The notes beneath the pieces were generated by a model. It did not search any database. It saw only the letters and a list, made by a program, of their open reading frames with translations, and was not told the origin of the DNA. Below are positions 1 to 64,000 of a stretch of 64,000 nt of DNA, one piece after another. The DNA is from Bombella apis (GTDB lineage Bacteria; Pseudomonadota; Alphaproteobacteria; Acetobacterales; Acetobacteraceae), in contig NZ_JAGJTM010000005.1 in assembly GCF_018221685.1 (NCBI RefSeq), positions 255,501 to 319,500 on the forward strand, read 5' to 3'. The number at the start of each line of letters is the position of its first letter. Position 1 is the first letter of the stretch. A program made the position numbers and the translations under genes.

Positions 1-1
1 T

Positions 2-580
2 CTGGCACAGGACTGCCACTTCACGGCCGGAGCCATTGGCTCGGGGCTGACCCATGTTGCCCTGTGGGGAACAGTCGCCCAGAGCGGAGAGCCTGCCAAC
101 ATCTTTGAAGATGACGCTTTTCTCTGCCAGAATTTTGAACAGAAGAGCCAGCAGATCATCCAGCAGCTGCCGGAAGACTGGGAGATCATCCTGTGGGGAC
201 AGAATTCGGATGCCCCTCTCCATTATGAGGTTCTGCCGGGGCAGACAGACTGTTTCGCCTATTTCAACCAGGATGATGTTCGCTGCGGCATTGAGGAATT
301 CCGGCACCAGACGGTCGAGACACTTCCTTTCCGCCTGAAGCAGGCCTTTGGCATCTGTGGTTACGCCCTGTCTCCCCGTGGGGCCGTCTCCCTCATGAAA
401 CGCTGCCTGCCCATGACCACACTGCCCATCAATTACCCCTCACTGGGCAACAGGACCCTGATGAGCACCAGTGTCGACCATCTCATGAACCGCCATTATG
501 CCGACATGAAGGCCTATTGCTGTGTGCCGCCCCTGGTTCTGACGGACAATCAAACAGCCAAAAGCCTGAACCGGGAGTGA
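2..580 (+). CDS. Glycosyltransferase family 25 protein, 3' part (LPS-type)
   Basis: The open frame runs in from before the window and ends at TGA 578-580, so the start is missing. The visible 192 residues contain an acidic EDDA motif about 38 residues in, and later the stretch GYALSPRGAVSLMKRC. Both are typical of GT25 (LPS/LOS biosynthesis) glycosyltransferases, where the EDD motif sits in the sugar-nucleotide site and the SPRGA segment follows. It probably adds a hexose to a surface glycan at the inner face of the membrane; the acceptor is unknown. A lipoprotein gene starts 5 bases downstream, so they may be co-transcribed. The family call is moderately sure and the substrate is not known. 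Confidence 0.7.
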   Translation: MAQDCHFTAGAIGSGLTHVALWGTVAQSGEPANIFEDDAFLCQNFEQKSQQIIQQLPEDWEIILWGQNSDAPLHYEVLPGQTDCFAYFNQDDVRCGIEEFRHQTVETLPFRLKQAFGICGYALSPRGAVSLMKRCLPMTTLPINYPSLGNRTLMSTSVDHLMNRHYADMKAYCCVPPLVLTDNQTAKSLNRE

Positions 581-585
581 CAACC

Positions 586-1074
586 ATGGCCCAGACCATC
601 CCCTCACCCTCTGCCATGGCGAGACATGCCTGCACGGCCCTGCTCGGCCTGGCTCTGGCTGGCTGCGTACGACCGGCCGCCCCCTATCTGGAGAAAGGCA
701 GCCTGCTCAGCCATGCCGGATTTGTCGCCCACCCAGCCAACACGACCGCCCGTTTTGCCCTCATGAACAGCCTGCCACCTGGTAGCCTGACCTACCGCAT
801 GGCCCCGAGCGGGCAGCGCATCTACCTCTATGCTGACCCACTGGCCTGTGGCTGTGTGTATATGGGGGATGAAACCGCCTATGGCACCCTTCAGGCCCAC
901 ATGCAGGCCATCATGCAGCGCAAACACGCCCATCATCCACCGCAGGACCCGCCCCTGCCCGCCATGACGGCTGAAAATTACCGGGATACAACCTCATGGG
1001 ACTGGACCGTCTGGAGCCCAGCCGCAGACCCGGACAACAACCAGCCACGCCACATGATCGGCGGATACTGGTAA
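586..1074 (+). CDS. Putative lipoprotein, unknown function
   Basis: A 162-residue protein with a lipoprotein signal: a basic N-terminus, a hydrophobic run and the lipobox LALAGC at residues 22-27. It should be lipidated and membrane anchored. The mature part has a CGC pair within a YADPLACGCVY segment and is rich in Trp and Pro at the C-terminus (ending GGYW). I recognise no domain. Start 586 is chosen because it falls 5 bases after the upstream glycosyltransferase stop; a second ATG at 616 would give a shorter signal peptide and is also possible. The gene ends just before a strong hairpin shared with the converging flagellar operon. Confidence 0.65.
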   Translation: MAQTIPSPSAMARHACTALLGLALAGCVRPAAPYLEKGSLLSHAGFVAHPANTTARFALMNSLPPGSLTYRMAPSGQRIYLYADPLACGCVYMGDETAYGTLQAHMQAIMQRKHAHHPPQDPPLPAMTAENYRDTTSWDWTVWSPAADPDNNQPRHMIGGYW

Positions 1075-1078
1075 AAGA

Positions 1079-1104
1079 GACGCAACGGGCCTTTGGCCCG
1101 TTGC
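1079..1104 (-). terminator. Terminator between converging transcripts
   Basis: A perfect 10-bp stem, GCAACGGGCC (1082-1091) pairing with GGCCCGTTGC (1095-1104), with a 3-base loop. On the minus strand it is followed by a T-rich run (complement of aaaagagac), so it best fits the end of the flgI operon. It probably also stops the plus-strand lipoprotein transcript. Confidence 0.75.
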
Positions 1105-1584
1105 TCAGGCCCGGTCATTCAGTGAAAGTGACCCGCAGGACGTATCAGATCCCACCTCGCCCGTCCGGCCATAGCCATGACGGTTGGCCTCCACCGCACT
1201 TTCAATGAGCAGCTTCATCACGGCCTCCTGCGTGACAAGAGCCTGCTGCAACAGCTCCCCATTCTGGGCAGCAATTTCAGTAAAACGCCTCTGCACCTGC
1301 CGAAAGGCAGGAGAAAGATTCTCCACCCGTACATCATGCTTCCGTGCCCTGGCCACAAGGGCTGTCAGCTCTTCCATGGTCGCTGTCTTTTCAGGCAGAA
1401 GTGCTGCAGCAGCTGACACGTCATTATCCTGAAGAAAGCGGTTTTCCTGCGCCATGATGTCCGCGGCCCGGGCAAAACTGCCCATCAGATGGGGCAGGAA
1501 AGAGCCGTCCAGTTCATCCTCGTCCCGTCTGGAAAAATGCCCGGCAAGCCGACGTGCGGCTTTGCCAAGCCTCTGCAATGTCAC
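1105..1584 (-). CDS. FlgN-like flagellar export chaperone (putative)
   Basis: A 159-residue, mostly helical acidic protein, the last gene of the flgI-flgJ operon. It starts at GTG within a GTGA overlap with the end of flgJ, which argues for translational coupling. The helical pattern (a long amphipathic helix around residues 65-130 rich in Glu, Gln and Leu) and the position beside flgJ fit FlgN-type chaperones, which bind hook-junction proteins FlgK and FlgL before export. Sequence similarity to FlgN cannot be shown by eye, so the name rests mainly on context and size (FlgN is about 140 residues). It could instead be another small flagellar accessory protein. Confidence 0.5.
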   Translation of the reverse strand: MTLQRLGKAARRLAGHFSRRDEDELDGSFLPHLMGSFARAADIMAQENRFLQDNDVSAAAALLPEKTATMEELTALVARARKHDVRVENLSPAFRQVQRRFTEIAAQNGELLQQALVTQEAVMKLLIESAVEANRHGYGRTGEVGSDTSCGSLSLNDRA

Positions 1585-1967
1585 GGTCTGTATCCTCCTG
1601 TCCTGTTGCTGGGATGTATGCTGCTGGCCTGGGCGGCCTGCTCCTGCATGGCCTTCATCCGGCCATAAACCTGGTGGGCAATCCCTATCCCCCCGCTACG
1701 GGCAACCTCCTTGCCCAGTTCCAGCACCTGCATGGAGCGGAACTGCTTCTCGGCATTGCCTCCCCCAAAGGGCGCTGCGGAATTATCCACCGTATCGAAC
1801 ATGGGCTGAAGCATTTCTCCCAGCGCCATGGCCTCAAAATCCCGGGCCGTTTTACGGACCCTGTTTTCATCCTGCGGAGACATGGGATGGCTCCGGTCTG
1901 CCTGCTTTCCGGCAGACGGGGCCGCCACATGCGCAGACGCCGCATGTGAGACTGACGAAATACTCAT
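1581..1967 (-). CDS. flgJ: Rod-binding protein FlgJ, single-domain form
   Basis: A 128-residue protein matching only the N-terminal rod-binding domain of FlgJ: the segment ARDFEAMALGEMLQPMFD followed by GGGNAEKQFRSM and a C-terminal GIAHQVYGRM is characteristic. The muramidase domain of enterobacterial FlgJ is absent, as is usual in alphaproteobacteria. It would cap or scaffold rod assembly in the periplasm. It lies between flgI and the FlgN-like gene. A lytic transglycosylase encoded divergently next to flgI may supply the missing wall-cutting activity. Confidence 0.85.
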   Translation of the reverse strand: MSISSVSHAASAHVAAPSAGKQADRSHPMSPQDENRVRKTARDFEAMALGEMLQPMFDTVDNSAAPFGGGNAEKQFRSMQVLELGKEVARSGGIGIAHQVYGRMKAMQEQAAQASSIHPSNRTGGYRP

Positions 1968-2023
1968 GAACCGGTATTTTCTCCTGTAAAAGACAGACAG
2001 TCAGACTGGATTCATCCCTGCGA

Positions 2024-3196
2024 TCAGCGCACTTCCAGCTCAGCCTGCAAGGCACCGTCCGCCTTGATGGCCTGGAGAATACTGATCATGTCTCTGGGGC
2101 CAACCCCAAGGGCATTCAGGCCCGTTACAAGATTGGCCAGGGAGGGGCCATCAGAGAGAATGCCCATCCTGTGTTCACGATCGGTCGTGGCATTGATCTG
2201 CGTCCTGGGCACGACTGCAGTCTGCCCTGCACCAAAGGCGTTGGGCTGGACAACTTCAGGGCTGTTGGTCACCTGCACGGTCAGGTTCCCCTGGGCAATG
2301 GCCACCGTGGTGATACGGACATTATCCCCGATGACGATGGTCCCAGCGGCTTCATCCACGATGACCTTGGCCATCGTGTCCGGCGTGACGGTCAGATCCC
2401 CGATCTCATACAGGGCCTCGGAGACGTTGCGCCCTGCCAGGTTGACGGCCACCGTCCTGGGATCATCCACCCGGGCTGTCCCCCGGCCCATGTGCCGGTT
2501 GATGACATCGGCAATGCGAACCGCCGTCGTGTAATTCGAATTCTTGAGAGACAGATGGATCACCCCACCAGCCCCCAGCAGAACGGGCACTTCCCGCTCC
2601 ACCACGGCACCATTGGCGATGTGCCCACTGGTTGGCACATTACGGGTGGCGACGGCCCCCGGCCCTCTGGCCGTGAAGGCGTTCGTCACCAGCGACCCCT
2701 GCGCCACGGCATAAACCTCACCATCTGCAGCCTGAAGAGGCGTCACGATCAGCGTACCGCCTGTCAGGCTCTGGGCATCACCCACGGCAGAAACCGTTAC
2801 GTCAATCCGGCTGCCACCATGCGAGAACGGCGGCAGACTGGCTGTCACCATGACAGCGGCCGTGTTGTGTGTCTGCAGCTGGATGGCCTTGTCCCGGATA
2901 TTGACACCAAGACGGTTGAGCATGCCGACCAGGGTTTCACGGGTAAAAAGCGTATTGGTCAGCCGGTCCCCGGTGCCGTTCAGACCGACAACAAGCCCAT
3001 AACCGACGAGCTGGTTGTCCCGGATTCCTTCATAATCCACAATATCCTTGATACGGACCGCAGAGGCATGGGCTGAGCCACCCGAAAACATGCCAGACAG
3101 CACGCATCCGAAGATCGCCAGCATCATACAGCGACAGGCAGGCCGAATCCCATCCAGACTTCGGGACAGCCAGGCGCAACAGCTCTTCAAAAACAT
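2024..3196 (-). CDS. flgI: Flagellar P-ring protein FlgI
   Basis: A 390-residue periplasmic protein forming the P ring around the rod. After a signal peptide ending near GSAHA the mature protein begins with VRIKDIVDYEGIRDNQL and GYGLVVGLNGTGD, the diagnostic FlgI opening. It continues with LTGGTLIVTPLQAADG and ends in LQAIKADGALQAELEVR, so it is full length. The ATG at 3196 is preferred: an AGGAGA sits about 9 bases upstream, while the longer frame would need a TTG at 3220. It is the first gene of the flgI-flgJ-FlgN-like operon. TTAACCTTA, a variant of a motif repeated before other flagellar operons, lies 26 bases upstream. Confidence 0.95.
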   Translation of the reverse strand: MFLKSCCAWLSRSLDGIRPACRCMMLAIFGCVLSGMFSGGSAHASAVRIKDIVDYEGIRDNQLVGYGLVVGLNGTGDRLTNTLFTRETLVGMLNRLGVNIRDKAIQLQTHNTAAVMVTASLPPFSHGGSRIDVTVSAVGDAQSLTGGTLIVTPLQAADGEVYAVAQGSLVTNAFTARGPGAVATRNVPTSGHIANGAVVEREVPVLLGAGGVIHLSLKNSNYTTAVRIADVINRHMGRGTARVDDPRTVAVNLAGRNVSEALYEIGDLTVTPDTMAKVIVDEAAGTIVIGDNVRITTVAIAQGNLTVQVTNSPEVVQPNAFGAGQTAVVPRTQINATTDREHRMGILSDGPSLANLVTGLNALGVGPRDMISILQAIKADGALQAELEVR

Positions 3197-3221
3197 CAAG
3201 CATAGTCTCCTACGCCCCAAC

Positions 3222-3230
3222 TTAACCTTA
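3222..3230 (+). promoter_or_regulatory. TTAACCTT-type motif before flgI
   Basis: TTAACCTTA in the short divergent region between flgI (minus) and the transglycosylase gene (plus). It differs at the last base from TTAACCTTG found before fliF, flgG and hpnJ. The regulator is unknown; a CtrA- or FtcR-type protein is the obvious candidate. Confidence 0.4.
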
Positions 3231-3313
3231 TATATGGATTATACAAGGAAAATTATTTAATGGTATTCCTTGGTTACCCTGAAATTCCGCCAAAAGAAAG
3301 CCTTGAGAGACCC

Positions 3314-4366
3314 ATGACCTCCATCTTTCAGCATGACAAACCCGGGCGCTGGCTCCACCTCGCCCTCTGGCGGGTCCCGGGGCTTCTTCTGGGCATGTTC
3401 CTGACCCCGCCTGCCATGGCCCAGATTTCACTCCCCCCCATGGACCCCACCCAGTCCCGCCTCTGCCGCACTGCCACGGAGCAGGTAGAACGGGCCCTGC
3501 GACTGCCGGATGGTTTCCTTTCGGCCATCAGCCGGGTGGAAACAGGCCGCCCGGATGGCAATGGCACCCTCACCCCATGGCCATGGAGCATCAATGTTGC
3601 CGGGACAGGTCACTATTATGCCTCACGCCAGGAAGCGGTAGAGGCTGTAAAAGCCTTCCAGCAGCAGGGCATACAGTCCATTGATGTCGGCTGCCTTCAG
3701 GTCAATCTCCTCCACCATCCAACAGCCTTCCCCTCTCTGGATACAGCCTTCGACCCCTACAGCAATGCCCGCTATGCTGGCCTGTTTCTCCAGAAAATGA
3801 AGGACCAGACCGGCAGCTGGCCACGGGCCGCTGCTGCTTATCATTCACAGACAGGCACCCTGGGCACGACCTACCTGCAACAGGTTCTCCAGCAATGGGC
3901 CACACCGCTGGACACTCCTCTGCCACACCCCCCTCTTTCCACATCGCCACATCCCGCTGTGGCGGCTGTCATGACGGGCGATCATTCTGGCGCTGGTCAG
4001 AACCACCCGGTGCAGACAACCAGGCCGTACCGGCCCTTCGTCATCAGGCCGGCATCAGCCTCCCCATCAGGGACCGGCATAACCCACGCCACTACAGGGC
4101 CCGCCAGTTTTCTGGCCGCTCTCCGCCATCAGGAAACAACACGCCCCCTACCCCCTGTGGCGCAGCCTGCTGCTGCGGCCACACCGGGACAGGCTCCCTC
4201 ACAGGGGCATCGTCCTTTCCGTCCCTTCCGGGGTTATTTCCGCCCTGCCATGCCACCACCACCGCACCAGCGAATGAAAAGCTCACAGAATGGCCGGAGT
4301 CTTGCCGCCTACCGGGCCATGCCTGTCCACGCTGCCAGCAATGTCCCTTACGCCACGGCCTACTGA
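3314..4366 (+). CDS. Lytic transglycosylase (SLT domain), exported
   Basis: A 350-residue exported protein with a signal peptide (hydrophobic run LLLGMFLTPP, cleavage near AMA-Q). An SLT-type lysozyme-fold domain covers about residues 50-200: LPDGFLSAISRVETG carries the likely catalytic Glu, followed by GCLQVNLL and AAAAYHSQTG motifs. The last 150 residues are Pro/His/Gln rich and look disordered. It would cut peptidoglycan in the periplasm. Being divergent from flgI and near a FlgJ that lacks its own muramidase, it is a good candidate for the flagellum-specific wall enzyme (inference). An upstream in-frame ATG at 3260 with an AAGGAA would add 18 residues, but 3314 gives a normal signal peptide. 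Confidence 0.8.
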   Translation: MTSIFQHDKPGRWLHLALWRVPGLLLGMFLTPPAMAQISLPPMDPTQSRLCRTATEQVERALRLPDGFLSAISRVETGRPDGNGTLTPWPWSINVAGTGHYYASRQEAVEAVKAFQQQGIQSIDVGCLQVNLLHHPTAFPSLDTAFDPYSNARYAGLFLQKMKDQTGSWPRAAAAYHSQTGTLGTTYLQQVLQQWATPLDTPLPHPPLSTSPHPAVAAVMTGDHSGAGQNHPVQTTRPYRPFVIRPASASPSGTGITHATTGPASFLAALRHQETTRPLPPVAQPAAAATPGQAPSQGHRPFRPFRGYFRPAMPPPPHQRMKSSQNGRSLAAYRAMPVHAASNVPYATAY

Positions 4367-4387
4367 CCATTCCGACAGGAGTGGCCC

Positions 4388-5305
4388 TCAGCGCCTGATA
4401 TGACCAAGCAGCTCCACCATCACCTGTGACAGGCTGGCAAAGCCCTCCTGAAGCTGTGCCACCTGCCGGGACAGCTGCCCAAGCTGGGAACGCCCCAGAT
4501 GATTCCCCTGGATGAAACCGGCCTGCATCTGTCTCAGGCGGTCTCCCCCCTGCATGGCCTTCCGGATGATGCCGTTCTTGTAGGCCAGCTCGTAATCATA
4601 GGTCACCTCATGCTGGCTGGCATCATTGGCGTCACCAGTCGCAAGACGGTGATGGTATGAACAGAGGAACTCTTCCAGAATCCCGACCTCACCCGCCATC
4701 ATGACACGCAGGAAAAGATCGTGGTCCTCGACATAATCCAGCCGCGTTTCCACTCCACCCGCCACCGCCAGGGCCGTCCGGCGGAACAGGAAGGTGATCG
4801 GCATGATGACATACATGTGGGAGAGATACAGGCCGTAATCCACCAGCGAGCCACTCTTGCGGCCAAACTGGTCCGTTTTCCTGTCCGTGATGATCCGTCC
4901 ATCCTCGATACGTTCATACACGTCATAATTGCTGGTCGTGACACCAGCATAGAAACCCGTCCCGTCCCGCTCCAGAAAGGCGACCGTCTCGGCCAGGAAA
5001 GAAGGCTCCAGCGTGTCATCATCATCATGGATGAGAATATAAGGCTCGTCGGACACGGCCAAGGCAAGGGCCAGTGCCTTGCTGCGTCCGACAGACCGGG
5101 GCAGATCCACGCAGGAAAGGCGCTCCCCCCATGATGGGCCACACTCTGCAACGCAGGCCCGCAGGGCGGCCATGTCTCCCCCGTCATTGATGATATGGAT
5201 ACGGAAGTCCTGAAAGCTCTGCGCCCTCAGTGTTTCCAGAGCCCGACGCAGAAAAACGGGACGGTTTTTCGTGCGCAGCAGGATGGCTACCTTATAAGAT
5301 GACAT
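4388..5305 (-). CDS. Glycosyltransferase family 2 protein
   Basis: A 305-residue GT-A type enzyme. The N-terminal Rossmann-like start is KVAILLRTKNRP, with HIINDGGD, the nucleotide-sugar/metal motif IHDDDDTLEPSF near residue 95, and DYVEDHDLFLRV (the catalytic ED pair) near 190. The C-terminal 80 residues are helical with heptad-like Leu/Gln repeats, suggesting a coiled coil. It starts 3 bases after the TPR-glycosyltransferase gene upstream, so the two form an operon. Set between flagellar operons, it may help build a glycan for flagellin or the cell surface. Donor and acceptor cannot be read from the sequence. Confidence 0.8.
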   Translation of the reverse strand: MSSYKVAILLRTKNRPVFLRRALETLRAQSFQDFRIHIINDGGDMAALRACVAECGPSWGERLSCVDLPRSVGRSKALALALAVSDEPYILIHDDDDTLEPSFLAETVAFLERDGTGFYAGVTTSNYDVYERIEDGRIITDRKTDQFGRKSGSLVDYGLYLSHMYVIMPITFLFRRTALAVAGGVETRLDYVEDHDLFLRVMMAGEVGILEEFLCSYHHRLATGDANDASQHEVTYDYELAYKNGIIRKAMQGGDRLRQMQAGFIQGNHLGRSQLGQLSRQVAQLQEGFASLSQVMVELLGHIRR

Positions 5306-5308
5306 GGC

Positions 5309-6967
5309 TCAGCCCTCCGCAATCCGCCGTCTCAGGGAGACGGCCACGTCCTTCAGAACAGGGGCAAGAGACAGCTCCTGCGCCCGGAAAATACGCATGG
5401 TCGGGTACCACGGGGTGCGGTCACCTTCATCACCCCACCGCCAGCAGGCATCCCATCGACTGACCAGCCAGACTTCCCGGCCCAGTGCCCCCGCCAGATG
5501 CAGCGGGGCCGTATCAACGGAAATGACAAGGTCCAGACTTTCCATCAGGGCAGCCGTATCCGCCATGTCCTGCACGTGTCCCATCAGATCATGCACGACC
5601 GCTCCCTGCCCCTCCACTGGCTCCAGCTCTCCCCGCCGGTCGCCATACTGAAGGCTGAACAGATCAGCCTCCACCGGCCCGAGGGCCTCCATCATCTCCG
5701 CAAAACTGCTGGAACGCCGCCTGTCTGCAGCCACATCCTGTGCGCTGGACCGAGAATCCCCTGCCCAGACGAGCCCTACACGCAGGCGCCGCCCGGCAGG
5801 GCTGTGCCCCCCTGCCCGGCCACCCTGTGCCACGGCCTGCTCCACAAGTCGGGCAAAATGCTCCCGCCGCCGCACCGGAACTTCCAGATAGGGACTGAAA
5901 GCCGGAATATCAGCCACGTGCCTGAGATGACAGAGATAGGGAAGGTCCGGTATCGGGCAGGAAAAATCATACTCTGCCACGCGCTCCGGATGGTCCAGAA
6001 GCTCCGTGATAAGACAGACCTGCACCATGGGGTAGCTTTCCCTCAGCAGCCGGGCCAACGATGGCAGAACGGCCAGCGTGACCCGCCCTGCCCGGCGGAC
6101 GATCTCCGGCAGGAAGCGAATGAACTGGATCGTATCGCCAAGCCCCTGCTCCTGATAGAAAAGAAGGTGGCGCCCTTCCAGCGGAACATCGTTCGTCAGT
6201 CTGGGCAGGTCCTGATAGAACCAGCAGTTCAGGCTCGGAATACGGGGCACACGCCTTACATAGCGGGCAAAGCCCTCCTCATACTCACCGGCTTTCAACA
6301 GGGCGATGGCATAGCCGAAGGAAACAGCCTCATGCCGGGAGGACAGCTCCATTCCCCGGCGATAATAGGCCAGGGCATCCCGGGAGCGGTTCAGCCGTCC
6401 CAGAGCGCAACCCATGTTGTTGTACAGCGAGACGGAGGGCGGTCCATCCGCAAGCCAGGCCAACAGCACCTGCTCAGCCTGATCCGCCAGCCCCGCCTCC
6501 AGCAGGGCCATTGAAAGATGCTCCCCGACAAGCACCCGATGTTCTGGCAGAGTCCGGGCAACATCCATGAAGAGGGCCATGGCCTCTTCCCGTTCGCCCG
6601 CCACCATGAGCGCCCCTGCCAGAAAAATCTTCACCTCGCCCCGCATGGAGGCCATGGCGGGTTCCGCCTCCGGCATCAAAAGCAGAGCCTTGCGGAAGAC
6701 GGCAATCACCACCTCATGCCGGGGGGTGAAACGGACAAGAAAAAGGCCCGCCGCAAGAATGAGCGCCACATCCTGCGTCCCCTGGGCAATCTGTATGGCC
6801 AGACTGACAGCCTGGTCTCCCTCACCACGGGCAACAAGCTGCTGGCAGCAGGCTGTCACTTCCTGCGGGGTCAGTGCAATCTGACCAGCCTCATGACTGC
6901 CATCTTCCACCCTGCCATGCTGCTCTGCTCCTGCCATCATGCTGCCTTTCTTCATGCCTTGAACCAT
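5309..6967 (-). CDS. TPR-repeat protein with GT9/GT41-like glycosyltransferase domain
   Basis: A 552-residue two-part protein. Residues about 20-240 are helical repeats of TPR type (for example LLAWLADGPPSVSLYNNMG and RDALAYYRRGMEL). The C-terminal half resembles the heptosyltransferase/O-GlcNAc-transferase GT-B fold: GLGDTIQFIRFLPEI, a second nucleotide-binding half beginning RVGLVWAGD, and the signature ISVDTAPLHLAGALG. TPR-GT proteins of this form often modify proteins, so a role in flagellin glycosylation is plausible but inferred. Start 6967 is the first ATG; ATGs at 6952 and 6937 are alternatives. It leads a two-gene operon with the GT2 gene. Confidence 0.7.
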   Translation of the reverse strand: MVQGMKKGSMMAGAEQHGRVEDGSHEAGQIALTPQEVTACCQQLVARGEGDQAVSLAIQIAQGTQDVALILAAGLFLVRFTPRHEVVIAVFRKALLLMPEAEPAMASMRGEVKIFLAGALMVAGEREEAMALFMDVARTLPEHRVLVGEHLSMALLEAGLADQAEQVLLAWLADGPPSVSLYNNMGCALGRLNRSRDALAYYRRGMELSSRHEAVSFGYAIALLKAGEYEEGFARYVRRVPRIPSLNCWFYQDLPRLTNDVPLEGRHLLFYQEQGLGDTIQFIRFLPEIVRRAGRVTLAVLPSLARLLRESYPMVQVCLITELLDHPERVAEYDFSCPIPDLPYLCHLRHVADIPAFSPYLEVPVRRREHFARLVEQAVAQGGRAGGHSPAGRRLRVGLVWAGDSRSSAQDVAADRRRSSSFAEMMEALGPVEADLFSLQYGDRRGELEPVEGQGAVVHDLMGHVQDMADTAALMESLDLVISVDTAPLHLAGALGREVWLVSRWDACWRWGDEGDRTPWYPTMRIFRAQELSLAPVLKDVAVSLRRRIAEG

Positions 6968-7011
6968 CAATGACCTGACAGGTCATGTTCATGGCAAAAC
7001 AACATGTCCCC

Positions 7012-7082
7012 ATAAACCTTGATGGGCAAGACTTTAATGGCTAAATTGCAAACTCATAGATAACAGTCCTTAATAAACCTTG
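7012..7082 (+). promoter_or_regulatory. Two TAAACCTTG motifs before flhA
   Basis: TAAACCTTG occurs at 7013-7021 and again at 7074-7082, upstream of flhA in the divergent region shared with the TPR-glycosyltransferase gene. These resemble TTAACCTTG before other flagellar operons. They are listed as a candidate regulator-binding pair; no regulator is proven. Confidence 0.35.
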
Positions 7083-7139
7083 TTGCCACCTTCCCTACCC
7101 GTCACCCAAGCCGGGGAAGGCAGCACATCATCAGTCAGG

Positions 7140-9347
7140 ATGACAATGCCCGCTCCTTCTTCTTCCCCGCAACGGTCAGGTTCTCCCGCCCCCAAGGCGG
7201 CTCCCGGTGCAGGGGGAGCTGGCGGACTGGGCGGAAGGCTGGGCACGCTGATACGAAACCCGGCAGACCTCTTCACACCCAACGGAGCGGCCTCCCGTCT
7301 TGCCGCCCGCCTGCCCGGCACCGACATCCTGCTGGCGCTGGGCGTGATCCTGCTCATCTCCATCCTCATCGTACCGCTCCCCACGCTGATCCTGGATGTC
7401 GGGCTGTCACTGTCCATCACCTCATCCGTGCTGATCCTCATGGTGGCGCTGTTTCTGGAACGGCCTCTGGACTTCACGTCTTTCCCCACATTGCTGCTGC
7501 TGACGACCATGTTCCGTCTCTCGCTGGAAGTGGCGACAACACGGCTCATCCTCAGCCATGGCAATGAAGGTGCCTATGCAGCCGGGCATGTTGTCGCCTC
7601 CTTTGGCGGCTTTCTCATGGGCAATGATGTGGTGATCGGCGGGATCGTCTTCTGCATCCTGCTGGTGGTGAACTTCATGGTCATCACCAAGGGGTCGGGC
7701 CGCATTGCGGAGGTCTCGGCCCGCTTCTTCCTCGATGCCATGCCCGGCAAACAGATGGCCATTGATGCCGACCTCGCCTCAGGGGCCATCAATGAGCGTG
7801 GTGCCCGCTCCAAACGCAAGGAACTGGAAGAGGAAAGCTCCTTCTACGGAGCCATGGATGGTGCTGCCAAATTTGTCCGCAATGATGCCATTGCCGGAAT
7901 CCTCATCACCGCCATCAACATTCTGGGCGGTCTGACCATCGGCGTGCTGCGCCATGGCATGCCCATCAGTGAGGCGGCACAGACCTTCACCACCCTGACC
8001 ATCGGTGATGGTCTCGTCTCCCAGATTCCCGCCCTGCTGGTCTCGCTGGCCGCCGGTATCGTCGTCACGAAGGGCGGTACGGATGGCTCGGCGGACGTAA
8101 CACTTTTCCGCCAGCTGGCGGGCAATGCCAAGCCGCTGGCCATTGCGGCCACCCTGTCAGCCCTGTTTGCCGTCATGCCCGGCCTGCCGGCTTTCCCCTT
8201 CCTCATGATTGCCGCCGTGGCCGGGATCGGGGCGTGGATCCGCTACAGGACTCCCCGGCAGGATGAAGGTGAGGAAGCCCTCACCCAGCCCGCCGCTCCC
8301 ACCACGCAACCCATTTCCGACCTTCTGAAAATCGACCTCCTGCGGCTGGAAATCGGTTATGGCCTGCTCCCGCTGGCCAGCGGGGACAATGCCCAGATCA
8401 CCAAACAGATCAAGGCCCTGCGCCGCAAGATGGCAGCGGACATGGGCTTCATTACGCCATCCGTGCGGATTCAGGACAACATCCAGCTGCCGACGGACCG
8501 TTACGTCATCAAGCTCAAGGAAATCGACATTGCCTCGGGTGAGGTCAGGCCCAACCACCTGCTGGCCATATGCCCGTCCCACAAGAATGGGCAGGCCCCC
8601 CTGCCGGGTGAGAAGACAACCGAACCCTCCTTCAACCTGCCTGCCATATGGATTGATCCCGACCTGAAGAAACAGGCCACAGACCAGGGATACACAGTGG
8701 TGGACCCGGTCACTGTCATCATCACCCACCTGACGGAATCCATCAGCCAGAATCTGGGCGATCTGCTGACCTATGCCGCCACGCAGTCCCTGCTGGATGA
8801 TCTGCCGCAGGAAGAGCAGAAGCTCGTCAACGACCTCATCCCCTCACAGGTGTCCCTCAGCACGGTCCAGCGTGTTCTCCAGTCCCTGTTGCAGGAGCGC
8901 ATCTCCATCCGTGACCTGCCCACCATTCTTGAAAGCATACAGGAAGGCCACGCCCTGGCCGCCAAGGGCATCAAGGCCCTGACAGCCCATGTCCGCATCC
9001 GCCTCGCCCGACAGATATGCAACAGCTATGTCGGGCCCTCTGGCTGCATTTCCATGATCACCCTCTCTGCAGACTGGGAGAGCAACATCCTCAACAACAC
9101 GGTCGGACAGGGGGATGACCGCACGCTGGCCATGCCCCCAGCCATGCTGGACCGCTTCGTCACGGCCCTGCGCCGTGCCTTCGACCAGACAGCCACACTG
9201 GGGGAAATGCCCGTCATTGTCACGACCTCCGCCACACGGGATTCCGTGCGTATGATCGTGGACCGAATCCGCCCTTCGGTTGCCGTCATGGCACAGGCGG
9301 AAATCTATCCCCGGACCCGCATCCGTACCGTCGCCACAGTGAACTGA
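7140..9347 (+). CDS. flhA: Flagellar export gate protein FlhA
   Basis: A 735-residue inner-membrane subunit of the flagellar type III export gate. The N-terminal half has about eight membrane segments, with the family region LERPLDFTSFPTLLL, FRLSLEVATTRLIL and KFVRNDAIAG. The C-terminal cytoplasmic half carries the chaperone-docking platform, with motifs such as DPVTVIITHLTE. Full length. The ATG at 7140 is chosen because the longer frame begins with a TTG and adds only a non-conserved extension. flhF follows 44 bases downstream in the same direction. Confidence 0.95.
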   Translation: MTMPAPSSSPQRSGSPAPKAAPGAGGAGGLGGRLGTLIRNPADLFTPNGAASRLAARLPGTDILLALGVILLISILIVPLPTLILDVGLSLSITSSVLILMVALFLERPLDFTSFPTLLLLTTMFRLSLEVATTRLILSHGNEGAYAAGHVVASFGGFLMGNDVVIGGIVFCILLVVNFMVITKGSGRIAEVSARFFLDAMPGKQMAIDADLASGAINERGARSKRKELEEESSFYGAMDGAAKFVRNDAIAGILITAINILGGLTIGVLRHGMPISEAAQTFTTLTIGDGLVSQIPALLVSLAAGIVVTKGGTDGSADVTLFRQLAGNAKPLAIAATLSALFAVMPGLPAFPFLMIAAVAGIGAWIRYRTPRQDEGEEALTQPAAPTTQPISDLLKIDLLRLEIGYGLLPLASGDNAQITKQIKALRRKMAADMGFITPSVRIQDNIQLPTDRYVIKLKEIDIASGEVRPNHLLAICPSHKNGQAPLPGEKTTEPSFNLPAIWIDPDLKKQATDQGYTVVDPVTVIITHLTESISQNLGDLLTYAATQSLLDDLPQEEQKLVNDLIPSQVSLSTVQRVLQSLLQERISIRDLPTILESIQEGHALAAKGIKALTAHVRIRLARQICNSYVGPSGCISMITLSADWESNILNNTVGQGDDRTLAMPPAMLDRFVTALRRAFDQTATLGEMPVIVTTSATRDSVRMIVDRIRPSVAVMAQAEIYPRTRIRTVATVN

Positions 9348-9391
9348 CTGGCCCCGACAGACTGAAACCCCTCCAACACCGGACCTGACCC

Positions 9392-10204
9392 ATGACCAGC
9401 TTTTCCTCCACCCAGACATCTCCCCAGCATCACACCGCCACAGGTGCTTCCGGCATGGCTGGCGGAGATGTCGCCCTGCCCGCCAATGCCCTGAGCATAC
9501 CGGAGATTCTGGCGTGGCATTCCATCCCGCAGGAACTGATCAATGCCATGGCAGGCAGCAGCCTGGCGGCAGGGCTGGAACGTGTGATCAACTTTTCCCC
9601 TTTCCCGCTACGGCTGGGCGTGCCCATGGCACTGGGCGGGGCCTCTGGCTCTGGCAAGTCCCTGACACTGGCCAAACTGGCCGCCCGCTATGCCCGACAG
9701 GCCCGGCAGTCCGGCGGGAGGATCAGACGGCCGCTCGTCCTGGCCTGCGACAGCACGCCGGGCAGCTACATCAAGCTGGCCTCCATCCTGCGAGGCTGTG
9801 ACATTGATCTGATGAAAGCCTATGGCGGCATCAACCCCCGCTTCATCGACAGCTACAACCGCATCATTCTGGTAGATCTGCCGGGGCTCTGCGTCTATTC
9901 CCCCAAGGCCATGAGCGAAATGAAGGATGTCGTGGCCCGTACGGAGGCCAGCCTGTCTCTCGTCATCCCCGCAGGGATGGACCCGGAGGAAAGCACGGAT
10001 ATTGCCGCCGCCTTCCTGCAATGTGGTGCAAAATCAATGATCGCCAGCCGCATGGAACAGTCCGGACGGATCGGCAGCATCATCACCGCCGCCGCCTGCG
10101 GCCTGCCACTGACCTATGGCAGCTATTCCGGCAGCATCAATGAAGGCTTCACCCAGCTGACACCGACCATTCTGGCCCGCAGGCTTCTGGTCCTGCCGGG
10201 GTGA
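9392..10204 (+). CDS. flhF: FlhF-like SRP-family GTPase, short and partly degenerate
   Basis: A 270-residue protein with the SRP-type P-loop GASGSGKS near residue 90, a LACDSTPGSYIKLASI segment and DLPGL (G3-like). In FlhF these bind GTP and place the flagellum at the pole. It is short: FlhF is commonly 350-450 residues, and here the N-terminal basic B domain is replaced by about 40 low-complexity residues. Where FlhF has the guanine-specificity motif TKLDE, this protein reads ASRMEQSGRIGSII, so G4 appears lost. It follows flhA closely and converges with fliP 12 bases away. Identity is inferred from position plus motifs. Confidence 0.75.
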   Translation: MTSFSSTQTSPQHHTATGASGMAGGDVALPANALSIPEILAWHSIPQELINAMAGSSLAAGLERVINFSPFPLRLGVPMALGGASGSGKSLTLAKLAARYARQARQSGGRIRRPLVLACDSTPGSYIKLASILRGCDIDLMKAYGGINPRFIDSYNRIILVDLPGLCVYSPKAMSEMKDVVARTEASLSLVIPAGMDPEESTDIAAAFLQCGAKSMIASRMEQSGRIGSIITAAACGLPLTYGSYSGSINEGFTQLTPTILARRLLVLPG

Positions 10205-10216
10205 AAGGTGGCGGGG

Positions 10217-11086
10217 CTACCCCCCGCCAAAGCTACGGACCAGCCCGCCCGACACCATCTGGAACCCATCCACCAGTACAAAGAAAATCAGCTTGAAAGG
10301 CAGGGAAATGGTCGGGGGTGGCAGCATCATCATCCCCAGGCTCATCAGCACACTGGACGTGACAAGGTCGATCACCAGAAACGGCAGATAGAGTAGGAAG
10401 CCCATCTCGAACCCACGGCTCAGCTCACCGACCATGAAGGCCGGAACAATGACCCGCCATGGTGGAGCCGGAGCAGCTGCTCCATTGGCTGGTGCAGGCT
10501 GGGGCTTCAGCCCTGCCAGATGGTAAAAGATGGCCACGTCATTCGGACGGGCATTATGGACCATGAAATCACGGAACGGCTCAGCCGCCGCCTGGAGACC
10601 TGCCATCTCCTCCACCCGACCGTCCATCAGGGGTTCAATACCCTGCTGCCATGAGCGCTCCAGCGTCGGCTGCATGACAAACAGGGTCAGGATCAGCGCA
10701 AGGGCCACCAGAACCATGTTGGGCGGTGTCCCCTGCGCCCCGATGGCGCTCCGCAACAATGAGAGCGTGATGATGATACGGGTGAAGGCCGTCATCATCA
10801 CCAGCAGGCTTGGTGCCAGGGACAGAAACGCCACAAGGGCCGTCAGCTGGATCAAACGGCTTGTTGTTCCGGCCTCACCAATTCCACCCCCCTTGCCCAT
10901 ATCCAGCGTGATGGACTGGGCTGTGGCCGAATGGGAAAGTACACACAGCAGCGTTATGCCAGCAGCCAGACAGCACAGCCCCACCGCTCCCAGAACCATG
11001 GCGCGCCGCAGGCGTTTCCAGCAGGCTGACATGTCTGCCACCATTCCGGTACCCGAACGGCCTTTCATGATACGATCTGCCCTCAT
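10217..11086 (-). CDS. fliP: Flagellar export gate protein FliP
   Basis: A 289-residue core subunit of the export gate. It has an N-terminal hydrophobic signal-like segment, then IQLTALVAFLSLAPSLLVMM, TAFTRIIITLSLLRSAIG and a C-terminal pair of membrane helices with GFEMGFLLYLPFLVIDLV, all diagnostic for FliP. The start at 11086 overlaps the fliO stop in an ATGA, as elsewhere in this operon; longer in-frame starts would lie inside fliO. It is the last gene of fliF-G-H-N-O-P. fliQ, fliR and flhB do not follow. Confidence 0.93.
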   Translation of the reverse strand: MRADRIMKGRSGTGMVADMSACWKRLRRAMVLGAVGLCCLAAGITLLCVLSHSATAQSITLDMGKGGGIGEAGTTSRLIQLTALVAFLSLAPSLLVMMTAFTRIIITLSLLRSAIGAQGTPPNMVLVALALILTLFVMQPTLERSWQQGIEPLMDGRVEEMAGLQAAAEPFRDFMVHNARPNDVAIFYHLAGLKPQPAPANGAAAPAPPWRVIVPAFMVGELSRGFEMGFLLYLPFLVIDLVTSSVLMSLGMMMLPPPTISLPFKLIFFVLVDGFQMVSGGLVRSFGGG

Positions 11087-11481
11087 GTCATTTCCTGCCT
11101 CTCTTCCGCCACCTGTCCGCACTGTTTCGCCGGCATGGAGGCAGCACCGGCCCCCAGCCAGCCCACGCACAGGTCGGACGGCCCACCTGTCAGAATGATG
11201 GCTGTTGCCTGCCGCCCCTCTGCATCCCTGACAGCCACAGAAAAAAGGGTCCGCTTGCCACCGAGCGGTATGGCGTCCTGCACCTTCAGGGCACGATCTT
11301 TCAGGCCCTCATCCCGCAACAGGGCTGGCATCCGGTGTTTCAGCCGCCGCAGGCACCAGGGCGTGACAAAGATCAGCCCCACGACCAGCAGAAGAGCCAG
11401 AAGCGGATTCATGTGCAGGCCCGTGACAGCCTGCATCATGGCATCCGGGCCGTGCCTCTCTCCCACAGAAGGTGCCATCAT
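11083..11481 (-). CDS. fliO: Flagellar assembly protein FliO
   Basis: A 132-residue protein with one membrane helix (PLLALLLVVGLIFVTPWCL) followed by a small cytoplasmic domain with VQDAIPLGGKRTLFSVAV, the FliO signature. It helps FliP assemble. It overlaps fliN and fliP by 4 bases each (ATGA), so translation is coupled. The C-terminal tail (AKQCGQVAEERQEMT) is poorly conserved. The true start could also be the ATG at residue 15 or 24. Confidence 0.85.
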   Translation of the reverse strand: MMAPSVGERHGPDAMMQAVTGLHMNPLLALLLVVGLIFVTPWCLRRLKHRMPALLRDEGLKDRALKVQDAIPLGGKRTLFSVAVRDAEGRQATAIILTGGPSDLCVGWLGAGAASMPAKQCGQVAEERQEMT

Positions 11482-11870
11482 GTACTGGCAGAGGAGGACA
11501 TGATCTCCGTCATCGTCACGGCAATGTTGTCATCCTCAATGATGGTGATCTCGCCACGGGCGATCAGCCTGTCATTGGCGTAAATATCGATGGAAGACCC
11601 AAGCTTGCGGTTCAGCGGCACAACGGCACCACGGCCAAGACGGACCAGGTCCCGCACGGGCATCTTCACATCTCCCACCACAGCGGTGATCTTGACCGGA
11701 ACATCCAGAATCGCTTCCCGCTCCCGTTCCCTGTCCTGCCGACCATCATGCTGGGTGGCGCCCTCCTCCGGCACCTCCGAGGAGAAATCGGCCAGATCGA
11801 CCTCCGGCGTACTGGTCTGCTGTGTTTCTGGTGCTGTCTCCGGCGTGTTCATATCCTCTGCCATCGTCAC
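11478..11870 (-). CDS. fliN: Flagellar motor switch protein FliN
   Basis: A 130-residue C-ring protein. After a 50-residue acidic, probably disordered N-terminus comes the SpoA domain: ILDVPVKITAVVGD, LVRLGRGAVVPLNRKLGSS, DIYANDRLIARGEI and DDNIAVTMTEI, all typical of FliN. It binds FliM and FliG and helps dock export substrates at the C ring. It sits between fliH and fliO with 4-base overlaps. Confidence 0.93.
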   Translation of the reverse strand: MTMAEDMNTPETAPETQQTSTPEVDLADFSSEVPEEGATQHDGRQDREREREAILDVPVKITAVVGDVKMPVRDLVRLGRGAVVPLNRKLGSSIDIYANDRLIARGEITIIEDDNIAVTMTEIMSSSAST

Positions 11871-12637
11871 TCTCCTTCATGCTGTGCTGTCTGTTCACCC
11901 TGGGGCTGGTCGGTAGCGGGATCAGCCTCCGGGGCCGGTGGACGGGTCAGGGCCACCATGGCATCGGCCACCCGCTGGCGGACCGTTTCCGCCCATTTTC
12001 CCTGGTCCAGAACAATCCGTGTCCTGTCTGCGGCAATCGTGAGATGCCCGGCCTGCTGCGCCGCCTCCACATGCAGGGAGACGGCCGCCATCCCGGACAG
12101 GGCGTGGCGCAGAGAGGCCTCATCCGCCGCAGCGCAGGTCAGACTGACCGGACCACTACAGTGCCGGACCAAGGCCGCCGCATCCTCTGCCAGGTCCCGC
12201 CCCAGTGCTGTCCGGGACAGATCGCCCGCCACCAGCTCTTCCACCGTCTGGCACACACCCTGCACGAAGAGATCGGCCATCCGGCTCACGATGTCATGGC
12301 GCCGGTTTTCCTCCTCCTCCATGAAAGCAAGCACCTGCTTCACAGAAGCGGCCATCTGGCTGGAAAGCTGCTGCCCGGCTGACATTTCCCCCTGCTCATG
12401 GCCCTGCTGCCAGGCCTCCTGCTTCAGTCTTTCCAGCTCATCAGGATGCAGCGTGACAACCGGCTCTGGAGCGGGGCTTTCATCCGCCGCATCCTCGTCA
12501 GCCACCGGCTCCGCTCCAGCGGCCAGAGACGGGTCATGAGCGGCAAAATCTTCTAGGCTTTCACTGAAGGCCTGACTTCCAGACCGGGAAGACGCCTGCA
12601 CTGCCCTATGCTGCACATCCTGTCCCATTGGCGTCAC
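11867..12637 (-). CDS. fliH: FliH-like flagellar export apparatus protein
   Basis: A 256-residue protein placed between fliG and fliN, the normal fliH position. The N-terminal third is acidic and Ala/Pro rich, the middle is a Gln/Glu-rich helix (EAWQQGHEQGEM), and the C-terminal part carries a segment like AADRTRIVLDQGKWAETVRQR, similar to FliH/V-ATPase E-subunit folds. FliH binds the export ATPase FliI, which is not encoded in this window. Both ends overlap neighbours by 4 bases. The family call leans on gene order because FliH diverges strongly. Confidence 0.75.
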   Translation of the reverse strand: MTPMGQDVQHRAVQASSRSGSQAFSESLEDFAAHDPSLAAGAEPVADEDAADESPAPEPVVTLHPDELERLKQEAWQQGHEQGEMSAGQQLSSQMAASVKQVLAFMEEEENRRHDIVSRMADLFVQGVCQTVEELVAGDLSRTALGRDLAEDAAALVRHCSGPVSLTCAAADEASLRHALSGMAAVSLHVEAAQQAGHLTIAADRTRIVLDQGKWAETVRQRVADAMVALTRPPAPEADPATDQPQGEQTAQHEGE

Positions 12638-13722
12638 TCAATGATCTCATCGTCAGAAGAAGATGGTGAAATATCGATCTCGCCATCATTGGCCATGGTC
12701 TTGATGAGCGTGATCAGCTCCATCTGGGCTGCTTCGGCGTCCCGCAGACGCACGGCACCCAGCCCCCGGATTTCATCCTCCAGCAAACCCGCCGCACGTT
12801 TGGAAACACAACCGAAGAAGAGCTGCCGGATGCTCTCGTTGCTGCCCTTGAGAGCCAGGGGCAGCCTGCTCTTGGCCTCACCATCACGATTGATGGCTGC
12901 CATGACACGCATCATGTCATCCGGTGTCAGACGCTTGATGTCATCGAAGGTGAATTTCAGCTTGTTCACCTTCTCCATGTCTTCCTCACTCCGGCGGCCA
13001 AGATGCTCTGTCAGCATGGCTTCGGTCTTGCGGTCGAAATTGTTGTAGACCTCCGCCACGAAAGCATAGCTGTCCCGCTTCGTGGAGCGGCCAAAGGCGG
13101 TGATGAACTCCTTGCGCAGGGTTGTCTCCAGGCTCTCAAGCACATCCTTGCTCACCGGGCTCATATGCAGGATGCGCATGATGACATCCGTAGCAAAATC
13201 TTCCGGGAAGAGGGACAGGACACGGGCGACATGCGCCGGTGAGATGTAACTGAGAATGACGGCCACTGTCTGTGGCTGCTCGTTGCGCAGATAGTTTGCC
13301 AGAGCGGTCTCCGGCATGTTGCCCATTTTTGCCCAGACGCTGCGCCCGGAGGGCCCCCTGATATCCTCCATGATCTTCTCGACCATTTCGGCAGGGAGGG
13401 CCTTCTTCAGATAATCTTCCGTTGTTTCGTAACTGCCGACGAAACCCTCTGCACTGGCGAATTTCTGCGAAAATTCATTGCAGACAGCCTCCACCACGGA
13501 AGCCTTGACCAACCCCAGGGAAGACATTGCCCGTGAAATGTCACGCACCTCATCCTCCTGGAGTGACCGGAAAATGCGGGCGGAATGTTCCTGCCCTATG
13601 GCGAGCATCAGGATGGCGGCCTTCCGGCTGCCACTCATCCCGGCCGTCAGGCTGGACGGAACCATGCCGGATGATGACGCTTCATTGCCTGCTGTCTCAG
13701 CGGAGATGTCCTGTTCTGCCAT
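12634..13722 (-). CDS. fliG: Flagellar motor switch protein FliG
   Basis: A 362-residue rotor protein that contacts the stators and sets rotation direction. The N-terminal FliF-binding domain (KAAILMLAIGQEHSARIF), the middle armadillo domain with the EHPQ-like motif replaced by NEQPQTVAVIL, and the C-terminal domain FDDIKRLTPDDMMRVM are all in place, including charged torque residues in the KSRLPLALKGSNESI region. It starts 12 bases after fliF and overlaps fliH by 4 bases. Confidence 0.95.
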   Translation of the reverse strand: MAEQDISAETAGNEASSSGMVPSSLTAGMSGSRKAAILMLAIGQEHSARIFRSLQEDEVRDISRAMSSLGLVKASVVEAVCNEFSQKFASAEGFVGSYETTEDYLKKALPAEMVEKIMEDIRGPSGRSVWAKMGNMPETALANYLRNEQPQTVAVILSYISPAHVARVLSLFPEDFATDVIMRILHMSPVSKDVLESLETTLRKEFITAFGRSTKRDSYAFVAEVYNNFDRKTEAMLTEHLGRRSEEDMEKVNKLKFTFDDIKRLTPDDMMRVMAAINRDGEAKSRLPLALKGSNESIRQLFFGCVSKRAAGLLEDEIRGLGAVRLRDAEAAQMELITLIKTMANDGEIDISPSSSDDEIIE

Positions 13723-13734
13723 GATTGCGTCTCC

Positions 13735-15369
13735 TCAGCCTTCTGCTGTCTGCTTGGGGGGCTCCGGTTCTGCCAGCCAGTTGCGGACGACAGCGATGGC
13801 ATCATCAGGATTTTCTTCAACACGCTGCGTCACACGGGCCAGAGCCTCACGGCGCATTTCCCCTTCCACACCATCCACACTGATGCGATCACTCCGGCCT
13901 GCCTCACCACCTTCAGCAGAGCTGCCATCAGCTGCAGCTTCGGCCCCGGCAACAGCCCCTTCTGCCCCGGCCCCTTTGCGGGCACGCCGCAGGATGGGCC
14001 CAAGCAGCATGGCCGCCGCCCCCAGAAGAAGAAGAATGGGAACAATCCATTCCGCCAGATAAATGATCATCTCCCGGGTGAAGAAAGGCGTATCCTGATG
14101 AGGCATATCTGCCCCACCATCCACACGGAACGGCATGGACACCACATTGACCTCATCCCCGCGGGTCTTGTCATACCCGATGGCCGTCTGCACGAGCTGG
14201 GTCAGACGTTTGACCTCAGCTTCATCCAGCGGTTTCCACGAAGGTTTGCCAGCCTGGTCTGTCGTGACGGTCCCATCGACCATGACAGCGAGACTGATGC
14301 GAGAGACACGGGGCCGGGTCTGGTTGATGACACGGGTCCGTTTGCCGATCTCATAATTGTTTGTTTCGTCCGTCCGCTCTTCGCTGGAGCCAGTACGATT
14401 GTTCTGCCCTGCATTGGCATTGGGCAGATTGTTGCCAACGCTGGTGTTCTGGTTCGCCTCGCTGTTGGCGCTCTTGTCCGTGCTTGTGCTCTGGGAACGC
14501 AGGACCTGCTGGTTGGGATCGTAGGATTCATCCGTCTCATGGATGATGTCCGTATTCATCGTCACGGCAGCACGGGCCCGCACATGGCCCAGGCCCAGCG
14601 TGGGGGTCAGGATATCTTCCACCGCCTGGGCAAGGCGCTGCTCTTCGGAATGACGCTGCTTCTCCAGCGAGGATTCCTGCCCTGCCAGACTGTCTGGGTC
14701 CCCCGGACGGGCCAGAACATCGCCCCGTGTGTCGACAATGGAAATCCCGTGCGTGCGCAGCCCCGGTACGGCAGCTGATACCAGATTCTGGATGGCCGCA
14801 ATGGCATCCTCGGACACAGCACCAGAGCGGCCAACATCCAGAATGACACTGGCCTGCGAAGGATTCGTCTCCGTAGAAAACAGGTCCCTATGTGGCAGAA
14901 CAAGGTGGACCCGCACATTCCGCACACCATGGATCAGACGGATGGAACGCTCCAGCTCACCTTCCAGCGCTCTGGTCTCATCAATGCCCTGTTCAAACTG
15001 GGTACTGGTCAGCGTGCCGCTCTTGTCGAACAGTTCATAGCCAACGGCCCCTCCCCCGGGCAGACCAGCCTTGGCCAGCAGAAGACGGGCCTGGGCCACA
15101 TCATTCCCCGGAACATAAAGGCTGCGACCATCCGGCCCTGTTGTCGTGGGGATGTGAGCCTTGGCCAGATCATCCACCATCTCCGCCGCTTCATTCAGCT
15201 CCAGGTCCCCATAGAGCAGCGCCATGGGTTCTGACCGGTTGTGAAAGGCAATCACGCCGAGAGAGAGCAGCAGCAGCACGCCGACAACCCCGAGAGCCAC
15301 AAGCCGCATGCGGCCCAGACTCTTCAGCCCTTCCATGATATTTGGCAAACGGAGCTTATCAAACTGCAT
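13735..15369 (-). CDS. fliF: Flagellar MS-ring protein FliF
   Basis: A 544-residue inner-membrane ring protein. It has a first membrane helix (LVALGVVGVLLLLSLGVIAF), the LLYGDLELNEAAEMVDDL opening, ring-building motifs (ARLLLAKAGLPGGGAVGYE, STQFEQGIDETRALEGELE), an asparagine-rich periplasmic insertion around residues 300-340, a second membrane helix near 435-460 and a C-terminal FliG-binding tail. Full length. It heads the fliF-G-H-N-O-P operon. Upstream sits an inverted pair of ATTAACCTTG sites. Confidence 0.95.
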   Translation of the reverse strand: MQFDKLRLPNIMEGLKSLGRMRLVALGVVGVLLLLSLGVIAFHNRSEPMALLYGDLELNEAAEMVDDLAKAHIPTTTGPDGRSLYVPGNDVAQARLLLAKAGLPGGGAVGYELFDKSGTLTSTQFEQGIDETRALEGELERSIRLIHGVRNVRVHLVLPHRDLFSTETNPSQASVILDVGRSGAVSEDAIAAIQNLVSAAVPGLRTHGISIVDTRGDVLARPGDPDSLAGQESSLEKQRHSEEQRLAQAVEDILTPTLGLGHVRARAAVTMNTDIIHETDESYDPNQQVLRSQSTSTDKSANSEANQNTSVGNNLPNANAGQNNRTGSSEERTDETNNYEIGKRTRVINQTRPRVSRISLAVMVDGTVTTDQAGKPSWKPLDEAEVKRLTQLVQTAIGYDKTRGDEVNVVSMPFRVDGGADMPHQDTPFFTREMIIYLAEWIVPILLLLGAAAMLLGPILRRARKGAGAEGAVAGAEAAADGSSAEGGEAGRSDRISVDGVEGEMRREALARVTQRVEENPDDAIAVVRNWLAEPEPPKQTAEG

Positions 15370-15475
15370 ATGAAGGGTATCTACCTGCTGCTTTCACCCC
15401 GGACGTCAGACATGCTGGTTCCGGTCATTCACCATACTCTGCCCTGCTCGGAAGAGGACAACCGACCGGCCATCA

Positions 15476-15520
15476 ATTAACCTTGAGAAGAGCATGTGTA
15501 AAGCCAATAACAAGGTTAAT
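15476..15520. promoter_or_regulatory. Inverted pair of ATTAACCTTG sites before fliF
   Basis: ATTAACCTTG at 15476-15485 and its exact reverse complement CAAGGTTAAT at 15511-15520, separated by 25 bases, lie about 110-150 bases upstream of fliF. The arms are 10 bases and perfect. They could bind a dimeric regulator or form a hairpin. The same core is seen before flgI, flhA, flgG and hpnJ. Confidence 0.5.
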
Positions 15521-15546
15521 AATGGCCATATTTCATAACAATTTCA

Positions 15547-15930
15547 TCATGGTGCATAATACTGGCTGGAGGGAGGAACTTTAGCTTCCGGCATCATGAG
15601 GCGGTTGGCATTCTGCTGGGTCGTCAGTCCACGGGGACCTTCATAGACTTCATGGGCCATGTTCGGGGTCAACTCAGGACGGGCCCAGCAATCCACGCCA
15701 TTCCAGCTCTGGGTGCAGTAAGGCTGTGGAGGCAGAACACGTTCCGGTGGATTGCACCAGTCTTCCCCCTCCTCCAGATAACCGGCCTGGCAGTCCCGCC
15801 CTGTCAGCTTGCTGGCAATATAATCCGGGGCACAGGCTGACAGTCCCGCAAGAACAGGCAACAGAACCAGCATGTGCCGCCACGGGACCTGAACGGGAAA
15901 AGACCGCCTCATCATTCGTTTCTCTTTCAT
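15547..15930 (-). CDS. Cys-rich lipoprotein at the end of the flgGAH operon
   Basis: A 127-residue protein with a lipoprotein signal (VLLPVLAGLSAC, Cys at about residue 33). The mature domain has several further cysteines (DCQAGYLEEGEDWCNPP, PYCTQSWNGVDCW) that could form disulfides in the periplasm, and ends in a Pro/Tyr-rich tail (SSQYYAP). I recognise no family. It starts 10 bases after the MotE-like gene, so it belongs to the flgG-flgA-flgH-bactofilin-MotE run and may act in the periplasmic part of the flagellum. Start 15930 is chosen for the signal peptide; the longer frame reads over the upstream gene. Confidence 0.65.
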   Translation of the reverse strand: MKEKRMMRRSFPVQVPWRHMLVLLPVLAGLSACAPDYIASKLTGRDCQAGYLEEGEDWCNPPERVLPPQPYCTQSWNGVDCWARPELTPNMAHEVYEGPRGLTTQQNANRLMMPEAKVPPSSQYYAP

Positions 15931-15940
15931 GCCAGCCCCA

Positions 15941-16558
15941 TTACTGCCGCGAGGGCAACAGGGGCCCGTGCTGGGACATGGTCTCGTAGTGCAGATGTTC
16001 CACTGACGTATCAGTCGGCACATCATCCTGCCCGGTCGGAAGAACCACACCAGAGCCCCCCAGTGCCACGGGAACGGACAGAACAGCATGATGGAAATGC
16101 CGCACTCCCCCCAGATATTGCGACACCAGATTGACCCGGTCCGGCGACATGTGAGCCATGATGCCAGAGAGCTTGCGGATATTCATGGAAGCTGCGATGG
16201 CGATCAGCACGTGCGGGTCCATCACGTTGAAAACCGCTGCGGCCTCACGGGGGCGCATGGCCTCATAAATGCCCACCAGCCGGGCTGCTGCCTCCTGCGG
16301 GACAAGCTTGTGATTGTCCACATGGTCCGACAGTACAGCCATGGACTGGTTCAGCAGATGGAAGCGCATTTCCAGCGCCTTGCGGGCAGACCCCAGAATG
16401 CGCTGCTGCTCCTGCATCTGCTGGGCCATACCCTCATCAGGCATGGCCACGTCCTCCGCCACAGCCGCAGGACAGCCAACCTGCACCCCGCAAAACAGGG
16501 CAAGCGACAGAAAGACGGCGAACCAGCCGTCATGCTGATGGAAGCATCTCCTGAGCAT
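15941..16558 (-). CDS. MotE-like / MgtE-N-domain flagellar protein
   Basis: A 205-residue exported or membrane-anchored protein. A hydrophobic N-terminal segment (FAVFLSLALFCGVQVG) precedes a helical region, then a repeat-like domain RLVGIYEAMRPREAAAVF, DPHVLIAIAASMNIRKL, GIMAHMSPDRVNLVSQYL. This resembles the MgtE N-terminal / FliG-middle-type helical domain of MotE proteins, which chaperone the stator-linked protein MotC in the periplasm. It shares one base with the bactofilin stop (TGATG). No MotB or MotC gene is in the window, so the MotE role is inferred. Confidence 0.65.
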   Translation of the reverse strand: MLRRCFHQHDGWFAVFLSLALFCGVQVGCPAAVAEDVAMPDEGMAQQMQEQQRILGSARKALEMRFHLLNQSMAVLSDHVDNHKLVPQEAAARLVGIYEAMRPREAAAVFNVMDPHVLIAIAASMNIRKLSGIMAHMSPDRVNLVSQYLGGVRHFHHAVLSVPVALGGSGVVLPTGQDDVPTDTSVEHLHYETMSQHGPLLPSRQ

Positions 16559-17088
16559 CAGCCCCCCAGCGGAATGTCGGCATCCTGATCAGCCTCGCTG
16601 ATGTCCGGCGTCTGGGCCGGCCAATGCAGGTCTGGCTCATCATCTCCAGCCGGGATATTGGCCTGTGGCGTGGCAGAACTGGTGCTGTTCGTTCTGCTGG
16701 AACCACTGCCGGAAGCAGAGCCCCCAGCCCCGCCCTTGCGGGACACGGAAATGCGTACATCCCCTTCAAAACAGGCATCTTCGTGAATGGCGCAGCCAGT
16801 CGGGCTGCCCATCTCGATCACACAGTCCGAAATACGGGCCCCGGCACCGGCAGAAAGCCGTGGCGTCGTGAAGGTCACCCCGGACACGCTGCCATCAATG
16901 ACGATGGAGTCCGCCTCCACCTGACCATCTTTCATCACGCCTGTCTCCGTGACACAGAGATGCCCGGCCTGAAGCTCGACATTTTCCACCTCACCGGCGA
17001 TGGTCAGCGCACCCTCCAGCGTACCGCAGAGATGGTCGATGACCAGGCCGCCAGGAATGAAGCCTTCCGGCTGTTTTGAATCAGACAT
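16558..17088 (-). CDS. Bactofilin-family protein in a flagellar operon
   Basis: A 176-residue protein with a bactofilin beta-helix core at about residues 12-120: successive short repeats such as LCGTLEGALTIAGEVENVEL, GVMKDGQVEADSIVIDGSVSG and ISDCVIEMGSPTG. The last 55 residues are Gly/Ser/Pro/Asp rich and disordered. Bactofilins polymerise without nucleotide and organise sites at the envelope. It lies 126 bases after flgH and overlaps the MotE-like gene, so it is built into the flagellar operon and may mark or anchor the basal body. A second bactofilin lies at 62125-62625. Confidence 0.85.
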   Translation of the reverse strand: MSDSKQPEGFIPGGLVIDHLCGTLEGALTIAGEVENVELQAGHLCVTETGVMKDGQVEADSIVIDGSVSGVTFTTPRLSAGAGARISDCVIEMGSPTGCAIHEDACFEGDVRISVSRKGGAGGSASGSGSSRTNSTSSATPQANIPAGDDEPDLHWPAQTPDISEADQDADIPLGG

Positions 17089-17214
17089 TCACTACCCCTT
17101 CACTTTTACACCGCCACAATGGCCATCGTAGCACAGGCAACACAAGGCTATTTTCAAGATAAAATCTTCATAACCTGAAAACATTCAATGTTCAAACCAT
17201 GCTTCCATGACAAC

Positions 17215-17961
17215 TCAGAATGGAAGAACACTGTCCAGCACTTTCTGCCCATAACGGGGCTGCTGATACTGCGAGAGCTGCCCCCGTCCGCCATAGGAAA
17301 TCCGGGCCTCCGCAATGCGGTCATGTGTGACGATGTTGTCTTCCGAAATATCCTGCGGCCGCACAACACCACTGACCATGATCTGCCTCAGCTCGCCATT
17401 CACCCTGACCTCCTGCCGTGCGACGACGACAAAATTGCCATTAGGCAGAACCTGCGTGATGACACCTGCCAGCGTCAGCGTGACCGTATCGATACGCCTG
17501 ATGGTCCCGGCCCCGTTATTGGAGCTGGAACTGTTGGTCTGAAGGGCATCAGCACTGGTCAGATGGGAGATGAAGCGGCCCTTGAAGCCGAAAAAGCTTG
17601 GAATCCCGAAAGCCTCGGCACCACTGCCGGAGGCTGTCGTGTTATTGGTCACGTTGGCCGTATCTGCCACCTGGATTTTCACTGTCAGAAGGTCACCCGC
17701 CTGCGCAGCCCGCTGGTCCTTGAAGAACGCCCGACTACCCGGCCGCCAGAGGCTGCCCACTTCAGTCGGCGGAGCCTGAAGGGGCGGGGTTGGCATCGTC
17801 ACGGGGCGGTAATCCGGGGCCAGGGTGGGGTCGGCCGTCCGTGTCATGCGGGGTGGATGTCCCAGCTCACTGAGCGTACCAGCGCCCATGCAGCCTGCCA
17901 GCCCGGTCAGGACCACAACGAGCCCCGCCATGCAGACACTCCTGTGAAGAAGATGGATCAT
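17215..17961 (-). CDS. flgH: Flagellar L-ring lipoprotein FlgH
   Basis: A 248-residue outer-membrane ring protein. The lipobox is LTGLAGC at residues 19-25. Diagnostic FlgH segments follow: SLWRPGSRAFFKDQRA, AGDLLTVKIQVADTANV, LPNGNFVVVARQEVRVNGE, VVRPQDISEDN and ARISYGGRGQL. Its start overlaps the flgA stop by 4 bases. Full length. Confidence 0.95.
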   Translation of the reverse strand: MIHLLHRSVCMAGLVVVLTGLAGCMGAGTLSELGHPPRMTRTADPTLAPDYRPVTMPTPPLQAPPTEVGSLWRPGSRAFFKDQRAAQAGDLLTVKIQVADTANVTNNTTASGSGAEAFGIPSFFGFKGRFISHLTSADALQTNSSSSNNGAGTIRRIDTVTLTLAGVITQVLPNGNFVVVARQEVRVNGELRQIMVSGVVRPQDISEDNIVTHDRIAEARISYGGRGQLSQYQQPRYGQKVLDSVLPF

Positions 17962-19025
17962 GGATGGCTCCCGTCACCAAGCATCAGGCTGTTGATCCCC
18001 AGACGTTTCACTTCCTCCGAATCCGGCGGAATGGCTGTGGAAGAGGCATCAACCCGCACCTCGCCCGAAGCCGTGACCTTGCCGATGAGGACCATCCGGC
18101 TTCCCAGATTCAGGGCATGGACGAACTGCCCGCTTCCACCATCCTCCAGCGCCCGGCCTGTGGCTGTCAGCCGGATGCCGGTGCTGTTGTAGCTGAGCAG
18201 GACAGGGTCCCCCCGATGCACGAGCACGGCCCGCCGCAGGTCCGTACCCTGCACGGGCTGTCCGGCCCCGACAGTGCGGACAAGTGCCATGCCGATCATC
18301 CGCTCCGGCTCTGGCAGAGAACGGGCAAGCGGTGGCACCGTACCTGAAAAAGCGGGGTCGATATGCATGTCGTCCGGCTGGATGATGTGACCGGACGGCA
18401 GGGCATGGTCATACACCATCACCGGCTGCACGGGACGGATGCTGCCCCGCAGCGGAAACCTGTCCGCCCCGGCGTCTCCTGCTGCATGAGCAGGCTGTAC
18501 AGTTGCCGAGAAAAGACCGGTCTTATGATCCCAGTTCAGATTCAGGAGGGTTGCCGGGTCCTGTTCATTCTCACCGGCAACGAGAGGAGTAAAGCTGGTG
18601 ACATCCACCACGACACTACCCGTCTCACCATCCTGCGAAATGGCCTTGCGGACAAGAGCGGCATATTCGTCCCGGCCCAGCACATGCCCGGCCCGGGTCA
18701 GCGACAGACTGGTGGATGATGACTGGTCATCCCAGTCCACACCGTACTGGTCCGCCAGTGCAATGAGCTGACTGCCCCCGATGGTGATGGTCTTGCCCGG
18801 CGCAGGAGCCGGGCCAAGCAGCCGGTCCTGTCCGGCATCCAGCCCATCAAAAACATCGGACAGATAGACCGATGCACCATGCACCACACCGGAAGGTCGC
18901 AGAGTCGCCGCCATGGCCGTACTGGCAGCGGGCTCTCCAGCCAGCACAAACCCGACCGCCAGCCAGAAGCAGGCTGGCAGGAAGCTACGCCCGGTACCCC
19001 GGTATCCAATGCCAAGAAGTGCCAT
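17958..19025 (-). CDS. flgA: P-ring assembly chaperone FlgA, long form
   Basis: A 355-residue periplasmic protein, clearly longer than the 220-residue enterobacterial FlgA but similar to other alphaproteobacterial forms. A signal peptide precedes GVVHGASVYLSDVFDGL. The C-terminal SAF-type part holds YDHALPSGHIIQPDDMHID, GMALVRTVGAGQPVQGTDLRR and GDPVLLSYNSTGIRLTATGRA, the FlgA core. It helps FlgI assemble into the P ring. It is placed 11 bases after flgG and overlaps flgH. Confidence 0.9.
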   Translation of the reverse strand: MALLGIGYRGTGRSFLPACFWLAVGFVLAGEPAASTAMAATLRPSGVVHGASVYLSDVFDGLDAGQDRLLGPAPAPGKTITIGGSQLIALADQYGVDWDDQSSSTSLSLTRAGHVLGRDEYAALVRKAISQDGETGSVVVDVTSFTPLVAGENEQDPATLLNLNWDHKTGLFSATVQPAHAAGDAGADRFPLRGSIRPVQPVMVYDHALPSGHIIQPDDMHIDPAFSGTVPPLARSLPEPERMIGMALVRTVGAGQPVQGTDLRRAVLVHRGDPVLLSYNSTGIRLTATGRALEDGGSGQFVHALNLGSRMVLIGKVTASGEVRVDASSTAIPPDSEEVKRLGINSLMLGDGSHP

Positions 19026-19036
19026 GCCGCCCGCCT

Positions 19037-19825
19037 TCAGCGCAGGTTGGTCAGGGTCTGGAGCATCTCATCAGAGGCGGTGATGCTTTTGCTGTTCATC
19101 TCATAGGCACGCTGCGCCGTGATGAGATCCGTGATTTCCGTCACCGCATTGACGGCTGATTCCTCGACAAACCCCTGACGGATGGTCCCGAAACCTGTTG
19201 TCTCCGGGTTGCCGATGATCGGGTCACCCGAGGACGTGGTCTCCGTAAACAGGTTCTGCCCCATGGCTGCCAGACCATTCTCGTTCTGGAAGGTCGTCAG
19301 CTGGATCTGCCCGGCCACCTGGGAGTTGGGCTGACCGGAGAGCGTGTACTGCACCTGCCCGGTCTGATCGATGGTGATGTTTTCGGCATTGTTCGGGATG
19401 GAGATGTTCGGTGTCAGCGGATACCCGTCTGCCGTCACGATCGTACCATCCTGCGAGAGGGAGAATGTCCCGTCGCGGGTATAGGCATATTCCCCGTTGG
19501 GCAGCAGGATGCGAAAATAACCGCGGCCTTCCACGGCGAGGTCCAGCGCATTGCCGGTCTGGGACAGGGTTCCCTGCTCGTTGATGCGGTAAATGGCCGC
19601 CGTACGCACACCAAGCCCCACCTGAGCCCCGGCAGGCACACGGTACCCCGTGTCGGAACTCATCGTCCCGACACGACGCAGGTCCTGATAGATGAGGTCT
19701 TGGAATTCAGCCCGGCGGCGCTTGTACCCGGTTGTCGTCATGTTGGCGATGTTGTGGGAGATGGTCTCCACATTGGTGGACTGGGCCTGCATGCCCGTTG
19801 ATGCAACATCCAATGATCTCAGCAT
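19037..19825 (-). CDS. flgG: Distal rod protein FlgG
   Basis: A 262-residue axial protein. The N-terminus (LRSLDVASTGMQAQSTNVE, NIANMTTTGYKRRRAEFQDL) and C-terminus (GFVEESAVNAVTEITDLI, AQRAYEMNSKSI, DEMLQTLTNLR) are textbook FlgG. The length equals the usual 260-262. It heads the flgG-A-H operon and is divergent from flgF across a 256-base region that carries a CAAGGTTAA motif. Confidence 0.96.
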   Translation of the reverse strand: MLRSLDVASTGMQAQSTNVETISHNIANMTTTGYKRRRAEFQDLIYQDLRRVGTMSSDTGYRVPAGAQVGLGVRTAAIYRINEQGTLSQTGNALDLAVEGRGYFRILLPNGEYAYTRDGTFSLSQDGTIVTADGYPLTPNISIPNNAENITIDQTGQVQYTLSGQPNSQVAGQIQLTTFQNENGLAAMGQNLFTETTSSGDPIIGNPETTGFGTIRQGFVEESAVNAVTEITDLITAQRAYEMNSKSITASDEMLQTLTNLR

Positions 19826-19947
19826 AAATGAACATCCTCACGATTTGCCACAACCCACGCTCCCAGAAACGCAAGGCCACCCTGATGATGGCAGGCACCG
19901 AAACATTTTGACTGTGCCCTCCCATAAACCGACACGAAAAACATTAT

Positions 19948-19956
19948 CAAGGTTAA
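19948..19956 (-). promoter_or_regulatory. TTAACCTTG motif between flgG and flgF
   Basis: CAAGGTTAA on the plus strand (TTAACCTTG on the minus), 120 bases upstream of flgG and 126 upstream of flgF, in their shared AT-rich control region (19826-20081). It is identical to the core of the paired sites before fliF. Confidence 0.4.
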
Positions 19957-20081
19957 TTATCAGAATATGATATGAATTGAGCCGTTTGTTAATGTTCAAG
20001 CCCTATATTCTCTTCCAATAACCATGAACAAATGACATTATAACAAAACCTACCATGATATAGCCTTGAGGACAGTCTCCC

Positions 20082-20837
20082 ATGGATGTGACCGGTTATC
20101 TCGCCCTTTCACGCATTGATGCGCTGACACGGGGGCTTGAGGTTACGGCCAACAATCTGGCCAACAGCAGCACGGATGGCTTCAAGGAACAGCGGGTTCT
20201 TTTCTCCGACTATCTGTCCCGCCAGAAGGGCGATCAGCTGGCCAATGGCGAGAAGACGCTCTCCTACAACCAGGACAGATCCACCTATCTGGACACGCTA
20301 CAGGGTGAGCTGCGCCAGACGGGAAATCCGCTGGACCTCGCCATAAACGGGCCGGGCTATTTCATGGTCCGCAGCCAGCAGGGAATCCGGCTGACCCGCA
20401 ACGGCCAGTTCCACCGCAGTGAAGATGGCACTCTTGTCGATTCCCTGGGCAATGCCCTGCTGGACGACCAGCGCCAGCCCATTACCCTGACCCCTGATGA
20501 TCAGGTGCTGCCCCTTGGCATCGGCTCTGATGGCATCATCTCGACAGAAAAAGGTGACATCACCCGCCTCGGCCTCTCGACAGTCGATAACCCCAATACA
20601 CTCCATGCTGAGGGGAACCATCTTTTCAGGCCAGCCAACGAGAATGACCTCCGGGCCGTTCCTGCCCAGGAAATCCGGCAGGGAATGCTGGAATCCAGCA
20701 ATGTGAACCCCGTGGAGGAAACCACGGCGATGATAAAAACCCAGCGGGAATATGATCTCAACTTCCAGCTGCTCCAGACCGAATTCACCCGCCGTCTGAA
20801 CGCCATCGACAAGATTGCGACGGAAGTCACAGCCTAG
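20082..20837 (+). CDS. flgF: Proximal rod protein FlgF
   Basis: A 251-residue axial protein: ALSRIDALTRGLEVTANNL, ANSSTDGFKEQRVLF, GNPLDLAINGPGYFMVRS and a C-terminal GMLESSNVNPVEETTAMIK, with QREYDLNFQLLQ. All are standard for FlgF, and its length is typical. It stands alone on the plus strand, divergent from flgG, and ends just before the FNR-type box upstream of flgK. Confidence 0.93.
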   Translation: MDVTGYLALSRIDALTRGLEVTANNLANSSTDGFKEQRVLFSDYLSRQKGDQLANGEKTLSYNQDRSTYLDTLQGELRQTGNPLDLAINGPGYFMVRSQQGIRLTRNGQFHRSEDGTLVDSLGNALLDDQRQPITLTPDDQVLPLGIGSDGIISTEKGDITRLGLSTVDNPNTLHAEGNHLFRPANENDLRAVPAQEIRQGMLESSNVNPVEETTAMIKTQREYDLNFQLLQTEFTRRLNAIDKIATEVTA

Positions 20838-20843
20838 CTGTTT

Positions 20844-20857
20844 TTGATCCAGATCAA
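20844..20857. promoter_or_regulatory. FNR/CRP-family operator before flgK
   Basis: TTGATCCAGATCAA is a perfect match to the FNR/FixK consensus TTGAT-N4-ATCAA. It starts 7 bases after the flgF stop and is centred about 150 bases upstream of the flgK ATG. It suggests that hook-filament junction genes respond to oxygen or redox state through an FNR-type regulator. The regulator itself is not in this window. Confidence 0.6.
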
Positions 20858-20999
20858 GGACAAATCATCAAATACAGGCTTTCCATTTAACTTCCTGTAA
20901 ACTCATGACCTTAGGATGGCCTTAGGGTGAGGTCGCCGGACCGTCATCCAGACCTGTCTGGCCTCGGCCAGTCCCTCATTCCGGAGAAAGACTGAAACC

Positions 21000-22547
21000 A
21001 TGGATCTTGGCCTGTCCCTCAATATCGCCACGTCCGGCCTCAAGACGATTGAGAACGAACTCTCAACAGCCTCCAACAATGTCACGAACGCATCCACCCC
21101 GGGCTATGTGTCAGAGACTGCCAACACATCCTCGACGGTCGTCTCCGGCACTGGAGTCGGTGCGACTTCAGCGGCCAACCAGCTGAACATTTCCCAGCCT
21201 CTTCAGGATGCGCTCTACCAGCAGAATGCCCGTGTCTCCGGCCTGACGGCCACCAGCAACTCCCTTGCGGCCGTCTCTGCCGTACAGGGAACAACGACAG
21301 GCTCTGATGGAGCCAATACCATCGGCACGCTGACCAACAACCTCCAGAATGTCAGTACGGCCTTCATCAGCCTCTCCAACACACCGCAGAACAGTGCTTC
21401 GCAGCAGGGCGTGGTCTCGGCTGCACAGACCCTTGTCAGCAACATCCATACCCTCTCTTCGGTCTATCAGGCCCAGCGCCAGGGCGCACAGGATGCCATC
21501 ACCAGCACGGTCTCCGGCATCAATACGGACCTGACAACCATTGGCCAGATCTCACAGCAGATCATGCTGGCACGCAGCTCCCACGCTGACACGGCAGACC
21601 TCGCCAACAAGCGCCTGGAAGCCATGCAGAGCCTTTCCAGCAAGCTGGGTGTTACCTTTACCGAAAAACCGAATGGCGACATGCTGGTCAGCACGCAGGA
21701 CGGCACACGCCTGCCAACCCGCCCGGATCAGGCCGGATTGCCCAACGGACAGTTCCAGGCGCCCACGGCAACATGGCCCCTCTCCACGAAGTCCCCTGCC
21801 ACACTGACACCAAGCATGTATCACGCCACCGATGGCAGCGATCAGGGTGTTGCCGGTATCATGTTGGCCGGAAAAGACATCACCTCCCACCTGACCGATG
21901 GCACGCTGGGTGCCAACCTGACCCTGCGGGACCAGACCTATCCACAGATGCAGGCGCAGCTCGATTCCTTCTCATACACGCTGATAAACCGCTTCAAGGC
22001 GGCCGGAGTGCCCCTCTTCACCAATGGCGGGACGCAGCCCCTCTCCAGCGATCCGACCAAAACAGCACCAGCAGGGCTGGTCGGGCTCTCCTCCAAGATT
22101 GCCGTCTCCACGGACTATCAGCAGACTCCGTCCCTGCTGACAGCCAACAGCGATGGTGGACAGACCAGCGCCCTCGCCAATGCCGTGCTGAACAAAGCCA
22201 TGGGCAGCGCCAGCGCCAGCACATCCGGCTCCCTGGCGGCACCCTCCACCTCTCTCGGGCCAGATGGCACACAGGCCACGGGCTATGACGGCACGCAAGG
22301 GCTTACACAGCTGGCAACCTCCCTCACCAGCAGCCAGGCCGGGGTGATCAGCCAGAACAGCAGTGACCTCTCCACGGCAACATCCATCAAGACATCCCTC
22401 ACGACAAAGGTTGCCGATGTCTCTGGTGTGGATGTCAACAGCCAGATGTCCGCCATCGTGTCCCTGAAAAACTCTTACGCAGCCAATGCCAAGGTCGTCT
22501 CCATGGTGCAGTCCATGTTCAGCACGCTGCTGGATGCCGTCCACTGA
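21000..22547 (+). CDS. flgK: Hook-filament junction protein FlgK (HAP1)
   Basis: A 515-residue secreted axial protein. The N-terminus LSLNIATSGLKTIENEL, TASNNVTNASTPGYVSET and the C-terminal VSGVDVNSQMSAIVSLKN, SYAANAKVVSMVQSMFSTLL match FlgK. The middle is Ser/Thr/Gln rich and variable. The frame starts at ATG 21000 after a GGAGAAAG-type ribosome site. flgL follows 100 bases later on the same strand. Confidence 0.93.
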   Translation: MDLGLSLNIATSGLKTIENELSTASNNVTNASTPGYVSETANTSSTVVSGTGVGATSAANQLNISQPLQDALYQQNARVSGLTATSNSLAAVSAVQGTTTGSDGANTIGTLTNNLQNVSTAFISLSNTPQNSASQQGVVSAAQTLVSNIHTLSSVYQAQRQGAQDAITSTVSGINTDLTTIGQISQQIMLARSSHADTADLANKRLEAMQSLSSKLGVTFTEKPNGDMLVSTQDGTRLPTRPDQAGLPNGQFQAPTATWPLSTKSPATLTPSMYHATDGSDQGVAGIMLAGKDITSHLTDGTLGANLTLRDQTYPQMQAQLDSFSYTLINRFKAAGVPLFTNGGTQPLSSDPTKTAPAGLVGLSSKIAVSTDYQQTPSLLTANSDGGQTSALANAVLNKAMGSASASTSGSLAAPSTSLGPDGTQATGYDGTQGLTQLATSLTSSQAGVISQNSSDLSTATSIKTSLTTKVADVSGVDVNSQMSAIVSLKNSYAANAKVVSMVQSMFSTLLDAVH

Positions 22548-22647
22548 CGGACTGCCCCCACATGGCAGCCTGCCCGGCAATGAAACCGAGCAGGCCCTAC
22601 CCTGACCTGCCCCCCTCACCCTACAGACCATCACAGGAGTGCCACCC

Positions 22648-23733
22648 ATGAGCATGAATGTCAGCCAATATGGCGCCGCCGGTGCAAACCTGATCCTCAA
22701 CACAGGCATCAGACAGATTGAATCCGAGCAGACAGACATTGCGTGGCAGACCTCACAGGGGACGACATCGTCCAGCATTTCCGGGGTGGGCAGTGACCGG
22801 CAGACCATCCTGTCCCTCAGCCCGAAACTGGCCGAGCTGACGGGCTATCAGAGCAACCTGTCTTCGGTACAGAACCGCCTCTCTCTCAGCTCCACAGCCC
22901 TCAAGCAGGTCACTGATCTGGCACAGTCCCTCAACTCCCAACTGCTGAGCATGCTCTCCTCTGAGGGCGGAGAAAAAGCATCCACCACAACCGCAGCTGA
23001 CAGCGCCCGGACAGGGCTGGGCAGCCTGGGAACGATCCTCAACACATCCGATGGCAGCAGCTTCATCTTTGCTGGACAGAACACATCCACAGCGCCCGTC
23101 ACCTCCCCCTCAACACTGAATGACAGCACGCTGGCCCATACCATCTCCCAGATCGTTTCCGGCCTGAAGGACGGCAACAGCGGGACAGTCTTCAGCCAGG
23201 CCACCGCCGCCAGTGCGGACAACAGTGCCAGCATGAGCGTCTTCTCTCAGGCTCTGTCACAACCTGCCGAACAGGCAGGGGCTCTTCAGGCTTCCGCCAT
23301 CATCGGGCCGGACGGCTCCACCGTCCAGACCGGCCCGGTCGCCACACAGGGCGGGCAGGCCAGCAGCACGTCCACCGGCTCCCCCATCCGGGACCTCATG
23401 CGGGACATGATGATCATGACGTCCATGAAGGGAATGGACACGACCACACCCGGCTTCACCAATCTCGTCCGCCAGCTGCATACCTCACTGGGAACAACAG
23501 CCAACCAGCTCATCGACATGAACACCAGCGTCGGCGTGACGCAGAACACCCTGACACGCCAGCAGGGCATCTATTCCAGCCTTCAGCTGATGGTGAAAGA
23601 ACAGCTCTCCAACGGCCTGAACGTCAATCTGGCCGAGGTGGCCACACGCTCCTCGGACCTCAGCCTCCAGCTGAAGGCCTCCTTCTCGCTCATCGCCGAC
23701 ATGAAGAACATGTCTCTGGCGGACTATCTCTGA
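22648..23733 (+). CDS. flgL: Hook-filament junction protein FlgL (HAP3)
   Basis: A 361-residue flagellin-like junction protein. It begins MSMNVSQYGAAGANL and has helical N- and C-terminal coiled parts (SNLSSVQNRLSLSSTALKQV; VEVATRSSDLSLQLKA-like C-terminus with YSSLQLMVKEQL). The ATG at 22648 has AGGAG 8 bases upstream; a GTG at 22639 opens the longer frame and overlaps that ribosome site. It ends before a clear hairpin terminator, so flgK-flgL is a unit. Confidence 0.88.
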   Translation: MSMNVSQYGAAGANLILNTGIRQIESEQTDIAWQTSQGTTSSSISGVGSDRQTILSLSPKLAELTGYQSNLSSVQNRLSLSSTALKQVTDLAQSLNSQLLSMLSSEGGEKASTTTAADSARTGLGSLGTILNTSDGSSFIFAGQNTSTAPVTSPSTLNDSTLAHTISQIVSGLKDGNSGTVFSQATAASADNSASMSVFSQALSQPAEQAGALQASAIIGPDGSTVQTGPVATQGGQASSTSTGSPIRDLMRDMMIMTSMKGMDTTTPGFTNLVRQLHTSLGTTANQLIDMNTSVGVTQNTLTRQQGIYSSLQLMVKEQLSNGLNVNLAEVATRSSDLSLQLKASFSLIADMKNMSLADYL

Positions 23734-23763
23734 CCGTACCTTCCAGCACGATACCAGCCTGAT

Positions 23764-23800
23764 AACGGGCCGTCTTCCACCGGGAGGCGGCCCGTTCTTT
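23764..23800 (+). terminator. Terminator after flgK-flgL
   Basis: AACGGGCCG (23764-23772) pairs with CGGCCCGTT (23788-23796), followed by CTTTAT. The inner bases CTTCC and GGGAG can extend the stem. Confidence 0.7.
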
Positions 23801-23925
23801 ATCCCAGCCTGTACGGAACGCCCCTCCATTTATGGAAAATAAGGCAAGCTTTGCGCAGGATCCTTCTACCGCTGCGCCATGATGAAACCCTAGAAAAAGA
23901 CTGTAACGCCAGACCAGACGAGGCG

Positions 23926-23939
23926 TTGAACCGCATCAA
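23926..23939. promoter_or_regulatory. FNR-like half-matched box before acoA
   Basis: TTGAACCGCATCAA fits TTGA-N6-TCAA and matches 9 of 10 specified bases of TTGAT-N4-ATCAA. It ends 7 bases before the first possible acoA start at 23947, so bound protein would block transcription or initiation. A chance match is possible. Confidence 0.3.
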
Positions 23940-23958
23940 GGTCACTATGGAGACAGTC

Positions 23959-24933
23959 ATGCAACATACTGGAAAAACAGACATATCCCATGACATCCTT
24001 CTGTCCGCCTACCGGCGCATGAAGACGATCCGTACGTTCGAGAACCGTCTGCATGAGGACTTCAAGGCTGGCATCGTCCCGGGCTTCACCCATCTCTATG
24101 CGGGACAGGAATCGGTGGCCGTCGGCATTTGCAGCCATCTGACCGATCAGGACCAGATCGCCAGCACCCATCGTGGCCACGGCCACTGCATCGCCAAAGG
24201 TGTCGATGTCATGGCCATGATGAAGGAAATTCACGGGCGGCAGGGCGGCATCTGCAAGGGCAAGGGCGGCTCCATGCACATTGCCGACCTGAGCAAGGGC
24301 ATGCTGGGGGCCAATGGCATCCTTGGGGCCGGAGCTCCGCTGGCCTGTGGTGCCGCCCTCGCCGACAGGCTGGAGGGCAAGGGCCATGTTGCCGTCGTCT
24401 TCGGTGGTGATGGCGGCGTGAATGAAGGAGCCGTGCTGGAGAGCATGAATCTGGCCAGCGTCTGGAAGCTGCCCCTGATGTTCGTCGTGGAGAACAACGG
24501 TTATGCCCAGTCCACACCACAGCACAGGACAACCTCCGTCAGCAGCTATGAGGACCGGGCCAGAGGCTTCGGCATGCCTGCCGTCACGGTGGACGGGCTG
24601 GATTTCTTCGCCGTCTACCGTGCTGCCGGGGAGCTTATCGCCAGAATGCGGGCCGGAGGCGGACCTGTTCTTCTGGAATGCCGGACCGTCCGTTTTTACG
24701 GCCATTTTGAGGGAGACACCCAGCGTTACCGCCCTGCCGGAGACGTGAAGAACGCCTGGGAGGAACGGGACTGCCTGCGCCGCTTCGCCCAGACATCAGG
24801 CCTCAGCCCGGCGGAACTGGAAGCAGTGGACCGGGACGTGGAGCAGCTGGTCAATGCTTCCGTGCAGGAAGCCCTCAAGGCCCCGCACCCTGCCCTGAAT
24901 GAACTCCATGACGGCGTGTACGTCTCCTACTGA
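23959..24933 (+). CDS. acoA: Thiamine-diphosphate dehydrogenase E1 alpha subunit (acetoin/pyruvate type)
   Basis: A 324-residue E1 alpha subunit of a 2-oxoacid or acetoin dehydrogenase. The thiamine diphosphate motif is GGDGGVNEGAVLESMNLA ending in NN of VVENNGYAQ. The phosphorylation-loop-like RGHGH and the substrate-side GGICKGKGGSMHI are typical of acetoin dehydrogenase E1 alpha. With AcoB it would decarboxylate acetoin or a short 2-oxoacid and pass the acyl group to a lipoylated E2, which is not encoded nearby. Start 23959 has GGAG 6 bases upstream; 23947 is an in-frame alternative. acoB starts 26 bases after it. Confidence 0.88.
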   Translation: MQHTGKTDISHDILLSAYRRMKTIRTFENRLHEDFKAGIVPGFTHLYAGQESVAVGICSHLTDQDQIASTHRGHGHCIAKGVDVMAMMKEIHGRQGGICKGKGGSMHIADLSKGMLGANGILGAGAPLACGAALADRLEGKGHVAVVFGGDGGVNEGAVLESMNLASVWKLPLMFVVENNGYAQSTPQHRTTSVSSYEDRARGFGMPAVTVDGLDFFAVYRAAGELIARMRAGGGPVLLECRTVRFYGHFEGDTQRYRPAGDVKNAWEERDCLRRFAQTSGLSPAELEAVDRDVEQLVNASVQEALKAPHPALNELHDGVYVSY

Positions 24934-24959
24934 ACCCATCATCTGAAGGAAAATCTGTC

Positions 24960-25964
24960 ATGACCAGACATGTCTCGCTGAAATCAGCCATCAACGAAGC
25001 TCTGGATCAGGAAATGGCCAGAGACCCGAAACTGCTCATCTTCGGGCAGGACACCGCCGGTGGTGTCGATGCTGGGGGAGAAACGGATACATGGGGTGGC
25101 GTGCTTGGTGTCACCAGGGGGCTCTATACCCGCTATGGTGACCGGGTGATTGATGCGCCCCCCACCGAGATGGCCTATGTCGGGGCTGCCGTCGGGGCCG
25201 CCCTCTCCGGCTTCCCCGTCGTGGCGGAAGTCCCGTTCATCGACTTCATGGGCGTCTGCTTCGACCAGCTGCTGAACCAGGCTGCCAAGATGCGCTACAT
25301 GTTCGGCGGCACGGCCGAAATCCCGCTTGTCGTCCGCACGATGGTCGGGGCAGGCATCAATGGTGCGGCGCAGCACTCCCAGATGCTGACGGCCATGTTC
25401 ACCCACATTCCGGGCCTGAAGGTCGTCTGCCCCAGCACGCCGCATGATGCCAAGGGGCTGATGATCGAGGCCATCCGGGACCGGGGCCCCGTGATCTTCT
25501 GCGAGCCAAAATATCTCTATGAGACGACCGGCCCCGTTGCCGAGGCTCCTTACGCCATTCCCTTCGGGCAAGCCCATCTCGCCAGGGAAGGACATGACGT
25601 CTCCATCGTCACCTACGGGCCCATGGTCCCCCGGGCACTGGAGGCCGCCACCCAGCTGGCGGAAACGGGAATCGAGGCCGATGTCATAGACCTGCGGACT
25701 CTCTCCCCGCTGGACATTGCCACGGTCCTGAAGTCCGTACAGAAAACAGGTCGGCTTGTAGCGGCTGATGAGGCCCATCCCCGCTGCAACATGGCCACCG
25801 ACATCGTGGCGCAGGTCACCAGGCAGTGCTTCACCAGCCTGAAAGCCGCCCCGCAGATGGTCAGTGCCCCACACACGCCCGTGCCCTTCTCGCCCGTGCT
25901 GGAGAAAGCCTACATCCCCGGTGCGGAGCAGATCATGGCCGCCGTGACCCGGATCATGGCATGA
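24960..25964 (+). CDS. acoB: Thiamine-diphosphate dehydrogenase E1 beta subunit
   Basis: A 334-residue E1 beta subunit. Conserved segments include ALDQEMARDPKLLIFGQD, PPTEMAYVGAAVGAALSG, VVAEVPFIDFMGVCFDQLLNQAAKMRYMFGG (several short blocks) and the C-terminal ADEAHPRCNMATDI. A ribosome site GAAGGAAA lies just before the ATG. It forms the active alpha2beta2 E1 with acoA. The next gene, a GlcG/HbpS-like protein, follows 39 bases on and an E2/E3 pair is absent. Confidence 0.9.
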   Translation: MTRHVSLKSAINEALDQEMARDPKLLIFGQDTAGGVDAGGETDTWGGVLGVTRGLYTRYGDRVIDAPPTEMAYVGAAVGAALSGFPVVAEVPFIDFMGVCFDQLLNQAAKMRYMFGGTAEIPLVVRTMVGAGINGAAQHSQMLTAMFTHIPGLKVVCPSTPHDAKGLMIEAIRDRGPVIFCEPKYLYETTGPVAEAPYAIPFGQAHLAREGHDVSIVTYGPMVPRALEAATQLAETGIEADVIDLRTLSPLDIATVLKSVQKTGRLVAADEAHPRCNMATDIVAQVTRQCFTSLKAAPQMVSAPHTPVPFSPVLEKAYIPGAEQIMAAVTRIMA

Positions 25965-26003
25965 ACAGGCATGGGAACAGTCAAAAGCAAGGAGTCCTCA
26001 GAA

Positions 26004-26435
26004 ATGACTACCAGACACCATGTCTCACAGGCCACCATCACCTGTGAGGCCGCCAACAGCCTCGTGCAGGCTGTCCTCAAAGAAGGAGCTGCACAGAAGA
26101 TTCCCGTTTCTGTCGCCATCATGGATGCAGGCGGGCATCTCCAGGCCTTTGCCCGCCATGATGGAACAGCCTTCCTGACGGTCGAGATCGCCATCGACAA
26201 AGCATGGACGGCCTGCTCCTTCGGTCAGCCGACCCATGTCTGGAACCAGCTCGTGCAGAACCCCCACATGGCCCCCCTCGCCAGCAGACCCCACCTTGTG
26301 GCCGTAGGCGGTGGATGCCCCATTTTTGCCGGGGGGCAGCTGATCGGCGGCATTGGCGTCTCCGGCGGTACCTACGAGCAGGACCGGGACCTGGCTGAAA
26401 AGGCCCTGAACAGTCTGGGATTCGAGGTCGCCTGA
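26004..26435 (+). CDS. GlcG/HbpS-family protein (DUF336)
   Basis: A 143-residue protein of the GlcG/HbpS (DUF336, heme-degrading/PduO C-terminal-like) fold: VSVAIMDAGGHLQAFARHDG, EIAIDKAWTACSF, GGGCPIFAGGQLIGGIGVSGG and DRDLAEKAL are all family hallmarks. Members bind heme or cobalamin-like ligands or have no known role. The ATG at 26004 is set by AAGGAG 10 bases upstream. Being last in the acoA-acoB unit, it may be an accessory to this dehydrogenase. A hairpin follows. Confidence 0.82.
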   Translation: MTTRHHVSQATITCEAANSLVQAVLKEGAAQKIPVSVAIMDAGGHLQAFARHDGTAFLTVEIAIDKAWTACSFGQPTHVWNQLVQNPHMAPLASRPHLVAVGGGCPIFAGGQLIGGIGVSGGTYEQDRDLAEKALNSLGFEVA

Positions 26436-26454
26436 AAACCACTTCCGTCCCTGC

Positions 26455-26494
26455 CAGACAGGCCATCTCTCCAACCGGAGGGATGGCCTGTCTG
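26455..26494 (+). terminator. Terminator after the aco genes
   Basis: A 13-bp perfect stem: CAGACAGGCCATC (26455-26467) with GATGGCCTGTCTG (26482-26494), and CTCC/GGAG pairing inside the loop. No long T-run follows, so it may work in part by another mechanism. Confidence 0.6.
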
Positions 26495-26577
26495 CCTGTT
26501 GCACGGCCAGGACAGCCCAAACCATCACAACGGCCTCTTTTCTCCCTCATGCATATTGGTTAATAAATAACTTACAA

Positions 26578-26594
26578 ACTTTCTTTAAGAAAGT
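26578..26594. promoter_or_regulatory. 17-base palindrome before the first GT8 gene
   Basis: ACTTTCTT and AAGAAAGT flank one central T. It lies about 50-70 bases before the GT8 gene in a short AT-rich control region that also has GGTTAATAAATAAC upstream. Operator or small hairpin cannot be told apart by eye. Confidence 0.35.
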
Positions 26595-26645
26595 CAGAAT
26601 GTTCATGGACGTACAATCACTTTCAGCGGATCGGACGGCCCTTTC

Positions 26646-27524
26646 ATGAAGGCCCACCTCACTGTTGCGACGGGCCTGGATGAAAACAACCTCATTCCTG
26701 CTCTGGTCACCATACAGTCCACCATCAGCAATGCGCAGGACAAGTCCCGCCTGTCTTTTGCCCTCTTCCATACGGGACTCGATGACCATGTGAAACAGCT
26801 GGTAAAAGGGCTGCTCAACTCGTATGGCGTCGCTTTCTCCCTCATCAACATGCCCGGCATCCTTTCCGGCTTCACCTACAAAGACACCATCTGCACCCAC
26901 CGTCTTTATCCCCTGCTCATTCCCCAATATTTCACATCACGAAATTTCGTACTCAGCATCGGGGCAGGTTCACTCATCCGGGGGGACATTCTGTCCCTTC
27001 TGTCCGATTTCCCTACCGGAGCAAAGATCGGGGCTGTCCGCTGCATGTATCATGCCCTCATGGACCAGCCCGACTCCGGGCCTGTCAGGTCGGAGCGCCA
27101 TTTCAGCCGCAACCTGCTTCTCTTCAACCGGCAGGCCATCTCCCCGGAGGAAGGGCAGGCCTGCATCCAGCTGCTGGACGAAGAATGGCCGGGACGGGAC
27201 GAAACCATCCTTAACTACCTCTTCCGCCACGCACTGCACCTGTTCCCGCAGTCATGGAATCTCCAGATGCCGCTCTTCCAGCAGCCAGATGAGGCCTTCA
27301 TCCCTTCCATACGGACAGCCATTACCTCCGCCCGCAACAACATGAACCTCGGCCAGTTCGCCAGCCATCTCGACCCTGATGACATGACAGCAGCCCTGGA
27401 GCAGACCAACATCCACGCCCGGGATTACAGAAAGATCGCAGCCTCCCTCATGCGTCAGATACAGGACAGGATGCCACCTCTCCTCTTCGACCCCATATGG
27501 ACCGCCTTGCAGAACATTACATGA
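26646..27524 (+). CDS. GT8-like glycosyltransferase lacking the DxD motif
   Basis: A 292-residue protein with the GT8 layout: HLTVATGLDENNLIPALVTI, ALFHTGLDDHV, and IGAVRCMYHALMD after the expected metal site. Where the active paralogue next door has FFLDADMIVTGD, this protein reads LSIGAGSLIRGD, so the catalytic DxD is gone. Otherwise it aligns along its length with that paralogue (for example KIGAVRC and LLFN versus MLFN). It may be inactive, a regulatory partner of its neighbour, or use another mechanism. It is followed 51 bases later by the second GT8 gene. Confidence 0.65.
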   Translation: MKAHLTVATGLDENNLIPALVTIQSTISNAQDKSRLSFALFHTGLDDHVKQLVKGLLNSYGVAFSLINMPGILSGFTYKDTICTHRLYPLLIPQYFTSRNFVLSIGAGSLIRGDILSLLSDFPTGAKIGAVRCMYHALMDQPDSGPVRSERHFSRNLLLFNRQAISPEEGQACIQLLDEEWPGRDETILNYLFRHALHLFPQSWNLQMPLFQQPDEAFIPSIRTAITSARNNMNLGQFASHLDPDDMTAALEQTNIHARDYRKIAASLMRQIQDRMPPLLFDPIWTALQNIT

Positions 27525-27575
27525 TCCCTGCCACTGTCCGACCCATCCCCTGACGCACGCAAGTTGTCCCACATC

Positions 27576-28529
27576 ATGCAGACCATTCCCATCGTCATGT
27601 CGCTGAATCAGGCGTATGTCGTCCCCGCCATCGCCACGATACGGTCCGTTCTCAACTCGATATCCGACAGGAACCGCATAGAATTCGTCATCTTCCACAA
27701 GGAGCTCTCACCAGCTGCCATCAGGATCATGACCACTCTGGTGAACGATTCGGGGGGACGGATCACCTTCATCAACGTGCAGGAGCATTTTGCAGGCCAT
27801 AACCTGAAAAAAGAAGAAATGTACCATGCACTGCTCATACCGGGACTGATGGCAGGGCATGATTTTGTCTTTTTCCTTGATGCCGACATGATCGTGACGG
27901 GCGATCTGCTGTCTCTCATCCACGCCATGCCCGCAGACAAGAAAATAGGGGCTGTCCGCTGCTTCTTCCGCAACACCATCCTGCCTCCCAACGTACCCCG
28001 CCCCCTGCATGATCAGACACTCAGGACTGGCCTGAAGGACACAAGCCGGTATTTCAATGCCGGTCTCATGCTCTTCAACATGAAAGCCATAAGACCAGAG
28101 GATGGCAGACGCTGCCTCCAGCTCATCTCCCGCAGGTGGAAGGGCCATGCCGAAAGCATCCTCAATGTCGTTTTCCATGATTCCGTGCAGTTTTTTTCAG
28201 TCCGCTGGAATTACGCCATGACGCACATCGCCAAGGATGTTGTCCCCTTCCAGCCGGAGATACGGAAAGATGTCGAAGAGAGCAGACTGGACATCCAGGT
28301 CCAGCATTTCCTTTTCCTCTCCAAGCCGTGGCTACCCAAGGCCGAGCACGCCCTCTTCCTGAAGGAAGGAGACTGCCCGGAATTCAGATACCATGTGCAG
28401 AATTACAAAAACGCTCTGGCTGCCGTCATGAAGGATATTTCTCATGTGGCACCCCGCCTTCTGTGCGGGGCCTCATGGGAGATGACGGAACGCCATCTGG
28501 ACCCCGAGGGGAAAGCCCTTCTGGCATAA
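27576..28529 (+). CDS. Glycosyltransferase family 8 protein
   Basis: A 317-residue GT8 enzyme (LPS galactosyl/glucosyltransferase-like). It has IPIVMSLNQAYVVPAIATI at the N-terminus, the metal-binding FFLDADMIVTGDLL near residue 105, and RYFNAGLMLFNMKAI, the GT8 acceptor-side motif. The ATG at 27576 is preferred over the upstream TTG at 27564. It converges with flagellin and shares the terminator hairpin. With the adjacent GT8-like gene it could modify a surface glycan or the flagellin; this is inferred from position only. Confidence 0.82.
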   Translation: MQTIPIVMSLNQAYVVPAIATIRSVLNSISDRNRIEFVIFHKELSPAAIRIMTTLVNDSGGRITFINVQEHFAGHNLKKEEMYHALLIPGLMAGHDFVFFLDADMIVTGDLLSLIHAMPADKKIGAVRCFFRNTILPPNVPRPLHDQTLRTGLKDTSRYFNAGLMLFNMKAIRPEDGRRCLQLISRRWKGHAESILNVVFHDSVQFFSVRWNYAMTHIAKDVVPFQPEIRKDVEESRLDIQVQHFLFLSKPWLPKAEHALFLKEGDCPEFRYHVQNYKNALAAVMKDISHVAPRLLCGASWEMTERHLDPEGKALLA

Positions 28530-28559
28530 AAAAACGCCACCGTAAAAATACGGTGGCGT
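28527..28559 (-). terminator. Flagellin terminator
   Basis: ACGCCACCGTA (28534-28544) pairs with TACGGTGGCGT (28549-28559) around an AAAA loop. On the minus strand the stem is followed by seven Ts, a strong intrinsic terminator for flagellin mRNA. The hairpin begins just after the stop of the converging GT8 gene. Confidence 0.88.
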
Positions 28560-28614
28560 CTGGCACATGGTCGCCCGAAGGCTCCGGCCCAACAACAGGG
28601 CCGGATACTTCCCC

Positions 28615-29577
28615 TTACTGGAACAGGGACAGAATGTTCTGGGACTGACCGTTGGCGATGGAGAGGGACTTGATGCCCAGGGACTGCTTGGTCTGCAGGG
28701 ATGTCAGCTTGGCAGACTCGGCAGACATGTCAGCATCCGTCAGAGCGCCAGAAGCAGCTGTCAGGGAGTCGGAAGACTTCTGACCATAGGAGCTCATGGA
28801 GTCGATGGTCTGCTGGTTGGAACCGAGATCAGACGTGACGTTCGTCATGGCAACGATGGCCTTCTGAACACGCCCGATCATGTCGGCAACAGCCTTCTTC
28901 GGATCGCTGGAGCTGTCAGCCAGGGAAGCACCCGTGGCGCTGGCGTTCAGGAAGACGTTGGAGGTCGGGTCAGAACCGGCCACACCATTCGTTGTCAGGC
29001 CCAGAACGTCGGTCAGGGTCGCACCCTTGGCACCTGTCGTGGCGGAAACGAGGGAGCCATAGCCGGTCAGTGTCTGTGTATCACCCTGGAGACCCGTAAC
29101 GAAGGTCAGGCTGCTGGCCGTGATGCCCAGACCATCGGCTGTACCACCTGTCGTACCACCGGCCAGCAGGTTGATCCCCTTGGTCGTGGCGTTACGGGCG
29201 ATGGTGTCAATGCTCTTCATGTAACCTGTCAGCTCCTTGTCGAGCTGGCCGAGGGAAGAAGAGTTGCCCAGGTTGTTACCGACAGTGGTCACAGCGTTCT
29301 GGACGTTCTGAAGGATGTTGATGATGCTGTTGGCAGCAGAGTTTGTGGAGCTGACAATCTGGGAAGCGTAGCTCAGGCCATCATTGACAGCGCTCTGGCC
29401 GGCAATGTCACCACCGATCTGGGAGGAAATGCCAAAAGCAGCCGGATTGTCGGAAGCATTGGCGACCTTCTTGCCGGTGGAGACGGCATTTTCCGTCTTG
29501 GCCAGATCGCCCTGTGTGGTGTTCAGTGTTTCCAGAGCAACCATGGAAGACTGGTTGGTATTGATGGAAAGACTCAT
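28615..29577 (-). CDS. fliC: Flagellin
   Basis: A 320-residue filament protein with conserved D0/D1 ends: MSLSINTNQSSMVALETL and NASDNPAAFGISSQI at the N-terminus, SLGIKSLSIANGQSQNILSLF at the C-terminus (split here in short blocks). The central part is short, Ser/Thr/Gly rich and offers many O-glycosylation sites. Start 29577 follows an AAGGAGAG ribosome site; the frame could open six residues earlier. It is transcribed alone or downstream of fliM, with its own leader containing a small hairpin, and ends at a strong terminator. It is the only flagellin in the window. Confidence 0.95.
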   Translation of the reverse strand: MSLSINTNQSSMVALETLNTTQGDLAKTENAVSTGKKVANASDNPAAFGISSQIGGDIAGQSAVNDGLSYASQIVSSTNSAANSIINILQNVQNAVTTVGNNLGNSSSLGQLDKELTGYMKSIDTIARNATTKGINLLAGGTTGGTADGLGITASSLTFVTGLQGDTQTLTGYGSLVSATTGAKGATLTDVLGLTTNGVAGSDPTSNVFLNASATGASLADSSSDPKKAVADMIGRVQKAIVAMTNVTSDLGSNQQTIDSMSSYGQKSSDSLTAASGALTDADMSAESAKLTSLQTKQSLGIKSLSIANGQSQNILSLFQ

Positions 29578-29609
29578 GGTCTTCTCTCCTTGCACATCTG
29601 TATAGAAAA

Positions 29610-29626
29610 CAACGAACTCATCGTTG
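29610..29626 (-). promoter_or_regulatory. Hairpin in the flagellin leader
   Basis: CAACGA (29610-29615) and TCGTTG (29621-29626) can form a 6-bp stem with a 5-base loop about 35-50 bases upstream of the flagellin start codon. In alphaproteobacteria flagellin leaders can be targets of post-transcriptional control (FlbT); whether this one is cannot be told here. Confidence 0.3.
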
Positions 29627-29707
29627 ACAGATGGATAGAAACACAGAACCCTTACATGTTTCTTACAGAGGACATTTCAAAATGACAGGCATGGAAAAAT
29701 ACCTGTC

Positions 29708-30271
29708 TTAACCATCGGCCTCATTCTGCCTCATATAAGGCCTTGGGCTACGCAGGCGGCCCGGAACCGGCATGACAATCTCATCGGAGAAATGCGGGGC
29801 AGAATCGCCTTCAGCCGGGGCAGGCCCGGCGGCGGCCCTGCTCTGTTCCAGCGCCTTCTTCTGCATTTCCAGCTGTTCTTCCAGCTGTTGCAGCATGGCC
29901 TGTGCCGACTCCACGGCCTGGTTCAACCCGGCTTCCTGCTTTTCCGACCGCTCCAGAACACCAGAAAGCGAATCGGCAGTCTCCTGCGTCATCTTCTGCT
30001 GGTCCATCAGGTCCTCTTCAGCATTGCGGGCACGCTCCAGCAGGACAGACAGGCGCCTGTCCCCCTGGGTGACCTCATGCCGGACCCGCTCGAACATATG
30101 GTTCATCTGTTCTGTCGAAGCATCAAGCGTGGCCACCATCTCATTCAGTGCCGTATAGGAATCCCGGATGACCCCAAGCCGCCGGACAATGAGACGGGAG
30201 CTGACAATCCCGGCTATCAGGACGACCATCAGAAGAATCTCGATGATGAGCTGGCTATTTTTCAGAAGCAT
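29708..30271 (-). CDS. Membrane-anchored coiled-coil flagellar-operon protein (DUF6468-like)
   Basis: A 187-residue protein with one N-terminal membrane helix (LIIEILLMVVLIAGIVSS) and a long coiled coil from about residue 40 to 155, rich in Glu, Gln, Leu and Arg, then a Pro/Arg-rich tail. It overlaps the end of fliM by 17 bases. Proteins of this shape (DUF6468 type, by memory) sit next to fliM/fliL in alphaproteobacterial flagellar loci. The function is unknown; a cytoplasmic scaffold near the C ring is possible. Confidence 0.65.
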   Translation of the reverse strand: MLLKNSQLIIEILLMVVLIAGIVSSRLIVRRLGVIRDSYTALNEMVATLDASTEQMNHMFERVRHEVTQGDRRLSVLLERARNAEEDLMDQQKMTQETADSLSGVLERSEKQEAGLNQAVESAQAMLQQLEEQLEMQKKALEQSRAAAGPAPAEGDSAPHFSDEIVMPVPGRLRSPRPYMRQNEADG

Positions 30272-31487
30272 GATGTCCCCTCTGCTCTGCTGACTGCTGA
30301 TCCACCGAAGCAGAACCAAGAGACGCCAGCAGTTCCGGCGTCAGATCTTCCTCCAGCGGGATGAGGCGCTGGTCTATCCGAACAGCCTGCATCCGATGCA
30401 GCCGCCCCAGCGTGCCCTCAAAAATTGGCGTTCCGTCACATTCCATCCGCACACGATGCGGCGCTTCGCCCTTGCTGGGCAGATGGAGGACACTACCTTC
30501 CTTCAGCTCCAGAATCTGGGAAAGCGGGAAAGACGCCGTCTCAAACACGGTGGAAACGGTCACGCTCGTTTCCATGATTTCGGAAATGAGATGATTCTCC
30601 CATATGGAATCATTGCCGAAATTGTCCCCCATGAACTGCTGGGAGAGTTTCTCTCTTACCGGTTCCAGCGTGGCATAGGGAATGACGATATCCATGTCCC
30701 CGCTCCTGTCGCCCATATCAATATGGAAGCGGGCCGCAATGGCCGCATTGGAGGGCCGGGCAATCACCGCCAGGCTGGAGCTGATCTCCAGCCGCTCGAA
30801 AGAGAGATCCACCTTACCCACTGGCGCAAAAGCCTCGGAGAGATCCGCCAGCGTGATGACAATCAACTTCTCTATGAGGGCTCTCTCCAGAGCAGTGTGG
30901 GGCCGATTCTCTATGATCTTGGGTCCACCACCGCGCTCTCCGCCCATCAGGATGTCCACAATGGAATAGGATAGCGACGAATCCACAACAACCAGACCAT
31001 AATTGCGCCACTGCTCTGCCCGGAAGACGGAAAACAGGGAGGAAGACGGCACTTCTCCCATATAGTCCCCAAAACGCAGGGACCGCATGTTCTCCATGGT
31101 GATGTCGACATTGTCGTTGGTAAAACCACGCAGGGTCGAAGAAAGGAAACGCACCAGCCGGTCAAACACGTTCTCCAGCATGGGCATACGCTCATAGGCC
31201 ACAAAACCGGCCTTGATGATGCGCTCCATCCCGCTCTCTTCCCGCATGGCAGAACCGGAAAATGCATTGCCGAGCATGGCATCAATGGCAGACTGGTCCA
31301 GCGCATGGCCATCCGCCTCACCATCATCCCCCCCATGCGCAGCGACCCCGGAGGAGGATGTTCCTTCCTCTTCCGGGGCTTCAGTCCGTGCAGCATTGTC
31401 TTCTGTATCCGGGCCGGGCTGTTCCGCTCCCTGCCCTTCTGTCAGGTCAGGCTGGTCAGCCTGTGCCTGCTCCTCTTCATCCGCCAT
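30255..31487 (-). CDS. fliM: Flagellar motor switch protein FliM
   Basis: A 410-residue C-ring protein. The first 90 residues are acidic and disordered and include the probable CheY-binding region. The middle domain carries FVAYERMPMLENVFDRLV, SSLFSVFRAEQWRNYGLVV and LMGGERGGGP. The C-terminal SpoA domain has LELKEGSVLHLPSKGE and PIFEGTLGRLHRMQAVRI. ATG 31487 has AAGGTGG about 9 bases upstream; a GTG at 31502 also opens the frame. It follows fliL immediately and overlaps the coiled-coil gene. Confidence 0.93.
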   Translation of the reverse strand: MADEEEQAQADQPDLTEGQGAEQPGPDTEDNAARTEAPEEEGTSSSGVAAHGGDDGEADGHALDQSAIDAMLGNAFSGSAMREESGMERIIKAGFVAYERMPMLENVFDRLVRFLSSTLRGFTNDNVDITMENMRSLRFGDYMGEVPSSSLFSVFRAEQWRNYGLVVVDSSLSYSIVDILMGGERGGGPKIIENRPHTALERALIEKLIVITLADLSEAFAPVGKVDLSFERLEISSSLAVIARPSNAAIAARFHIDMGDRSGDMDIVIPYATLEPVREKLSQQFMGDNFGNDSIWENHLISEIMETSVTVSTVFETASFPLSQILELKEGSVLHLPSKGEAPHRVRMECDGTPIFEGTLGRLHRMQAVRIDQRLIPLEEDLTPELLASLGSASVDQQSAEQRGHHASEK

Positions 31488-31503
31488 TGGGTCCAAATCC
31501 ACC

Positions 31504-32028
31504 TTACTGGGTTAGAAGTTCCGTAATGTAAATGTTCGTGACATTCAGCGGGGCAAACGCCACACGCAGGCGCCTCAGCAGGGCCTCACGCAGGCGATAG
31601 AAGCCACTGCCATGCAGGTCCTGCGGGCGGCTTTCGTGCAGATAGGTCTGGAAAATGTCCTGCACCTCGGGAATACGCCCCTGAAGAGCTGCCAGTGTCT
31701 CAGCTCCCTCCACTTCGACACTGGCTGTCATCTTTACATAGACCGTCCGCCCGGCCCCGTTATCCAGATTGGCCGTGGCAGAGGGAACCGACAGAAGGAG
31801 GCGATGTGAGCCCGCCTCCCCGCCTTCCGCTGCGGCAACCTTGGGGGCAGGCTTCCCGCCACCGCCGAATGGTGGAAGGTGGGCCTGCCAGGCACCCACG
31901 CCCCCACCTATCAGCAGCAGAGGCACGGCAGCCATGATGGCCATTTTCTTCCTGGACATGCCCTTCCTGCCATCAGCCGAAGCGGCTGTACCATCACCTC
32001 CGGCGTCTGGACTGGTCTCATCACTCAT
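31504..32028 (-). CDS. fliL: Flagellar basal body-associated protein FliL
   Basis: A 174-residue single-span membrane protein. After a short cytoplasmic N-terminus there is a membrane helix (MAIMAAVPLLLIGGGVGAW), then a periplasmic SPFH-like domain with YVKMTASVEVEG, LQGRIPEVQDIFQTYL and the C-terminal LNVTNIYITELLTQ. FliL surrounds the stators. It begins 17 bases after the response-regulator gene and is tightly followed by fliM. Confidence 0.9.
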   Translation of the reverse strand: MSDETSPDAGGDGTAASADGRKGMSRKKMAIMAAVPLLLIGGGVGAWQAHLPPFGGGGKPAPKVAAAEGGEAGSHRLLLSVPSATANLDNGAGRTVYVKMTASVEVEGAETLAALQGRIPEVQDIFQTYLHESRPQDLHGSGFYRLREALLRRLRVAFAPLNVTNIYITELLTQ

Positions 32029-32045
32029 GACGCTGCGCTCCGTTA

Positions 32046-32918
32046 TCAGTCCTGATGAACCGGCTGTCTGGCGGCTTTCTCCACAGTGCGACGGCTTTCC
32101 GCCTCGCCTGCCATGGCTGTCACACCCAGACCCGCCGATACGGGCATGCTGGCCTCACGGATGGCCTGCTGGACAGGGTTGCACTCATCCTCGGCACGGG
32201 CACCCAGCGGCAGGAAGGCTTCCTCATTCAGCCGATACCCCATGCCCCAGCTCGTGATGAAGGGCTTCTGGATACCTCTTGCCCGCAGCTTCTGACGGAT
32301 GCGGCAGACCATGACATCGATGGTCTTGCTGATGGGCTTCTCCCGCCCGGCATACAGGGTGGACAGGATGGCGGCCTTGTTCAGCAGGCTACCCCGACGA
32401 CGCACCATGAGGGACATGATGTCATATTCACCCTGTGTCAGCGGCAGGAGGTCATCATCCACCAGCACCTCACGGGTGTCTTCCTTCACCGTCAGACGGC
32501 CGACCGTGATGATCTGGCTGGTCACGCCATGATCCATGACACGCCGGACAATCGCCTTCAGCCGGGCCAGCAGTTCTACCGGCCCTACCGTGATGGGCAC
32601 GCAGTCATCAGCACCAGCGGCAAGGGCCTCGGCCACGTTGTGGGCTGTCAGATTCCGGGCAATGACCAGAATCGGCAGGCTGAAGCGGTTGTTGCGAATC
32701 GTTCTGATCAGAAGCGGATCCGGGTTGGTCTGCTGGATGACGGCCACATCGGACTGATCATTGCGCAGGGCGCTCAGCACGCCTTCCCTGCCAGAAATGC
32801 GCAGAAAGATTCCTCCTTCAGAAACCGCTTCAGAAAGAGTGGAGCAAGGCCGTCCGTCCATATTCTTTGGACTATCACCAACGCAGATCAACCTCATGGA
32901 AGTTTTCCTTTTCTTCAT
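32046..32918 (-). CDS. OmpR/PhoB-type regulator with degenerate receiver (CtrA/FtcR-like)
   Basis: A 290-residue regulator with an N-terminal receiver-like domain (about residues 8-125) and a winged-helix DNA-binding domain (LTQGEYDIMSLMVRRRGSLLN, TIDVMVCRIRQKL, SWGMGYRLNE). The receiver appears unable to take phosphate: the acidic pair is CVGDSP and the phosphoacceptor region reads SDVAVIQQTNPD, with Gln where Asp is expected. Such regulators control flagellar genes in related bacteria (FtcR/Rem type). Location at the head of the fliL-fliM operon supports this. It is a candidate reader of the TTAACCTTG motifs. Start 32918 follows GAGGAG; 32897 is an alternative. A 50-residue C-terminal extension has no clear domain. 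Confidence 0.78.
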   Translation of the reverse strand: MKKRKTSMRLICVGDSPKNMDGRPCSTLSEAVSEGGIFLRISGREGVLSALRNDQSDVAVIQQTNPDPLLIRTIRNNRFSLPILVIARNLTAHNVAEALAAGADDCVPITVGPVELLARLKAIVRRVMDHGVTSQIITVGRLTVKEDTREVLVDDDLLPLTQGEYDIMSLMVRRRGSLLNKAAILSTLYAGREKPISKTIDVMVCRIRQKLRARGIQKPFITSWGMGYRLNEEAFLPLGARAEDECNPVQQAIREASMPVSAGLGVTAMAGEAESRRTVEKAARQPVHQD

Positions 32919-33154
32919 CGTTTCGTACTCCTCATTATCAAGACATAATGCTAACGCGACATTAAAATATCCTTCCATCTTTTAAATGCAATCAAAATAT
33001 TCCTTTAAATTCGTTAAAATGCCGCCACAAAGCCCATGAGATTATGGCAATTCCATGGCCTTTTACAAAGCACTAAAGGCCATTTTCTCCCCTTGACACC
33101 AGCGGTTCCGATTAATGAACTGGACATCTTCACAACCCTCATGAAAGTCCCCCA

Positions 33155-33742
33155 ATGACCCACATCCACCTCATCAACGGGGCGAAACCTTTTGCCCACT
33201 CTGCCGGAAAACTGAACCAGACCCTCCAGAATCTTGCCGCAACCTGCCTTCAGGAACACGGTTTGTCCGTCAGCCAGACCGTCATTGATGAAGGCTATGA
33301 TGTCGAAAGCGAGATCCGGGCGATCCAGAAAGCGGACATCGTCATCTACCAGTTTCCGGGATGGTGGATGGGCACGCCGTGGCCTCTGAAAAAATATATG
33401 GATGAGGTTTTCACACAGGCACATGGCCTTTTTTACAGCAACGATGGCCGCAGCCGGCACGATCCCTCAAAGCGTTATGGCTCTGGCGGCCTGCTACAGG
33501 GCAAACGCTTCATGGTATCCACCACGTGGAATGCCCCACTTGAAGCCTTCGAAGACAGGGACCAGTTCTTCGGCGGCGGTGGCATTGATGCCGTGCTTTT
33601 CCCGTTCTATCGGGCCCATGCCTTTCTCGGCATGGACCGCCTGCCCACCTTTCTGGCAACGGATGTCATGAAGAACCCGGATGTCCCAGCCATGGAGGCT
33701 GCCTACCGGCGGCATATCGAGCAGGTCATCATCATGGCCTGA
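33155..33742 (+). CDS. mdaB: NAD(P)H quinone reductase, MdaB-like
   Basis: A 195-residue flavodoxin-fold oxidoreductase. The N-terminal INGAKPFAHSAGKLNQTL, the YQFPGWWMGTPWPLKKYMDEVF block and MVSTTWNAPLEAF are typical of MdaB, which reduces quinones by two electrons using FAD and NADPH to limit oxidative stress. An AraC-type regulator gene lies 46 bases downstream on the same strand. A TTGACA at 33093-33098 may mark its promoter. Confidence 0.9.
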   Translation: MTHIHLINGAKPFAHSAGKLNQTLQNLAATCLQEHGLSVSQTVIDEGYDVESEIRAIQKADIVIYQFPGWWMGTPWPLKKYMDEVFTQAHGLFYSNDGRSRHDPSKRYGSGGLLQGKRFMVSTTWNAPLEAFEDRDQFFGGGGIDAVLFPFYRAHAFLGMDRLPTFLATDVMKNPDVPAMEAAYRRHIEQVIIMA

Positions 33743-33788
33743 CCGGCTCCACGGATCAGGAACAACCGGCACAGAGAAAGACTGCACC

Positions 33789-34745
33789 ATGCCACAGGAC
33801 CGACTCGCCGCCCTCCAGGCGGCTGTCAGCCGCCACTGCCCGGAAAAAGTCACCCATACGGCTTTCGACTTCCTGACCCTCTATCGCACCGGGACCGTGA
33901 CCGATCCCGTTCTGGTCGTTTACGAACCCCGCATCTACATCGTCGTGCAGGGGCAGAAAATCCTTCACCTCCATGACCAGCCCCTGCCCTATGGCGAGGG
34001 CGAATATCTGATCTCCACACTGGACCTGCCCGTTTCCGGCCAGATCACCAGGGCCTCGGCGGAAAGACCCTATCTGGCCCTGTGCATCAGCTTCTCCTCC
34101 ACGGAGATGGAGCAGCTCCTCCGGGAGAGCCAGTCCACCCTCAGCCGTCAGACCCGGAAACTGGCCCTCCGAAAGGAGAACAGCTCTCCCATATCCGCCA
34201 TGGGAGTGAGCCGGATTACCGACGACCTGCTGGATGCCCTGCTGCGCCTGGTAGGGCTGCTCGCCCGGAATAGCGACCAGAAATTTCTGGCGCGGCTCTA
34301 CAAGAAGGAGCTCCTCTATCTCTTTCTTCATGGCCAACAAGGCCATGTCCTTCAGGAAACGGCGCACCTCCAGAGTGACCTCTCCCGCATCAACAGGGCC
34401 ATCATCCATCTGCGCCACCATTTTCAGGAACGGTTCGAGATCGGCACGCTGGTGAAGATCGCCGGGATGGGCCAGTCCAGCTTCTACAAACGCTTCGGAG
34501 AGCTGACAGGCATGACGCCCGTCCAGTACCGCACGAAGCTGCGCCTGCAGGAAGCACGCCGCCTCATGGTGCATGAAGAGATGAGCGCTGCCAGCGCAGG
34601 CTTTCAGGTAGGATATGACAGTCCCTCCCAGTTCAGCCGTGAGTACAGGAAAACCTTCGCCCGCCCGCCCCAGGCCGACCTCCAGCACATCCGCCGCATG
34701 GGCGTGGATGCCTATACGGCCCAGCATGAAGATGTGTGGTTCTGA
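33789..34745 (+). CDS. AraC-family transcriptional regulator
   Basis: A 318-residue regulator. The N-terminal AraC_N-type domain (about residues 15-170) has YEPRIYIVVQGQKILHL and YLISTLDLPVSGQ. The C-terminal two helix-turn-helix units hold MGQSSFYKRFGELTGMTPVQY, RLQEARRLM and GFQVGYDSPSQFSREYRKTF. It lies between a quinone reductase and an alcohol dehydrogenase and probably controls one or both in response to an aldehyde, alcohol or quinone; the ligand is unknown. The ATG at 33789 is used because upstream in-frame sequence overlaps mdaB. Confidence 0.88.
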   Translation: MPQDRLAALQAAVSRHCPEKVTHTAFDFLTLYRTGTVTDPVLVVYEPRIYIVVQGQKILHLHDQPLPYGEGEYLISTLDLPVSGQITRASAERPYLALCISFSSTEMEQLLRESQSTLSRQTRKLALRKENSSPISAMGVSRITDDLLDALLRLVGLLARNSDQKFLARLYKKELLYLFLHGQQGHVLQETAHLQSDLSRINRAIIHLRHHFQERFEIGTLVKIAGMGQSSFYKRFGELTGMTPVQYRTKLRLQEARRLMVHEEMSAASAGFQVGYDSPSQFSREYRKTFARPPQADLQHIRRMGVDAYTAQHEDVWF

Positions 34746-34847
34746 AGCAGACCTGCCATCCCTCCTGAAAGATTGAACAGAAGGTTAACGTTCCATAGGC
34801 TCGCAGCTGGCCCGTTCAATCGCCGCTCTTCAGGGAAGGATGATCCC

Positions 34848-35915
34848 ATGCGCACCATTGGCTTTGCCTGCACCTCTGCCGAGGCCCCTCTCGCCCCCCT
34901 CCATTTTGACCGCCGCAATCCCCGCCCCAATGACGTGGTGATGGAGGTCCTCTATTGCGGGGTCTGTCACTCCGACCTGCACTGGGTGCGCAATGACTGG
35001 GGCCATACGCCCTATCCGGCCATTCCCGGCCACGAGATCATCGGCCGCGTGCTGGAGGTCGGCCCGGAGGTGACCCGCCACAAGGCCGGGGACATCGTTG
35101 CCGTCGGCTGCATGGTGGACAGCTGCATGACATGTGACCAGTGCCGCAAAGGTGAGGAACAGTATTGCCGGGAGGGCAGGAAATATCCCATCGGCATGAA
35201 TGGGGTCTATGGTGGCATTGATGCCGTGGACGGAACTCCCAACATGGGCGGCTATTCCAAGCACCTCGTCGCCCGGCAGGAATTCGTCCTGAAAGTGCCA
35301 GCAGGGCTGGATGCCTCCAGGGCGGCACCGCTGCTCTGTGCTGGCATCACCACATGGTCTCCCCTGCGGACATGGCGTGCCGGTCCCGGATCACGGGTTG
35401 CCGTCATCGGCCTTGGCGGGCTGGGCCAGATGGCCGTGAAGCTGGCATCCGCCCTGGGAGCGGAAGTCACTGTCCTTTCACGCAGCGGGAAGAAAAAACA
35501 GGAAGCCCTCGCCCTGGGGGCAGACAGCTTCCTCGCCTCTGGCGATGAAAAGGCCATGCAGGAAGCGGCCAGCCGTTTTGACCTCATCATCGACACCATA
35601 CCGGTGGAGCATGACATCAACCCCTACCTGTCCCTGCTGGATGTGGACGGCACGATCTCCCTTGTCGGGCAGGTCGGCCCCATACCGGCACTCTCAACCC
35701 TGCCGCTGGTCTATGGCCGCCGCAACATCACCAGCTCGCTCGCCGGAGGCATCCGTGAAACGCAGGAGCTTCTGGACTTCTGTGCCCGCAAAAACATCCT
35801 GCCCGATACGAAGACCATCGCCATGCAGGACATCAACGAGGCCTTCCGCCAGCTGGAACAGGGCGACACGCACTACCGCTTCGTGATCGACATGACCACA
35901 CTGAAGACCGACTGA
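34848..35915 (+). CDS. Zinc-dependent alcohol/aldehyde dehydrogenase (YahK/cinnamyl type)
   Basis: A 355-residue medium-chain dehydrogenase. The catalytic zinc site is CGVCHSDLHW with GHEIIGRV; the structural zinc site is CMTCDQCRKGEEQYC. The NAD(P)-binding motif is VIGLGGLGQMAVKLA. The pattern matches YahK and cinnamyl-alcohol-type aldehyde reductases, which usually use NADPH. Start 34848 has GGGAAGGA upstream. AAGGTTAACG, close to the flagellar TTAACCTT motif, lies 60 bases before it. It forms a likely detoxification group with mdaB and the AraC gene. Confidence 0.88.
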   Translation: MRTIGFACTSAEAPLAPLHFDRRNPRPNDVVMEVLYCGVCHSDLHWVRNDWGHTPYPAIPGHEIIGRVLEVGPEVTRHKAGDIVAVGCMVDSCMTCDQCRKGEEQYCREGRKYPIGMNGVYGGIDAVDGTPNMGGYSKHLVARQEFVLKVPAGLDASRAAPLLCAGITTWSPLRTWRAGPGSRVAVIGLGGLGQMAVKLASALGAEVTVLSRSGKKKQEALALGADSFLASGDEKAMQEAASRFDLIIDTIPVEHDINPYLSLLDVDGTISLVGQVGPIPALSTLPLVYGRRNITSSLAGGIRETQELLDFCARKNILPDTKTIAMQDINEAFRQLEQGDTHYRFVIDMTTLKTD

Positions 35916-35923
35916 CCGACCAC

Positions 35924-35950
35924 CCCCGCCGGGACCGAACCCCGGCGGGG
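35924..35950. terminator. Hairpin between converging adh and uvrA2
   Basis: CCCCGCCGGG (35924-35933) pairs perfectly with CCCGGCGGGG (35941-35950) with a 7-base loop. No T-run on either side, but it lies in the 43-base gap between two converging genes. Confidence 0.55.
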
Positions 35951-35958
35951 CCACCCCG

Positions 35959-38448
35959 TCACGCTCCGGCCAGCACCTCCCGCAAATATGGCCCTGTCCG
36001 GCTTTCAGGGGTCCTGACCACCTCCTCCGGCGGGCCGGAGGCAATGATCCTGCCGCCCTTTTCCCCGCTGCCGGGGCCAATATCGATCACCCAGTCACTC
36101 GCCGCCGCCACACGCATGTTATGTTCGGTCACAACCACGCTGTGCCCCTGCTCCACCAATGTCTGGAGCTGGCCCAGCAGCCTGTCCGTATCAGAAGGAT
36201 GCAGGCCGGTCGTGGGTTCATCCAGAACATACAGCATGGGGGCGGGCCGCCGCTTCTGCAGTTCCGTTGCCAGCTTGAGCCGCTGCGCCTCACCGCCGGA
36301 CAGTTCCGGTGCAGGCTGGCCAAGACGGAGATAGCCAAGGCCGGACTGCTCCAGCGTTTCCAGCCCGCGGGCCAGTGCCCCTTCTCCAGCAAAGAAGGTA
36401 CAGGCCTCCTCCACGGTCATGGCCAGCACGTCGGCAATGTTCTTCTCCCGCAGCGTGATGGCCAGCACCTCATCCCTGTAGCGTGCCCCGTGACAGACCG
36501 GACAGGGAGCCTCCACACCAGGCATGAAGAGCAGACCGACCGAGACCGTCCCCAGCCCCTCGCAATGCGGGCACCGTCCCTTGGCCACATTGAAGCTGAA
36601 ACAGCTTTCATCCAGCTTCGCCCTGCGGGCGGCTTCCGTTGCGGCGAAGAGCCTGCGTATCTGGTCAAAAATGCCCGTATAGGTCGCCAGATTGGAGCGT
36701 GACGTCCGCCCGATGGGCTTCTGCGTGATGATGGCCAGACGCCGGACATGCTCCAGCCCTGCCACGATACGCCCTTCTGGCTGGGCCTCCACGGCCTCGT
36801 CCGCCAGTGGCGTGGTGTCGTCACCATCCTGCGGTTCATCCGCTTCCTCGACCTTCTGGCCCAGCGCACGCCCCAGAAGGCTTACCAGAGCCTGACTGAC
36901 CAGACTGGACTTGCCGGAACCGGAAACACCCGTCACGCTCACCAGAACACCCAGTGGCAGCTTCAGGGACAGGTCCTTCATGTTCCGCCATGTGATGCCC
37001 TCAAGCTGGAGCCACCGCTCCACCTGTCGGCCGGGACCACGCTCCAGAGGCGGCGGGGCAAAGAGATAAGGCCTTGTGCGGGAGGCCTCCACCTGCCGCA
37101 GGCCATCCGGCGGACCACTGTAAAGAACCTGCCCGCCATGGCTGCCCGCACCGGGACCAATATCCACCAGCCAGTCCGCCCGCCGCATGACGACAGGATC
37201 ATGCTCCACGACCAGCAGGGAGTTTCCGGCCCGGGGCAGACGGGCCAGCACGTTCAGCAGGGCCTCGATATCCGCCGGATGCAGTCCGGCGGCAGGTTCA
37301 TCCAGCACGTAGGCCACGCCGAACAGGGCGGAATGGACCTGCGTCCCCAGCCGCAGACGCTGATATTCGCCGGGGGAAAGACTGTCCACGGTCCGGTCCG
37401 TCTGAAGATAGCCCAGCCCCAGCTCCAGCAGGATCTCCAGCCGCCGGAGCAGGGCCGTCCCGATTTCCTCAATCACACGCCCCTGCGCATCATCCCGCCG
37501 CTCCCCTGCCAGCTGGTCTTTCAGCACGGCATGAAGCCGTTCCAGCGGCAGGTGGAACAGGGCCGCAATATCCTGCCCCGCAAACGTCACAGCCAGGGCT
37601 TCAGGCTTCAGACGGGCACCGTGACAGACCGGGCAGCGTGTCGCCTGCATGAAGGTCGCCGCACGGGCACGCATCTTCGCACTCTTTGAGCCGTGGAAAC
37701 TCTGCATCACATGGCGGCGTGCGCTGGCAAAGGTGCCCTGATAGGTCGCCGGCTCCCCCCGCTTCATGGCCGCCTGACTCTCGGCGTAGTTCAGGCCCCG
37801 GTAGATCGGTTCTGTCGGGGTTTCATCCGTGTACAGAATCCAGTCCCGTGTTTCCCTGGGCAGGTCCTGCCACGGCGTGTCCAGATCGACCCCACGCATC
37901 ATGAGGATGTCCCGCAGGTTCTGCCCCTGCCACGCACCGGGCCATGCGGCCACGGCCTTTTCCCGCAGGGTCAGCGTCGGGTCGGGCACCATCTTTTCTT
38001 CCACGACGTCATAGAGCCATCCCGTGCCCTGACAGCGTGGACAGGCCCCCTGCGGCGTATTGGCGGAGAAATCGTCACTCTCCAGCATGGGCGCACCGGC
38101 TGGATACGTCCCTGCCCGGGAATAGAGCATACGCAGCAGATTGGAGAGGGTCGTCACGCTGCCCACGGATGACCGGCTGCTCGTGCCTGCCTGCTGCTGA
38201 AGGGCAATGACAGGCGGCAGCCCTTCGATGCTGCGGATTTTCGGTGGAGGCAGCTGATGGAACAGCCGCCGTGCATAGGGAGCGACCGTCTCCAGATACC
38301 GCCGCTGCGCCTCGGCATAGAGCGTCCCGAACGCCAGAGACGACTTGCCCGACCCGGACACGCCGGTGAACACCACCAGACAGCCCCGTGGAACCTCCAG
38401 CGAGACATCCTTCAGGTTATGCTCCTGTGCGCCTTCCACACGAATCAT
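35959..38448 (-). CDS. UvrA2-type excinuclease ABC ATPase
   Basis: An 829-residue UvrA paralogue. It has two ABC modules, each with Walker A (FTGVSGSGKSSLAFG near the N-terminus; VTGVSGSGKSSLVSQ midway) and Walker B (YVLDEPAAGLHP; YVLDEPTTGLHP), and zinc-knuckle pairs such as CPRCQGTG, CPVCHGAR, CPHCEGLG and CPVCHGAR. It is about 110 residues shorter than UvrA, consistent with loss of the UvrB-binding domain, as in UvrA2 proteins tied to resistance to DNA-binding drugs or damage tolerance. It likely binds damaged or drug-bound DNA. The true nucleotide-excision uvrA must be elsewhere. Confidence 0.88.
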   Translation of the reverse strand: MIRVEGAQEHNLKDVSLEVPRGCLVVFTGVSGSGKSSLAFGTLYAEAQRRYLETVAPYARRLFHQLPPPKIRSIEGLPPVIALQQQAGTSSRSSVGSVTTLSNLLRMLYSRAGTYPAGAPMLESDDFSANTPQGACPRCQGTGWLYDVVEEKMVPDPTLTLREKAVAAWPGAWQGQNLRDILMMRGVDLDTPWQDLPRETRDWILYTDETPTEPIYRGLNYAESQAAMKRGEPATYQGTFASARRHVMQSFHGSKSAKMRARAATFMQATRCPVCHGARLKPEALAVTFAGQDIAALFHLPLERLHAVLKDQLAGERRDDAQGRVIEEIGTALLRRLEILLELGLGYLQTDRTVDSLSPGEYQRLRLGTQVHSALFGVAYVLDEPAAGLHPADIEALLNVLARLPRAGNSLLVVEHDPVVMRRADWLVDIGPGAGSHGGQVLYSGPPDGLRQVEASRTRPYLFAPPPLERGPGRQVERWLQLEGITWRNMKDLSLKLPLGVLVSVTGVSGSGKSSLVSQALVSLLGRALGQKVEEADEPQDGDDTTPLADEAVEAQPEGRIVAGLEHVRRLAIITQKPIGRTSRSNLATYTGIFDQIRRLFAATEAARRAKLDESCFSFNVAKGRCPHCEGLGTVSVGLLFMPGVEAPCPVCHGARYRDEVLAITLREKNIADVLAMTVEEACTFFAGEGALARGLETLEQSGLGYLRLGQPAPELSGGEAQRLKLATELQKRRPAPMLYVLDEPTTGLHPSDTDRLLGQLQTLVEQGHSVVVTEHNMRVAAASDWVIDIGPGSGEKGGRIIASGPPEEVVRTPESRTGPYLREVLAGA

Positions 38449-38780
38449 GCCGTGCTGCTCCGCCTCATGACTTTCTGAGAAACTGATAGTGACAATATAA
38501 TACCTCCGTTTAATTAACGATGCTAAAGGGGGATCAGTTTCTTCCGTTACGTTAGAAAATCTAGCTGTTAGCCATCATCTATGACACGTCTCATGATATA
38601 AAAAAGCTGATCGATAAAATCGAACGAAGAAATAAATTATATAGATAAAATATTACCTCAACCACCCTATCGGACCAAACAACAAACGCAATAAGCTGTC
38701 ACGATCCTCAGATGGAAATTGATGCGACCGTGCCATCTACCTCTATATGGCAATATGCACCGTCGCAAGGAGAAGAGACG
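38449..38780. other. AT-rich control region, left edge of the islet
   Basis: A 332-base gap with no convincing gene. Composition changes from GC-rich to AT-rich at about 38,480-38,500. It contains the start region of uvrA2 (minus) and, toward the right, the ribosome site AAGGAGAAGAG just before the HD gene. No copy of the tRNA-Tyr 3' end and no integrase remnant is seen. Confidence 0.5.
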
Positions 38781-39821
38781 ATGAGAAAAAGCATCAGAAT
38801 AAATGAAAAATTCCATTCACTCGAAAAATATGACTATAATAAACCTTTAAATGAGGGACATTACAAATCAGATCAATGTATAAATGAATTTTTATACAAA
38901 ATAATAGGAACATCTACTTTCAATAGACTAAATGATATCCGCTTCCTAGGAGGAATAGACTTATTTTATAGGAAAAACCAAAAAAACTCACTCAACAAAA
39001 ACAAATGTACACGCTTCCAACACAGCTTAGGTGTTGCTCGATTAGCCATGTTCTACGCCTACAAAAAAGAATTAGATATAAAACAGCGTAAATTAATTGG
39101 AGCTGCCGCCCTTCTTCATGATATAGGGCATGCTCCTCTTTCTCATACATTGGAGAATTTTTTCAAACGCAATTTCAATATTAATCACCATGAAGCCGGA
39201 ATTAAGATTATTCAAGGCGAATCGCCTTACAAAAGAGAAATTACTGATATATTAATATCAGAAAAAATTGACCCAGACGAAATAATAAAAATTATTTCTG
39301 GGAAAGATGATCGTTTTGACAATTTTTTTAGTGGACCTATCAATTTTGACACAATTGAAGGAATTTTAAGATCTCATCTATATCTTGAAGAAAATAAGAG
39401 AGCTCCTCATCCAGAAGAAATCATACTCGCAGCGATATATCGTCAAAACTCAGAGAGTGAAAAGACAGTTGACACTTTCTGGAAATGCAAGGAAGAAGTA
39501 TATAACACACTAATAAGATCTGAGGAGGGGATAATATCAGATTATATCTGTGAATTATTTTCATCAAATATACTAGAAAAAAATGATTATTTTTTAACTG
39601 ATGATAAGTTATTTGAAAAAGTTCCCCAGCTAAGAAATTTGGTCTGGAATGGAAAAAAATGCCCCTCTTTTCCTTGTGAAGAGGTCACGTATATTGCACG
39701 ATCCTTCTTCATTAACAGAGAATTTTCTTTCAAAACTGACGATGATAAATTACGATATGCTCAGAGGAAAGAAAGAAAAACCCTTTCTTTAGACTCTATA
39801 AAATGTCGCTCTTTATTCTGA
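38781..39821 (+). CDS. HD-domain phosphohydrolase (SAMHD1/YdhJ-like), islet gene 1
   Basis: A 346-residue protein with an HD metal site: FQHSLGVARLAMF (first His), AAALLHDIGHAPLSHTLE (His-Asp and following His) and a later Asp in FDTIEGILRSH. This arrangement is that of dNTP triphosphohydrolase-like HD proteins such as SAMHD1 and YdhJ, which cut nucleotides or nucleic-acid ends. No N-terminal signal and no second known domain. The start at 38781 has AAGGAG 8-9 bases upstream. Very AT-rich, unlike its neighbours, and followed 8 bases later by the nucleotidyltransferase gene, so the two are one operon. A defence or nucleotide-signal role is inferred. Confidence 0.8.
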   Translation: MRKSIRINEKFHSLEKYDYNKPLNEGHYKSDQCINEFLYKIIGTSTFNRLNDIRFLGGIDLFYRKNQKNSLNKNKCTRFQHSLGVARLAMFYAYKKELDIKQRKLIGAAALLHDIGHAPLSHTLENFFKRNFNINHHEAGIKIIQGESPYKREITDILISEKIDPDEIIKIISGKDDRFDNFFSGPINFDTIEGILRSHLYLEENKRAPHPEEIILAAIYRQNSESEKTVDTFWKCKEEVYNTLIRSEEGIISDYICELFSSNILEKNDYFLTDDKLFEKVPQLRNLVWNGKKCPSFPCEEVTYIARSFFINREFSFKTDDDKLRYAQRKERKTLSLDSIKCRSLF

Positions 39822-39829
39822 GGCCCGCA

Positions 39830-40897
39830 ATGATCATGAATCTAGAAACTGCAAAAAACGAATCCGAATCTACACTTGATAGGCTAAGAAGGGCTCTCGA
39901 AAAAATAATGCCAAACTTTGAAAACCAAGACCAAGGCCGCTTGATAGATAAGCTAAGAGAGGCTCTCAAAAAAATAATACCAAACTTTGAAAACCAAGAC
40001 CAAGGCCGCTTGATAGTAGTAACATGCGGGTCTTATGCTCGAAAGGAGGCTACATCTGGATCTGATCTTGATTTCTTCATTATCTTCTCCTCCCCTAAAT
40101 ATAAGAAGAAACGTTTACAAGAGACCATTTCTACTAAAATTGCAAAGGTTATTGAAGAAGAAGGTATAAAATTACCTTCAAATAACGGTGCTTTTGGTCA
40201 ATTCATTGAAAAGGAAGAATTATTAAAAAATATCGGCGGAGACAAAGATAACAACCAACACATCACCAGAAGGATTCTCTACCTTTTAGAAGGAAAATCT
40301 CTATATAATGAGGGAGACTTCCTTTCCCTAAGAAAGGAAATTATTAAAAAATATATAAAAGGGACAAAAAAGGAACACTTACCGCGCTACCTCCTAAACG
40401 ACATAATTCGATACTGGAGGACGGTGACGGTTGACTATGCTTTCAAGGCAGACCGTTATAAAGAAGGAGGATGGGCAATTAGAAATATAAAACTCATTTA
40501 TTCCCGAAAAATACTCTATGCAAGTGGGATCTTTAGTGTAGCCTATACAATAGGTCTTCCAGAAGATGAAAAGATCTCAAAACTTGCAGACCTCCTTTGT
40601 AAGACTCCATTGGAACGAATCGAATATGTTTGCGATGCACATGCAAAGGAATATAATAAATATAAAGTCAAAGAATACCTTATTGAGATTAAAAGGCAGT
40701 ATAAGACTTTCTTAGAAAAAATAGATGACAAAAGCATCCGCGAATGTCTTGAGAAACTTCCACAAGAAAAGCGCGACGATGAAACAACATTCACAGAATT
40801 TAAAAAGGAAGGTACTACTTTTGGAAAGTCCCTGTATGAACTTTTCCTGAGTACTTTCCCGGAAGATCATGAAATTCGAGAAGCCGTGATATTTTGA
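39830..40897 (+). CDS. Nucleotidyltransferase-domain protein, islet gene 2
   Basis: A 355-residue protein with a Pol-beta-type nucleotidyltransferase core: VVTCGSYARKEATSGSDLDF gives the GS motif and the paired catalytic Asp residues about 70 residues in. A helical domain follows (RRILYLLEGKSLYNEGDF, LNDIIRYWRTVTVDYAF, NIKLIYSRKILYASG), seen in GlnD/DUF294-like enzymes that transfer nucleotides to proteins, RNA or small molecules. Residues 17-62 are an almost exact tandem duplication of 23 residues. ATG 39830 has TGAGG 6 bases upstream and follows the HD stop by 8 bases; 39803 is a longer option. AT-rich; ends before a hairpin terminator. Confidence 0.75.
   Translation: MIMNLETAKNESESTLDRLRRALEKIMPNFENQDQGRLIDKLREALKKIIPNFENQDQGRLIVVTCGSYARKEATSGSDLDFFIIFSSPKYKKKRLQETISTKIAKVIEEEGIKLPSNNGAFGQFIEKEELLKNIGGDKDNNQHITRRILYLLEGKSLYNEGDFLSLRKEIIKKYIKGTKKEHLPRYLLNDIIRYWRTVTVDYAFKADRYKEGGWAIRNIKLIYSRKILYASGIFSVAYTIGLPEDEKISKLADLLCKTPLERIEYVCDAHAKEYNKYKVKEYLIEIKRQYKTFLEKIDDKSIRECLEKLPQEKRDDETTFTEFKKEGTTFGKSLYELFLSTFPEDHEIREAVIF
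39878..40015 (+). repeat. 69-bp in-frame tandem duplication inside the nucleotidyltransferase
   Basis: Copy 1 spans 39878-39946 and copy 2 spans 39947-40015. They match at 64 of 69 bases, and the last 36 bases are identical. Each encodes a 23-residue unit ending PNFENQDQGRLI. It sits just before the catalytic core. The high identity says the duplication is recent. Confidence 0.95.
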
Positions 40898-41198
40898 TGC
40901 AACTCAACAATAATTAACTATATATATTAATATAGAAAGGCAGGGGAACCTTCCTCTGCCTTTCACAATCCACTATTTTGACATAAGTAATATGTTACTA
41001 CACAGACCTGAAAGGATCAATTTTTTAAAAATTGAAAGAAATAAATATATTCTCAAGACAAATGTCAAATACCTCTGCTGGTAACCTATCTCAAAAACTA
41101 GCGCGATAACGGATGTTTTTTAAGAATACACAGGACAACATTCATCCCCCCATCCTCAAAAATAAAGTAACGTACGAATTTTTCAGGAAAAAACCACC
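40898..41198. other. AT-rich non-coding right end of the islet
   Basis: A 301-base stretch with no supported gene. It holds the terminator at 40935-40964, the A/T palindrome CAATTTTT-T-AAAAATTG at 41018-41034, and the boundary with tRNA-Tyr. Confidence 0.5.
40935..40964 (+). terminator. Terminator of the HD-nucleotidyltransferase operon
   Basis: GAAAGGCAGGGG (40935-40946) pairs with CCTCTGCCTTTC (40953-40964), with one G-U pair and a 6-base loop. The 3' arm ends TTTC. Confidence 0.7.
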
Positions 41199-41284
41199 TG
41201 GTGGAGGGGGTTGGATTCGAACCAACGTAGGCGTACGCCAGCGGATTTACAGTCCGCCCCCTTTAGCCACTCGGGCACCCCTCC
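41199..41284 (-). tRNA. tRNA-Tyr (anticodon GTA)
   Basis: An 86-base type II tRNA on the minus strand. It starts GGAGGGG, has a D-arm GCCCGAGTGGC, an anticodon stem-loop with GTA (plus-strand tac at 41248-41250), a long variable arm, TTCGAATCC in the T arm, and an encoded CCA end. Its 3' end faces the AT-rich islet. Confidence 0.97.
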
Positions 41285-41359
41285 GAACTCAGGATGAGCG
41301 TGTGATAATACGCATTTACTGCTATGTCAATGCGGGCCAGAAAGATTATACAAAGACTT

Positions 41360-42163
41360 ATGGCTAAAAAATCATCCTCCCGCCGTGTGGCCCTGCCCGA
41401 GGCGCAGAATCTCTCCCGCAACCGCTCCCGCCGCAGCACGACCCGGCACGGTGCCCCCGCCACGGGCAAGGGCTACTGGATCTACGGCCAGCACGCCGTG
41501 GAGGCCGCCCTGCTCAACCCTGCACGGGTCATCTACAGCCTTCTGGCGACAAAGGAAGCCGCCGACTCCCTGCCCGAGACGGCCCATCAGCCCCGCATCG
41601 TCAGCCGGGAAGAGCTGGATGCCCTCTGCGGGAAAGACGCCGTGCATCAGGGCGTCTGCCTGAATGTCGAACCACTGGAAAATCCCGCCATCGTGGATGT
41701 CATCGACCGCCCCGGCCCCATTCTGGTGCTGGACCAGGTCACGGACCCCCGCAACATCGGGGCCATCCTGCGCTCGGCCGCCGCCTTCGGGGCCGCTGCC
41801 CTTCTGGTGCAGGACCGCCATACACCTGATGAAACCGGCACCATGGCCAAAGCGGCCTCCGGCGGGCTGGATGTCGTGCCCATCATCCGGGAGACCAACA
41901 TTTCCCGTGCCTTACAGGGCCTTCAGAAAGCCGGGTTCTGGGTCGTGGGGCTGGATGCAGGCGGCACAAGGCTGGACCGCAACCAGCTCGGCGACCGTCG
42001 TGTGGCTCTGGTTCTGGGGGCCGAAGGGGCCGGTCTGCGCCGCCTGACACGGGAAACCTGCGATGAAATCGCCTCCATCCACATGTCCGGCCCGATGGAG
42101 AGCCTGAACGTCTCCAACGCCTCCGCCGTTGCCCTGTACGAGCTGACCCGCCCGCTGGACTGA
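41360..42163 (+). CDS. rlmB: 23S rRNA 2'-O-methyltransferase, RlmB/TrmH family
   Basis: A 267-residue SPOUT methyltransferase. The substrate-binding N-terminal part has WIYGQHAVEAALLNPARV; the catalytic knot has ILVLDQVTDPRNIGAILRSAAAFG, VLGAEGAGLRRLTRETCD and MSGPMESLNVSNASAVALYE, the three TrmH/RlmB motifs. It likely methylates the ribose of a 23S rRNA guanosine. The N-terminal 30 residues are basic and disordered. An upstream ATG at 41324 would add 12 basic residues; no clear ribosome site favours either. Confidence 0.88.
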   Translation: MAKKSSSRRVALPEAQNLSRNRSRRSTTRHGAPATGKGYWIYGQHAVEAALLNPARVIYSLLATKEAADSLPETAHQPRIVSREELDALCGKDAVHQGVCLNVEPLENPAIVDVIDRPGPILVLDQVTDPRNIGAILRSAAAFGAAALLVQDRHTPDETGTMAKAASGGLDVVPIIRETNISRALQGLQKAGFWVVGLDAGGTRLDRNQLGDRRVALVLGAEGAGLRRLTRETCDEIASIHMSGPMESLNVSNASAVALYELTRPLD

Positions 42164-42173
42164 TCCCAGACAC

Positions 42174-42212
42174 AAAAACGGGGTGGGACCGGAGAACCCG
42201 GTCACCACCCCG
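42174..42212 (-). terminator. Terminator between rlmB and the alkene reductase
   Basis: CGGGGTGG (42179-42186) pairs with CCACCCCG (42205-42212), with GACCGG/CCGGTC continuing inside around one bulged base. On the minus strand five Ts follow, so it best terminates the reductase gene and may also stop rlmB. Confidence 0.8.
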
Positions 42213-42235
42213 CTCTCAAGCGATACTATCGGCCA

Positions 42236-43315
42236 TCACTTGGCGAACGGATAGTCCGTATAGCCCTTGGCCCCCAGTGGGCCATAGCGTGTTTCCATAT
42301 CATCCTCCTGAAGCGGCAGATCATCCTTCAGGCGGCGTACAAGGTCAGGATTGGAAATATACAGCCGCCCAAAGCTGATGGCATCAGCCTTGCCCTCCGC
42401 TACGGCCTTCAGAGCCTCATCCCGTGTATATTCCTGATTCAGCACCAGCGGACGAGTAAAGACCTTACGAATTTCCGGGGACAGCTTGGGCTGGTCAGTC
42501 GCCGTGCCATATGTGCTGGTAGGACTGGCTTCACGCAGCTCCAGCCATGCCACCCCCAGATCATTCAGCATCTTTGCCGCCGGGATGAAGACGGCCTCCG
42601 GGTTGCTGTCAATCGTACCCTGCACTTCCCCGTTCGGGGAGAGGCGAACGCCGACATGCTCGGCCCCGACTTCCTTGATGACGGCTTCCGTCACCTCACG
42701 CAGCAGACGCAGACGGTTCTCGACAGACCCGCCATAGGCGTCCGTCCGGTGATTGGTGCCATCCCGCAGGAACTCATCCAGCAGATAGCCATTGGCGGAA
42801 TGAATCTGCACGCCATCGAACCCGGCCTTCATCGCATTGCGGGCCGCATGGGCATAGCTTTCCACAATCCCCGGAATCTCATCCAGACGCAGCGCACGGG
42901 CTTCCTCATAAGGGGCCTTGCCCTCATAAGTATGAATATGCCCCGGTGCCGTTGAGGGAGACGGTGCCACTGGCTGCTCGCCTGTAACGGAGGAATGAAC
43001 CATCCGCCCCATGTGCCAGAGCTGGCAGACAATCTTGCCGCCCTTTTCATGCACGGCATCGGTAACGGCCTTCCAGCCCTTCACCTGCTCCTCATTCCAG
43101 ATGCCCGTGGCATAGGCCCAGCCAAGCCCCTGACGGGAAATGCCCACCGCCTCGGAGATGATCAGACCGGCACTGGCCCGCTGGCCATAATATTCCGCCA
43201 TGATGGGGGTCGGGACGGCATCCTTGCCTGCCCTTGCCCGTGTGAGCGGTGCCATGACGACACGGTTGGCCGCCTTGATGGCTCCGAAGGAGATGGGATC
43301 GAAAAGTGTTGGCAT
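42236..43315 (-). CDS. nemA: Old yellow enzyme-type alkene reductase (NemA-like)
   Basis: A 359-residue FMN-dependent TIM-barrel reductase: DPISFGAIKAANRVVMAPLT at the start, IVCQLWHMGRMVHSS, GFDGVQIHSANGYLLDEFL, SVENRLRLLREV and ISFGRLYISNPDLV. The HSANGYL motif contains the His/Asn pair that binds substrates. Family members reduce nitro compounds, N-ethylmaleimide and enones with NADPH. It is divergent from an ArsR regulator across 160 bases holding a clear palindrome, so it is probably repressed until an electrophile appears. Confidence 0.93.
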   Translation of the reverse strand: MPTLFDPISFGAIKAANRVVMAPLTRARAGKDAVPTPIMAEYYGQRASAGLIISEAVGISRQGLGWAYATGIWNEEQVKGWKAVTDAVHEKGGKIVCQLWHMGRMVHSSVTGEQPVAPSPSTAPGHIHTYEGKAPYEEARALRLDEIPGIVESYAHAARNAMKAGFDGVQIHSANGYLLDEFLRDGTNHRTDAYGGSVENRLRLLREVTEAVIKEVGAEHVGVRLSPNGEVQGTIDSNPEAVFIPAAKMLNDLGVAWLELREASPTSTYGTATDQPKLSPEIRKVFTRPLVLNQEYTRDEALKAVAEGKADAISFGRLYISNPDLVRRLKDDLPLQEDDMETRYGPLGAKGYTDYPFAK

Positions 43316-43409
43316 GGTGTTTTCTCCTGAAAAACATGACCAGACAGATGACGGAGACAGGGACACATGGTGTCACCGCCCGTTCTTCTCAAACGCTAAC
43401 ACTTCCCTT

Positions 43410-43431
43410 TTGTTCTATCAACATAGAACAA
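43410..43431. promoter_or_regulatory. Palindromic operator between nemA and the ArsR gene
   Basis: TTGTTCTAT (43410-43418) and ATAGAACAA (43423-43431) form perfect 9-base arms around CAAC. It lies 95 bases before nemA and 45 before the ArsR gene, as expected for a site where the ArsR protein represses both promoters. Confidence 0.75.
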
Positions 43432-43438
43432 TGAAACC

Positions 43439-43468
43439 TTGACAAACAGCCCCCCGACTCCCGATACA
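43439..43468 (+). promoter_or_regulatory. Possible promoter of the ArsR gene
   Basis: TTGACA (43439-43444), an 18-base spacer, and GATACA (43463-43468). The ATG at 43476 then falls at about the expected transcription start, and no ribosome site precedes it, so the mRNA may be leaderless. Weak -10 match. Confidence 0.35.
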
Positions 43469-43475
43469 CGATCTC

Positions 43476-43802
43476 ATGGCTGCGCTGTATCATCACCCCG
43501 CCCCGGAAGACATCACCCTCCTGCCCCTTCTGCGGGCCGTGGCGGACCCTGTCCGTCTGGGCATCATCTGCCACCTGCACGGCCTGAAGGAAGCCAACTG
43601 CACGACCCTTCTGCGTGGCAGGCCAAAATCAAGCATGTCGCACCATTTTCAGGTCCTGCGGGAGGCCGGCATCCTGCACACCCGTGTGGAAGGGGTCCAG
43701 CACCGCAACACGCTCCGTCTTGACGTGCTGGAGGACCGCTTCCCCGGCCTGATGGCCTCCATCCTGCGGGAATGTCCGACAGAGTTTCCAGAAAAAGACT
43801 GA
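43476..43802 (+). CDS. ArsR-family transcriptional regulator
   Basis: A 108-residue winged-helix regulator: LLRAVADPVRLGIICHLHG, GRPKSSMSHHFQVLREAGIL (recognition helix) and RVEGVQHRNTLRL (wing) are standard ArsR features. A single Cys near residue 42 and another near the end do not make the classic metal site, so it may sense thiol-reactive electrophiles. Divergent from the alkene reductase, with the palindrome between them as its likely operator. Confidence 0.87.
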   Translation: MAALYHHPAPEDITLLPLLRAVADPVRLGIICHLHGLKEANCTTLLRGRPKSSMSHHFQVLREAGILHTRVEGVQHRNTLRLDVLEDRFPGLMASILRECPTEFPEKD

Positions 43803-43825
43803 CCCTCCAACGAGGGCCGTCCCCA

Positions 43826-44236
43826 TCAATGAGCGGCAGGCCCCGTCAGGTCCAATTCCGCCACAAGGCGGGCCTGCTCCGGCTGCCAGAGCAGGATGCG
43901 GGCATCGCCCTGCCCTGTCTTGAGCGTGACGGCCAGAAGGCCATCAGGGCGGGCCGTGACGGCCATGACCTGCTCATCCGCCTGCCTGGGCAGTTTCAGC
44001 AGGGCTGGCCCTGCCAGAGAAGCAGGCCCTGCCGCTGCCCGTGAAAGCTCGGAAGCCGCCGGAGCGGGTGAAGCCGAAGAGTGGTTCATCATCCGATGAA
44101 TGATGATTCCTACCAGCAGGACCGTCCCCAGAATGATCATCACCCCCATGATGATGACAGCCGCCACCAGAGCCCTGGGCGTGCGTGGCGGGTTCGACTC
44201 GCTGTTTTGTCCCGGCTCGACTAGATTGGGGGCCAT
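43826..44236 (-). CDS. Small membrane protein next to rluD (DUF6476-like)
   Basis: A 136-residue protein with one strong membrane helix (LVAAVIIMGVMIILGTVLLVGIII) and a C-terminal soluble part with QVMAVTARPDGLLAVTLKTG and RILLWQPEQARLVAELDL. Alphaproteobacteria often carry such a small membrane protein divergent from rluD (DUF6476 by memory); its role is unknown. ATG 44236 shares bases with the rluD ATG on the other strand; 44251 is a longer option. The long open frame continuing further upstream lies over rluD and is ignored. Confidence 0.7.
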   Translation of the reverse strand: MAPNLVEPGQNSESNPPRTPRALVAAVIIMGVMIILGTVLLVGIIIHRMMNHSSASPAPAASELSRAAAGPASLAGPALLKLPRQADEQVMAVTARPDGLLAVTLKTGQGDARILLWQPEQARLVAELDLTGPAAH

Positions 44237-45236
44237 GTCCGACTCACTCATCTCCGATTCTCTCCCTGCGGATGCGCCCGCTCTCTTCTCATTCACCATC
44301 ACGCCCGAGCAGACAGGGCAGCGGGCCGACCGTATGCTGGCAGACGCCATCGGTACCCTCTCCCGCTCCCGTGTCAAAGCCCTGATTGAGACGGGCCACC
44401 TTACCTGCAACGGCACGCCCCGGCGAGACCCCGCCTTCGCCCTGCGAGAGGGAATGACGCTGGAGCTGCGCCTGCCCCCGCCAGAACCGGCCCGCCCGCA
44501 GGCCGAAAGCATCCCGCTGGACATCCTCTTTGAGGACAGGGACCTCATCGTGCTGGACAAACCAGCCGGGCTGGTCGTCCACCCCGCCCCCGGCAATGAA
44601 ACAGGTACACTCGTCAATGCCCTTCTTGGCCATTGCGGGCCGGACTTTGAAGGGATTGGCGGGGAAAAACGCCCCGGCATCGTCCATCGGCTGGACAAGG
44701 ACACATCCGGCGTGATGGTCGTTGCAAAAACCCCCCTCGCCCATGAAGCCCTGTCCGAAGCCTTTGCGACCCGTACGATGGAACGGGCCTATCTCGCCCT
44801 GGCGTGGGGTCTCCTTCCGCCTTCAGGCGAGTTTGAAGGGGCGATCGGACGGGATAAGCGGGACCGCAAGCGCATGGCCGTCGTCCCTAATGGCGGCAAA
44901 CACGCCCTGACACGCTTCACGACGAAAGAAACTTTTCATACGGGGGTATCGCTCGTGGAGTGCCGGCTGGCCACGGGACGGACGCATCAGATCCGTGTCC
45001 ACCTGTCCCATAATGGCCACCCCCTGCTGGGCGACCCGGTCTATCTGCGTCGTGTCCCGGCAGCGGCCCGCAAACTGCCCGTGAACGTGCGCCATCAGGC
45101 TCTCGACTTCCCCCGTCAGGCCCTTCATGCCGCCACTCTGGGTTTTACCCACCCACGAACAAAGGAAGAACTGCTTTTTTCCGCCCCTCTCCCTGATGAT
45201 CTCCAGACCCTGATTGAAGCTCTCTCGGAAGGGTGA
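44235..45236 (+). CDS. rluD: 23S rRNA pseudouridine synthase RluD
   Basis: A 333-residue RluA-family synthase. An N-terminal S4-like RNA-binding part has RADRMLADAIGTLSRSRVKALI; the catalytic part has ILFEDRDLIVLDKPAGLVVHP, PGIVHRLDKDTSGVMVVAKT (catalytic Asp in HRLDKDTSG) and GRTHQIRVHLSHNGHPLLGDP. It modifies uridines in helix 69 of 23S rRNA in known members. rpoH follows 227 bases downstream, a common alphaproteobacterial order. Confidence 0.92.
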   Translation: MSDSLISDSLPADAPALFSFTITPEQTGQRADRMLADAIGTLSRSRVKALIETGHLTCNGTPRRDPAFALREGMTLELRLPPPEPARPQAESIPLDILFEDRDLIVLDKPAGLVVHPAPGNETGTLVNALLGHCGPDFEGIGGEKRPGIVHRLDKDTSGVMVVAKTPLAHEALSEAFATRTMERAYLALAWGLLPPSGEFEGAIGRDKRDRKRMAVVPNGGKHALTRFTTKETFHTGVSLVECRLATGRTHQIRVHLSHNGHPLLGDPVYLRRVPAAARKLPVNVRHQALDFPRQALHAATLGFTHPRTKEELLFSAPLPDDLQTLIEALSEG

Positions 45237-45290
45237 ACCACCTGACTTTTTATTAAGTTTGACTCTCGGCAGGAATCAATTAAAGAATAA

Positions 45291-45309
45291 TAGGACGAAA
45301 AAAGTCCTA
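45291..45309. repeat. Hairpin in the rluD-rpoH gap
   Basis: TAGGAC (45291-45296) and GTCCTA (45304-45309) flank GAAAAAA. No T-run follows. It could lie in the rpoH leader; function unknown. Confidence 0.4.
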
Positions 45310-45463
45310 TAAAGAATGGACATGTCTCTATTGCCTTATTTGCGATGGAGATACGGCCTGACCGGCGTTAAAATGCAGGCGCTGGTCTCATCGTTCCTGT
45401 AAGGGATAGGCTGGTATGATCTGCCCGCCTCTTCCCCAGTCGGGTGCAAGGAGTCGAAGTCGC

Positions 45464-46387
45464 ATGAAGTCTCCCTCAACTCTTCCCGCCATCGGCCCGG
45501 AGACCAACCTTTCCCGTTATCTTCAGGAAATCCGGCGGTTCCCCCTTCTCACCTCCGAGCAGGAACTCGCTCTTGCCCGCCGCTGGCGTGACAAACACGA
45601 CAGCACGGCGGCTCATGAACTGGTAACATCCCACCTGCGCCTTGTTGCCAAGATTGCCATGAGTTACCGGGGCTATGGTCTGCCTGTCAGCGAACTGATC
45701 AGCGAGGGCAATATCGGCATGATGCAGGCTGTCCGCCGTTTTGACCCGGAGCGAGGCTTCCGGCTGGCGACCTATGCCATGTGGTGGATCAGGGCAGCCA
45801 TTCAGGAGTACATCCTGCACAGTTGGTCTCTGGTGAAAATGGGCACGACCGCTGCCCAGAAGAAGCTCTTCTTCAACCTCCGCCGCCTGAAAGGGCAGAT
45901 GCAGGCTTATGAGGAAGGCGACCTGCAGCCAGAGCAGATTGATCATATTGCCAAAACACTGGGCGTGCCGGAGCAGGATGTCATCTCCATGAACCGCCGC
46001 CTTACGGCACCTGACCACAGCCTGAACGCCCCGCTCCGTGCAGATGGCGAGCAGGAATGGCAGGACTGGCTTGTGGACCAAAACGAGAATCAGGAAGACA
46101 CGCTGGCCGAAAGCGAGGACATGAGCGGGCGCAAGGCTCTGCTTGCCGAAGCCATGCAGACGCTCAATGACCGTGAGCGCCACATTCTGACAGAACGCCG
46201 CCTGAAGGAAGACCCCTCCACGCTGGAAGAACTCTCCCATCATTACGGTGTCTCCCGTGAGCGCATCCGTCAGATTGAAGCCCGTGCCATGGAAAAATTG
46301 CAGAAAGCCATGGCCTCCGCCGTCAAGGAACGCCGCAGGGAACAGGGCTTCTCCGAAGAAGAGGTGGCCGAAAAAGTCAAAGCCTGA
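45464..46387 (+). CDS. rpoH: RNA polymerase heat-shock sigma factor RpoH
   Basis: A 307-residue sigma-32. Region 2 holds LVTSHLRLVAKIAMSYRGYG, SEGNIGMMQAVRRFDPERGF, ATYAMWWIRAAIQEYIL; the RpoH box QKKLFFNLRRLKGQ is present and distinguishes it from RpoD; region 4 has LEELSHHYGVSRERIRQIE. It directs heat-shock genes. AAGGAG 10-11 bases before ATG 45464 sets the start over the longer frame. Confidence 0.95.
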   Translation: MKSPSTLPAIGPETNLSRYLQEIRRFPLLTSEQELALARRWRDKHDSTAAHELVTSHLRLVAKIAMSYRGYGLPVSELISEGNIGMMQAVRRFDPERGFRLATYAMWWIRAAIQEYILHSWSLVKMGTTAAQKKLFFNLRRLKGQMQAYEEGDLQPEQIDHIAKTLGVPEQDVISMNRRLTAPDHSLNAPLRADGEQEWQDWLVDQNENQEDTLAESEDMSGRKALLAEAMQTLNDRERHILTERRLKEDPSTLEELSHHYGVSRERIRQIEARAMEKLQKAMASAVKERRREQGFSEEEVAEKVKA

Positions 46388-46421
46388 TCCCCACCTCCTC
46401 CTTCAGAACTGCACTGAACAG

Positions 46422-46455
46422 AACGCAGCGGGGCCATACCCTAGCTGCGTTTTTT
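46422..46455 (+). terminator. Terminator after rpoH
   Basis: AACGCAGC (46422-46429) pairs with GCTGCGTT (46444-46451), running straight into a T-run ending at 46455. Confidence 0.8.
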
Positions 46456-46482
46456 CATGCAACAGGAAGAAACAGTAGACAC

Positions 46483-46512
46483 AAAAAAGGCGGCGTCCCG
46501 AAGGACACCGCC
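46483..46512 (-). terminator. Terminator after gap-pgk
   Basis: On the minus strand GGCGGTGTCC and GGACGCCGCC close a TTCG tetraloop with one G-U pair, followed by six Ts. A strong intrinsic terminator for pgk. Confidence 0.9.
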
Positions 46513-46539
46513 TCTTCCGTAAAACCAGCGAAACTGATC

Positions 46540-47733
46540 TTACTTGGCGCGCAGCACCTCAACACCCGGAAGGGTCTTACCCTCCAGCCATTCAAGGAAG
46601 GCACCGCCAGCCGTGGAGACATAGCTCATACGGTCAGCCACGCCAGCGTGACGCAGGGCAGAAACGGTGTCACCACCGCCAGCCACTGTCAGCAGCTTGC
46701 CTTCTTCGGTCAGCTTGGCAGCGGCACGGGCCACTTCCACGGTTGCCTTGTCGAAAGGCTCGATCTCGAAAGCACCCAGCGGACCGTTCCAGACAAGAGT
46801 CTTCAGGTCAGCAAGATGTTTGGAGATCAGCTCGGCTGTCTTCGGGCCAGCATCAAGGATCATGGTGTCTTCCGGCACCTTGTCCACCGGCACAACCTCG
46901 GAGGCTGCACCTGCCTTGAACTCACGGGCCACGACGGCATCCACCGGCAGGACCAGCTTGCAGCCTTTTTCCTTGGCGCGGGCGGCAATCTTGCGAGCCG
47001 TCTCATGCATGTCGGATTCCTGGAGGGACTTGCCAACCTTCACGCCTTCAGCAGCGAGGAAGGTGTTGGCCATGGCCCCACCAATGAACAGAACATCCAC
47101 CTTGTCCAGCACGTTGCCGATCAGGTCCAGCTTCGTGGAAATCTTGGACCCGCCAATCACGGCGCCGACAGGGCGCTTCGGGCTTTCCAGCGCAGCGGAA
47201 AGAGCCTTCAGCTCAGCTTCCATCAGGCGACCAGCATAGGCCGGCAGCAGATGGGCCACGCCCTCTGTGGAAGCATGGGCACGGTGGGCAGCAGAGAAAG
47301 CATCATCCACATAGATGTCCCCGTTGGCAGCCAGTGCCTTGGAGAATTCGGGATCGTTCTTCTCTTCCTCAGCGTGGAAACGTGTATTCTCCAGCAGGAG
47401 AACCCCGCCATCCTTCAGCGCATCCACAGCCTCTTTGGCCTTGGGGCCCACGCAGTCCGCAGCGAAGGCGACCGGGCGGCCAAGCAGCTCACTCAGACGT
47501 TTGCCAACCGGTGCCAGCGACATCTCGGGAACGACCTTGCCCTTGGGCCGGTCGAAGTGGCTGAGAAGGATGACCTTGGCCCCCTTCTCAGTCAGCTCAC
47601 GGATGGTCGGCAGCACACGCTCGATACGGGTCGTATCGGTAATGGCACCCTCATGCATGGGGACATTCAGGTCAGCGCGGAGAAGTACGCGTTTGCCACG
47701 TACCTCCGCCTTATCAAGCGTGCGAAAAGCCAT
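46540..47733 (-). CDS. pgk: Phosphoglycerate kinase
   Basis: A 397-residue glycolytic kinase that transfers phosphate from 1,3-bisphosphoglycerate to ADP. Signature parts include [42 protein letters not shown]-like ([16 protein letters not shown]) and the C-terminal [11 protein letters not shown] and [13 protein letters not shown]. Start 47733 is the conserved MAFRTLD. It begins 2 bases after the gap stop, so gap and pgk are coupled. Confidence 0.96.
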
Positions 47734-47735
47734 GA

Positions 47736-48758
47736 TCAGAGTTTCCCGAACAGAGATGCCGTGTCGGACATACGGTTGGAGAAGCCCCACTCATTGTCGT
47801 ACCAGGCACAGATACGGACCAGCTCACCACCATCAACCAGCGCTGTCTGCGTGGCATCAAAGGTGGAGGAGAACGGAACGTGGTTGAAGTCGTGGCTCAC
47901 CAGCGGCTCCGTGTTGTAGCCGAGGATGCCCTTCAGGCGGCCTTCGGAAGCCTCACGGATGGCCTCGTTGACTTCCTCGACGGAGGACGGCTTGCGCTTC
48001 GGCACGAAGTCCAGGGAGACGAGGGAGACGTTCGGCGTCGGCACGCGGATGGCCGTGCCGTCCAGCTTGCCCTTGAGGTGCGGCAGAACCAGACCAACGG
48101 CACGGGCAGCACCCGTGGATGTCGGAATGATGTTGACCGCAGCGGCACGGGCACGACGGGGATCCTTGTGCAGCGTGTCGATGGTGCGCTGGTCACCCGT
48201 GTAGGAGTGGACGGTCACCATGTAACCACGCTCGATGCCGAACTTTTCATCCAGCACGGAAGCAACCGGGGAGAGACAGTTCGTCGTGCAGGAAGCGTTG
48301 GAGACGATCTGCATGCCCGGCTTCAGGGCGTCGTTGTTCACGCCGTACACGATCGTGGCGTCGGCATCCTTGCCCGGAGCAGAAACCAGCACATGCTTGG
48401 CACCGGCCTTCAGCAGGGCAGAAGCCTTGTCACGGGCCGTGAAGAGGCCTGTGCATTCCATGGCCACATCAACACCCTGGAGCGGAATCTCTTCCGGGTT
48501 GCGCTGGGCTGTCACCTTGATCGGACCGATGGTGCGGCCCTGGTGGGTCTTGATGAGCAGATCACCATTGACGACCTCGACCTCAGCCGGCAGACGACCA
48601 TGAACGGTATCGTACTTCAGAAGGTGAGCGTTGGCCTCCACGGAGCCGAGATCGTTGATCAGAACCGGCTCGACGTCAGTGCGCCCGCTTTCGATGATGC
48701 CACGAAGAACCAGACGCCCGATACGTCCGAACCCGTTGATTGCAATTTTAACGGCCAT
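47736..48758 (-). CDS. gap: Glyceraldehyde-3-phosphate dehydrogenase, type I
   Basis: A 340-residue NAD(P)-dependent enzyme. It begins [17 protein letters not shown] (Rossmann motif), carries the catalytic [13 protein letters not shown] with Cys, and ends with [15 protein letters not shown]. Full length. It is the first gene of gap-pgk and lies divergent from a lipoprotein gene. ATG 48758 follows a ribosome site GGAGGAAG. Confidence 0.96.
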
Positions 48759-48901
48759 TGGTCGCTTCCTCCGTAATTGGTAGCTAAAGGACTCCTTATC
48801 CATAGCACCACTGCCAGAGAGCAACAGAGGGAAAATGAAGTTTTTGAAGCAGCCCTGCTTCCCTCTTGCGTCATGCCCGGCTTCCTGTAACCTGTTGTTT
48901 T

Positions 48902-49375
48902 ATGATGGCTCTCTCTGTCCCCCGCTCTCTTCTGCGATTCCGCTCCACTGCCCTGCTTCTGCTGACGGCGTCCCTCTGCGGCTGCAATCCCATCGATCAA
49001 CGCACGTTCGATGCGCAGGCTGGCAGGCCTCCCAGAACGGCCACCCCGGCCCTGCCTGCTCCCGCCCCGAAAAAACCGGCCTTTCTCCAGATTGCTGGCG
49101 GCACACCAGAACGGGATTACGGGCCAGCGGTGGAGAAAGCCACCAAACTTGCACTGGGCCGCAAGAGCAACATCCTGTTCATCATCCAGGGCATGGCTCC
49201 CATGCAGCAGACGCCTGAGGCCGAGAGGCAGTCCCTCCAGCAGCTGACAGAGACGCTCGTCAACCCGGTCGCCAGCCATGTTCTGGCAGCCGGTGCCCGC
49301 CCCATCCAGCTGGAGATGAAAGTCGGCTCCAGCCCGACCGTCCAGAACAACATGGTCCGTATTTATGTCCGATAG
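48902..49375 (+). CDS. Putative lipoprotein, unknown function
   Basis: A 157-residue protein with a basic N-terminus, a hydrophobic segment (STALLLLTASLCGC) and a lipobox Cys near residue 30. The mature part has a Pro/Ala linker then a domain including ERDYGPAVEKATKLALGRKSN, LFIIQGMAPMQQ and VASHVLAAGARPIQLEM, which resembles CpaD- or OmpA-type periplasmic folds only loosely. I cannot assign a family. Its last 11 bases overlap the following glycosyltransferase, so the two are co-transcribed. Starts at 48902 and 48905 are both possible. Confidence 0.6.
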   Translation: MMALSVPRSLLRFRSTALLLLTASLCGCNPIDQRTFDAQAGRPPRTATPALPAPAPKKPAFLQIAGGTPERDYGPAVEKATKLALGRKSNILFIIQGMAPMQQTPEAERQSLQQLTETLVNPVASHVLAAGARPIQLEMKVGSSPTVQNNMVRIYVR

Positions 49376-50915
49376 GCACCCTCGTCTCACATGTGCCGTC
49401 CTTCTCAAGCAGGCAGACCATACCCTGCCGGGGTGGCTGGCATGGCACCTGGCCCTCGGGATTGAGCATATCGCCATCATTGATGCTGGCGCTTTTGATA
49501 ATGTGCGGCAGATTGTCCAGAGTCTCCAGCAGGACTGGCCCCTCTCATGGCACCCGGTGGAGCTCCGGGAAGAGCTGAGCCCGGAAGGACGGCGCCTTGA
49601 GCTGACCCGGCAGGCCATCACCCACCTCCGGCAGATCACCCAGAACATGCCTCGGGACGTCCAGGAGGAAGCGGAGGGCGACACCATTCCCGTAGAGGAC
49701 TGGATCATCATTCTGGATGCGGATGAATATCTGTCTCCTACCCGCGAACTGGCACGCCTGTTCCCCCCATCCACGGATGAAATCGCTGCCATGGCCATAC
49801 ATTGGCGGATTTATGGCAGCGCCGGGCATGTTCAGCCTCCTCCGGGGCATGTGGTGGCCAACCATCTCTGGCACGCCATGCCCTCTTTTGCCGATCACCG
49901 GTTCGTCCGGCTCATGGCCCGGCTGGACAAGCTGCCCACCCCAGCCAGACTGACCGATGCGCATATGCTGGGCCTGCTGCCGGAGCAGATCATCCGGGCG
50001 GATGGAGAGCCCTACCAGCCCGACAGGGAAACCCTTCCAGAAAAACCCTGGGCCGGTGGCTGCATCCAGCATTACATCTGCGCACTGGCCCATGGTGAGG
50101 ACGAACTGCCTCCACCCATGCGGGCCCACTACAACCGCAACGAACAGGTCACCCCTCCACAGGAACGTGACCTCCGGGCCATGCGCGTGCTCTCCAACCG
50201 GATGCGGGAAAGCACACTGAAGGCGGGGCTCTCCCGTTTGCAGAAGCTCGTGGAGCCGCAGCTTGAAGAAGCACGTCTGCATTATCAGGAAGATGCCACA
50301 GCACTGGGCATCCGGGACCTTGTGCAGCACGGAACCTTCCAGTACGAGCGGATACGCCCCTTCACCCAGAGTGGCCTGCTGCTGAACAACCAGTTTTCAG
50401 CCCGCTATGAAGCCGGACAGACCGTCCTTCTCCGCTTCCCTGAGGGCAGACTCCTGACGGGGGACCAGTCGGACCACCACGAACCACTCATCGGGTTCTG
50501 GCTGAAGAGCACTCCGCATCTTCTCACTCTCCATGAGCAGGACAGGTCATCCTTCACACTTGGAGATGCACCCTGCCCGTTTGGCATGGCCAGCCTGCGC
50601 ATCACCTTCAACACACAGAGGCAGGCCATCCATCTGCCACACGAAACAGGCCATGCCAACATGCCGCTGGAGCTGATACCGACCAGCACAGCGCCTGCCT
50701 GCCTCTTCACACCGCTACCCCCCGTTGATGAGCCGGAGGGCCTGAGCGTGCACGGGCTGCTCACATGGCTTGCCGGGCACCCCGGCCTTCCACCACATGA
50801 CCTGGCACGGGCACTGCTTCTGCTATCTCCGGATTCTGCTCAACATTTGCACAATCTGGCTCCCATGCTGGGGGAATTTCTTCCATTACGGCCCCGGCCT
50901 GAATTCCTGCCCTGA
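49365..50915 (+). CDS. Glycosyltransferase family 2-type protein (Glyco_tranf_2_4-like)
   Basis: A 516-residue protein whose N-terminal 250 residues resemble GT2/GT92-type enzymes: TCAVLLKQADHTLPGWLAWH, LGIEHIAIIDAGAFDNV and the metal-site motif DWIIILDADEYLSP near residue 120. The canonical early KNE of the family is replaced by KQAD. The C-terminal half has no recognised domain, with beta-rich and Pro-rich stretches. It overlaps the lipoprotein gene by 11 bases, suggesting a surface-glycan role. Donor unknown. Confidence 0.7.
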   Translation: MSDRHPRLTCAVLLKQADHTLPGWLAWHLALGIEHIAIIDAGAFDNVRQIVQSLQQDWPLSWHPVELREELSPEGRRLELTRQAITHLRQITQNMPRDVQEEAEGDTIPVEDWIIILDADEYLSPTRELARLFPPSTDEIAAMAIHWRIYGSAGHVQPPPGHVVANHLWHAMPSFADHRFVRLMARLDKLPTPARLTDAHMLGLLPEQIIRADGEPYQPDRETLPEKPWAGGCIQHYICALAHGEDELPPPMRAHYNRNEQVTPPQERDLRAMRVLSNRMRESTLKAGLSRLQKLVEPQLEEARLHYQEDATALGIRDLVQHGTFQYERIRPFTQSGLLLNNQFSARYEAGQTVLLRFPEGRLLTGDQSDHHEPLIGFWLKSTPHLLTLHEQDRSSFTLGDAPCPFGMASLRITFNTQRQAIHLPHETGHANMPLELIPTSTAPACLFTPLPPVDEPEGLSVHGLLTWLAGHPGLPPHDLARALLLLSPDSAQHLHNLAPMLGEFLPLRPRPEFLP

Positions 50916-50928
50916 GGCCCCACAGGAA

Positions 50929-50947
50929 AGGGGGGCTCAGCCCCCCT
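50929..50947. terminator. Hairpin between converging genes
   Basis: AGGGGGGC (50929-50936) and GCCCCCCT (50940-50947) around a TCA loop. It includes the stop codon of the minus-strand gene and lies 13 bases after the plus-strand gene. Confidence 0.5.
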
Positions 50948-51983
50948 GAAAAAGATGGTGCAGGCCCCACAGGCTAGCTGCAACCAGCCCCCCGCCGAGA
51001 CACAGCCCTGCCAGAAACAGAAAAAGTGGTGATGGGGAACTGGTCTCCCCGGGACGCTCTGCCAGGGCAGCAAGACTGGCCCGCAAGGCTGCCAGCTCTT
51101 CCTGATGTGCCCGCTCTTCATCCTGATGCTGCCGCACCACGCTGCTCTGCTGCCTTATGAAGGTCGCCGCCTCCACAGTCGTCCGGAAAAAACAGTCGAC
51201 CATATGCGGCAGAATGGCAGAAGGCAGCCCATCATCTGCTGCGGCGTCATAGACCAGAACACGATAGGCCGGACAGTGCAGCAGCGCCTTCATGAACATG
51301 GCGGACTCCGTCTCCACCGCCTGTGCACCGGCAATGACCAGAAAAACGATATCCTCTTCCACCCCATGCAGAGACTGGCCTGCTGCCCCATCACCCTGCA
51401 CGGCACGGAATGTCACGTTCCGTTCTGTCCAGAAACCACCAAGGGCCTGCTCCATGCTCTTCAGCCGGTCCACCCCGACACCAATACCCAGCAGCAGCAT
51501 CCGCGCCCCTTCACGGGTTGGAAAGCTGCGCCGCTGGGGCGGCGTCCCTCGCAGAAACTGCAACAGCTCTTCCCGCTGCCTGTCGGCCTTCTCTTCTGCA
51601 TCCCGCCCGACGGCCAGAACCTCAAAACGGGGCATGACCTGTCCCTGATGCAGATGCGCCCTCAACAGGCCGCAGACACGCACACGTTCTCCCGCATGAA
51701 GCCCGTCTCCCTCCAGCAGGGAAGGGGAGATGTCCAGCAGAATGGCCGTGCCCGTCTTTTCATCCAGCAGGGGCGTACTTTCCCGACGGCGCCAATGGTC
51801 CGGCCGCACCTCCCCAATCACCCCTCTGACAGTAACGGGCATCTGCCAGTCTTCAAAACGGGCGCATATCTCCGAAAGGCGGCGTCGGAACAGGAGCTGT
51901 ACCTGCTCGGGCGCCATGACAGGAAAACCCTTTTCCGGCCTCACCGAAGGAGCCACAGAGGACCGCCGTGAAAACACCTCCAT
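50937..51983 (-). CDS. Membrane-anchored XseA-like (exonuclease VII large subunit) protein, degenerate
   Basis: A 348-residue protein with three parts. Residues 25-130 read like the OB-fold of exonuclease VII large subunit: VTVRGVIGEVRPDHW, GTAILLDISPSLLEGDGL, GERVRVCGLLRAHLHQGQV. Residues 155-285 follow the order of the XseA catalytic domain: MLLLGIGVGVDRLKSMEQAL, FRAVQGDGAAGQSL, IVFLVIAGAQAVET, FMKALLHCPAYRVLVYDAA, and FRTTVEAATFI, but the GGGS and HExD-type motifs are gone. A coiled coil and one C-terminal membrane helix (LFLFLAGLCLGGGLVAASLWGL) follow, which XseA lacks. Homology is my reading by eye. It may have lost nuclease activity and gained a membrane role. Confidence 0.55.
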   Translation of the reverse strand: MEVFSRRSSVAPSVRPEKGFPVMAPEQVQLLFRRRLSEICARFEDWQMPVTVRGVIGEVRPDHWRRRESTPLLDEKTGTAILLDISPSLLEGDGLHAGERVRVCGLLRAHLHQGQVMPRFEVLAVGRDAEEKADRQREELLQFLRGTPPQRRSFPTREGARMLLLGIGVGVDRLKSMEQALGGFWTERNVTFRAVQGDGAAGQSLHGVEEDIVFLVIAGAQAVETESAMFMKALLHCPAYRVLVYDAAADDGLPSAILPHMVDCFFRTTVEAATFIRQQSSVVRQHQDEERAHQEELAALRASLAALAERPGETSSPSPLFLFLAGLCLGGGLVAASLWGLHHLFQGG

Positions 51984-52089
51984 AACTGCACCTCCTTCTC
52001 AAAAATAAAGGCCCCGAAACTGGAGCCTTCTCTATCATCTCATGAACGGAACGGCGAAGAGCCTTCCCTGCATGCCTGACAAACCATGG

Positions 52090-52452
52090 TCAGGCTGTCG
52101 GAGCGAACAGCCCTTCATAAAGCTCAGGCCGGAACCCCACCGTAACGGTCTTTCCGCTCTCAAGCACGGGGCGACGCACCAGGGTTGGATGCTCCAGCAT
52201 CAGCGCCACGGCACGGGCTTGTGTCAGGTCCTGCCTCTGTGCCTCATCAAGACGGCGAAATGTCAGGCTGGAACGATTGAGCAGCTTCTCCCACCCTACA
52301 GCTTCAACCCAACCTTCCAGCAGGGCAGCTGTCAGCCCGTCCTTGCGAACATCATGATAGCGGACGGGAATCCCCCGGTCCTCGAGCCACTTCATGGCCT
52401 TCTTCACCGTAGAACAGGTCTTGATCCCGTACAGAACAACCGTATCAACCAT
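52090..52452 (-). CDS. ArsC/Spx-family protein (YffB-like)
   Basis: A 120-residue thioredoxin-fold protein of the ArsC/Spx/YffB family: VVLYGIKTCSTVKKAMKWL with the single conserved Cys, PVRYHDVRKDG, LLNRSSLTFRRL and HPTLVRRPVLESG (the cis-Pro side and Arg). The spacing fits YffB, a probable glutathione-dependent thiol reductase, rather than true arsenate reductases. Alone between tRNA-Thr and the XseA-like gene. Confidence 0.88.
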   Translation of the reverse strand: MVDTVVLYGIKTCSTVKKAMKWLEDRGIPVRYHDVRKDGLTAALLEGWVEAVGWEKLLNRSSLTFRRLDEAQRQDLTQARAVALMLEHPTLVRRPVLESGKTVTVGFRPELYEGLFAPTA

Positions 52453-52545
52453 AATGACCGTGCCTCTCCAGCAAGGAAACAGAAGACATCATATTATCAG
52501 GAAAAAACAGGAGACAGATAAGAGGCTTCATCAAAAACTGAAGAA

Positions 52546-52620
<75 letters not shown>

Positions 52621-52676
52621 ACTGCTGTCCCATGGCGGGTTAACTAACCTGTTCGCCCCCGCCATGCAACCCCTAA

Positions 52677-53090
52677 TCAGTCGTCCCGATAAATCTTTTC
52701 GTGCCGCTCGTGCCGTTCCTGCGCCTCCAGCGACAGGGTGGCAATCGGACGGGCCTCCAGACGCTGGAGCCCTATCGGCTCACCCGTTTCCTCACAGTAA
52801 CCGTAAGAACCATCCTCAATCCGGGCCAGAGCCATGTCGATCTTGATGATGAGTTTGCGGGCACGGTCCCGGGTCCGCAGCTCGAAAGCCCGGTCCGTCT
52901 CCACGGTGGCACGGTCTGTCAGATCAGCCTCACGTATCCCACCCTCGGAAAGGCTGGCCAGAGTTTCCCCCGCCTCCTTGAGAAGGTCCATCCGCCAATG
53001 CAGCAGCTTCTGCCGGAAATAGGCAAGCTGCCGTTCATTCATGAACTCTTCATCATCGGAAGGGCGATAGTCAGGTGAAAGCGTGATCAT
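52677..53090 (-). CDS. dksA: DksA-family RNA polymerase-binding protein, alpha type
   Basis: A 137-residue DksA. The coiled-coil hairpin covers about residues 20-90 with DRATVETDRAFELRTRDR at the tip (Asp residues at the tip are needed for activity). The zinc finger is degenerate: the first Cys is present in YGYCEETGEP, but the other three zinc ligands are replaced (RPIATLSLEAQE), as usual in alphaproteobacteria. It acts with ppGpp at stable RNA and amino-acid promoters. Confidence 0.93.
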   Translation of the reverse strand: MITLSPDYRPSDDEEFMNERQLAYFRQKLLHWRMDLLKEAGETLASLSEGGIREADLTDRATVETDRAFELRTRDRARKLIIKIDMALARIEDGSYGYCEETGEPIGLQRLEARPIATLSLEAQERHERHEKIYRDD

Positions 53091-53281
53091 GCAGAACTCC
53101 CTCTCGCAGAGCTTCCCTCACCTCACCGCTCCAAAGCGAGACGGGCAGAGAAGTCGGATGCCCGGGTTATATCGACCCCACCAGATAACGCCAAGACAGA
53201 GAACCGCTTTTTTTTAAATGGATACTCCCTGTCATCCCCAGAATATTGGCAGATTCCTCCTTCCCCTATTTTATGAAATAT

Positions 53282-53309
53282 AATTCACAAGAGATATTCA
53301 TTGTGAATT
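53282..53309. repeat. Inverted repeat in the dksA-CorC gap
   Basis: AATTCACAA (53282-53290) and TTGTGAATT (53301-53309), perfect 9-base arms around 10 bases, inside a 285-base AT-rich gap with no gene. Operator or weak terminator of the upstream CorC-type gene. Confidence 0.45.
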
Positions 53310-53375
53310 TACAAAAATTATACTTGTAATTTAATCCATATTAACTGATTTTCCCCAGCATATAAGGGGGATTTT

Positions 53376-54668
53376 TCAGTTCTTCGCCAAGGCCCAACGG
53401 CTGGCCCGGACCCGCAGAACACGCCGCCGCTCCATTTCCAGCACCTCAAAAAGCCAGCCAGAGAAAACCACCTTGTCCCCCTTGGCAGGCACCCGACGCA
53501 ACAGGGCCATGAGAGCCCCTCCCAGAGTATGATAACGGCCATCATCCGGTGGTACGGCGATATCCAGACGGACACAGACATCATCAATCGGCATGGTGCC
53601 ATCAAGGATATATTCCTCCTTGCCACCGGATTCAGAATTTTTCTGTGCGGCCACGTCCAGCGCCTCATCACCAATAATGGCCTCGAACACATCAGAGGGG
53701 GTCACGATCCCTTCGAAAGAGCCATACTCATCAAAGACAAACACGATCCCGAGGGAAATCCCCTTGAGGCGCTCGATCATCCCCTGTGCGGTCAGACTGT
53801 CCGGAATGGCAGGCGGGGTCCGCAATACAGCGTCCACGGACAGGGGCAGACCCAGCAGAAGCCTGTCCATCACATCCTTGGCCAGCATGACGCCGACAGG
53901 ATGGTCCACATCACCATCACAGACCACAATGCGCCCGTAAGATGACTGGCGCAGTTTCCTGGCCAGTGTTTCCTCATCAGCATTGCGATCGACCCAGAAC
54001 AGCTCGTTGCGGGGAGTCATGATGGCCCGGACGGGGCGATCCGCCAGACGGAGCAGACGCTCGATGATGGCCCGCTCCTCCGTTTCCAGTATTCCGGCCT
54101 GCATCCCCTCCTGGAGGACAGCCTTCAGCTCTTCCTCCGTCACCGTCACACGGGGCATGGAGCCGAGGCCGATCAGCCGCAGGACCATGTCCGTCGTTTT
54201 GCTCAGCAGCCAGACGACCGGCCTCGTACACCAGGCCAGCACCACCAGGGTGGATGAAAGATGGATGGCAATGGTTTCCGGGCGCCGCAGGGCTATCTGC
54301 TTCGGCACAAGCTCACCAAAGACGAGCATGGCAAAAGTGATCGCCGCCACGACACTGATGATGGCCAGCTCCCCCGCAAAAGGCTGTGGAATGGCCAGAT
54401 GTTCAAAAAAATGCTGAACTCCCTCCTCCAGCTGGCTGCCCCCGAAGGCACCTTCCAGAATGGAGACAAGGGTCATGCCGATCTGCACTGTCGGCAGGAA
54501 ATTCTGAGGGTTTTCAGCCAGCTTCAACGCCCGCTCCGCACCGGCAACCTTTTTCTGTGCCAGATTGGAGAGCCGGGCCCGCTTGGCCGAAATAAGCGCA
54601 AGCTCCCCCGTGGCGAAAACGCCATTAAGGAAAATCAGAAGAACAATTGTCAGGACAGGAATCATCAT
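53376..54668 (-). CDS. CNNM/CBS-domain membrane protein (HlyC/CorC family)
   Basis: A 430-residue protein. The N-terminal CNNM (DUF21) domain has three to four membrane segments (VLTIVLLIFLNGVFATGELALI; FAMLVFGELVPKQIALRRPE). Two CBS domains follow (RAIMTPRNELFWVDRNA; PSDVFEAIIGD), and a C-terminal CorC_HlyC domain ends RVPAKGDKVVFSGWLFEVLEME. Members move magnesium, cobalt or other ions or stabilise membranes; substrate not fixed. The start at 54668 (second ATG at 54665) replaces a longer frame. Confidence 0.92.
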   Translation of the reverse strand: MMIPVLTIVLLIFLNGVFATGELALISAKRARLSNLAQKKVAGAERALKLAENPQNFLPTVQIGMTLVSILEGAFGGSQLEEGVQHFFEHLAIPQPFAGELAIISVVAAITFAMLVFGELVPKQIALRRPETIAIHLSSTLVVLAWCTRPVVWLLSKTTDMVLRLIGLGSMPRVTVTEEELKAVLQEGMQAGILETEERAIIERLLRLADRPVRAIMTPRNELFWVDRNADEETLARKLRQSSYGRIVVCDGDVDHPVGVMLAKDVMDRLLLGLPLSVDAVLRTPPAIPDSLTAQGMIERLKGISLGIVFVFDEYGSFEGIVTPSDVFEAIIGDEALDVAAQKNSESGGKEEYILDGTMPIDDVCVRLDIAVPPDDGRYHTLGGALMALLRRVPAKGDKVVFSGWLFEVLEMERRRVLRVRASRWALAKN

Positions 54669-54743
54669 GAGGCCATCCTGCCCTGATCTGCCCCATGCCA
54701 CAAGGACAGACGGGACAGTCAGGGCAGGAAGACAGGGCGTGCC

Positions 54744-55943
54744 TTACTTGGCAGCCGGAGCAGCCGGGCCTTCCATACGGCCATTGATGCGGACACGCGG
54801 CCCACGGGCCGGCTTCTTGCCGCTTTTGGCTTCTTCGCCTTCGATACGCTCGAGCTGGCGGGCCACTTCATCATCGTAGCCATAAGAGGCCGGACGCTGG
54901 TTGGCCAGAGAGATTTCCGGAGCCATCGGCTTTTCCGTCTCCGGCCCCTGAAGAGCCACCTTGATGAAGTGCAGCGGGCGGCGGACCGCGTCCATCACGG
55001 CCGTGGACTCGTACCCGGAATGGACCATGCAGTCGGCGCATTTTTCATAAGCACCTGTGCCGTACTGGTCCCAGGCCGTGTCGTCCATCAGCTCCTTGAA
55101 GGTCTTGGCATAGCCTTCACCCAGCAGGTAGCAGGGGCGCTGCCAGCCAAACACGGTACGCAGCGGCTTGCCCCACGGCGTGCAGTGATAGGTCTCGTTC
55201 CCGGCCAGGAAGTTCAGGAACAGCGGGGACTGCGTGAACCGCCATTTGTGGCCCTTGCCAAGGCGGAAGATGTCACGGAACAGCGTCTTGGTCTTCTGGC
55301 GGTTCAGGAAGTGTTCCTGATCCGGCGCACGCTCATAGGCGTAACCCGGAGCCGTCATCACGCCATCCACGCCCAGCTTCATGACCTCATCAAAAAAGGC
55401 AGCCACACGCTCGGGCTTCACACCATCAAAAAGGGTGCAGTTGATGGAAACACGGAAGCCCTTGGACTTGGCAAGCTTGATGGCCTTGACCGCACGCTCG
55501 TACACGCCTTCCTGACAGACGGACGAATCGTGCATCTGCTGGTCACCGTCCAGATGGACATCCCATGAGAAGAAAGGAGACGGCTTGTAGTCGTCGATCT
55601 TCTTCTCCAGCAGAAGGGCGTTGGTGCAGAGATAGACATACTTCTTGCGGGCCACCAGACCTTCAATGATCTGCGGCATCTCCTTGTGCAGCAGCGGCTC
55701 GCCACCGGCCACGGCGATCACAGGGGCGCCCGCCTCGGTATCAGCATCCATGCACTCCTGATAGCTCATGCGCTGATTGAGGATCTTTGCGGGGTAATCA
55801 ATCTTGCCACAACCTGCGCAAGCCAGATTGCAGCGGAACAGCGGCTCAAGCATCAGCACCAGCGGATAGCGCTTGCGTCCTGTCAGGTGCTGCTTGAGAA
55901 CGTACCGTCCAACTCGGACAGCCTGCATCAATGGTACGGCCAT
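54744..55943 (-). CDS. hpnH: Adenosyl-hopene transferase HpnH (radical SAM)
   Basis: A 399-residue radical SAM enzyme that attaches adenosine to diploptene to start side-chain building of bacteriohopanepolyols. The cluster motif is FRCNLACAGCGKIDYP; further marks are VAVAGGEPLLHKEMPQI and the SPASM-like C-terminal CADCMVHSGYEST. Near-identity to the HpnH pattern gives high confidence. It is divergent from hpnM across 351 bases, while in many genomes hpnH, I, J, K, M form one cluster. Confidence 0.94.
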   Translation of the reverse strand: MAVPLMQAVRVGRYVLKQHLTGRKRYPLVLMLEPLFRCNLACAGCGKIDYPAKILNQRMSYQECMDADTEAGAPVIAVAGGEPLLHKEMPQIIEGLVARKKYVYLCTNALLLEKKIDDYKPSPFFSWDVHLDGDQQMHDSSVCQEGVYERAVKAIKLAKSKGFRVSINCTLFDGVKPERVAAFFDEVMKLGVDGVMTAPGYAYERAPDQEHFLNRQKTKTLFRDIFRLGKGHKWRFTQSPLFLNFLAGNETYHCTPWGKPLRTVFGWQRPCYLLGEGYAKTFKELMDDTAWDQYGTGAYEKCADCMVHSGYESTAVMDAVRRPLHFIKVALQGPETEKPMAPEISLANQRPASYGYDDEVARQLERIEGEEAKSGKKPARGPRVRINGRMEGPAAPAAK

Positions 55944-56294
55944 TATAATCCTCTGATCATTCTCTCCATCGGGGCTGCATCACGGTATCAGGACACCCGT
56001 GCCCAGCCATGGAACATCCCTCCATGACCGGGACCCACCACGAAACCTGCCGGTTCCTTCGCAGAAGCAGCCGGGAATTGCAAGCACAAGAGAAGCTCCC
56101 TCCCCTGGTTGTCACAGGCTCCCGGCACCACATGCACCCGCTATAACGCCGACAGACTCGTTCATTCAATGATAATGCGCTATACTGCCGCCCCGACTGT
56201 AGCAGATTCACCACAGTGACGCGGCATCCTACAGGGACCCCGTGCCAAGAGTCTCATGGCCTCTTGCATGGACAGGAACATAGGAGGAAAGAAC
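55944..56294. other. Divergent control region between hpnH and hpnM
   Basis: A 351-base gap with no gene I can support. TATACT at 56181-56186 could be the -10 of hpnM, without a good -35. The ribosome site AGGAGGA lies just before hpnM. Confidence 0.4.
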
Positions 56295-56954
56295 ATGCAC
56301 ATGAAACGTTGTCTTATGTTTTCCATCAGCATGATGGCCTTGCTGGCAGGCGTCCCCGCCGCCATCGCCCCTATCTCCGCCCATGCGGCCGGGCGCACCC
56401 CCGCCGCCCCGGCAGGGGCAGCCACACCACAGGCCCCGATCAGTAGCCTCTACAAAGCACTTGAGCAGTCCGAACAGTCCGGGGCTGGCATCGGCAGGCG
56501 CAGCGCCATGATCGCCCCACTGGTTGACCAGGCCTTCGACATGGATGCCATCCTCAAGCGTTCGGTCGGCCTGCATTATGACCAGCTCTCCGCTGATGAA
56601 CGCAGTGCCCTCATCAATGCTTTCAAACGGTTCACCGTGGCCCGCTATGCCTCCACGTTCAAGCCTGGGACGAATGCCGTTTTCACTGTCAGCCAGACTA
56701 CGGAAGAAGATGGACGCACCATCGTCCACACGACCATCGGCAACAGGAATGACTCCGCCGAATCAGCCACACCCATTGACTATGTGATGGTCAAAGGCCC
56801 GAATGGCTGGCGCATCGTGGACATCCTGCTGGATGGCCATATCAGCCAGGTTGCCGCCCAGCGTTCCGACTTCAAGACCATTTTCAGCCAGAGTGGCGCC
56901 AATGGCCTGGCTCGTACGCTGACAAAGAAAGCGGATGATTTTCTACAAGACTAA
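56295..56954 (+). CDS. hpnM: Hopanoid-associated periplasmic MlaC-like protein HpnM
   Basis: A 219-residue exported protein (signal peptide to about AHA-AG) with the toluene-tolerance Ttg2/MlaC fold: PLVDQAFDMDAILKRSVG, LSADERSALINAFKRFTVARYAS, SATPIDYVMVKGPNGWRIVDIL and DFKTIFSQSGANGL. It is the HpnM member that likely ferries hopanoids across the periplasm. ATG 56295 is set by AGGAGGA. hpnI follows. Confidence 0.9.
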   Translation: MHMKRCLMFSISMMALLAGVPAAIAPISAHAAGRTPAAPAGAATPQAPISSLYKALEQSEQSGAGIGRRSAMIAPLVDQAFDMDAILKRSVGLHYDQLSADERSALINAFKRFTVARYASTFKPGTNAVFTVSQTTEEDGRTIVHTTIGNRNDSAESATPIDYVMVKGPNGWRIVDILLDGHISQVAAQRSDFKTIFSQSGANGLARTLTKKADDFLQD

Positions 56955-57126
56955 AACCGGATTGCATGGCTTTTCTCTTTCCAGCTCTCTCTGACAACGT
57001 ATCAGGCCATCAGAAACGTCATGACATGGCTGGCAGAGCTGTTCTGCCAGCCAGGCAGACGACCATGATGCCCCTCTGGGGAGCTCTTCCACACCAGTTC
57101 CATCATTCCTACGGACACTCCTGCTG

Positions 57127-58302
57127 ATGCCCTCACTGCTTGCGATCGCCTCTGCCGTAAGCGGCATCTTTTCGCTGGCTGGGCATCTCCAGGGGGCCAT
57201 CGGCACCGGGCTGCTGCACCGTTTCCGCCGGACAGCCCATATCCCCGATGAAACATTGAGCCCCCTGCACCATGATGGCACCCTGCCAGCCGTAACCATC
57301 ATGAAACCCCTTCACGGGGACGAGCCGCTGCTGGAAGAGGCTCTGGAAAGTTTCTTCAGGCAGGATTATCCGGCGCCCCATCAGATCGTCTTCGGCCTTC
57401 AGGATGAACACGACCCGGCACTGGCCGTCGTCCGGCGCCTCCAGAAGCGCTACCCCGAACGGGACATATCTGTCGTCATCGACCAGACAGAGCACGGCCC
57501 CAACCGCAAGGTGGGCAATCTCATCAACATGTTTCCTGCCTGTAAACATGATGTCCTGATCATTTCTGATTCCGACATCCATGTCAGCGCAGACTACACG
57601 GCCAGCATCGTACAGGCACTCCAGCAAGACGGCGTGCAGCTTGCCACAACCCTCTATGCAGGCCTGCCCGCCAGCAACACGCTCGTCCGCAAGCTGGGGG
57701 CATGTGGCATAAATACAAACTTCCTTCCCGGTGTCATGATGTCCCGCCTCATGGGGCGGCAGGACTGCCTGGGGGCCACCATGGCCCTGCGGCGCAAGCA
57801 TCTGGAAGACATCGGCGGACTGGAAGCTCTTGTCCAGCATGTGGCTGATGACGCCGTGCTGGGGCAGCTCATCCGCCACAATGGCGGCAGAATTGCCCTG
57901 GCATCCACCATCTGCCAGACAACCGTTGCCGAAACGGGCCTGGGGGCCCTCTTCCAGCATGAACTGCGCTGGGGACGGACTGTCCGCAGTGTGGAGCCTG
58001 TCGGTTATGGTCTTTCCGCCCTCCAGCTGCCGCTCTTCTGGGGCAGTCTCTGTGTCCTTTTTGCACCAGCCCGGTTTTTTTCCTGGGCACTGCTGGGCGG
58101 GGGGCTGCTCTGCCGCAGTGCCATGACGTGCCACATCGGACGGCTGACAAACTGCGCCATGCCCGGCCTTTTCCCCCATCTCATCTTCCGGGACTGGCTG
58201 TCGGCCGCTGTCATGGCTGGCAGCGCCCGTGGCACGCAGGTGACCTGGCGGGGGCAGTCGCTGCACATCTCCCGTGGCAAAAAACTTCCGAAGTCCCTAT
58301 AA
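57127..58302 (+). CDS. hpnI: Hopanoid glycosyltransferase HpnI
   Basis: A 391-residue membrane GT2-type enzyme. After an N-terminal membrane segment it has VTIMKPLHGDEPLLEEALES, FFRQDYPAPHQIVFGLQDE, IISDSDIHVSADY (DxD-type), FLPGVMMSRLMGRQDCLGAT and QELRWGRTVR-like (HELRWGRTVRSVEPVG), then C-terminal membrane helices. HpnI adds N-acetylglucosamine to bacteriohopanetetrol. hpnJ follows after 83 bases with a TTAACCTTG motif between. Confidence 0.92.
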   Translation: MPSLLAIASAVSGIFSLAGHLQGAIGTGLLHRFRRTAHIPDETLSPLHHDGTLPAVTIMKPLHGDEPLLEEALESFFRQDYPAPHQIVFGLQDEHDPALAVVRRLQKRYPERDISVVIDQTEHGPNRKVGNLINMFPACKHDVLIISDSDIHVSADYTASIVQALQQDGVQLATTLYAGLPASNTLVRKLGACGINTNFLPGVMMSRLMGRQDCLGATMALRRKHLEDIGGLEALVQHVADDAVLGQLIRHNGGRIALASTICQTTVAETGLGALFQHELRWGRTVRSVEPVGYGLSALQLPLFWGSLCVLFAPARFFSWALLGGGLLCRSAMTCHIGRLTNCAMPGLFPHLIFRDWLSAAVMAGSARGTQVTWRGQSLHISRGKKLPKSL

Positions 58303-58311
58303 CAAGCTCAA

Positions 58312-58320
58312 TTAACCTTG
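58312..58320 (+). promoter_or_regulatory. TTAACCTTG motif before hpnJ
   Basis: An exact TTAACCTTG 66 bases before the hpnJ ATG. The same 9-mer occurs before fliF and flgG, so a shared regulator of hopanoid and flagellar genes is possible. Confidence 0.35.
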
Positions 58321-58385
58321 TGTGCCCCTTTTCCCGTCAACGAAACCGGCGTTGACAGGCCCGACATTATCAGGAGTGTCCGTTC

Positions 58386-59810
58386 ATGTTGAGAACACTG
58401 TTTCTGCAGCCCCCATCTTTTGATGGCTTTGATGGCGGTGCTGGCTCACGCTACCAGGCAAAGCGGGAAATCCGCTCCTTCTGGTACCCCACGTGGCTGG
58501 CCCAGCCTGCAGCAATGGTGCCTGGCTCACGCCTGATCGACGCTCCCCCGGCCAAGATGGGCATGGGCCCCATCCTTGAGGATGTGAAGAATCGTGATCT
58601 GGTGATCATGCACACCTCCACGCCGTCCTTCCCGTCTGACGTCCGTGTGGCCAAGATGCTGAAGGAAACCAACCCGAAGCTGAAGATCGGCATGGTCGGA
58701 GCCAAGGTGGCTGTCCAGCCTGACGAAAGCCTTGCACAGGGCAGCCCGATCGACTTCGTGGCCCGCAATGAATTCGACTTCACCATCAAGGAAATTGCCG
58801 AAGGCAAGCCCCTTGCCGAGGTGGATGGCATCACATGGCGCAATGAGAATGGTGAGATCATCACCAACAAGGACCGCGCCATGATTGAAGACATGGACAG
58901 CCTGCCTTTCGTGACGGAAGTGTACAAGCGTGACCTGAGAATTGAAGATTACTTCATCGGTTACCTGAAACACCCGTACATCTCCATTTACACGGGCCGT
59001 GGGTGCAAGTCCCGCTGCACCTTCTGCCTCTGGCCGCAGACAGTGGGCGGGCATCGCTACCGCACACGCAGCCCGGAGCATGTGGCAGCCGAGATCAGGC
59101 TTGCCATGAAATATTTCCCGCAGGTGAAGGAATTCTTCTTTGATGATGACACCTTCACCGATGACCTGCCCCGTGCCGAGGCCATCGCCCGGGAGCTTGG
59201 CAAGCTGGGCGTGACGTGGTCCTGCAATGCCAAGGCCAATGTGCCTTACGACACGCTGAAGGTGCTGCGGGACAATGGGCTGCGCCTGCTTCTTGTCGGG
59301 TATGAAAGCGGCAACCAGCAGATCCTGCACAACATCAAGAAGGGCATGCGCATCGAAACGGCCCGTGAATTCACGAAAAACTGCCACAAGCTGGGCATCA
59401 AGATTCACGGAACATTCATCGTTGGCCTGCCGGGTGAGACAAAAGAAACCATCCGTGAGACCATCGAATATGCCAAGGAGATTGACCCGCACACCATGCA
59501 GGTGTCTCTGGCAGCTCCCTATCCGGGGACCTTCCTGCACAAGCAGGCCTCTGAAAATGGCTGGCTGAATGAAGACGAAGCTGAGCTGATTGATGAGAAC
59601 GGCGTGCAGATCGCCCCGCTGCATTACCCGCATCTCTCCCATACGGAAATCTTCAAGAGCGTGGAAACCTTCTACAAGGAGTTCTACTTCCGCCCCTCCA
59701 AAATTTTCGCCATCGTCAAGGAAATGATTACGGACCCACAGATGCTCAAACGCCGCCTGCGTGAGGGTGTGGAATTCTTCCAGTTCCTCCGTCAGCGTCA
59801 CTCCTCCTGA
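58386..59810 (+). CDS. hpnJ: Hopanoid radical SAM protein HpnJ
   Basis: A 474-residue radical SAM protein with an N-terminal B12-binding-like region. The cluster motif is CKSRCTFCLWPQTVGG; family segments LFLQPPSFDGFDGGAGSRY and VSLAAPYPGTFLHKQASENG confirm HpnJ, which rearranges the glucosamine to the cyclitol ether on hopanoids. It is the third gene of hpnM-I-J-K and ends at a strong terminator. Confidence 0.95.
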   Translation: MLRTLFLQPPSFDGFDGGAGSRYQAKREIRSFWYPTWLAQPAAMVPGSRLIDAPPAKMGMGPILEDVKNRDLVIMHTSTPSFPSDVRVAKMLKETNPKLKIGMVGAKVAVQPDESLAQGSPIDFVARNEFDFTIKEIAEGKPLAEVDGITWRNENGEIITNKDRAMIEDMDSLPFVTEVYKRDLRIEDYFIGYLKHPYISIYTGRGCKSRCTFCLWPQTVGGHRYRTRSPEHVAAEIRLAMKYFPQVKEFFFDDDTFTDDLPRAEAIARELGKLGVTWSCNAKANVPYDTLKVLRDNGLRLLLVGYESGNQQILHNIKKGMRIETAREFTKNCHKLGIKIHGTFIVGLPGETKETIRETIEYAKEIDPHTMQVSLAAPYPGTFLHKQASENGWLNEDEAELIDENGVQIAPLHYPHLSHTEIFKSVETFYKEFYFRPSKIFAIVKEMITDPQMLKRRLREGVEFFQFLRQRHSS

Positions 59811-59836
59811 CACTGGCCTGAAGCGACTGAACAGGG

Positions 59837-59867
59837 AAAAGGCGGCCTCACCAGAGGCCGCCTTTTT
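59837..59867 (+). terminator. Terminator after hpnJ
   Basis: AAAAGGCGGCCT (59837-59848) pairs with AGGCCGCCTTTT (59855-59866), with a 6-base loop and five Ts. Confidence 0.9.
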
Positions 59868-59968
59868 CATGACATGCCCTGACATTCACATAAGAGCCTG
59901 ATTGAGGCATCATGCGGGCCCACTGCCACACAGGGCCACCCTCTCACCTTCCTCCCACGAGCCAGACC

Positions 59969-60805
59969 ATGACAGTTTCCTCCCCCCGCCGCGTCATTTT
60001 CTCTGCTGATGATTTCGGCATGAGCGTGGAAGTCAATGAAGCAATCGAGGAAGCCCACCGCAATGGTCTCCTCAGCACAGCCAGCCTCATGGTGGCCGCC
60101 CCTGCCTTTGAGGATGCCCTGCGGCGGGCAAAAAGACTGCCCAACCTGCGGTTGGGGCTTCATCTGGTCGTCATTGAAGGGGATTCCCTGCTGCACCTCC
60201 CCATCATTACGGACCAGAAGGGCTGGTTTGGCAGCAATCAGCTCCAGCTGGGCCTCCAGTATTTTTTCTCGCCCACCACACGTGCTGCCCTGAAAAAGGA
60301 AATCCATGCCCAGTTTGAGCAGTTCGCCCGTACAGGCCTGCAACTGGATCATGCCAATGCCCACAAACACATGCACCTGCACCCAACCATCGGGCAGATG
60401 ATGATCCAGACGGGCAGAACCTACGGACTGCGAGCCATCCGCACTCCCATGGAACCTGCCGGCCCACTGGGGGAAACGCCCAGCCTTGGCGACCAGGCCC
60501 TGGAGCAGTGGACCCGTGTCCTGCGCCACCAGATTCGCCGCGCTGGCATGAAAACCAATGATTCCTGCTTTGGCCTGCGCTGGTCCGGCCATATGACACC
60601 AGAACGCATCCACAGACTGATCCCACAACTGCCATCTGGTATCAGTGAAATCTATTTTCATCCGGCAAAAGGCCAGAACAGCCAGATGGCAAGCCTCATG
60701 CCCGGCTATCAGCCCGAACAGGAACTCGCCACACTCACGAGCCCTGCGACAAAAGAGCTGCTCGCTGCCCACAACATACAGACCACCACATGGGGTGCTC
60801 TCTGA
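59969..60805 (+). CDS. hpnK: Hopanoid deacetylase HpnK (YdjC family)
   Basis: A 278-residue YdjC-type carbohydrate deacetylase: RVIFSADDFGMSVEVNEAI (metal Asp pair), LRLGLHLVVIEG (His), HANAHKHMHLHPTIG and EIYFHPAK. HpnK removes acetyl from the N-acetylglucosaminyl hopanoid made by HpnI. The start at 59969 lies 90 bases past the hpnJ terminator, so it may have its own promoter. Ends before a bidirectional hairpin. Confidence 0.9.
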   Translation: MTVSSPRRVIFSADDFGMSVEVNEAIEEAHRNGLLSTASLMVAAPAFEDALRRAKRLPNLRLGLHLVVIEGDSLLHLPIITDQKGWFGSNQLQLGLQYFFSPTTRAALKKEIHAQFEQFARTGLQLDHANAHKHMHLHPTIGQMMIQTGRTYGLRAIRTPMEPAGPLGETPSLGDQALEQWTRVLRHQIRRAGMKTNDSCFGLRWSGHMTPERIHRLIPQLPSGISEIYFHPAKGQNSQMASLMPGYQPEQELATLTSPATKELLAAHNIQTTTWGAL

Positions 60806-60828
60806 CCCTCCCCATCCACAACCTGCAA

Positions 60829-60866
60829 AAAAGGCCAGCCCTCGAACCGCAGGGCTGGCCCTTTCT
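60829..60866. terminator. Terminator between hpnK and the adenosine-kinase gene
   Basis: GGCCAGCCCT (60833-60842) pairs with AGGGCTGGCC (60851-60860). Runs of A before and T after allow it to work in both directions. Confidence 0.85.
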
Positions 60867-60886
60867 CTATCCCGGCTGCATGAGCC

Positions 60887-61873
60887 TCAGGCTTTCAGGG
60901 CGAAGCCTTCATCAGGGCGGCCTCCAAGACGGGCAATGACATGGCCTGCGGCCTCATTCCCCAGCGTGGCGCACTCCACCAGAGACCGCTTCCGGCCATA
61001 TCCAGCCAGAAAGCCAGCAGCGAAAGCATCCCCGGCCCCCGTCGTATCAACAACCTTCACAGGCTTTGTCGGAACATCATGCCGTGTAGCACCAGCCTGC
61101 ACGACAGCCCCTTTCTCACCCCGTGTCACGACACCCAGCGCCACATCCCCAGAGAGAGCCTTCAGGGCCTCATCAAAATCTTCCGTCTCGTAAAGGGCCA
61201 GGATTTCCCCTTCATTGGCAAACAGGATATCAACCGATTCCGACACAAAAGAACGGAACGCCGCCTGATGACGCTGGATGCAGAACGCATCTGAGAGTGT
61301 CAGGGCCACTTTGCGCCCCGCCTCATGGGCCAGACGGGCAGCCTGATAGAACGCCTCCTGCGCCTGCGGACGATCGAACAGATACCCCTCCAGATAGGTG
61401 ATGGCCGAGCCAGCCACGACATCGGCCATCACATCCTGCGGGGTGAACTCCACACAGGCGCCCAGATAGGTGAACATGGTACGCTGACCATCCGGCGTAA
61501 TCAGCACAATGCAACGGGCCGTCGGGATTCCCTCTTCCCCGGCGAGCGGAACAGACGGAAAGGCAATGCCCTGCGCCTTCATGTCAGCCATGAACTCTTC
61601 ACCAGCCCTGTCAGCAGCTACCTTGCCCAGATAGGCCGTTTTCGTTCCCATACGGGCAGCCACAACGGCACTGTTGGCAGCCGAGCCCCCACCGGCCACC
61701 TGCTCGACACGAATACGCTGTTCGATCCGTGCCATCGTGGGGGCATCAATCAGGGTCATGCTGCCCGGAGTGGCACCAAACTCGGCCAGCATCTCGCTGC
61801 TGACGGTGGCCAGCACATCCACAATGGCATTGCCAATGCAGAGAAGGTCATATCTGGGAGCAGTGGAAGACAT
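60887..61873 (-). CDS. PfkB-family sugar kinase, adenosine-kinase-like
   Basis: A 328-residue ribokinase-family enzyme: LLCIGNAIVDVLA at the start, VAGGGSAANSAVVAARMG, GKVAADRAGEEFMADM, and the catalytic VDTTGAGDAFAAGFLAGY near the C-terminus. The pattern and length fit the alphaproteobacterial adenosine-kinase type. Since HpnH releases adenine-bearing intermediates and adenine recycling is needed, neighbourhood with hpn genes may not be accidental, but this is inference. It faces hpnK with a shared terminator. Confidence 0.85.
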   Translation of the reverse strand: MSSTAPRYDLLCIGNAIVDVLATVSSEMLAEFGATPGSMTLIDAPTMARIEQRIRVEQVAGGGSAANSAVVAARMGTKTAYLGKVAADRAGEEFMADMKAQGIAFPSVPLAGEEGIPTARCIVLITPDGQRTMFTYLGACVEFTPQDVMADVVAGSAITYLEGYLFDRPQAQEAFYQAARLAHEAGRKVALTLSDAFCIQRHQAAFRSFVSESVDILFANEGEILALYETEDFDEALKALSGDVALGVVTRGEKGAVVQAGATRHDVPTKPVKVVDTTGAGDAFAAGFLAGYGRKRSLVECATLGNEAAGHVIARLGGRPDEGFALKA

Positions 61874-62124
61874 AAATGGCGACTTTCTTTCGTTTTCAGG
61901 CGATCAGCCTGATACCATAACGCCCGTGGCGGGCATATCAATGCCTCTTTGCCACCCGGCATTGACAGGTTATGAAAAAGCCCCCTTTACTGGTCCCGCC
62001 ACCTGGCCAGAAACATCTTCTGGCTCTATCCGGGTCGTACACCTGCTGGAACGGTGTTCCGGTATCATGTTTCAACCGCTCTGCCGTGATGCAGCCCACT
62101 CCAACCACCCGACCAAAGGAAATC

Positions 62125-62625
62125 ATGTCTCTTCCCACGCCTCCCTCCCCCATGCCCGGTTCTGCGCCCCGCCAACGGGCTTCCTCCAGCCGCTTCAGTG
62201 GTCAGGACAAAGGCGGCTACACCGATAATGCCCGTACGCTGGTTGTCCATAATGGCATCACCATCCGTGGTACTGTCGAAAACATCGAACGCCTCATCAT
62301 TGAAGGCACGCTTGAGGTAGACCACCTCACCGTCAAGGAGCTCGCCGTCGCCCCAGACGGCTGCTTCCGTGGCAAGGTCGAGGCAGGAAGTGCAGAAGTC
62401 TCCGGTACGCTGGAGGGCGAACTGACCGTTCGCAACACGCTCACCATTCGGGCCAGCGGACGCCTGCTTGGTGATGCGGAATGCCGTCGCCTGCAGGTGG
62501 AAGAAGGCGGGCAGATCACCGGCAAGCTGGGCATGATCACCGCACCACTGCCTGGCACGAAAGACCATCCCCACAACCACCCCCATGAAACGGCCGAGGC
62601 CCCAGCAGGCAAGCTCAAGGGCTGA
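62125..62625 (+). CDS. Bactofilin (polymer-forming cytoskeletal protein)
   Basis: A 166-residue bactofilin. A short disordered N-terminus leads to the beta-helix core at about residues 35-140: LVVHNGITIRGTVENIERLI, EGTLEVDHLTVKELAVA, GCFRGKVEAGSAEVSG, GELTVRNTLTIRASGRLLGDA and EEGGQITGKLGMI. The start at 62125 has AAAGGA upstream. It differs from the bactofilin in the flagellar operon and looks like the general, conserved member. Confidence 0.93.
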   Translation: MSLPTPPSPMPGSAPRQRASSSRFSGQDKGGYTDNARTLVVHNGITIRGTVENIERLIIEGTLEVDHLTVKELAVAPDGCFRGKVEAGSAEVSGTLEGELTVRNTLTIRASGRLLGDAECRRLQVEEGGQITGKLGMITAPLPGTKDHPHNHPHETAEAPAGKLKG

Positions 62626-62651
62626 CCTGCCCCCTCATCATCTGGAAACGG

Positions 62652-62689
62652 AAAAGGCTGCCATTCCTGCACGGGATGGCAGCCTTTTT
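62652..62689. terminator. Terminator between bactofilin and gcrA
   Basis: AAAAGGCTGCCAT (62652-62664) pairs with ATGGCAGCCTTTT (62676-62688), T-rich both ways for converging genes. Confidence 0.9.
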
Positions 62690-62719
62690 CATGACAGCCC
62701 GCAAGCCGCAGTCACGCTC

Positions 62720-63400
62720 TCAGTGACGACGATCCCGAATCTTCACATAAGCAATGGCGGCATGTTCCGCACAATAAGGCTTGCCGGGCAGTGGTGTGGC
62801 ACCGCAGAAATGGAAATCTGGCGTGCCGGGATCTCCGAGAGGCCACTGGCATGTCGGCCCCTGCCGCAAGGTGCGATCGATCGTATCACGCACACGCCGC
62901 GGCGGAGCCACCTTACGCTGGGCGACCGGCGCTGCTGGACGTGCCGCTGGCTCGGCTGCTTTGGGATTTTCAGCAGGAGCCGCTGCAGCTGCTTTCGGAG
63001 CTGATGCCTTGGCTGGCTTTTCGGCTCCGGCCGGTCTGTCCGCCTTGACACTGGCTGGTTTTGCCGGCTCCTCCGCAGCAGCAGGAGACACTTTCACCAC
63101 CTTGGGAGCCGCAGCCTTTTTCTTCTCCGCAGGCTTGGCAGGCGCTGCGGAGGCGGCCTTCTCCTCCACAGCCTCAGATGTGGCCTCGGCCTTGCGGGTC
63201 CGGGTACGTGCCGGTTTGGCAGAGCCCTCCGCTGCGGCCTTGTTACGGATGGGAGACGGACGAGGCGGCAACCCAAGGCGATGAGCCTTGCCGACGACCG
63301 CATTCTTCGTAATAGAAAGCTGACGGCCAATCTCAGCCGTTGAGAGACCCTGCTCCCAAAGCTCCTTGAGCCGCGCGATCAGCTCATCTGTCCATTCCAT
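62720..63400 (-). CDS. gcrA: Cell-cycle regulator GcrA
   Basis: A 226-residue regulator that binds sigma-70 and methylated GANTC sites in alphaproteobacteria. The N-terminal helix-turn-helix is MEWTDELIARLKELWEQG, STAEIGRQLSITKNAVVGK, HRLGLPPRPSP. A long Ala/Lys/Pro linker follows, then the C-terminal sigma-binding part GPTCQWPLGDP, DFHFCGATPLPGKPYCAEH. The start at 63400 gives the conserved N-terminus; 63406 adds two residues. Confidence 0.93.
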   Translation of the reverse strand: MEWTDELIARLKELWEQGLSTAEIGRQLSITKNAVVGKAHRLGLPPRPSPIRNKAAAEGSAKPARTRTRKAEATSEAVEEKAASAAPAKPAEKKKAAAPKVVKVSPAAAEEPAKPASVKADRPAGAEKPAKASAPKAAAAAPAENPKAAEPAARPAAPVAQRKVAPPRRVRDTIDRTLRQGPTCQWPLGDPGTPDFHFCGATPLPGKPYCAEHAAIAYVKIRDRRH

Positions 63401-63552
63401 AGCCATCCACGTTTTCTCCACTCGTTCCCACAGCACACAGCCATGGCGGTCTCCCACCATGCTTAGCAGAAACCGGGCCAACCCAAAACCGGCCCCATCT
63501 CCTCACCTGCCGTGTGGCTCATCCACCAGCGCAGTTTCCGGGCAACAGGGCT

Positions 63553-64000
63553 TCATCCCCTGTCCACGACCTGCAACTGGCCTTTACTGACAAACAGAAC
63601 CTTCTCCCCCCGGAGCAGGGCCTGCGCCTCATGCCCGAACAGTTCGGCCCGCCATCCTTTGAGAACCGGCAGGTCCGTCTCCCCCTGCGCCAGACGCTCC
63701 AGCTCATCCGAGGAGGCAATCAGCCGGGCTGCCACGCGCCCTTCCTCACTCCGGGCCGTAAGAAGAACCTTGAGCAGAGCCAGCACACCGGAAGGCGCAC
63801 GGGGCCGCTCCGCCTTGCGTTTGTGCGGCAGTTCCGGCCGCTCGCTCTCCGGGCACTGCTCCCCCTGCTGTACGGCAGCCAGCAGATCACGCCCCAGATC
63901 ACTTCTGGCAAAATCAGCCGTGACACCACGGATCCGTGCCAACGTCCCGCTATCATGCGGACGGGCCACGGCAATCTCCAGCAGGCTTTCATCACGAATG
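63553..64000 (-). CDS. rnd: Ribonuclease D, C-terminal part
   Basis: The frame continues past the right end of the window, so only about 148 C-terminal residues are seen: IRDESLLEIAVARPHD, LARIRGVTADFARSDLG and later HRDC-like helices, ending GKVLFVSKGQLQVVDRG-like (EKVLFVSKGQLQVVD). This matches the HRDC region of RNase D, a 3'-5' exonuclease in tRNA maturation. The DEDD nuclease domain lies outside. Confidence 0.8.
   Translation of the reverse strand, partial: IRDESLLEIAVARPHDSGTLARIRGVTADFARSDLGRDLLAAVQQGEQCPESERPELPHKRKAERPRAPSGVLALLKVLLTARSEEGRVAARLIASSDELERLAQGETDLPVLKGWRAELFGHEAQALLRGEKVLFVSKGQLQVVDRG

Follow-up and report, generated by a model that had tools for sequence, protein, structure and literature searches.

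A conserved element resembling CtrA half-sites in the flagellar promoter regions of Bombella

CtrA is a phosphorylation-controlled master regulator. In Caulobacter, the exchange D51E mimics CtrA phosphorylation, and glutamate is used as a laboratory phosphomimetic. The DNA sites of CtrA have been described as TTAA-N7-TTAA, as TTAACCAT and as half-sites; according to the same article, a six-base spacing is accepted, one site can serve two divergent flagellar promoters, and half-sites over the −10 region are used by repressing CtrA (PMC6180460). Another article gives the site as TTAA-N7-TTAAC (PMC7200025). An OmpR-type regulator of flagellar genes is also represented by FtcR of Brucella and its relatives.

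We analysed a 64-kb stretch of Bombella DNA (the window) with a flagellar gene cluster, for which a preliminary description had listed a recurrent 9-mer with a “consistent CCTTG end”, similar to CtrA half-sites. All listed sequences and coordinates are present in the window (Table 1). The comparison set comprised 11 Bombella genomes, i.e. the window's own genome (G000) and ten others, including G001 (B. favorum), G003 (B. mellum), G007 (B. dulcis) and G009 (Bombella sp. ESL0385), and 10 flagellar clusters were covered by the alignments.

Table 1. Motif copies, neighbouring conserved blocks and the regulator gene in the window
Feature	Position	Strand	Context
TTAACCTTA	3222..3230	+	Between flgI (−) and a + strand gene (3260-4366)
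TATACAAGG	3240..3248	+	Partner block of the flgI site; run kept in at least 9/10 clusters
TAAACCTTG	7013..7021	+	5′ of flhA
TTAATGG	7034..7040	+	Conserved in the cluster alignment, 3′ of the flhA site at 7013
TAAACCTTG, second copy	7074..7082	+	Before flhA; AACCTTG aligned in 3/10 clusters (G000, G003, G008)
Inverted copy (CAAGGTTAA in fliF direction; TTAACCTTG on + strand)	15477..15485	+	Upstream of fliF
CTTTACA	15497..15503	−	Between the fliF sites; kept in at least 9/10 clusters; putative −35-like element
TTAACCTTG	15511..15519	−	Upstream of fliF, in fliF direction; TTAACC in 7/10 clusters
TTAACCTTGATAA	19944..19956	−	flgG/flgF divergent region; holds TTAACCTTG at 19948
REG, CtrA-derived regulator with degenerate receiver	32046-32978	−	Followed by fliL and fliM
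TTAACCTTC	34780..34788	−	Before alcohol dehydrogenase
TTAACCTTG	58312..58320	+	Before hpnJ; judged a chance copy

The core of the motif is conserved at orthologous places and is intergenic. At the flgI site, which lies between flgI and a gene without NCBIfam match, the aligned upstream regions have TAACCTT in 10 of 10 clusters but TTAACC in only two, the first base being T in two and C in eight. At the first flhA site (7013), CTTG is retained in 10 of 10 clusters and AACCTTG in only two. The 9-mer is not supported as a fixed unit, and the proposed constancy of its CCTTG end holds only in part. The flgG/flgF region has CAAGG in 9/10 clusters, the run TTATCAAGGT in nine or more and the exact 9-mer in five. 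Upstream of fliF, the inner site has CAAGGTTAA exactly in 6/10 and AAGGTTA in 8/10 clusters, and it seems to overlap a putative −10 region. The cluster alignment also shows a conserved TTTACA block at fliF and a longer conserved run (15375-15389) that adjoins the gene start; a constant spacing of the motif to any −10 element was not seen. A fixed palindrome, as the inverted pair at fliF could suggest, was rejected because the distances between CCTTG and CAAGG differ between promoters.

Word conservation was also determined without reference to the motif. Across nine regions of the cluster alignment, TAACCTT is the only 7-mer that is conserved in two regions (at least 8 of 10 genomes). Alignment-free comparison of 12 upstream regions at a threshold of 60% places AACCTT at the top of all 6-mers, with five of the 12 regions, including that of fliE, which lies outside the window. 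At 75% it is found at three regions, tied with seven other 6-mers. For 5-mers at 85%, CAAGG, AAGGT and AAGGC tie at five regions, and for 7-mers at 60% TAACCTT is alone in the lead with three. When alignment columns were shuffled so that conservation was kept (60 trials), AACCTT reached one region at most, and some word attained five regions in three of the trials. The promoter region of fliE has TAACCTTACATAAACCTT, two units 11 bp apart, which is whole in four of 10 genomes, nearly whole in two and absent in four; fliE is the only place with an 11-bp tandem of WWAACC. In 6/10 genomes TTTAACCAT is found upstream of a DUF1217 gene, in two of them 3′ of the extrapolated start.

The numbers of copies gave a different picture than their positions. 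The window has eight matches with at most one mismatch, compared to an expectation of 5.36 ± 2.19, and 13 of 100 shuffles reach eight. The own genome (2.04 Mb, six contigs) has 13 exact 9-mers versus one for the backward control, and four of the 13 are in 23S rRNA. The remaining nine are close to the value of about eight that was estimated by hand from the base composition (~59% G+C), so that there is no genome-wide excess of the exact 9-mer; with up to one mismatch, there are 150 matches versus 123 for the backward control. Three of the nine are in the flagellar cluster, three outside ORFs elsewhere, and three inside ORFs. For all 11 genomes, 95 exact copies were found, i.e. 9 in rRNA, 18 in the flagellar clusters (~293 kb in total), and 68 elsewhere, numbers that do not represent independent events because the genomes are related. 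All 18 cluster copies lie outside ORFs (defined mechanically, at least 100 aa) versus 9 of the 68 copies elsewhere, 59 of which are inside ORFs. Nine of the 18 are found at fliF, six between flgG and flgF (the copy of G009 at a different place from the other five), and three upstream of flgK (G005, G009, G010). The cluster of G003 and the second cluster of G006 have no exact 9-mer. The shorter TTAACC occurs outside ORFs 56 times in the ten Bombella clusters versus 12 times for the backward control, a count that includes G005 as well as G010, which are near-identical, and TTAACC half-sites are thus found in flagellar promoter regions.

Accordingly, the 9-mer was rejected as a genome-wide regulatory word, since it is not in excess and its copies outside the clusters are mostly inside ORFs. 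Conservation and intergenic placement support a recurrent element of flagellar promoter regions that resembles CtrA half-sites, as had been proposed. Membership of the copy before hpnJ, which had been listed with the others, is not supported: none of the 62 exact non-rRNA sites outside the cluster in the ten other Bombella genomes, for which exact copies only were compared, has a matching context.

For comparison, we analysed the fliF upstream regions of 20 other genomes of the family, i.e. those with fliF loci from the search, with starts placed by tblastn. TTAA-N7-NTAA or its mirror is present in 10 of the 20, for which shuffles give an expectation of 0.22. Seven of the 20 have a CGGCA-N3-6-TGCCG palindrome. 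In Bombella, the box is found in one of 10 fliF upstream regions, at a different place, and the palindrome in none of the 10. In five of the 10, TAACCT words are present at about −150 as well as at about −115, and the others have them at one of these positions or nearby. The Bombella motif and the CtrA sites of Caulobacter, Rhodobacter and Hyphomonas have in common the AACC core, the use of half-sites, the location in flagellar promoters and the placement of one site between two divergent flagellar operons. In contrast to the half-site TTAACCAT, the motif ends with TT(G) instead of AT, and in contrast to the full site, it has a second half-site only at fliE and does not keep the first TTAA bases at flgI and flhA. 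Taken with the boxes at fliF in the family, the published half-sites, six-base spacing and single divergent site make CtrA-type half-site the best label. The Bombella motif is a real, local promoter element at the level of the genus, CtrA-type by likeness, and its binder is a candidate only.

The own genome encodes two CtrA-type proteins, namely CtrA (G000:C4:419006-419746) and REG, the regulator within the flagellar cluster. Searches of PDB sequences with both retrieved general OmpR-family relatives only. Bombella CtrA (L006) is of full length, and its OmpR-type DNA-binding domain carries the recognition helix of CtrA, which is nearly invariant among the sequences compared. It differs from the described response regulator at position 51, where the phosphoacceptor Asp is replaced by Glu in seven and by Ala in three of the ten Bombella genomes with unbroken ctrA, and ChpT was not found above its cut-off. 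In G007, ctrA is frameshifted, which may be a sequencing error, and position 51 reads Ala; it is the sole Bombella genome among the 11 that combines a broken ctrA with the absence of REG and of a FliF match. For 80 named loci that were kept from 527 confirmed ones, position 51 is Glu in 37, Asp in 41, Ala in one, and one is frameshifted. Glu, the usual residue among the acetic acid bacteria sampled, occurs in Acetobacter, Gluconobacter, Asaia, Bombella and their kin, and Asp in two Komagataeibacter. The residue could be compared with ChpT in 29 genomes with the CtrA residue read and ChpT searched. Among the 16 that carry Glu or Ala, none has a ChpT match above the cut-off, and two show weak matches below it. 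Among the 13 that carry Asp, 11 have such a match, of which one or more are weak and lie in a long frame. Two publications describe ChpT as often not found in Rhodospirillales (Brilli 2010, PMC2877005; a 2021 paper, PMC8116508). Within the collection searched, we found no paper on CtrA of acetic acid bacteria or on Glu at position 51.

The reading that we prefer, for which we regard the balance as about even, is that the motif represents CtrA-type half-sites in Bombella flagellar promoter regions that would be bound by a CtrA-family protein, most likely CtrA. The half-site, with the core T-W-AACC followed by TT, would be degenerate and would be the Bombella form of the family's CtrA box at fliF. 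Such half-sites would be located at fliF (two, facing each other), at flgG/flgF, between flgI and its divergent neighbour, at flhA, at fliE and, in one subclade, at flgK. The 11-bp period of the tandem pair at fliE corresponds to the spacing in complete CtrA boxes. The predicted binder is a protein with an OmpR fold, and CtrA, the most likely one, would act independently of phosphorylation, given that position 51 carries Glu or Ala and that no ChpT was found. At fliF, the outer site may serve activation from just upstream of the TTTACA block. The role of the inner site, which would lie over the −10 region, may be restraint. The frameshift of ctrA in G007, a genome without FliF match, and the nearly invariant CtrA helix are in favour of CtrA. 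Against it, flgI and flhA lose the TTAA half and keep CCTT or CTTG, which is the opposite of what selection by a TTAA reader would produce; in addition, the fliE site is missing in 4/10 genomes, and the Bombella fliF sites do not include a full CtrA box.

Alternatively, the sites could belong to REG, a pseudo-receiver paralogue, instead of CtrA. The preliminary description had noted an OmpR-type regulator with degenerate receiver in the flagellar cluster, and this protein is real. It accompanies the flagellar genes in ten Bombella genomes of the 11, with 86-95% identity; G007 lacks it and has no FliF match. Trans_reg_C is its only Pfam domain, and CtrA is its best NCBIfam match, with 113.5 bits against an equivalog cut-off of 350. 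The copies examined have neither the phosphoacceptor, in place of which VIQQ or IIQQ is found, nor the usual lysine. In the tree, CtrA and REG are split from five other OmpR paralogues of the own genome (100/100), and REG forms one group (100/100); the order within CtrA plus REG is not resolved, and long branches were flagged by the tool. Descent shared with CtrA, as against the other OmpR paralogues, is thus indicated for REG by the sequences. A CtrA-like site would be expected of a protein that groups with CtrA, and its gene precedes fliL and fliM.

Other genera weaken the case for REG as the “natural binder” that it had been called. Among 299 genomes of the family, 22 REG-like matches have E values of 2e-92 or lower, followed by a gap to 2e-48 and weaker matches, which were taken as probable CtrA. 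Seven stretches with REG orthologues (G051, G109, G110, G184, G206, G221, G248; about 37 to 80 kb each, those of G184 and G221 without fliF) have no copy of TTAACCTTG, and TTAACC occurs outside ORFs nine times in all seven, versus the 56 copies in Bombella. The stretch of G206 has 32 TTAACC versus 11 for the control, all inside ORFs. In the sister genus g141, REG is present and the motif is absent. The DNA-binding helix of REG has hardly changed in G206 and G248, so that the motif would not be accounted for by REG on its own; since the CtrA helix is nearly invariant, the absence of the motif in genera with REG may weigh on CtrA, too. We regard REG as sole owner of the sites as doubtful.

Still less probable, in our view, is that an alternative or house-keeping sigma factor uses CCTTG or CTTGAT as its −35-like box, with TTAA as an AT-rich flank. 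The retention of CTTG at flhA (10/10) and CAAGG at flgG/flgF (9/10) would fit this, and alignment of the flgG and flhA upstream regions across genera gave no clear shared block except CTTGAT at flhA, which aligns in G206 and G248 as well. Sigma-54 has no match in any of the 11 Bombella genomes, implying that the flagellar promoters need another factor. However, fliF has a separate conserved −35-like TTTACA with AACCTT in both orientations, and no constant spacing to a −10 element was seen. By eye, CTTG was also compared with sigma-32-like and sigma-28-like elements. Chance recurrence in AT-rich intergenic DNA, with which the window count, the five-region words in 3/60 shuffles and the hpnJ copy without exact counterpart in ten relatives agree, is very improbable and already disfavoured for the flagellar sites by the conservation at orthologous places and by the placement outside ORFs (18/18 versus 9/68).

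Returning to CtrA, we consider it possible, though somewhat short of probable, that acetic acid bacteria took CtrA off the phosphorelay (Glu at position 51, loss of ChpT), that a receiver-dead CtrA duplicate became a dedicated flagellar regulator in some genera, and that Bombella, being devoid of sigma-54, rebuilt its flagellar promoters on AACCTT half-sites, with either or both of these always-on proteins as readers. The larger interest lies in the apparent removal of the phosphate control of CtrA in acetic acid bacteria and in the receiver-dead duplicate of CtrA within the flagellar cluster. A clade with natural Glu at position 51, in which ChpT was not found and such a duplicate is present in the flagellar cluster, would be a natural experiment on the timing of a switch without phosphate, which could be achieved by level, by degradation or by partners. 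The Bombella half-sites would offer concrete promoters for comparing CtrA with its duplicate.

At position 51 of CtrA, the place of the phosphoacceptor Asp, Glu is common to most acetic acid bacteria in the sample, and Ala is found in three unbroken Bombella ctrA genes. In B. dulcis (G007), ctrA is split by a frameshift (G007:C12:342754-343505; L080, L225), and the same genome yielded no FliF match. The 23S rRNA matches of the source genome of the window (L011, L012, L015, L017) differ widely in length, from 1937 to 3430 nt.

Features of the window and its source genome
Feature	Position	Strand	Remark
ctrA, own genome	G000:C4:419006-419746; L006:1417-2160	- (in L006)	Glu at position 51
TPR glycosyltransferase	window 5309-6970		7 tandem relatives in G051

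The palindrome CGGCA-N3-6-TGCCG, which resembles a FlbD ftr element, lies upstream of fliF in 7 of the 20 non-Bombella genomes (L028-L047) and is absent from this region in Bombella (0/10). One Bombella genome, G006, has two flagellar clusters (G006:C1 and G006:C7; L064-L066), the second of which contains neither matches to the two glycosyltransferases nor exact copies of the 9-mer motif. In G051, a relative of another genus, the tandem relatives of the TPR glycosyltransferase are placed between flhA and flgI (L284, about 1379-12559).
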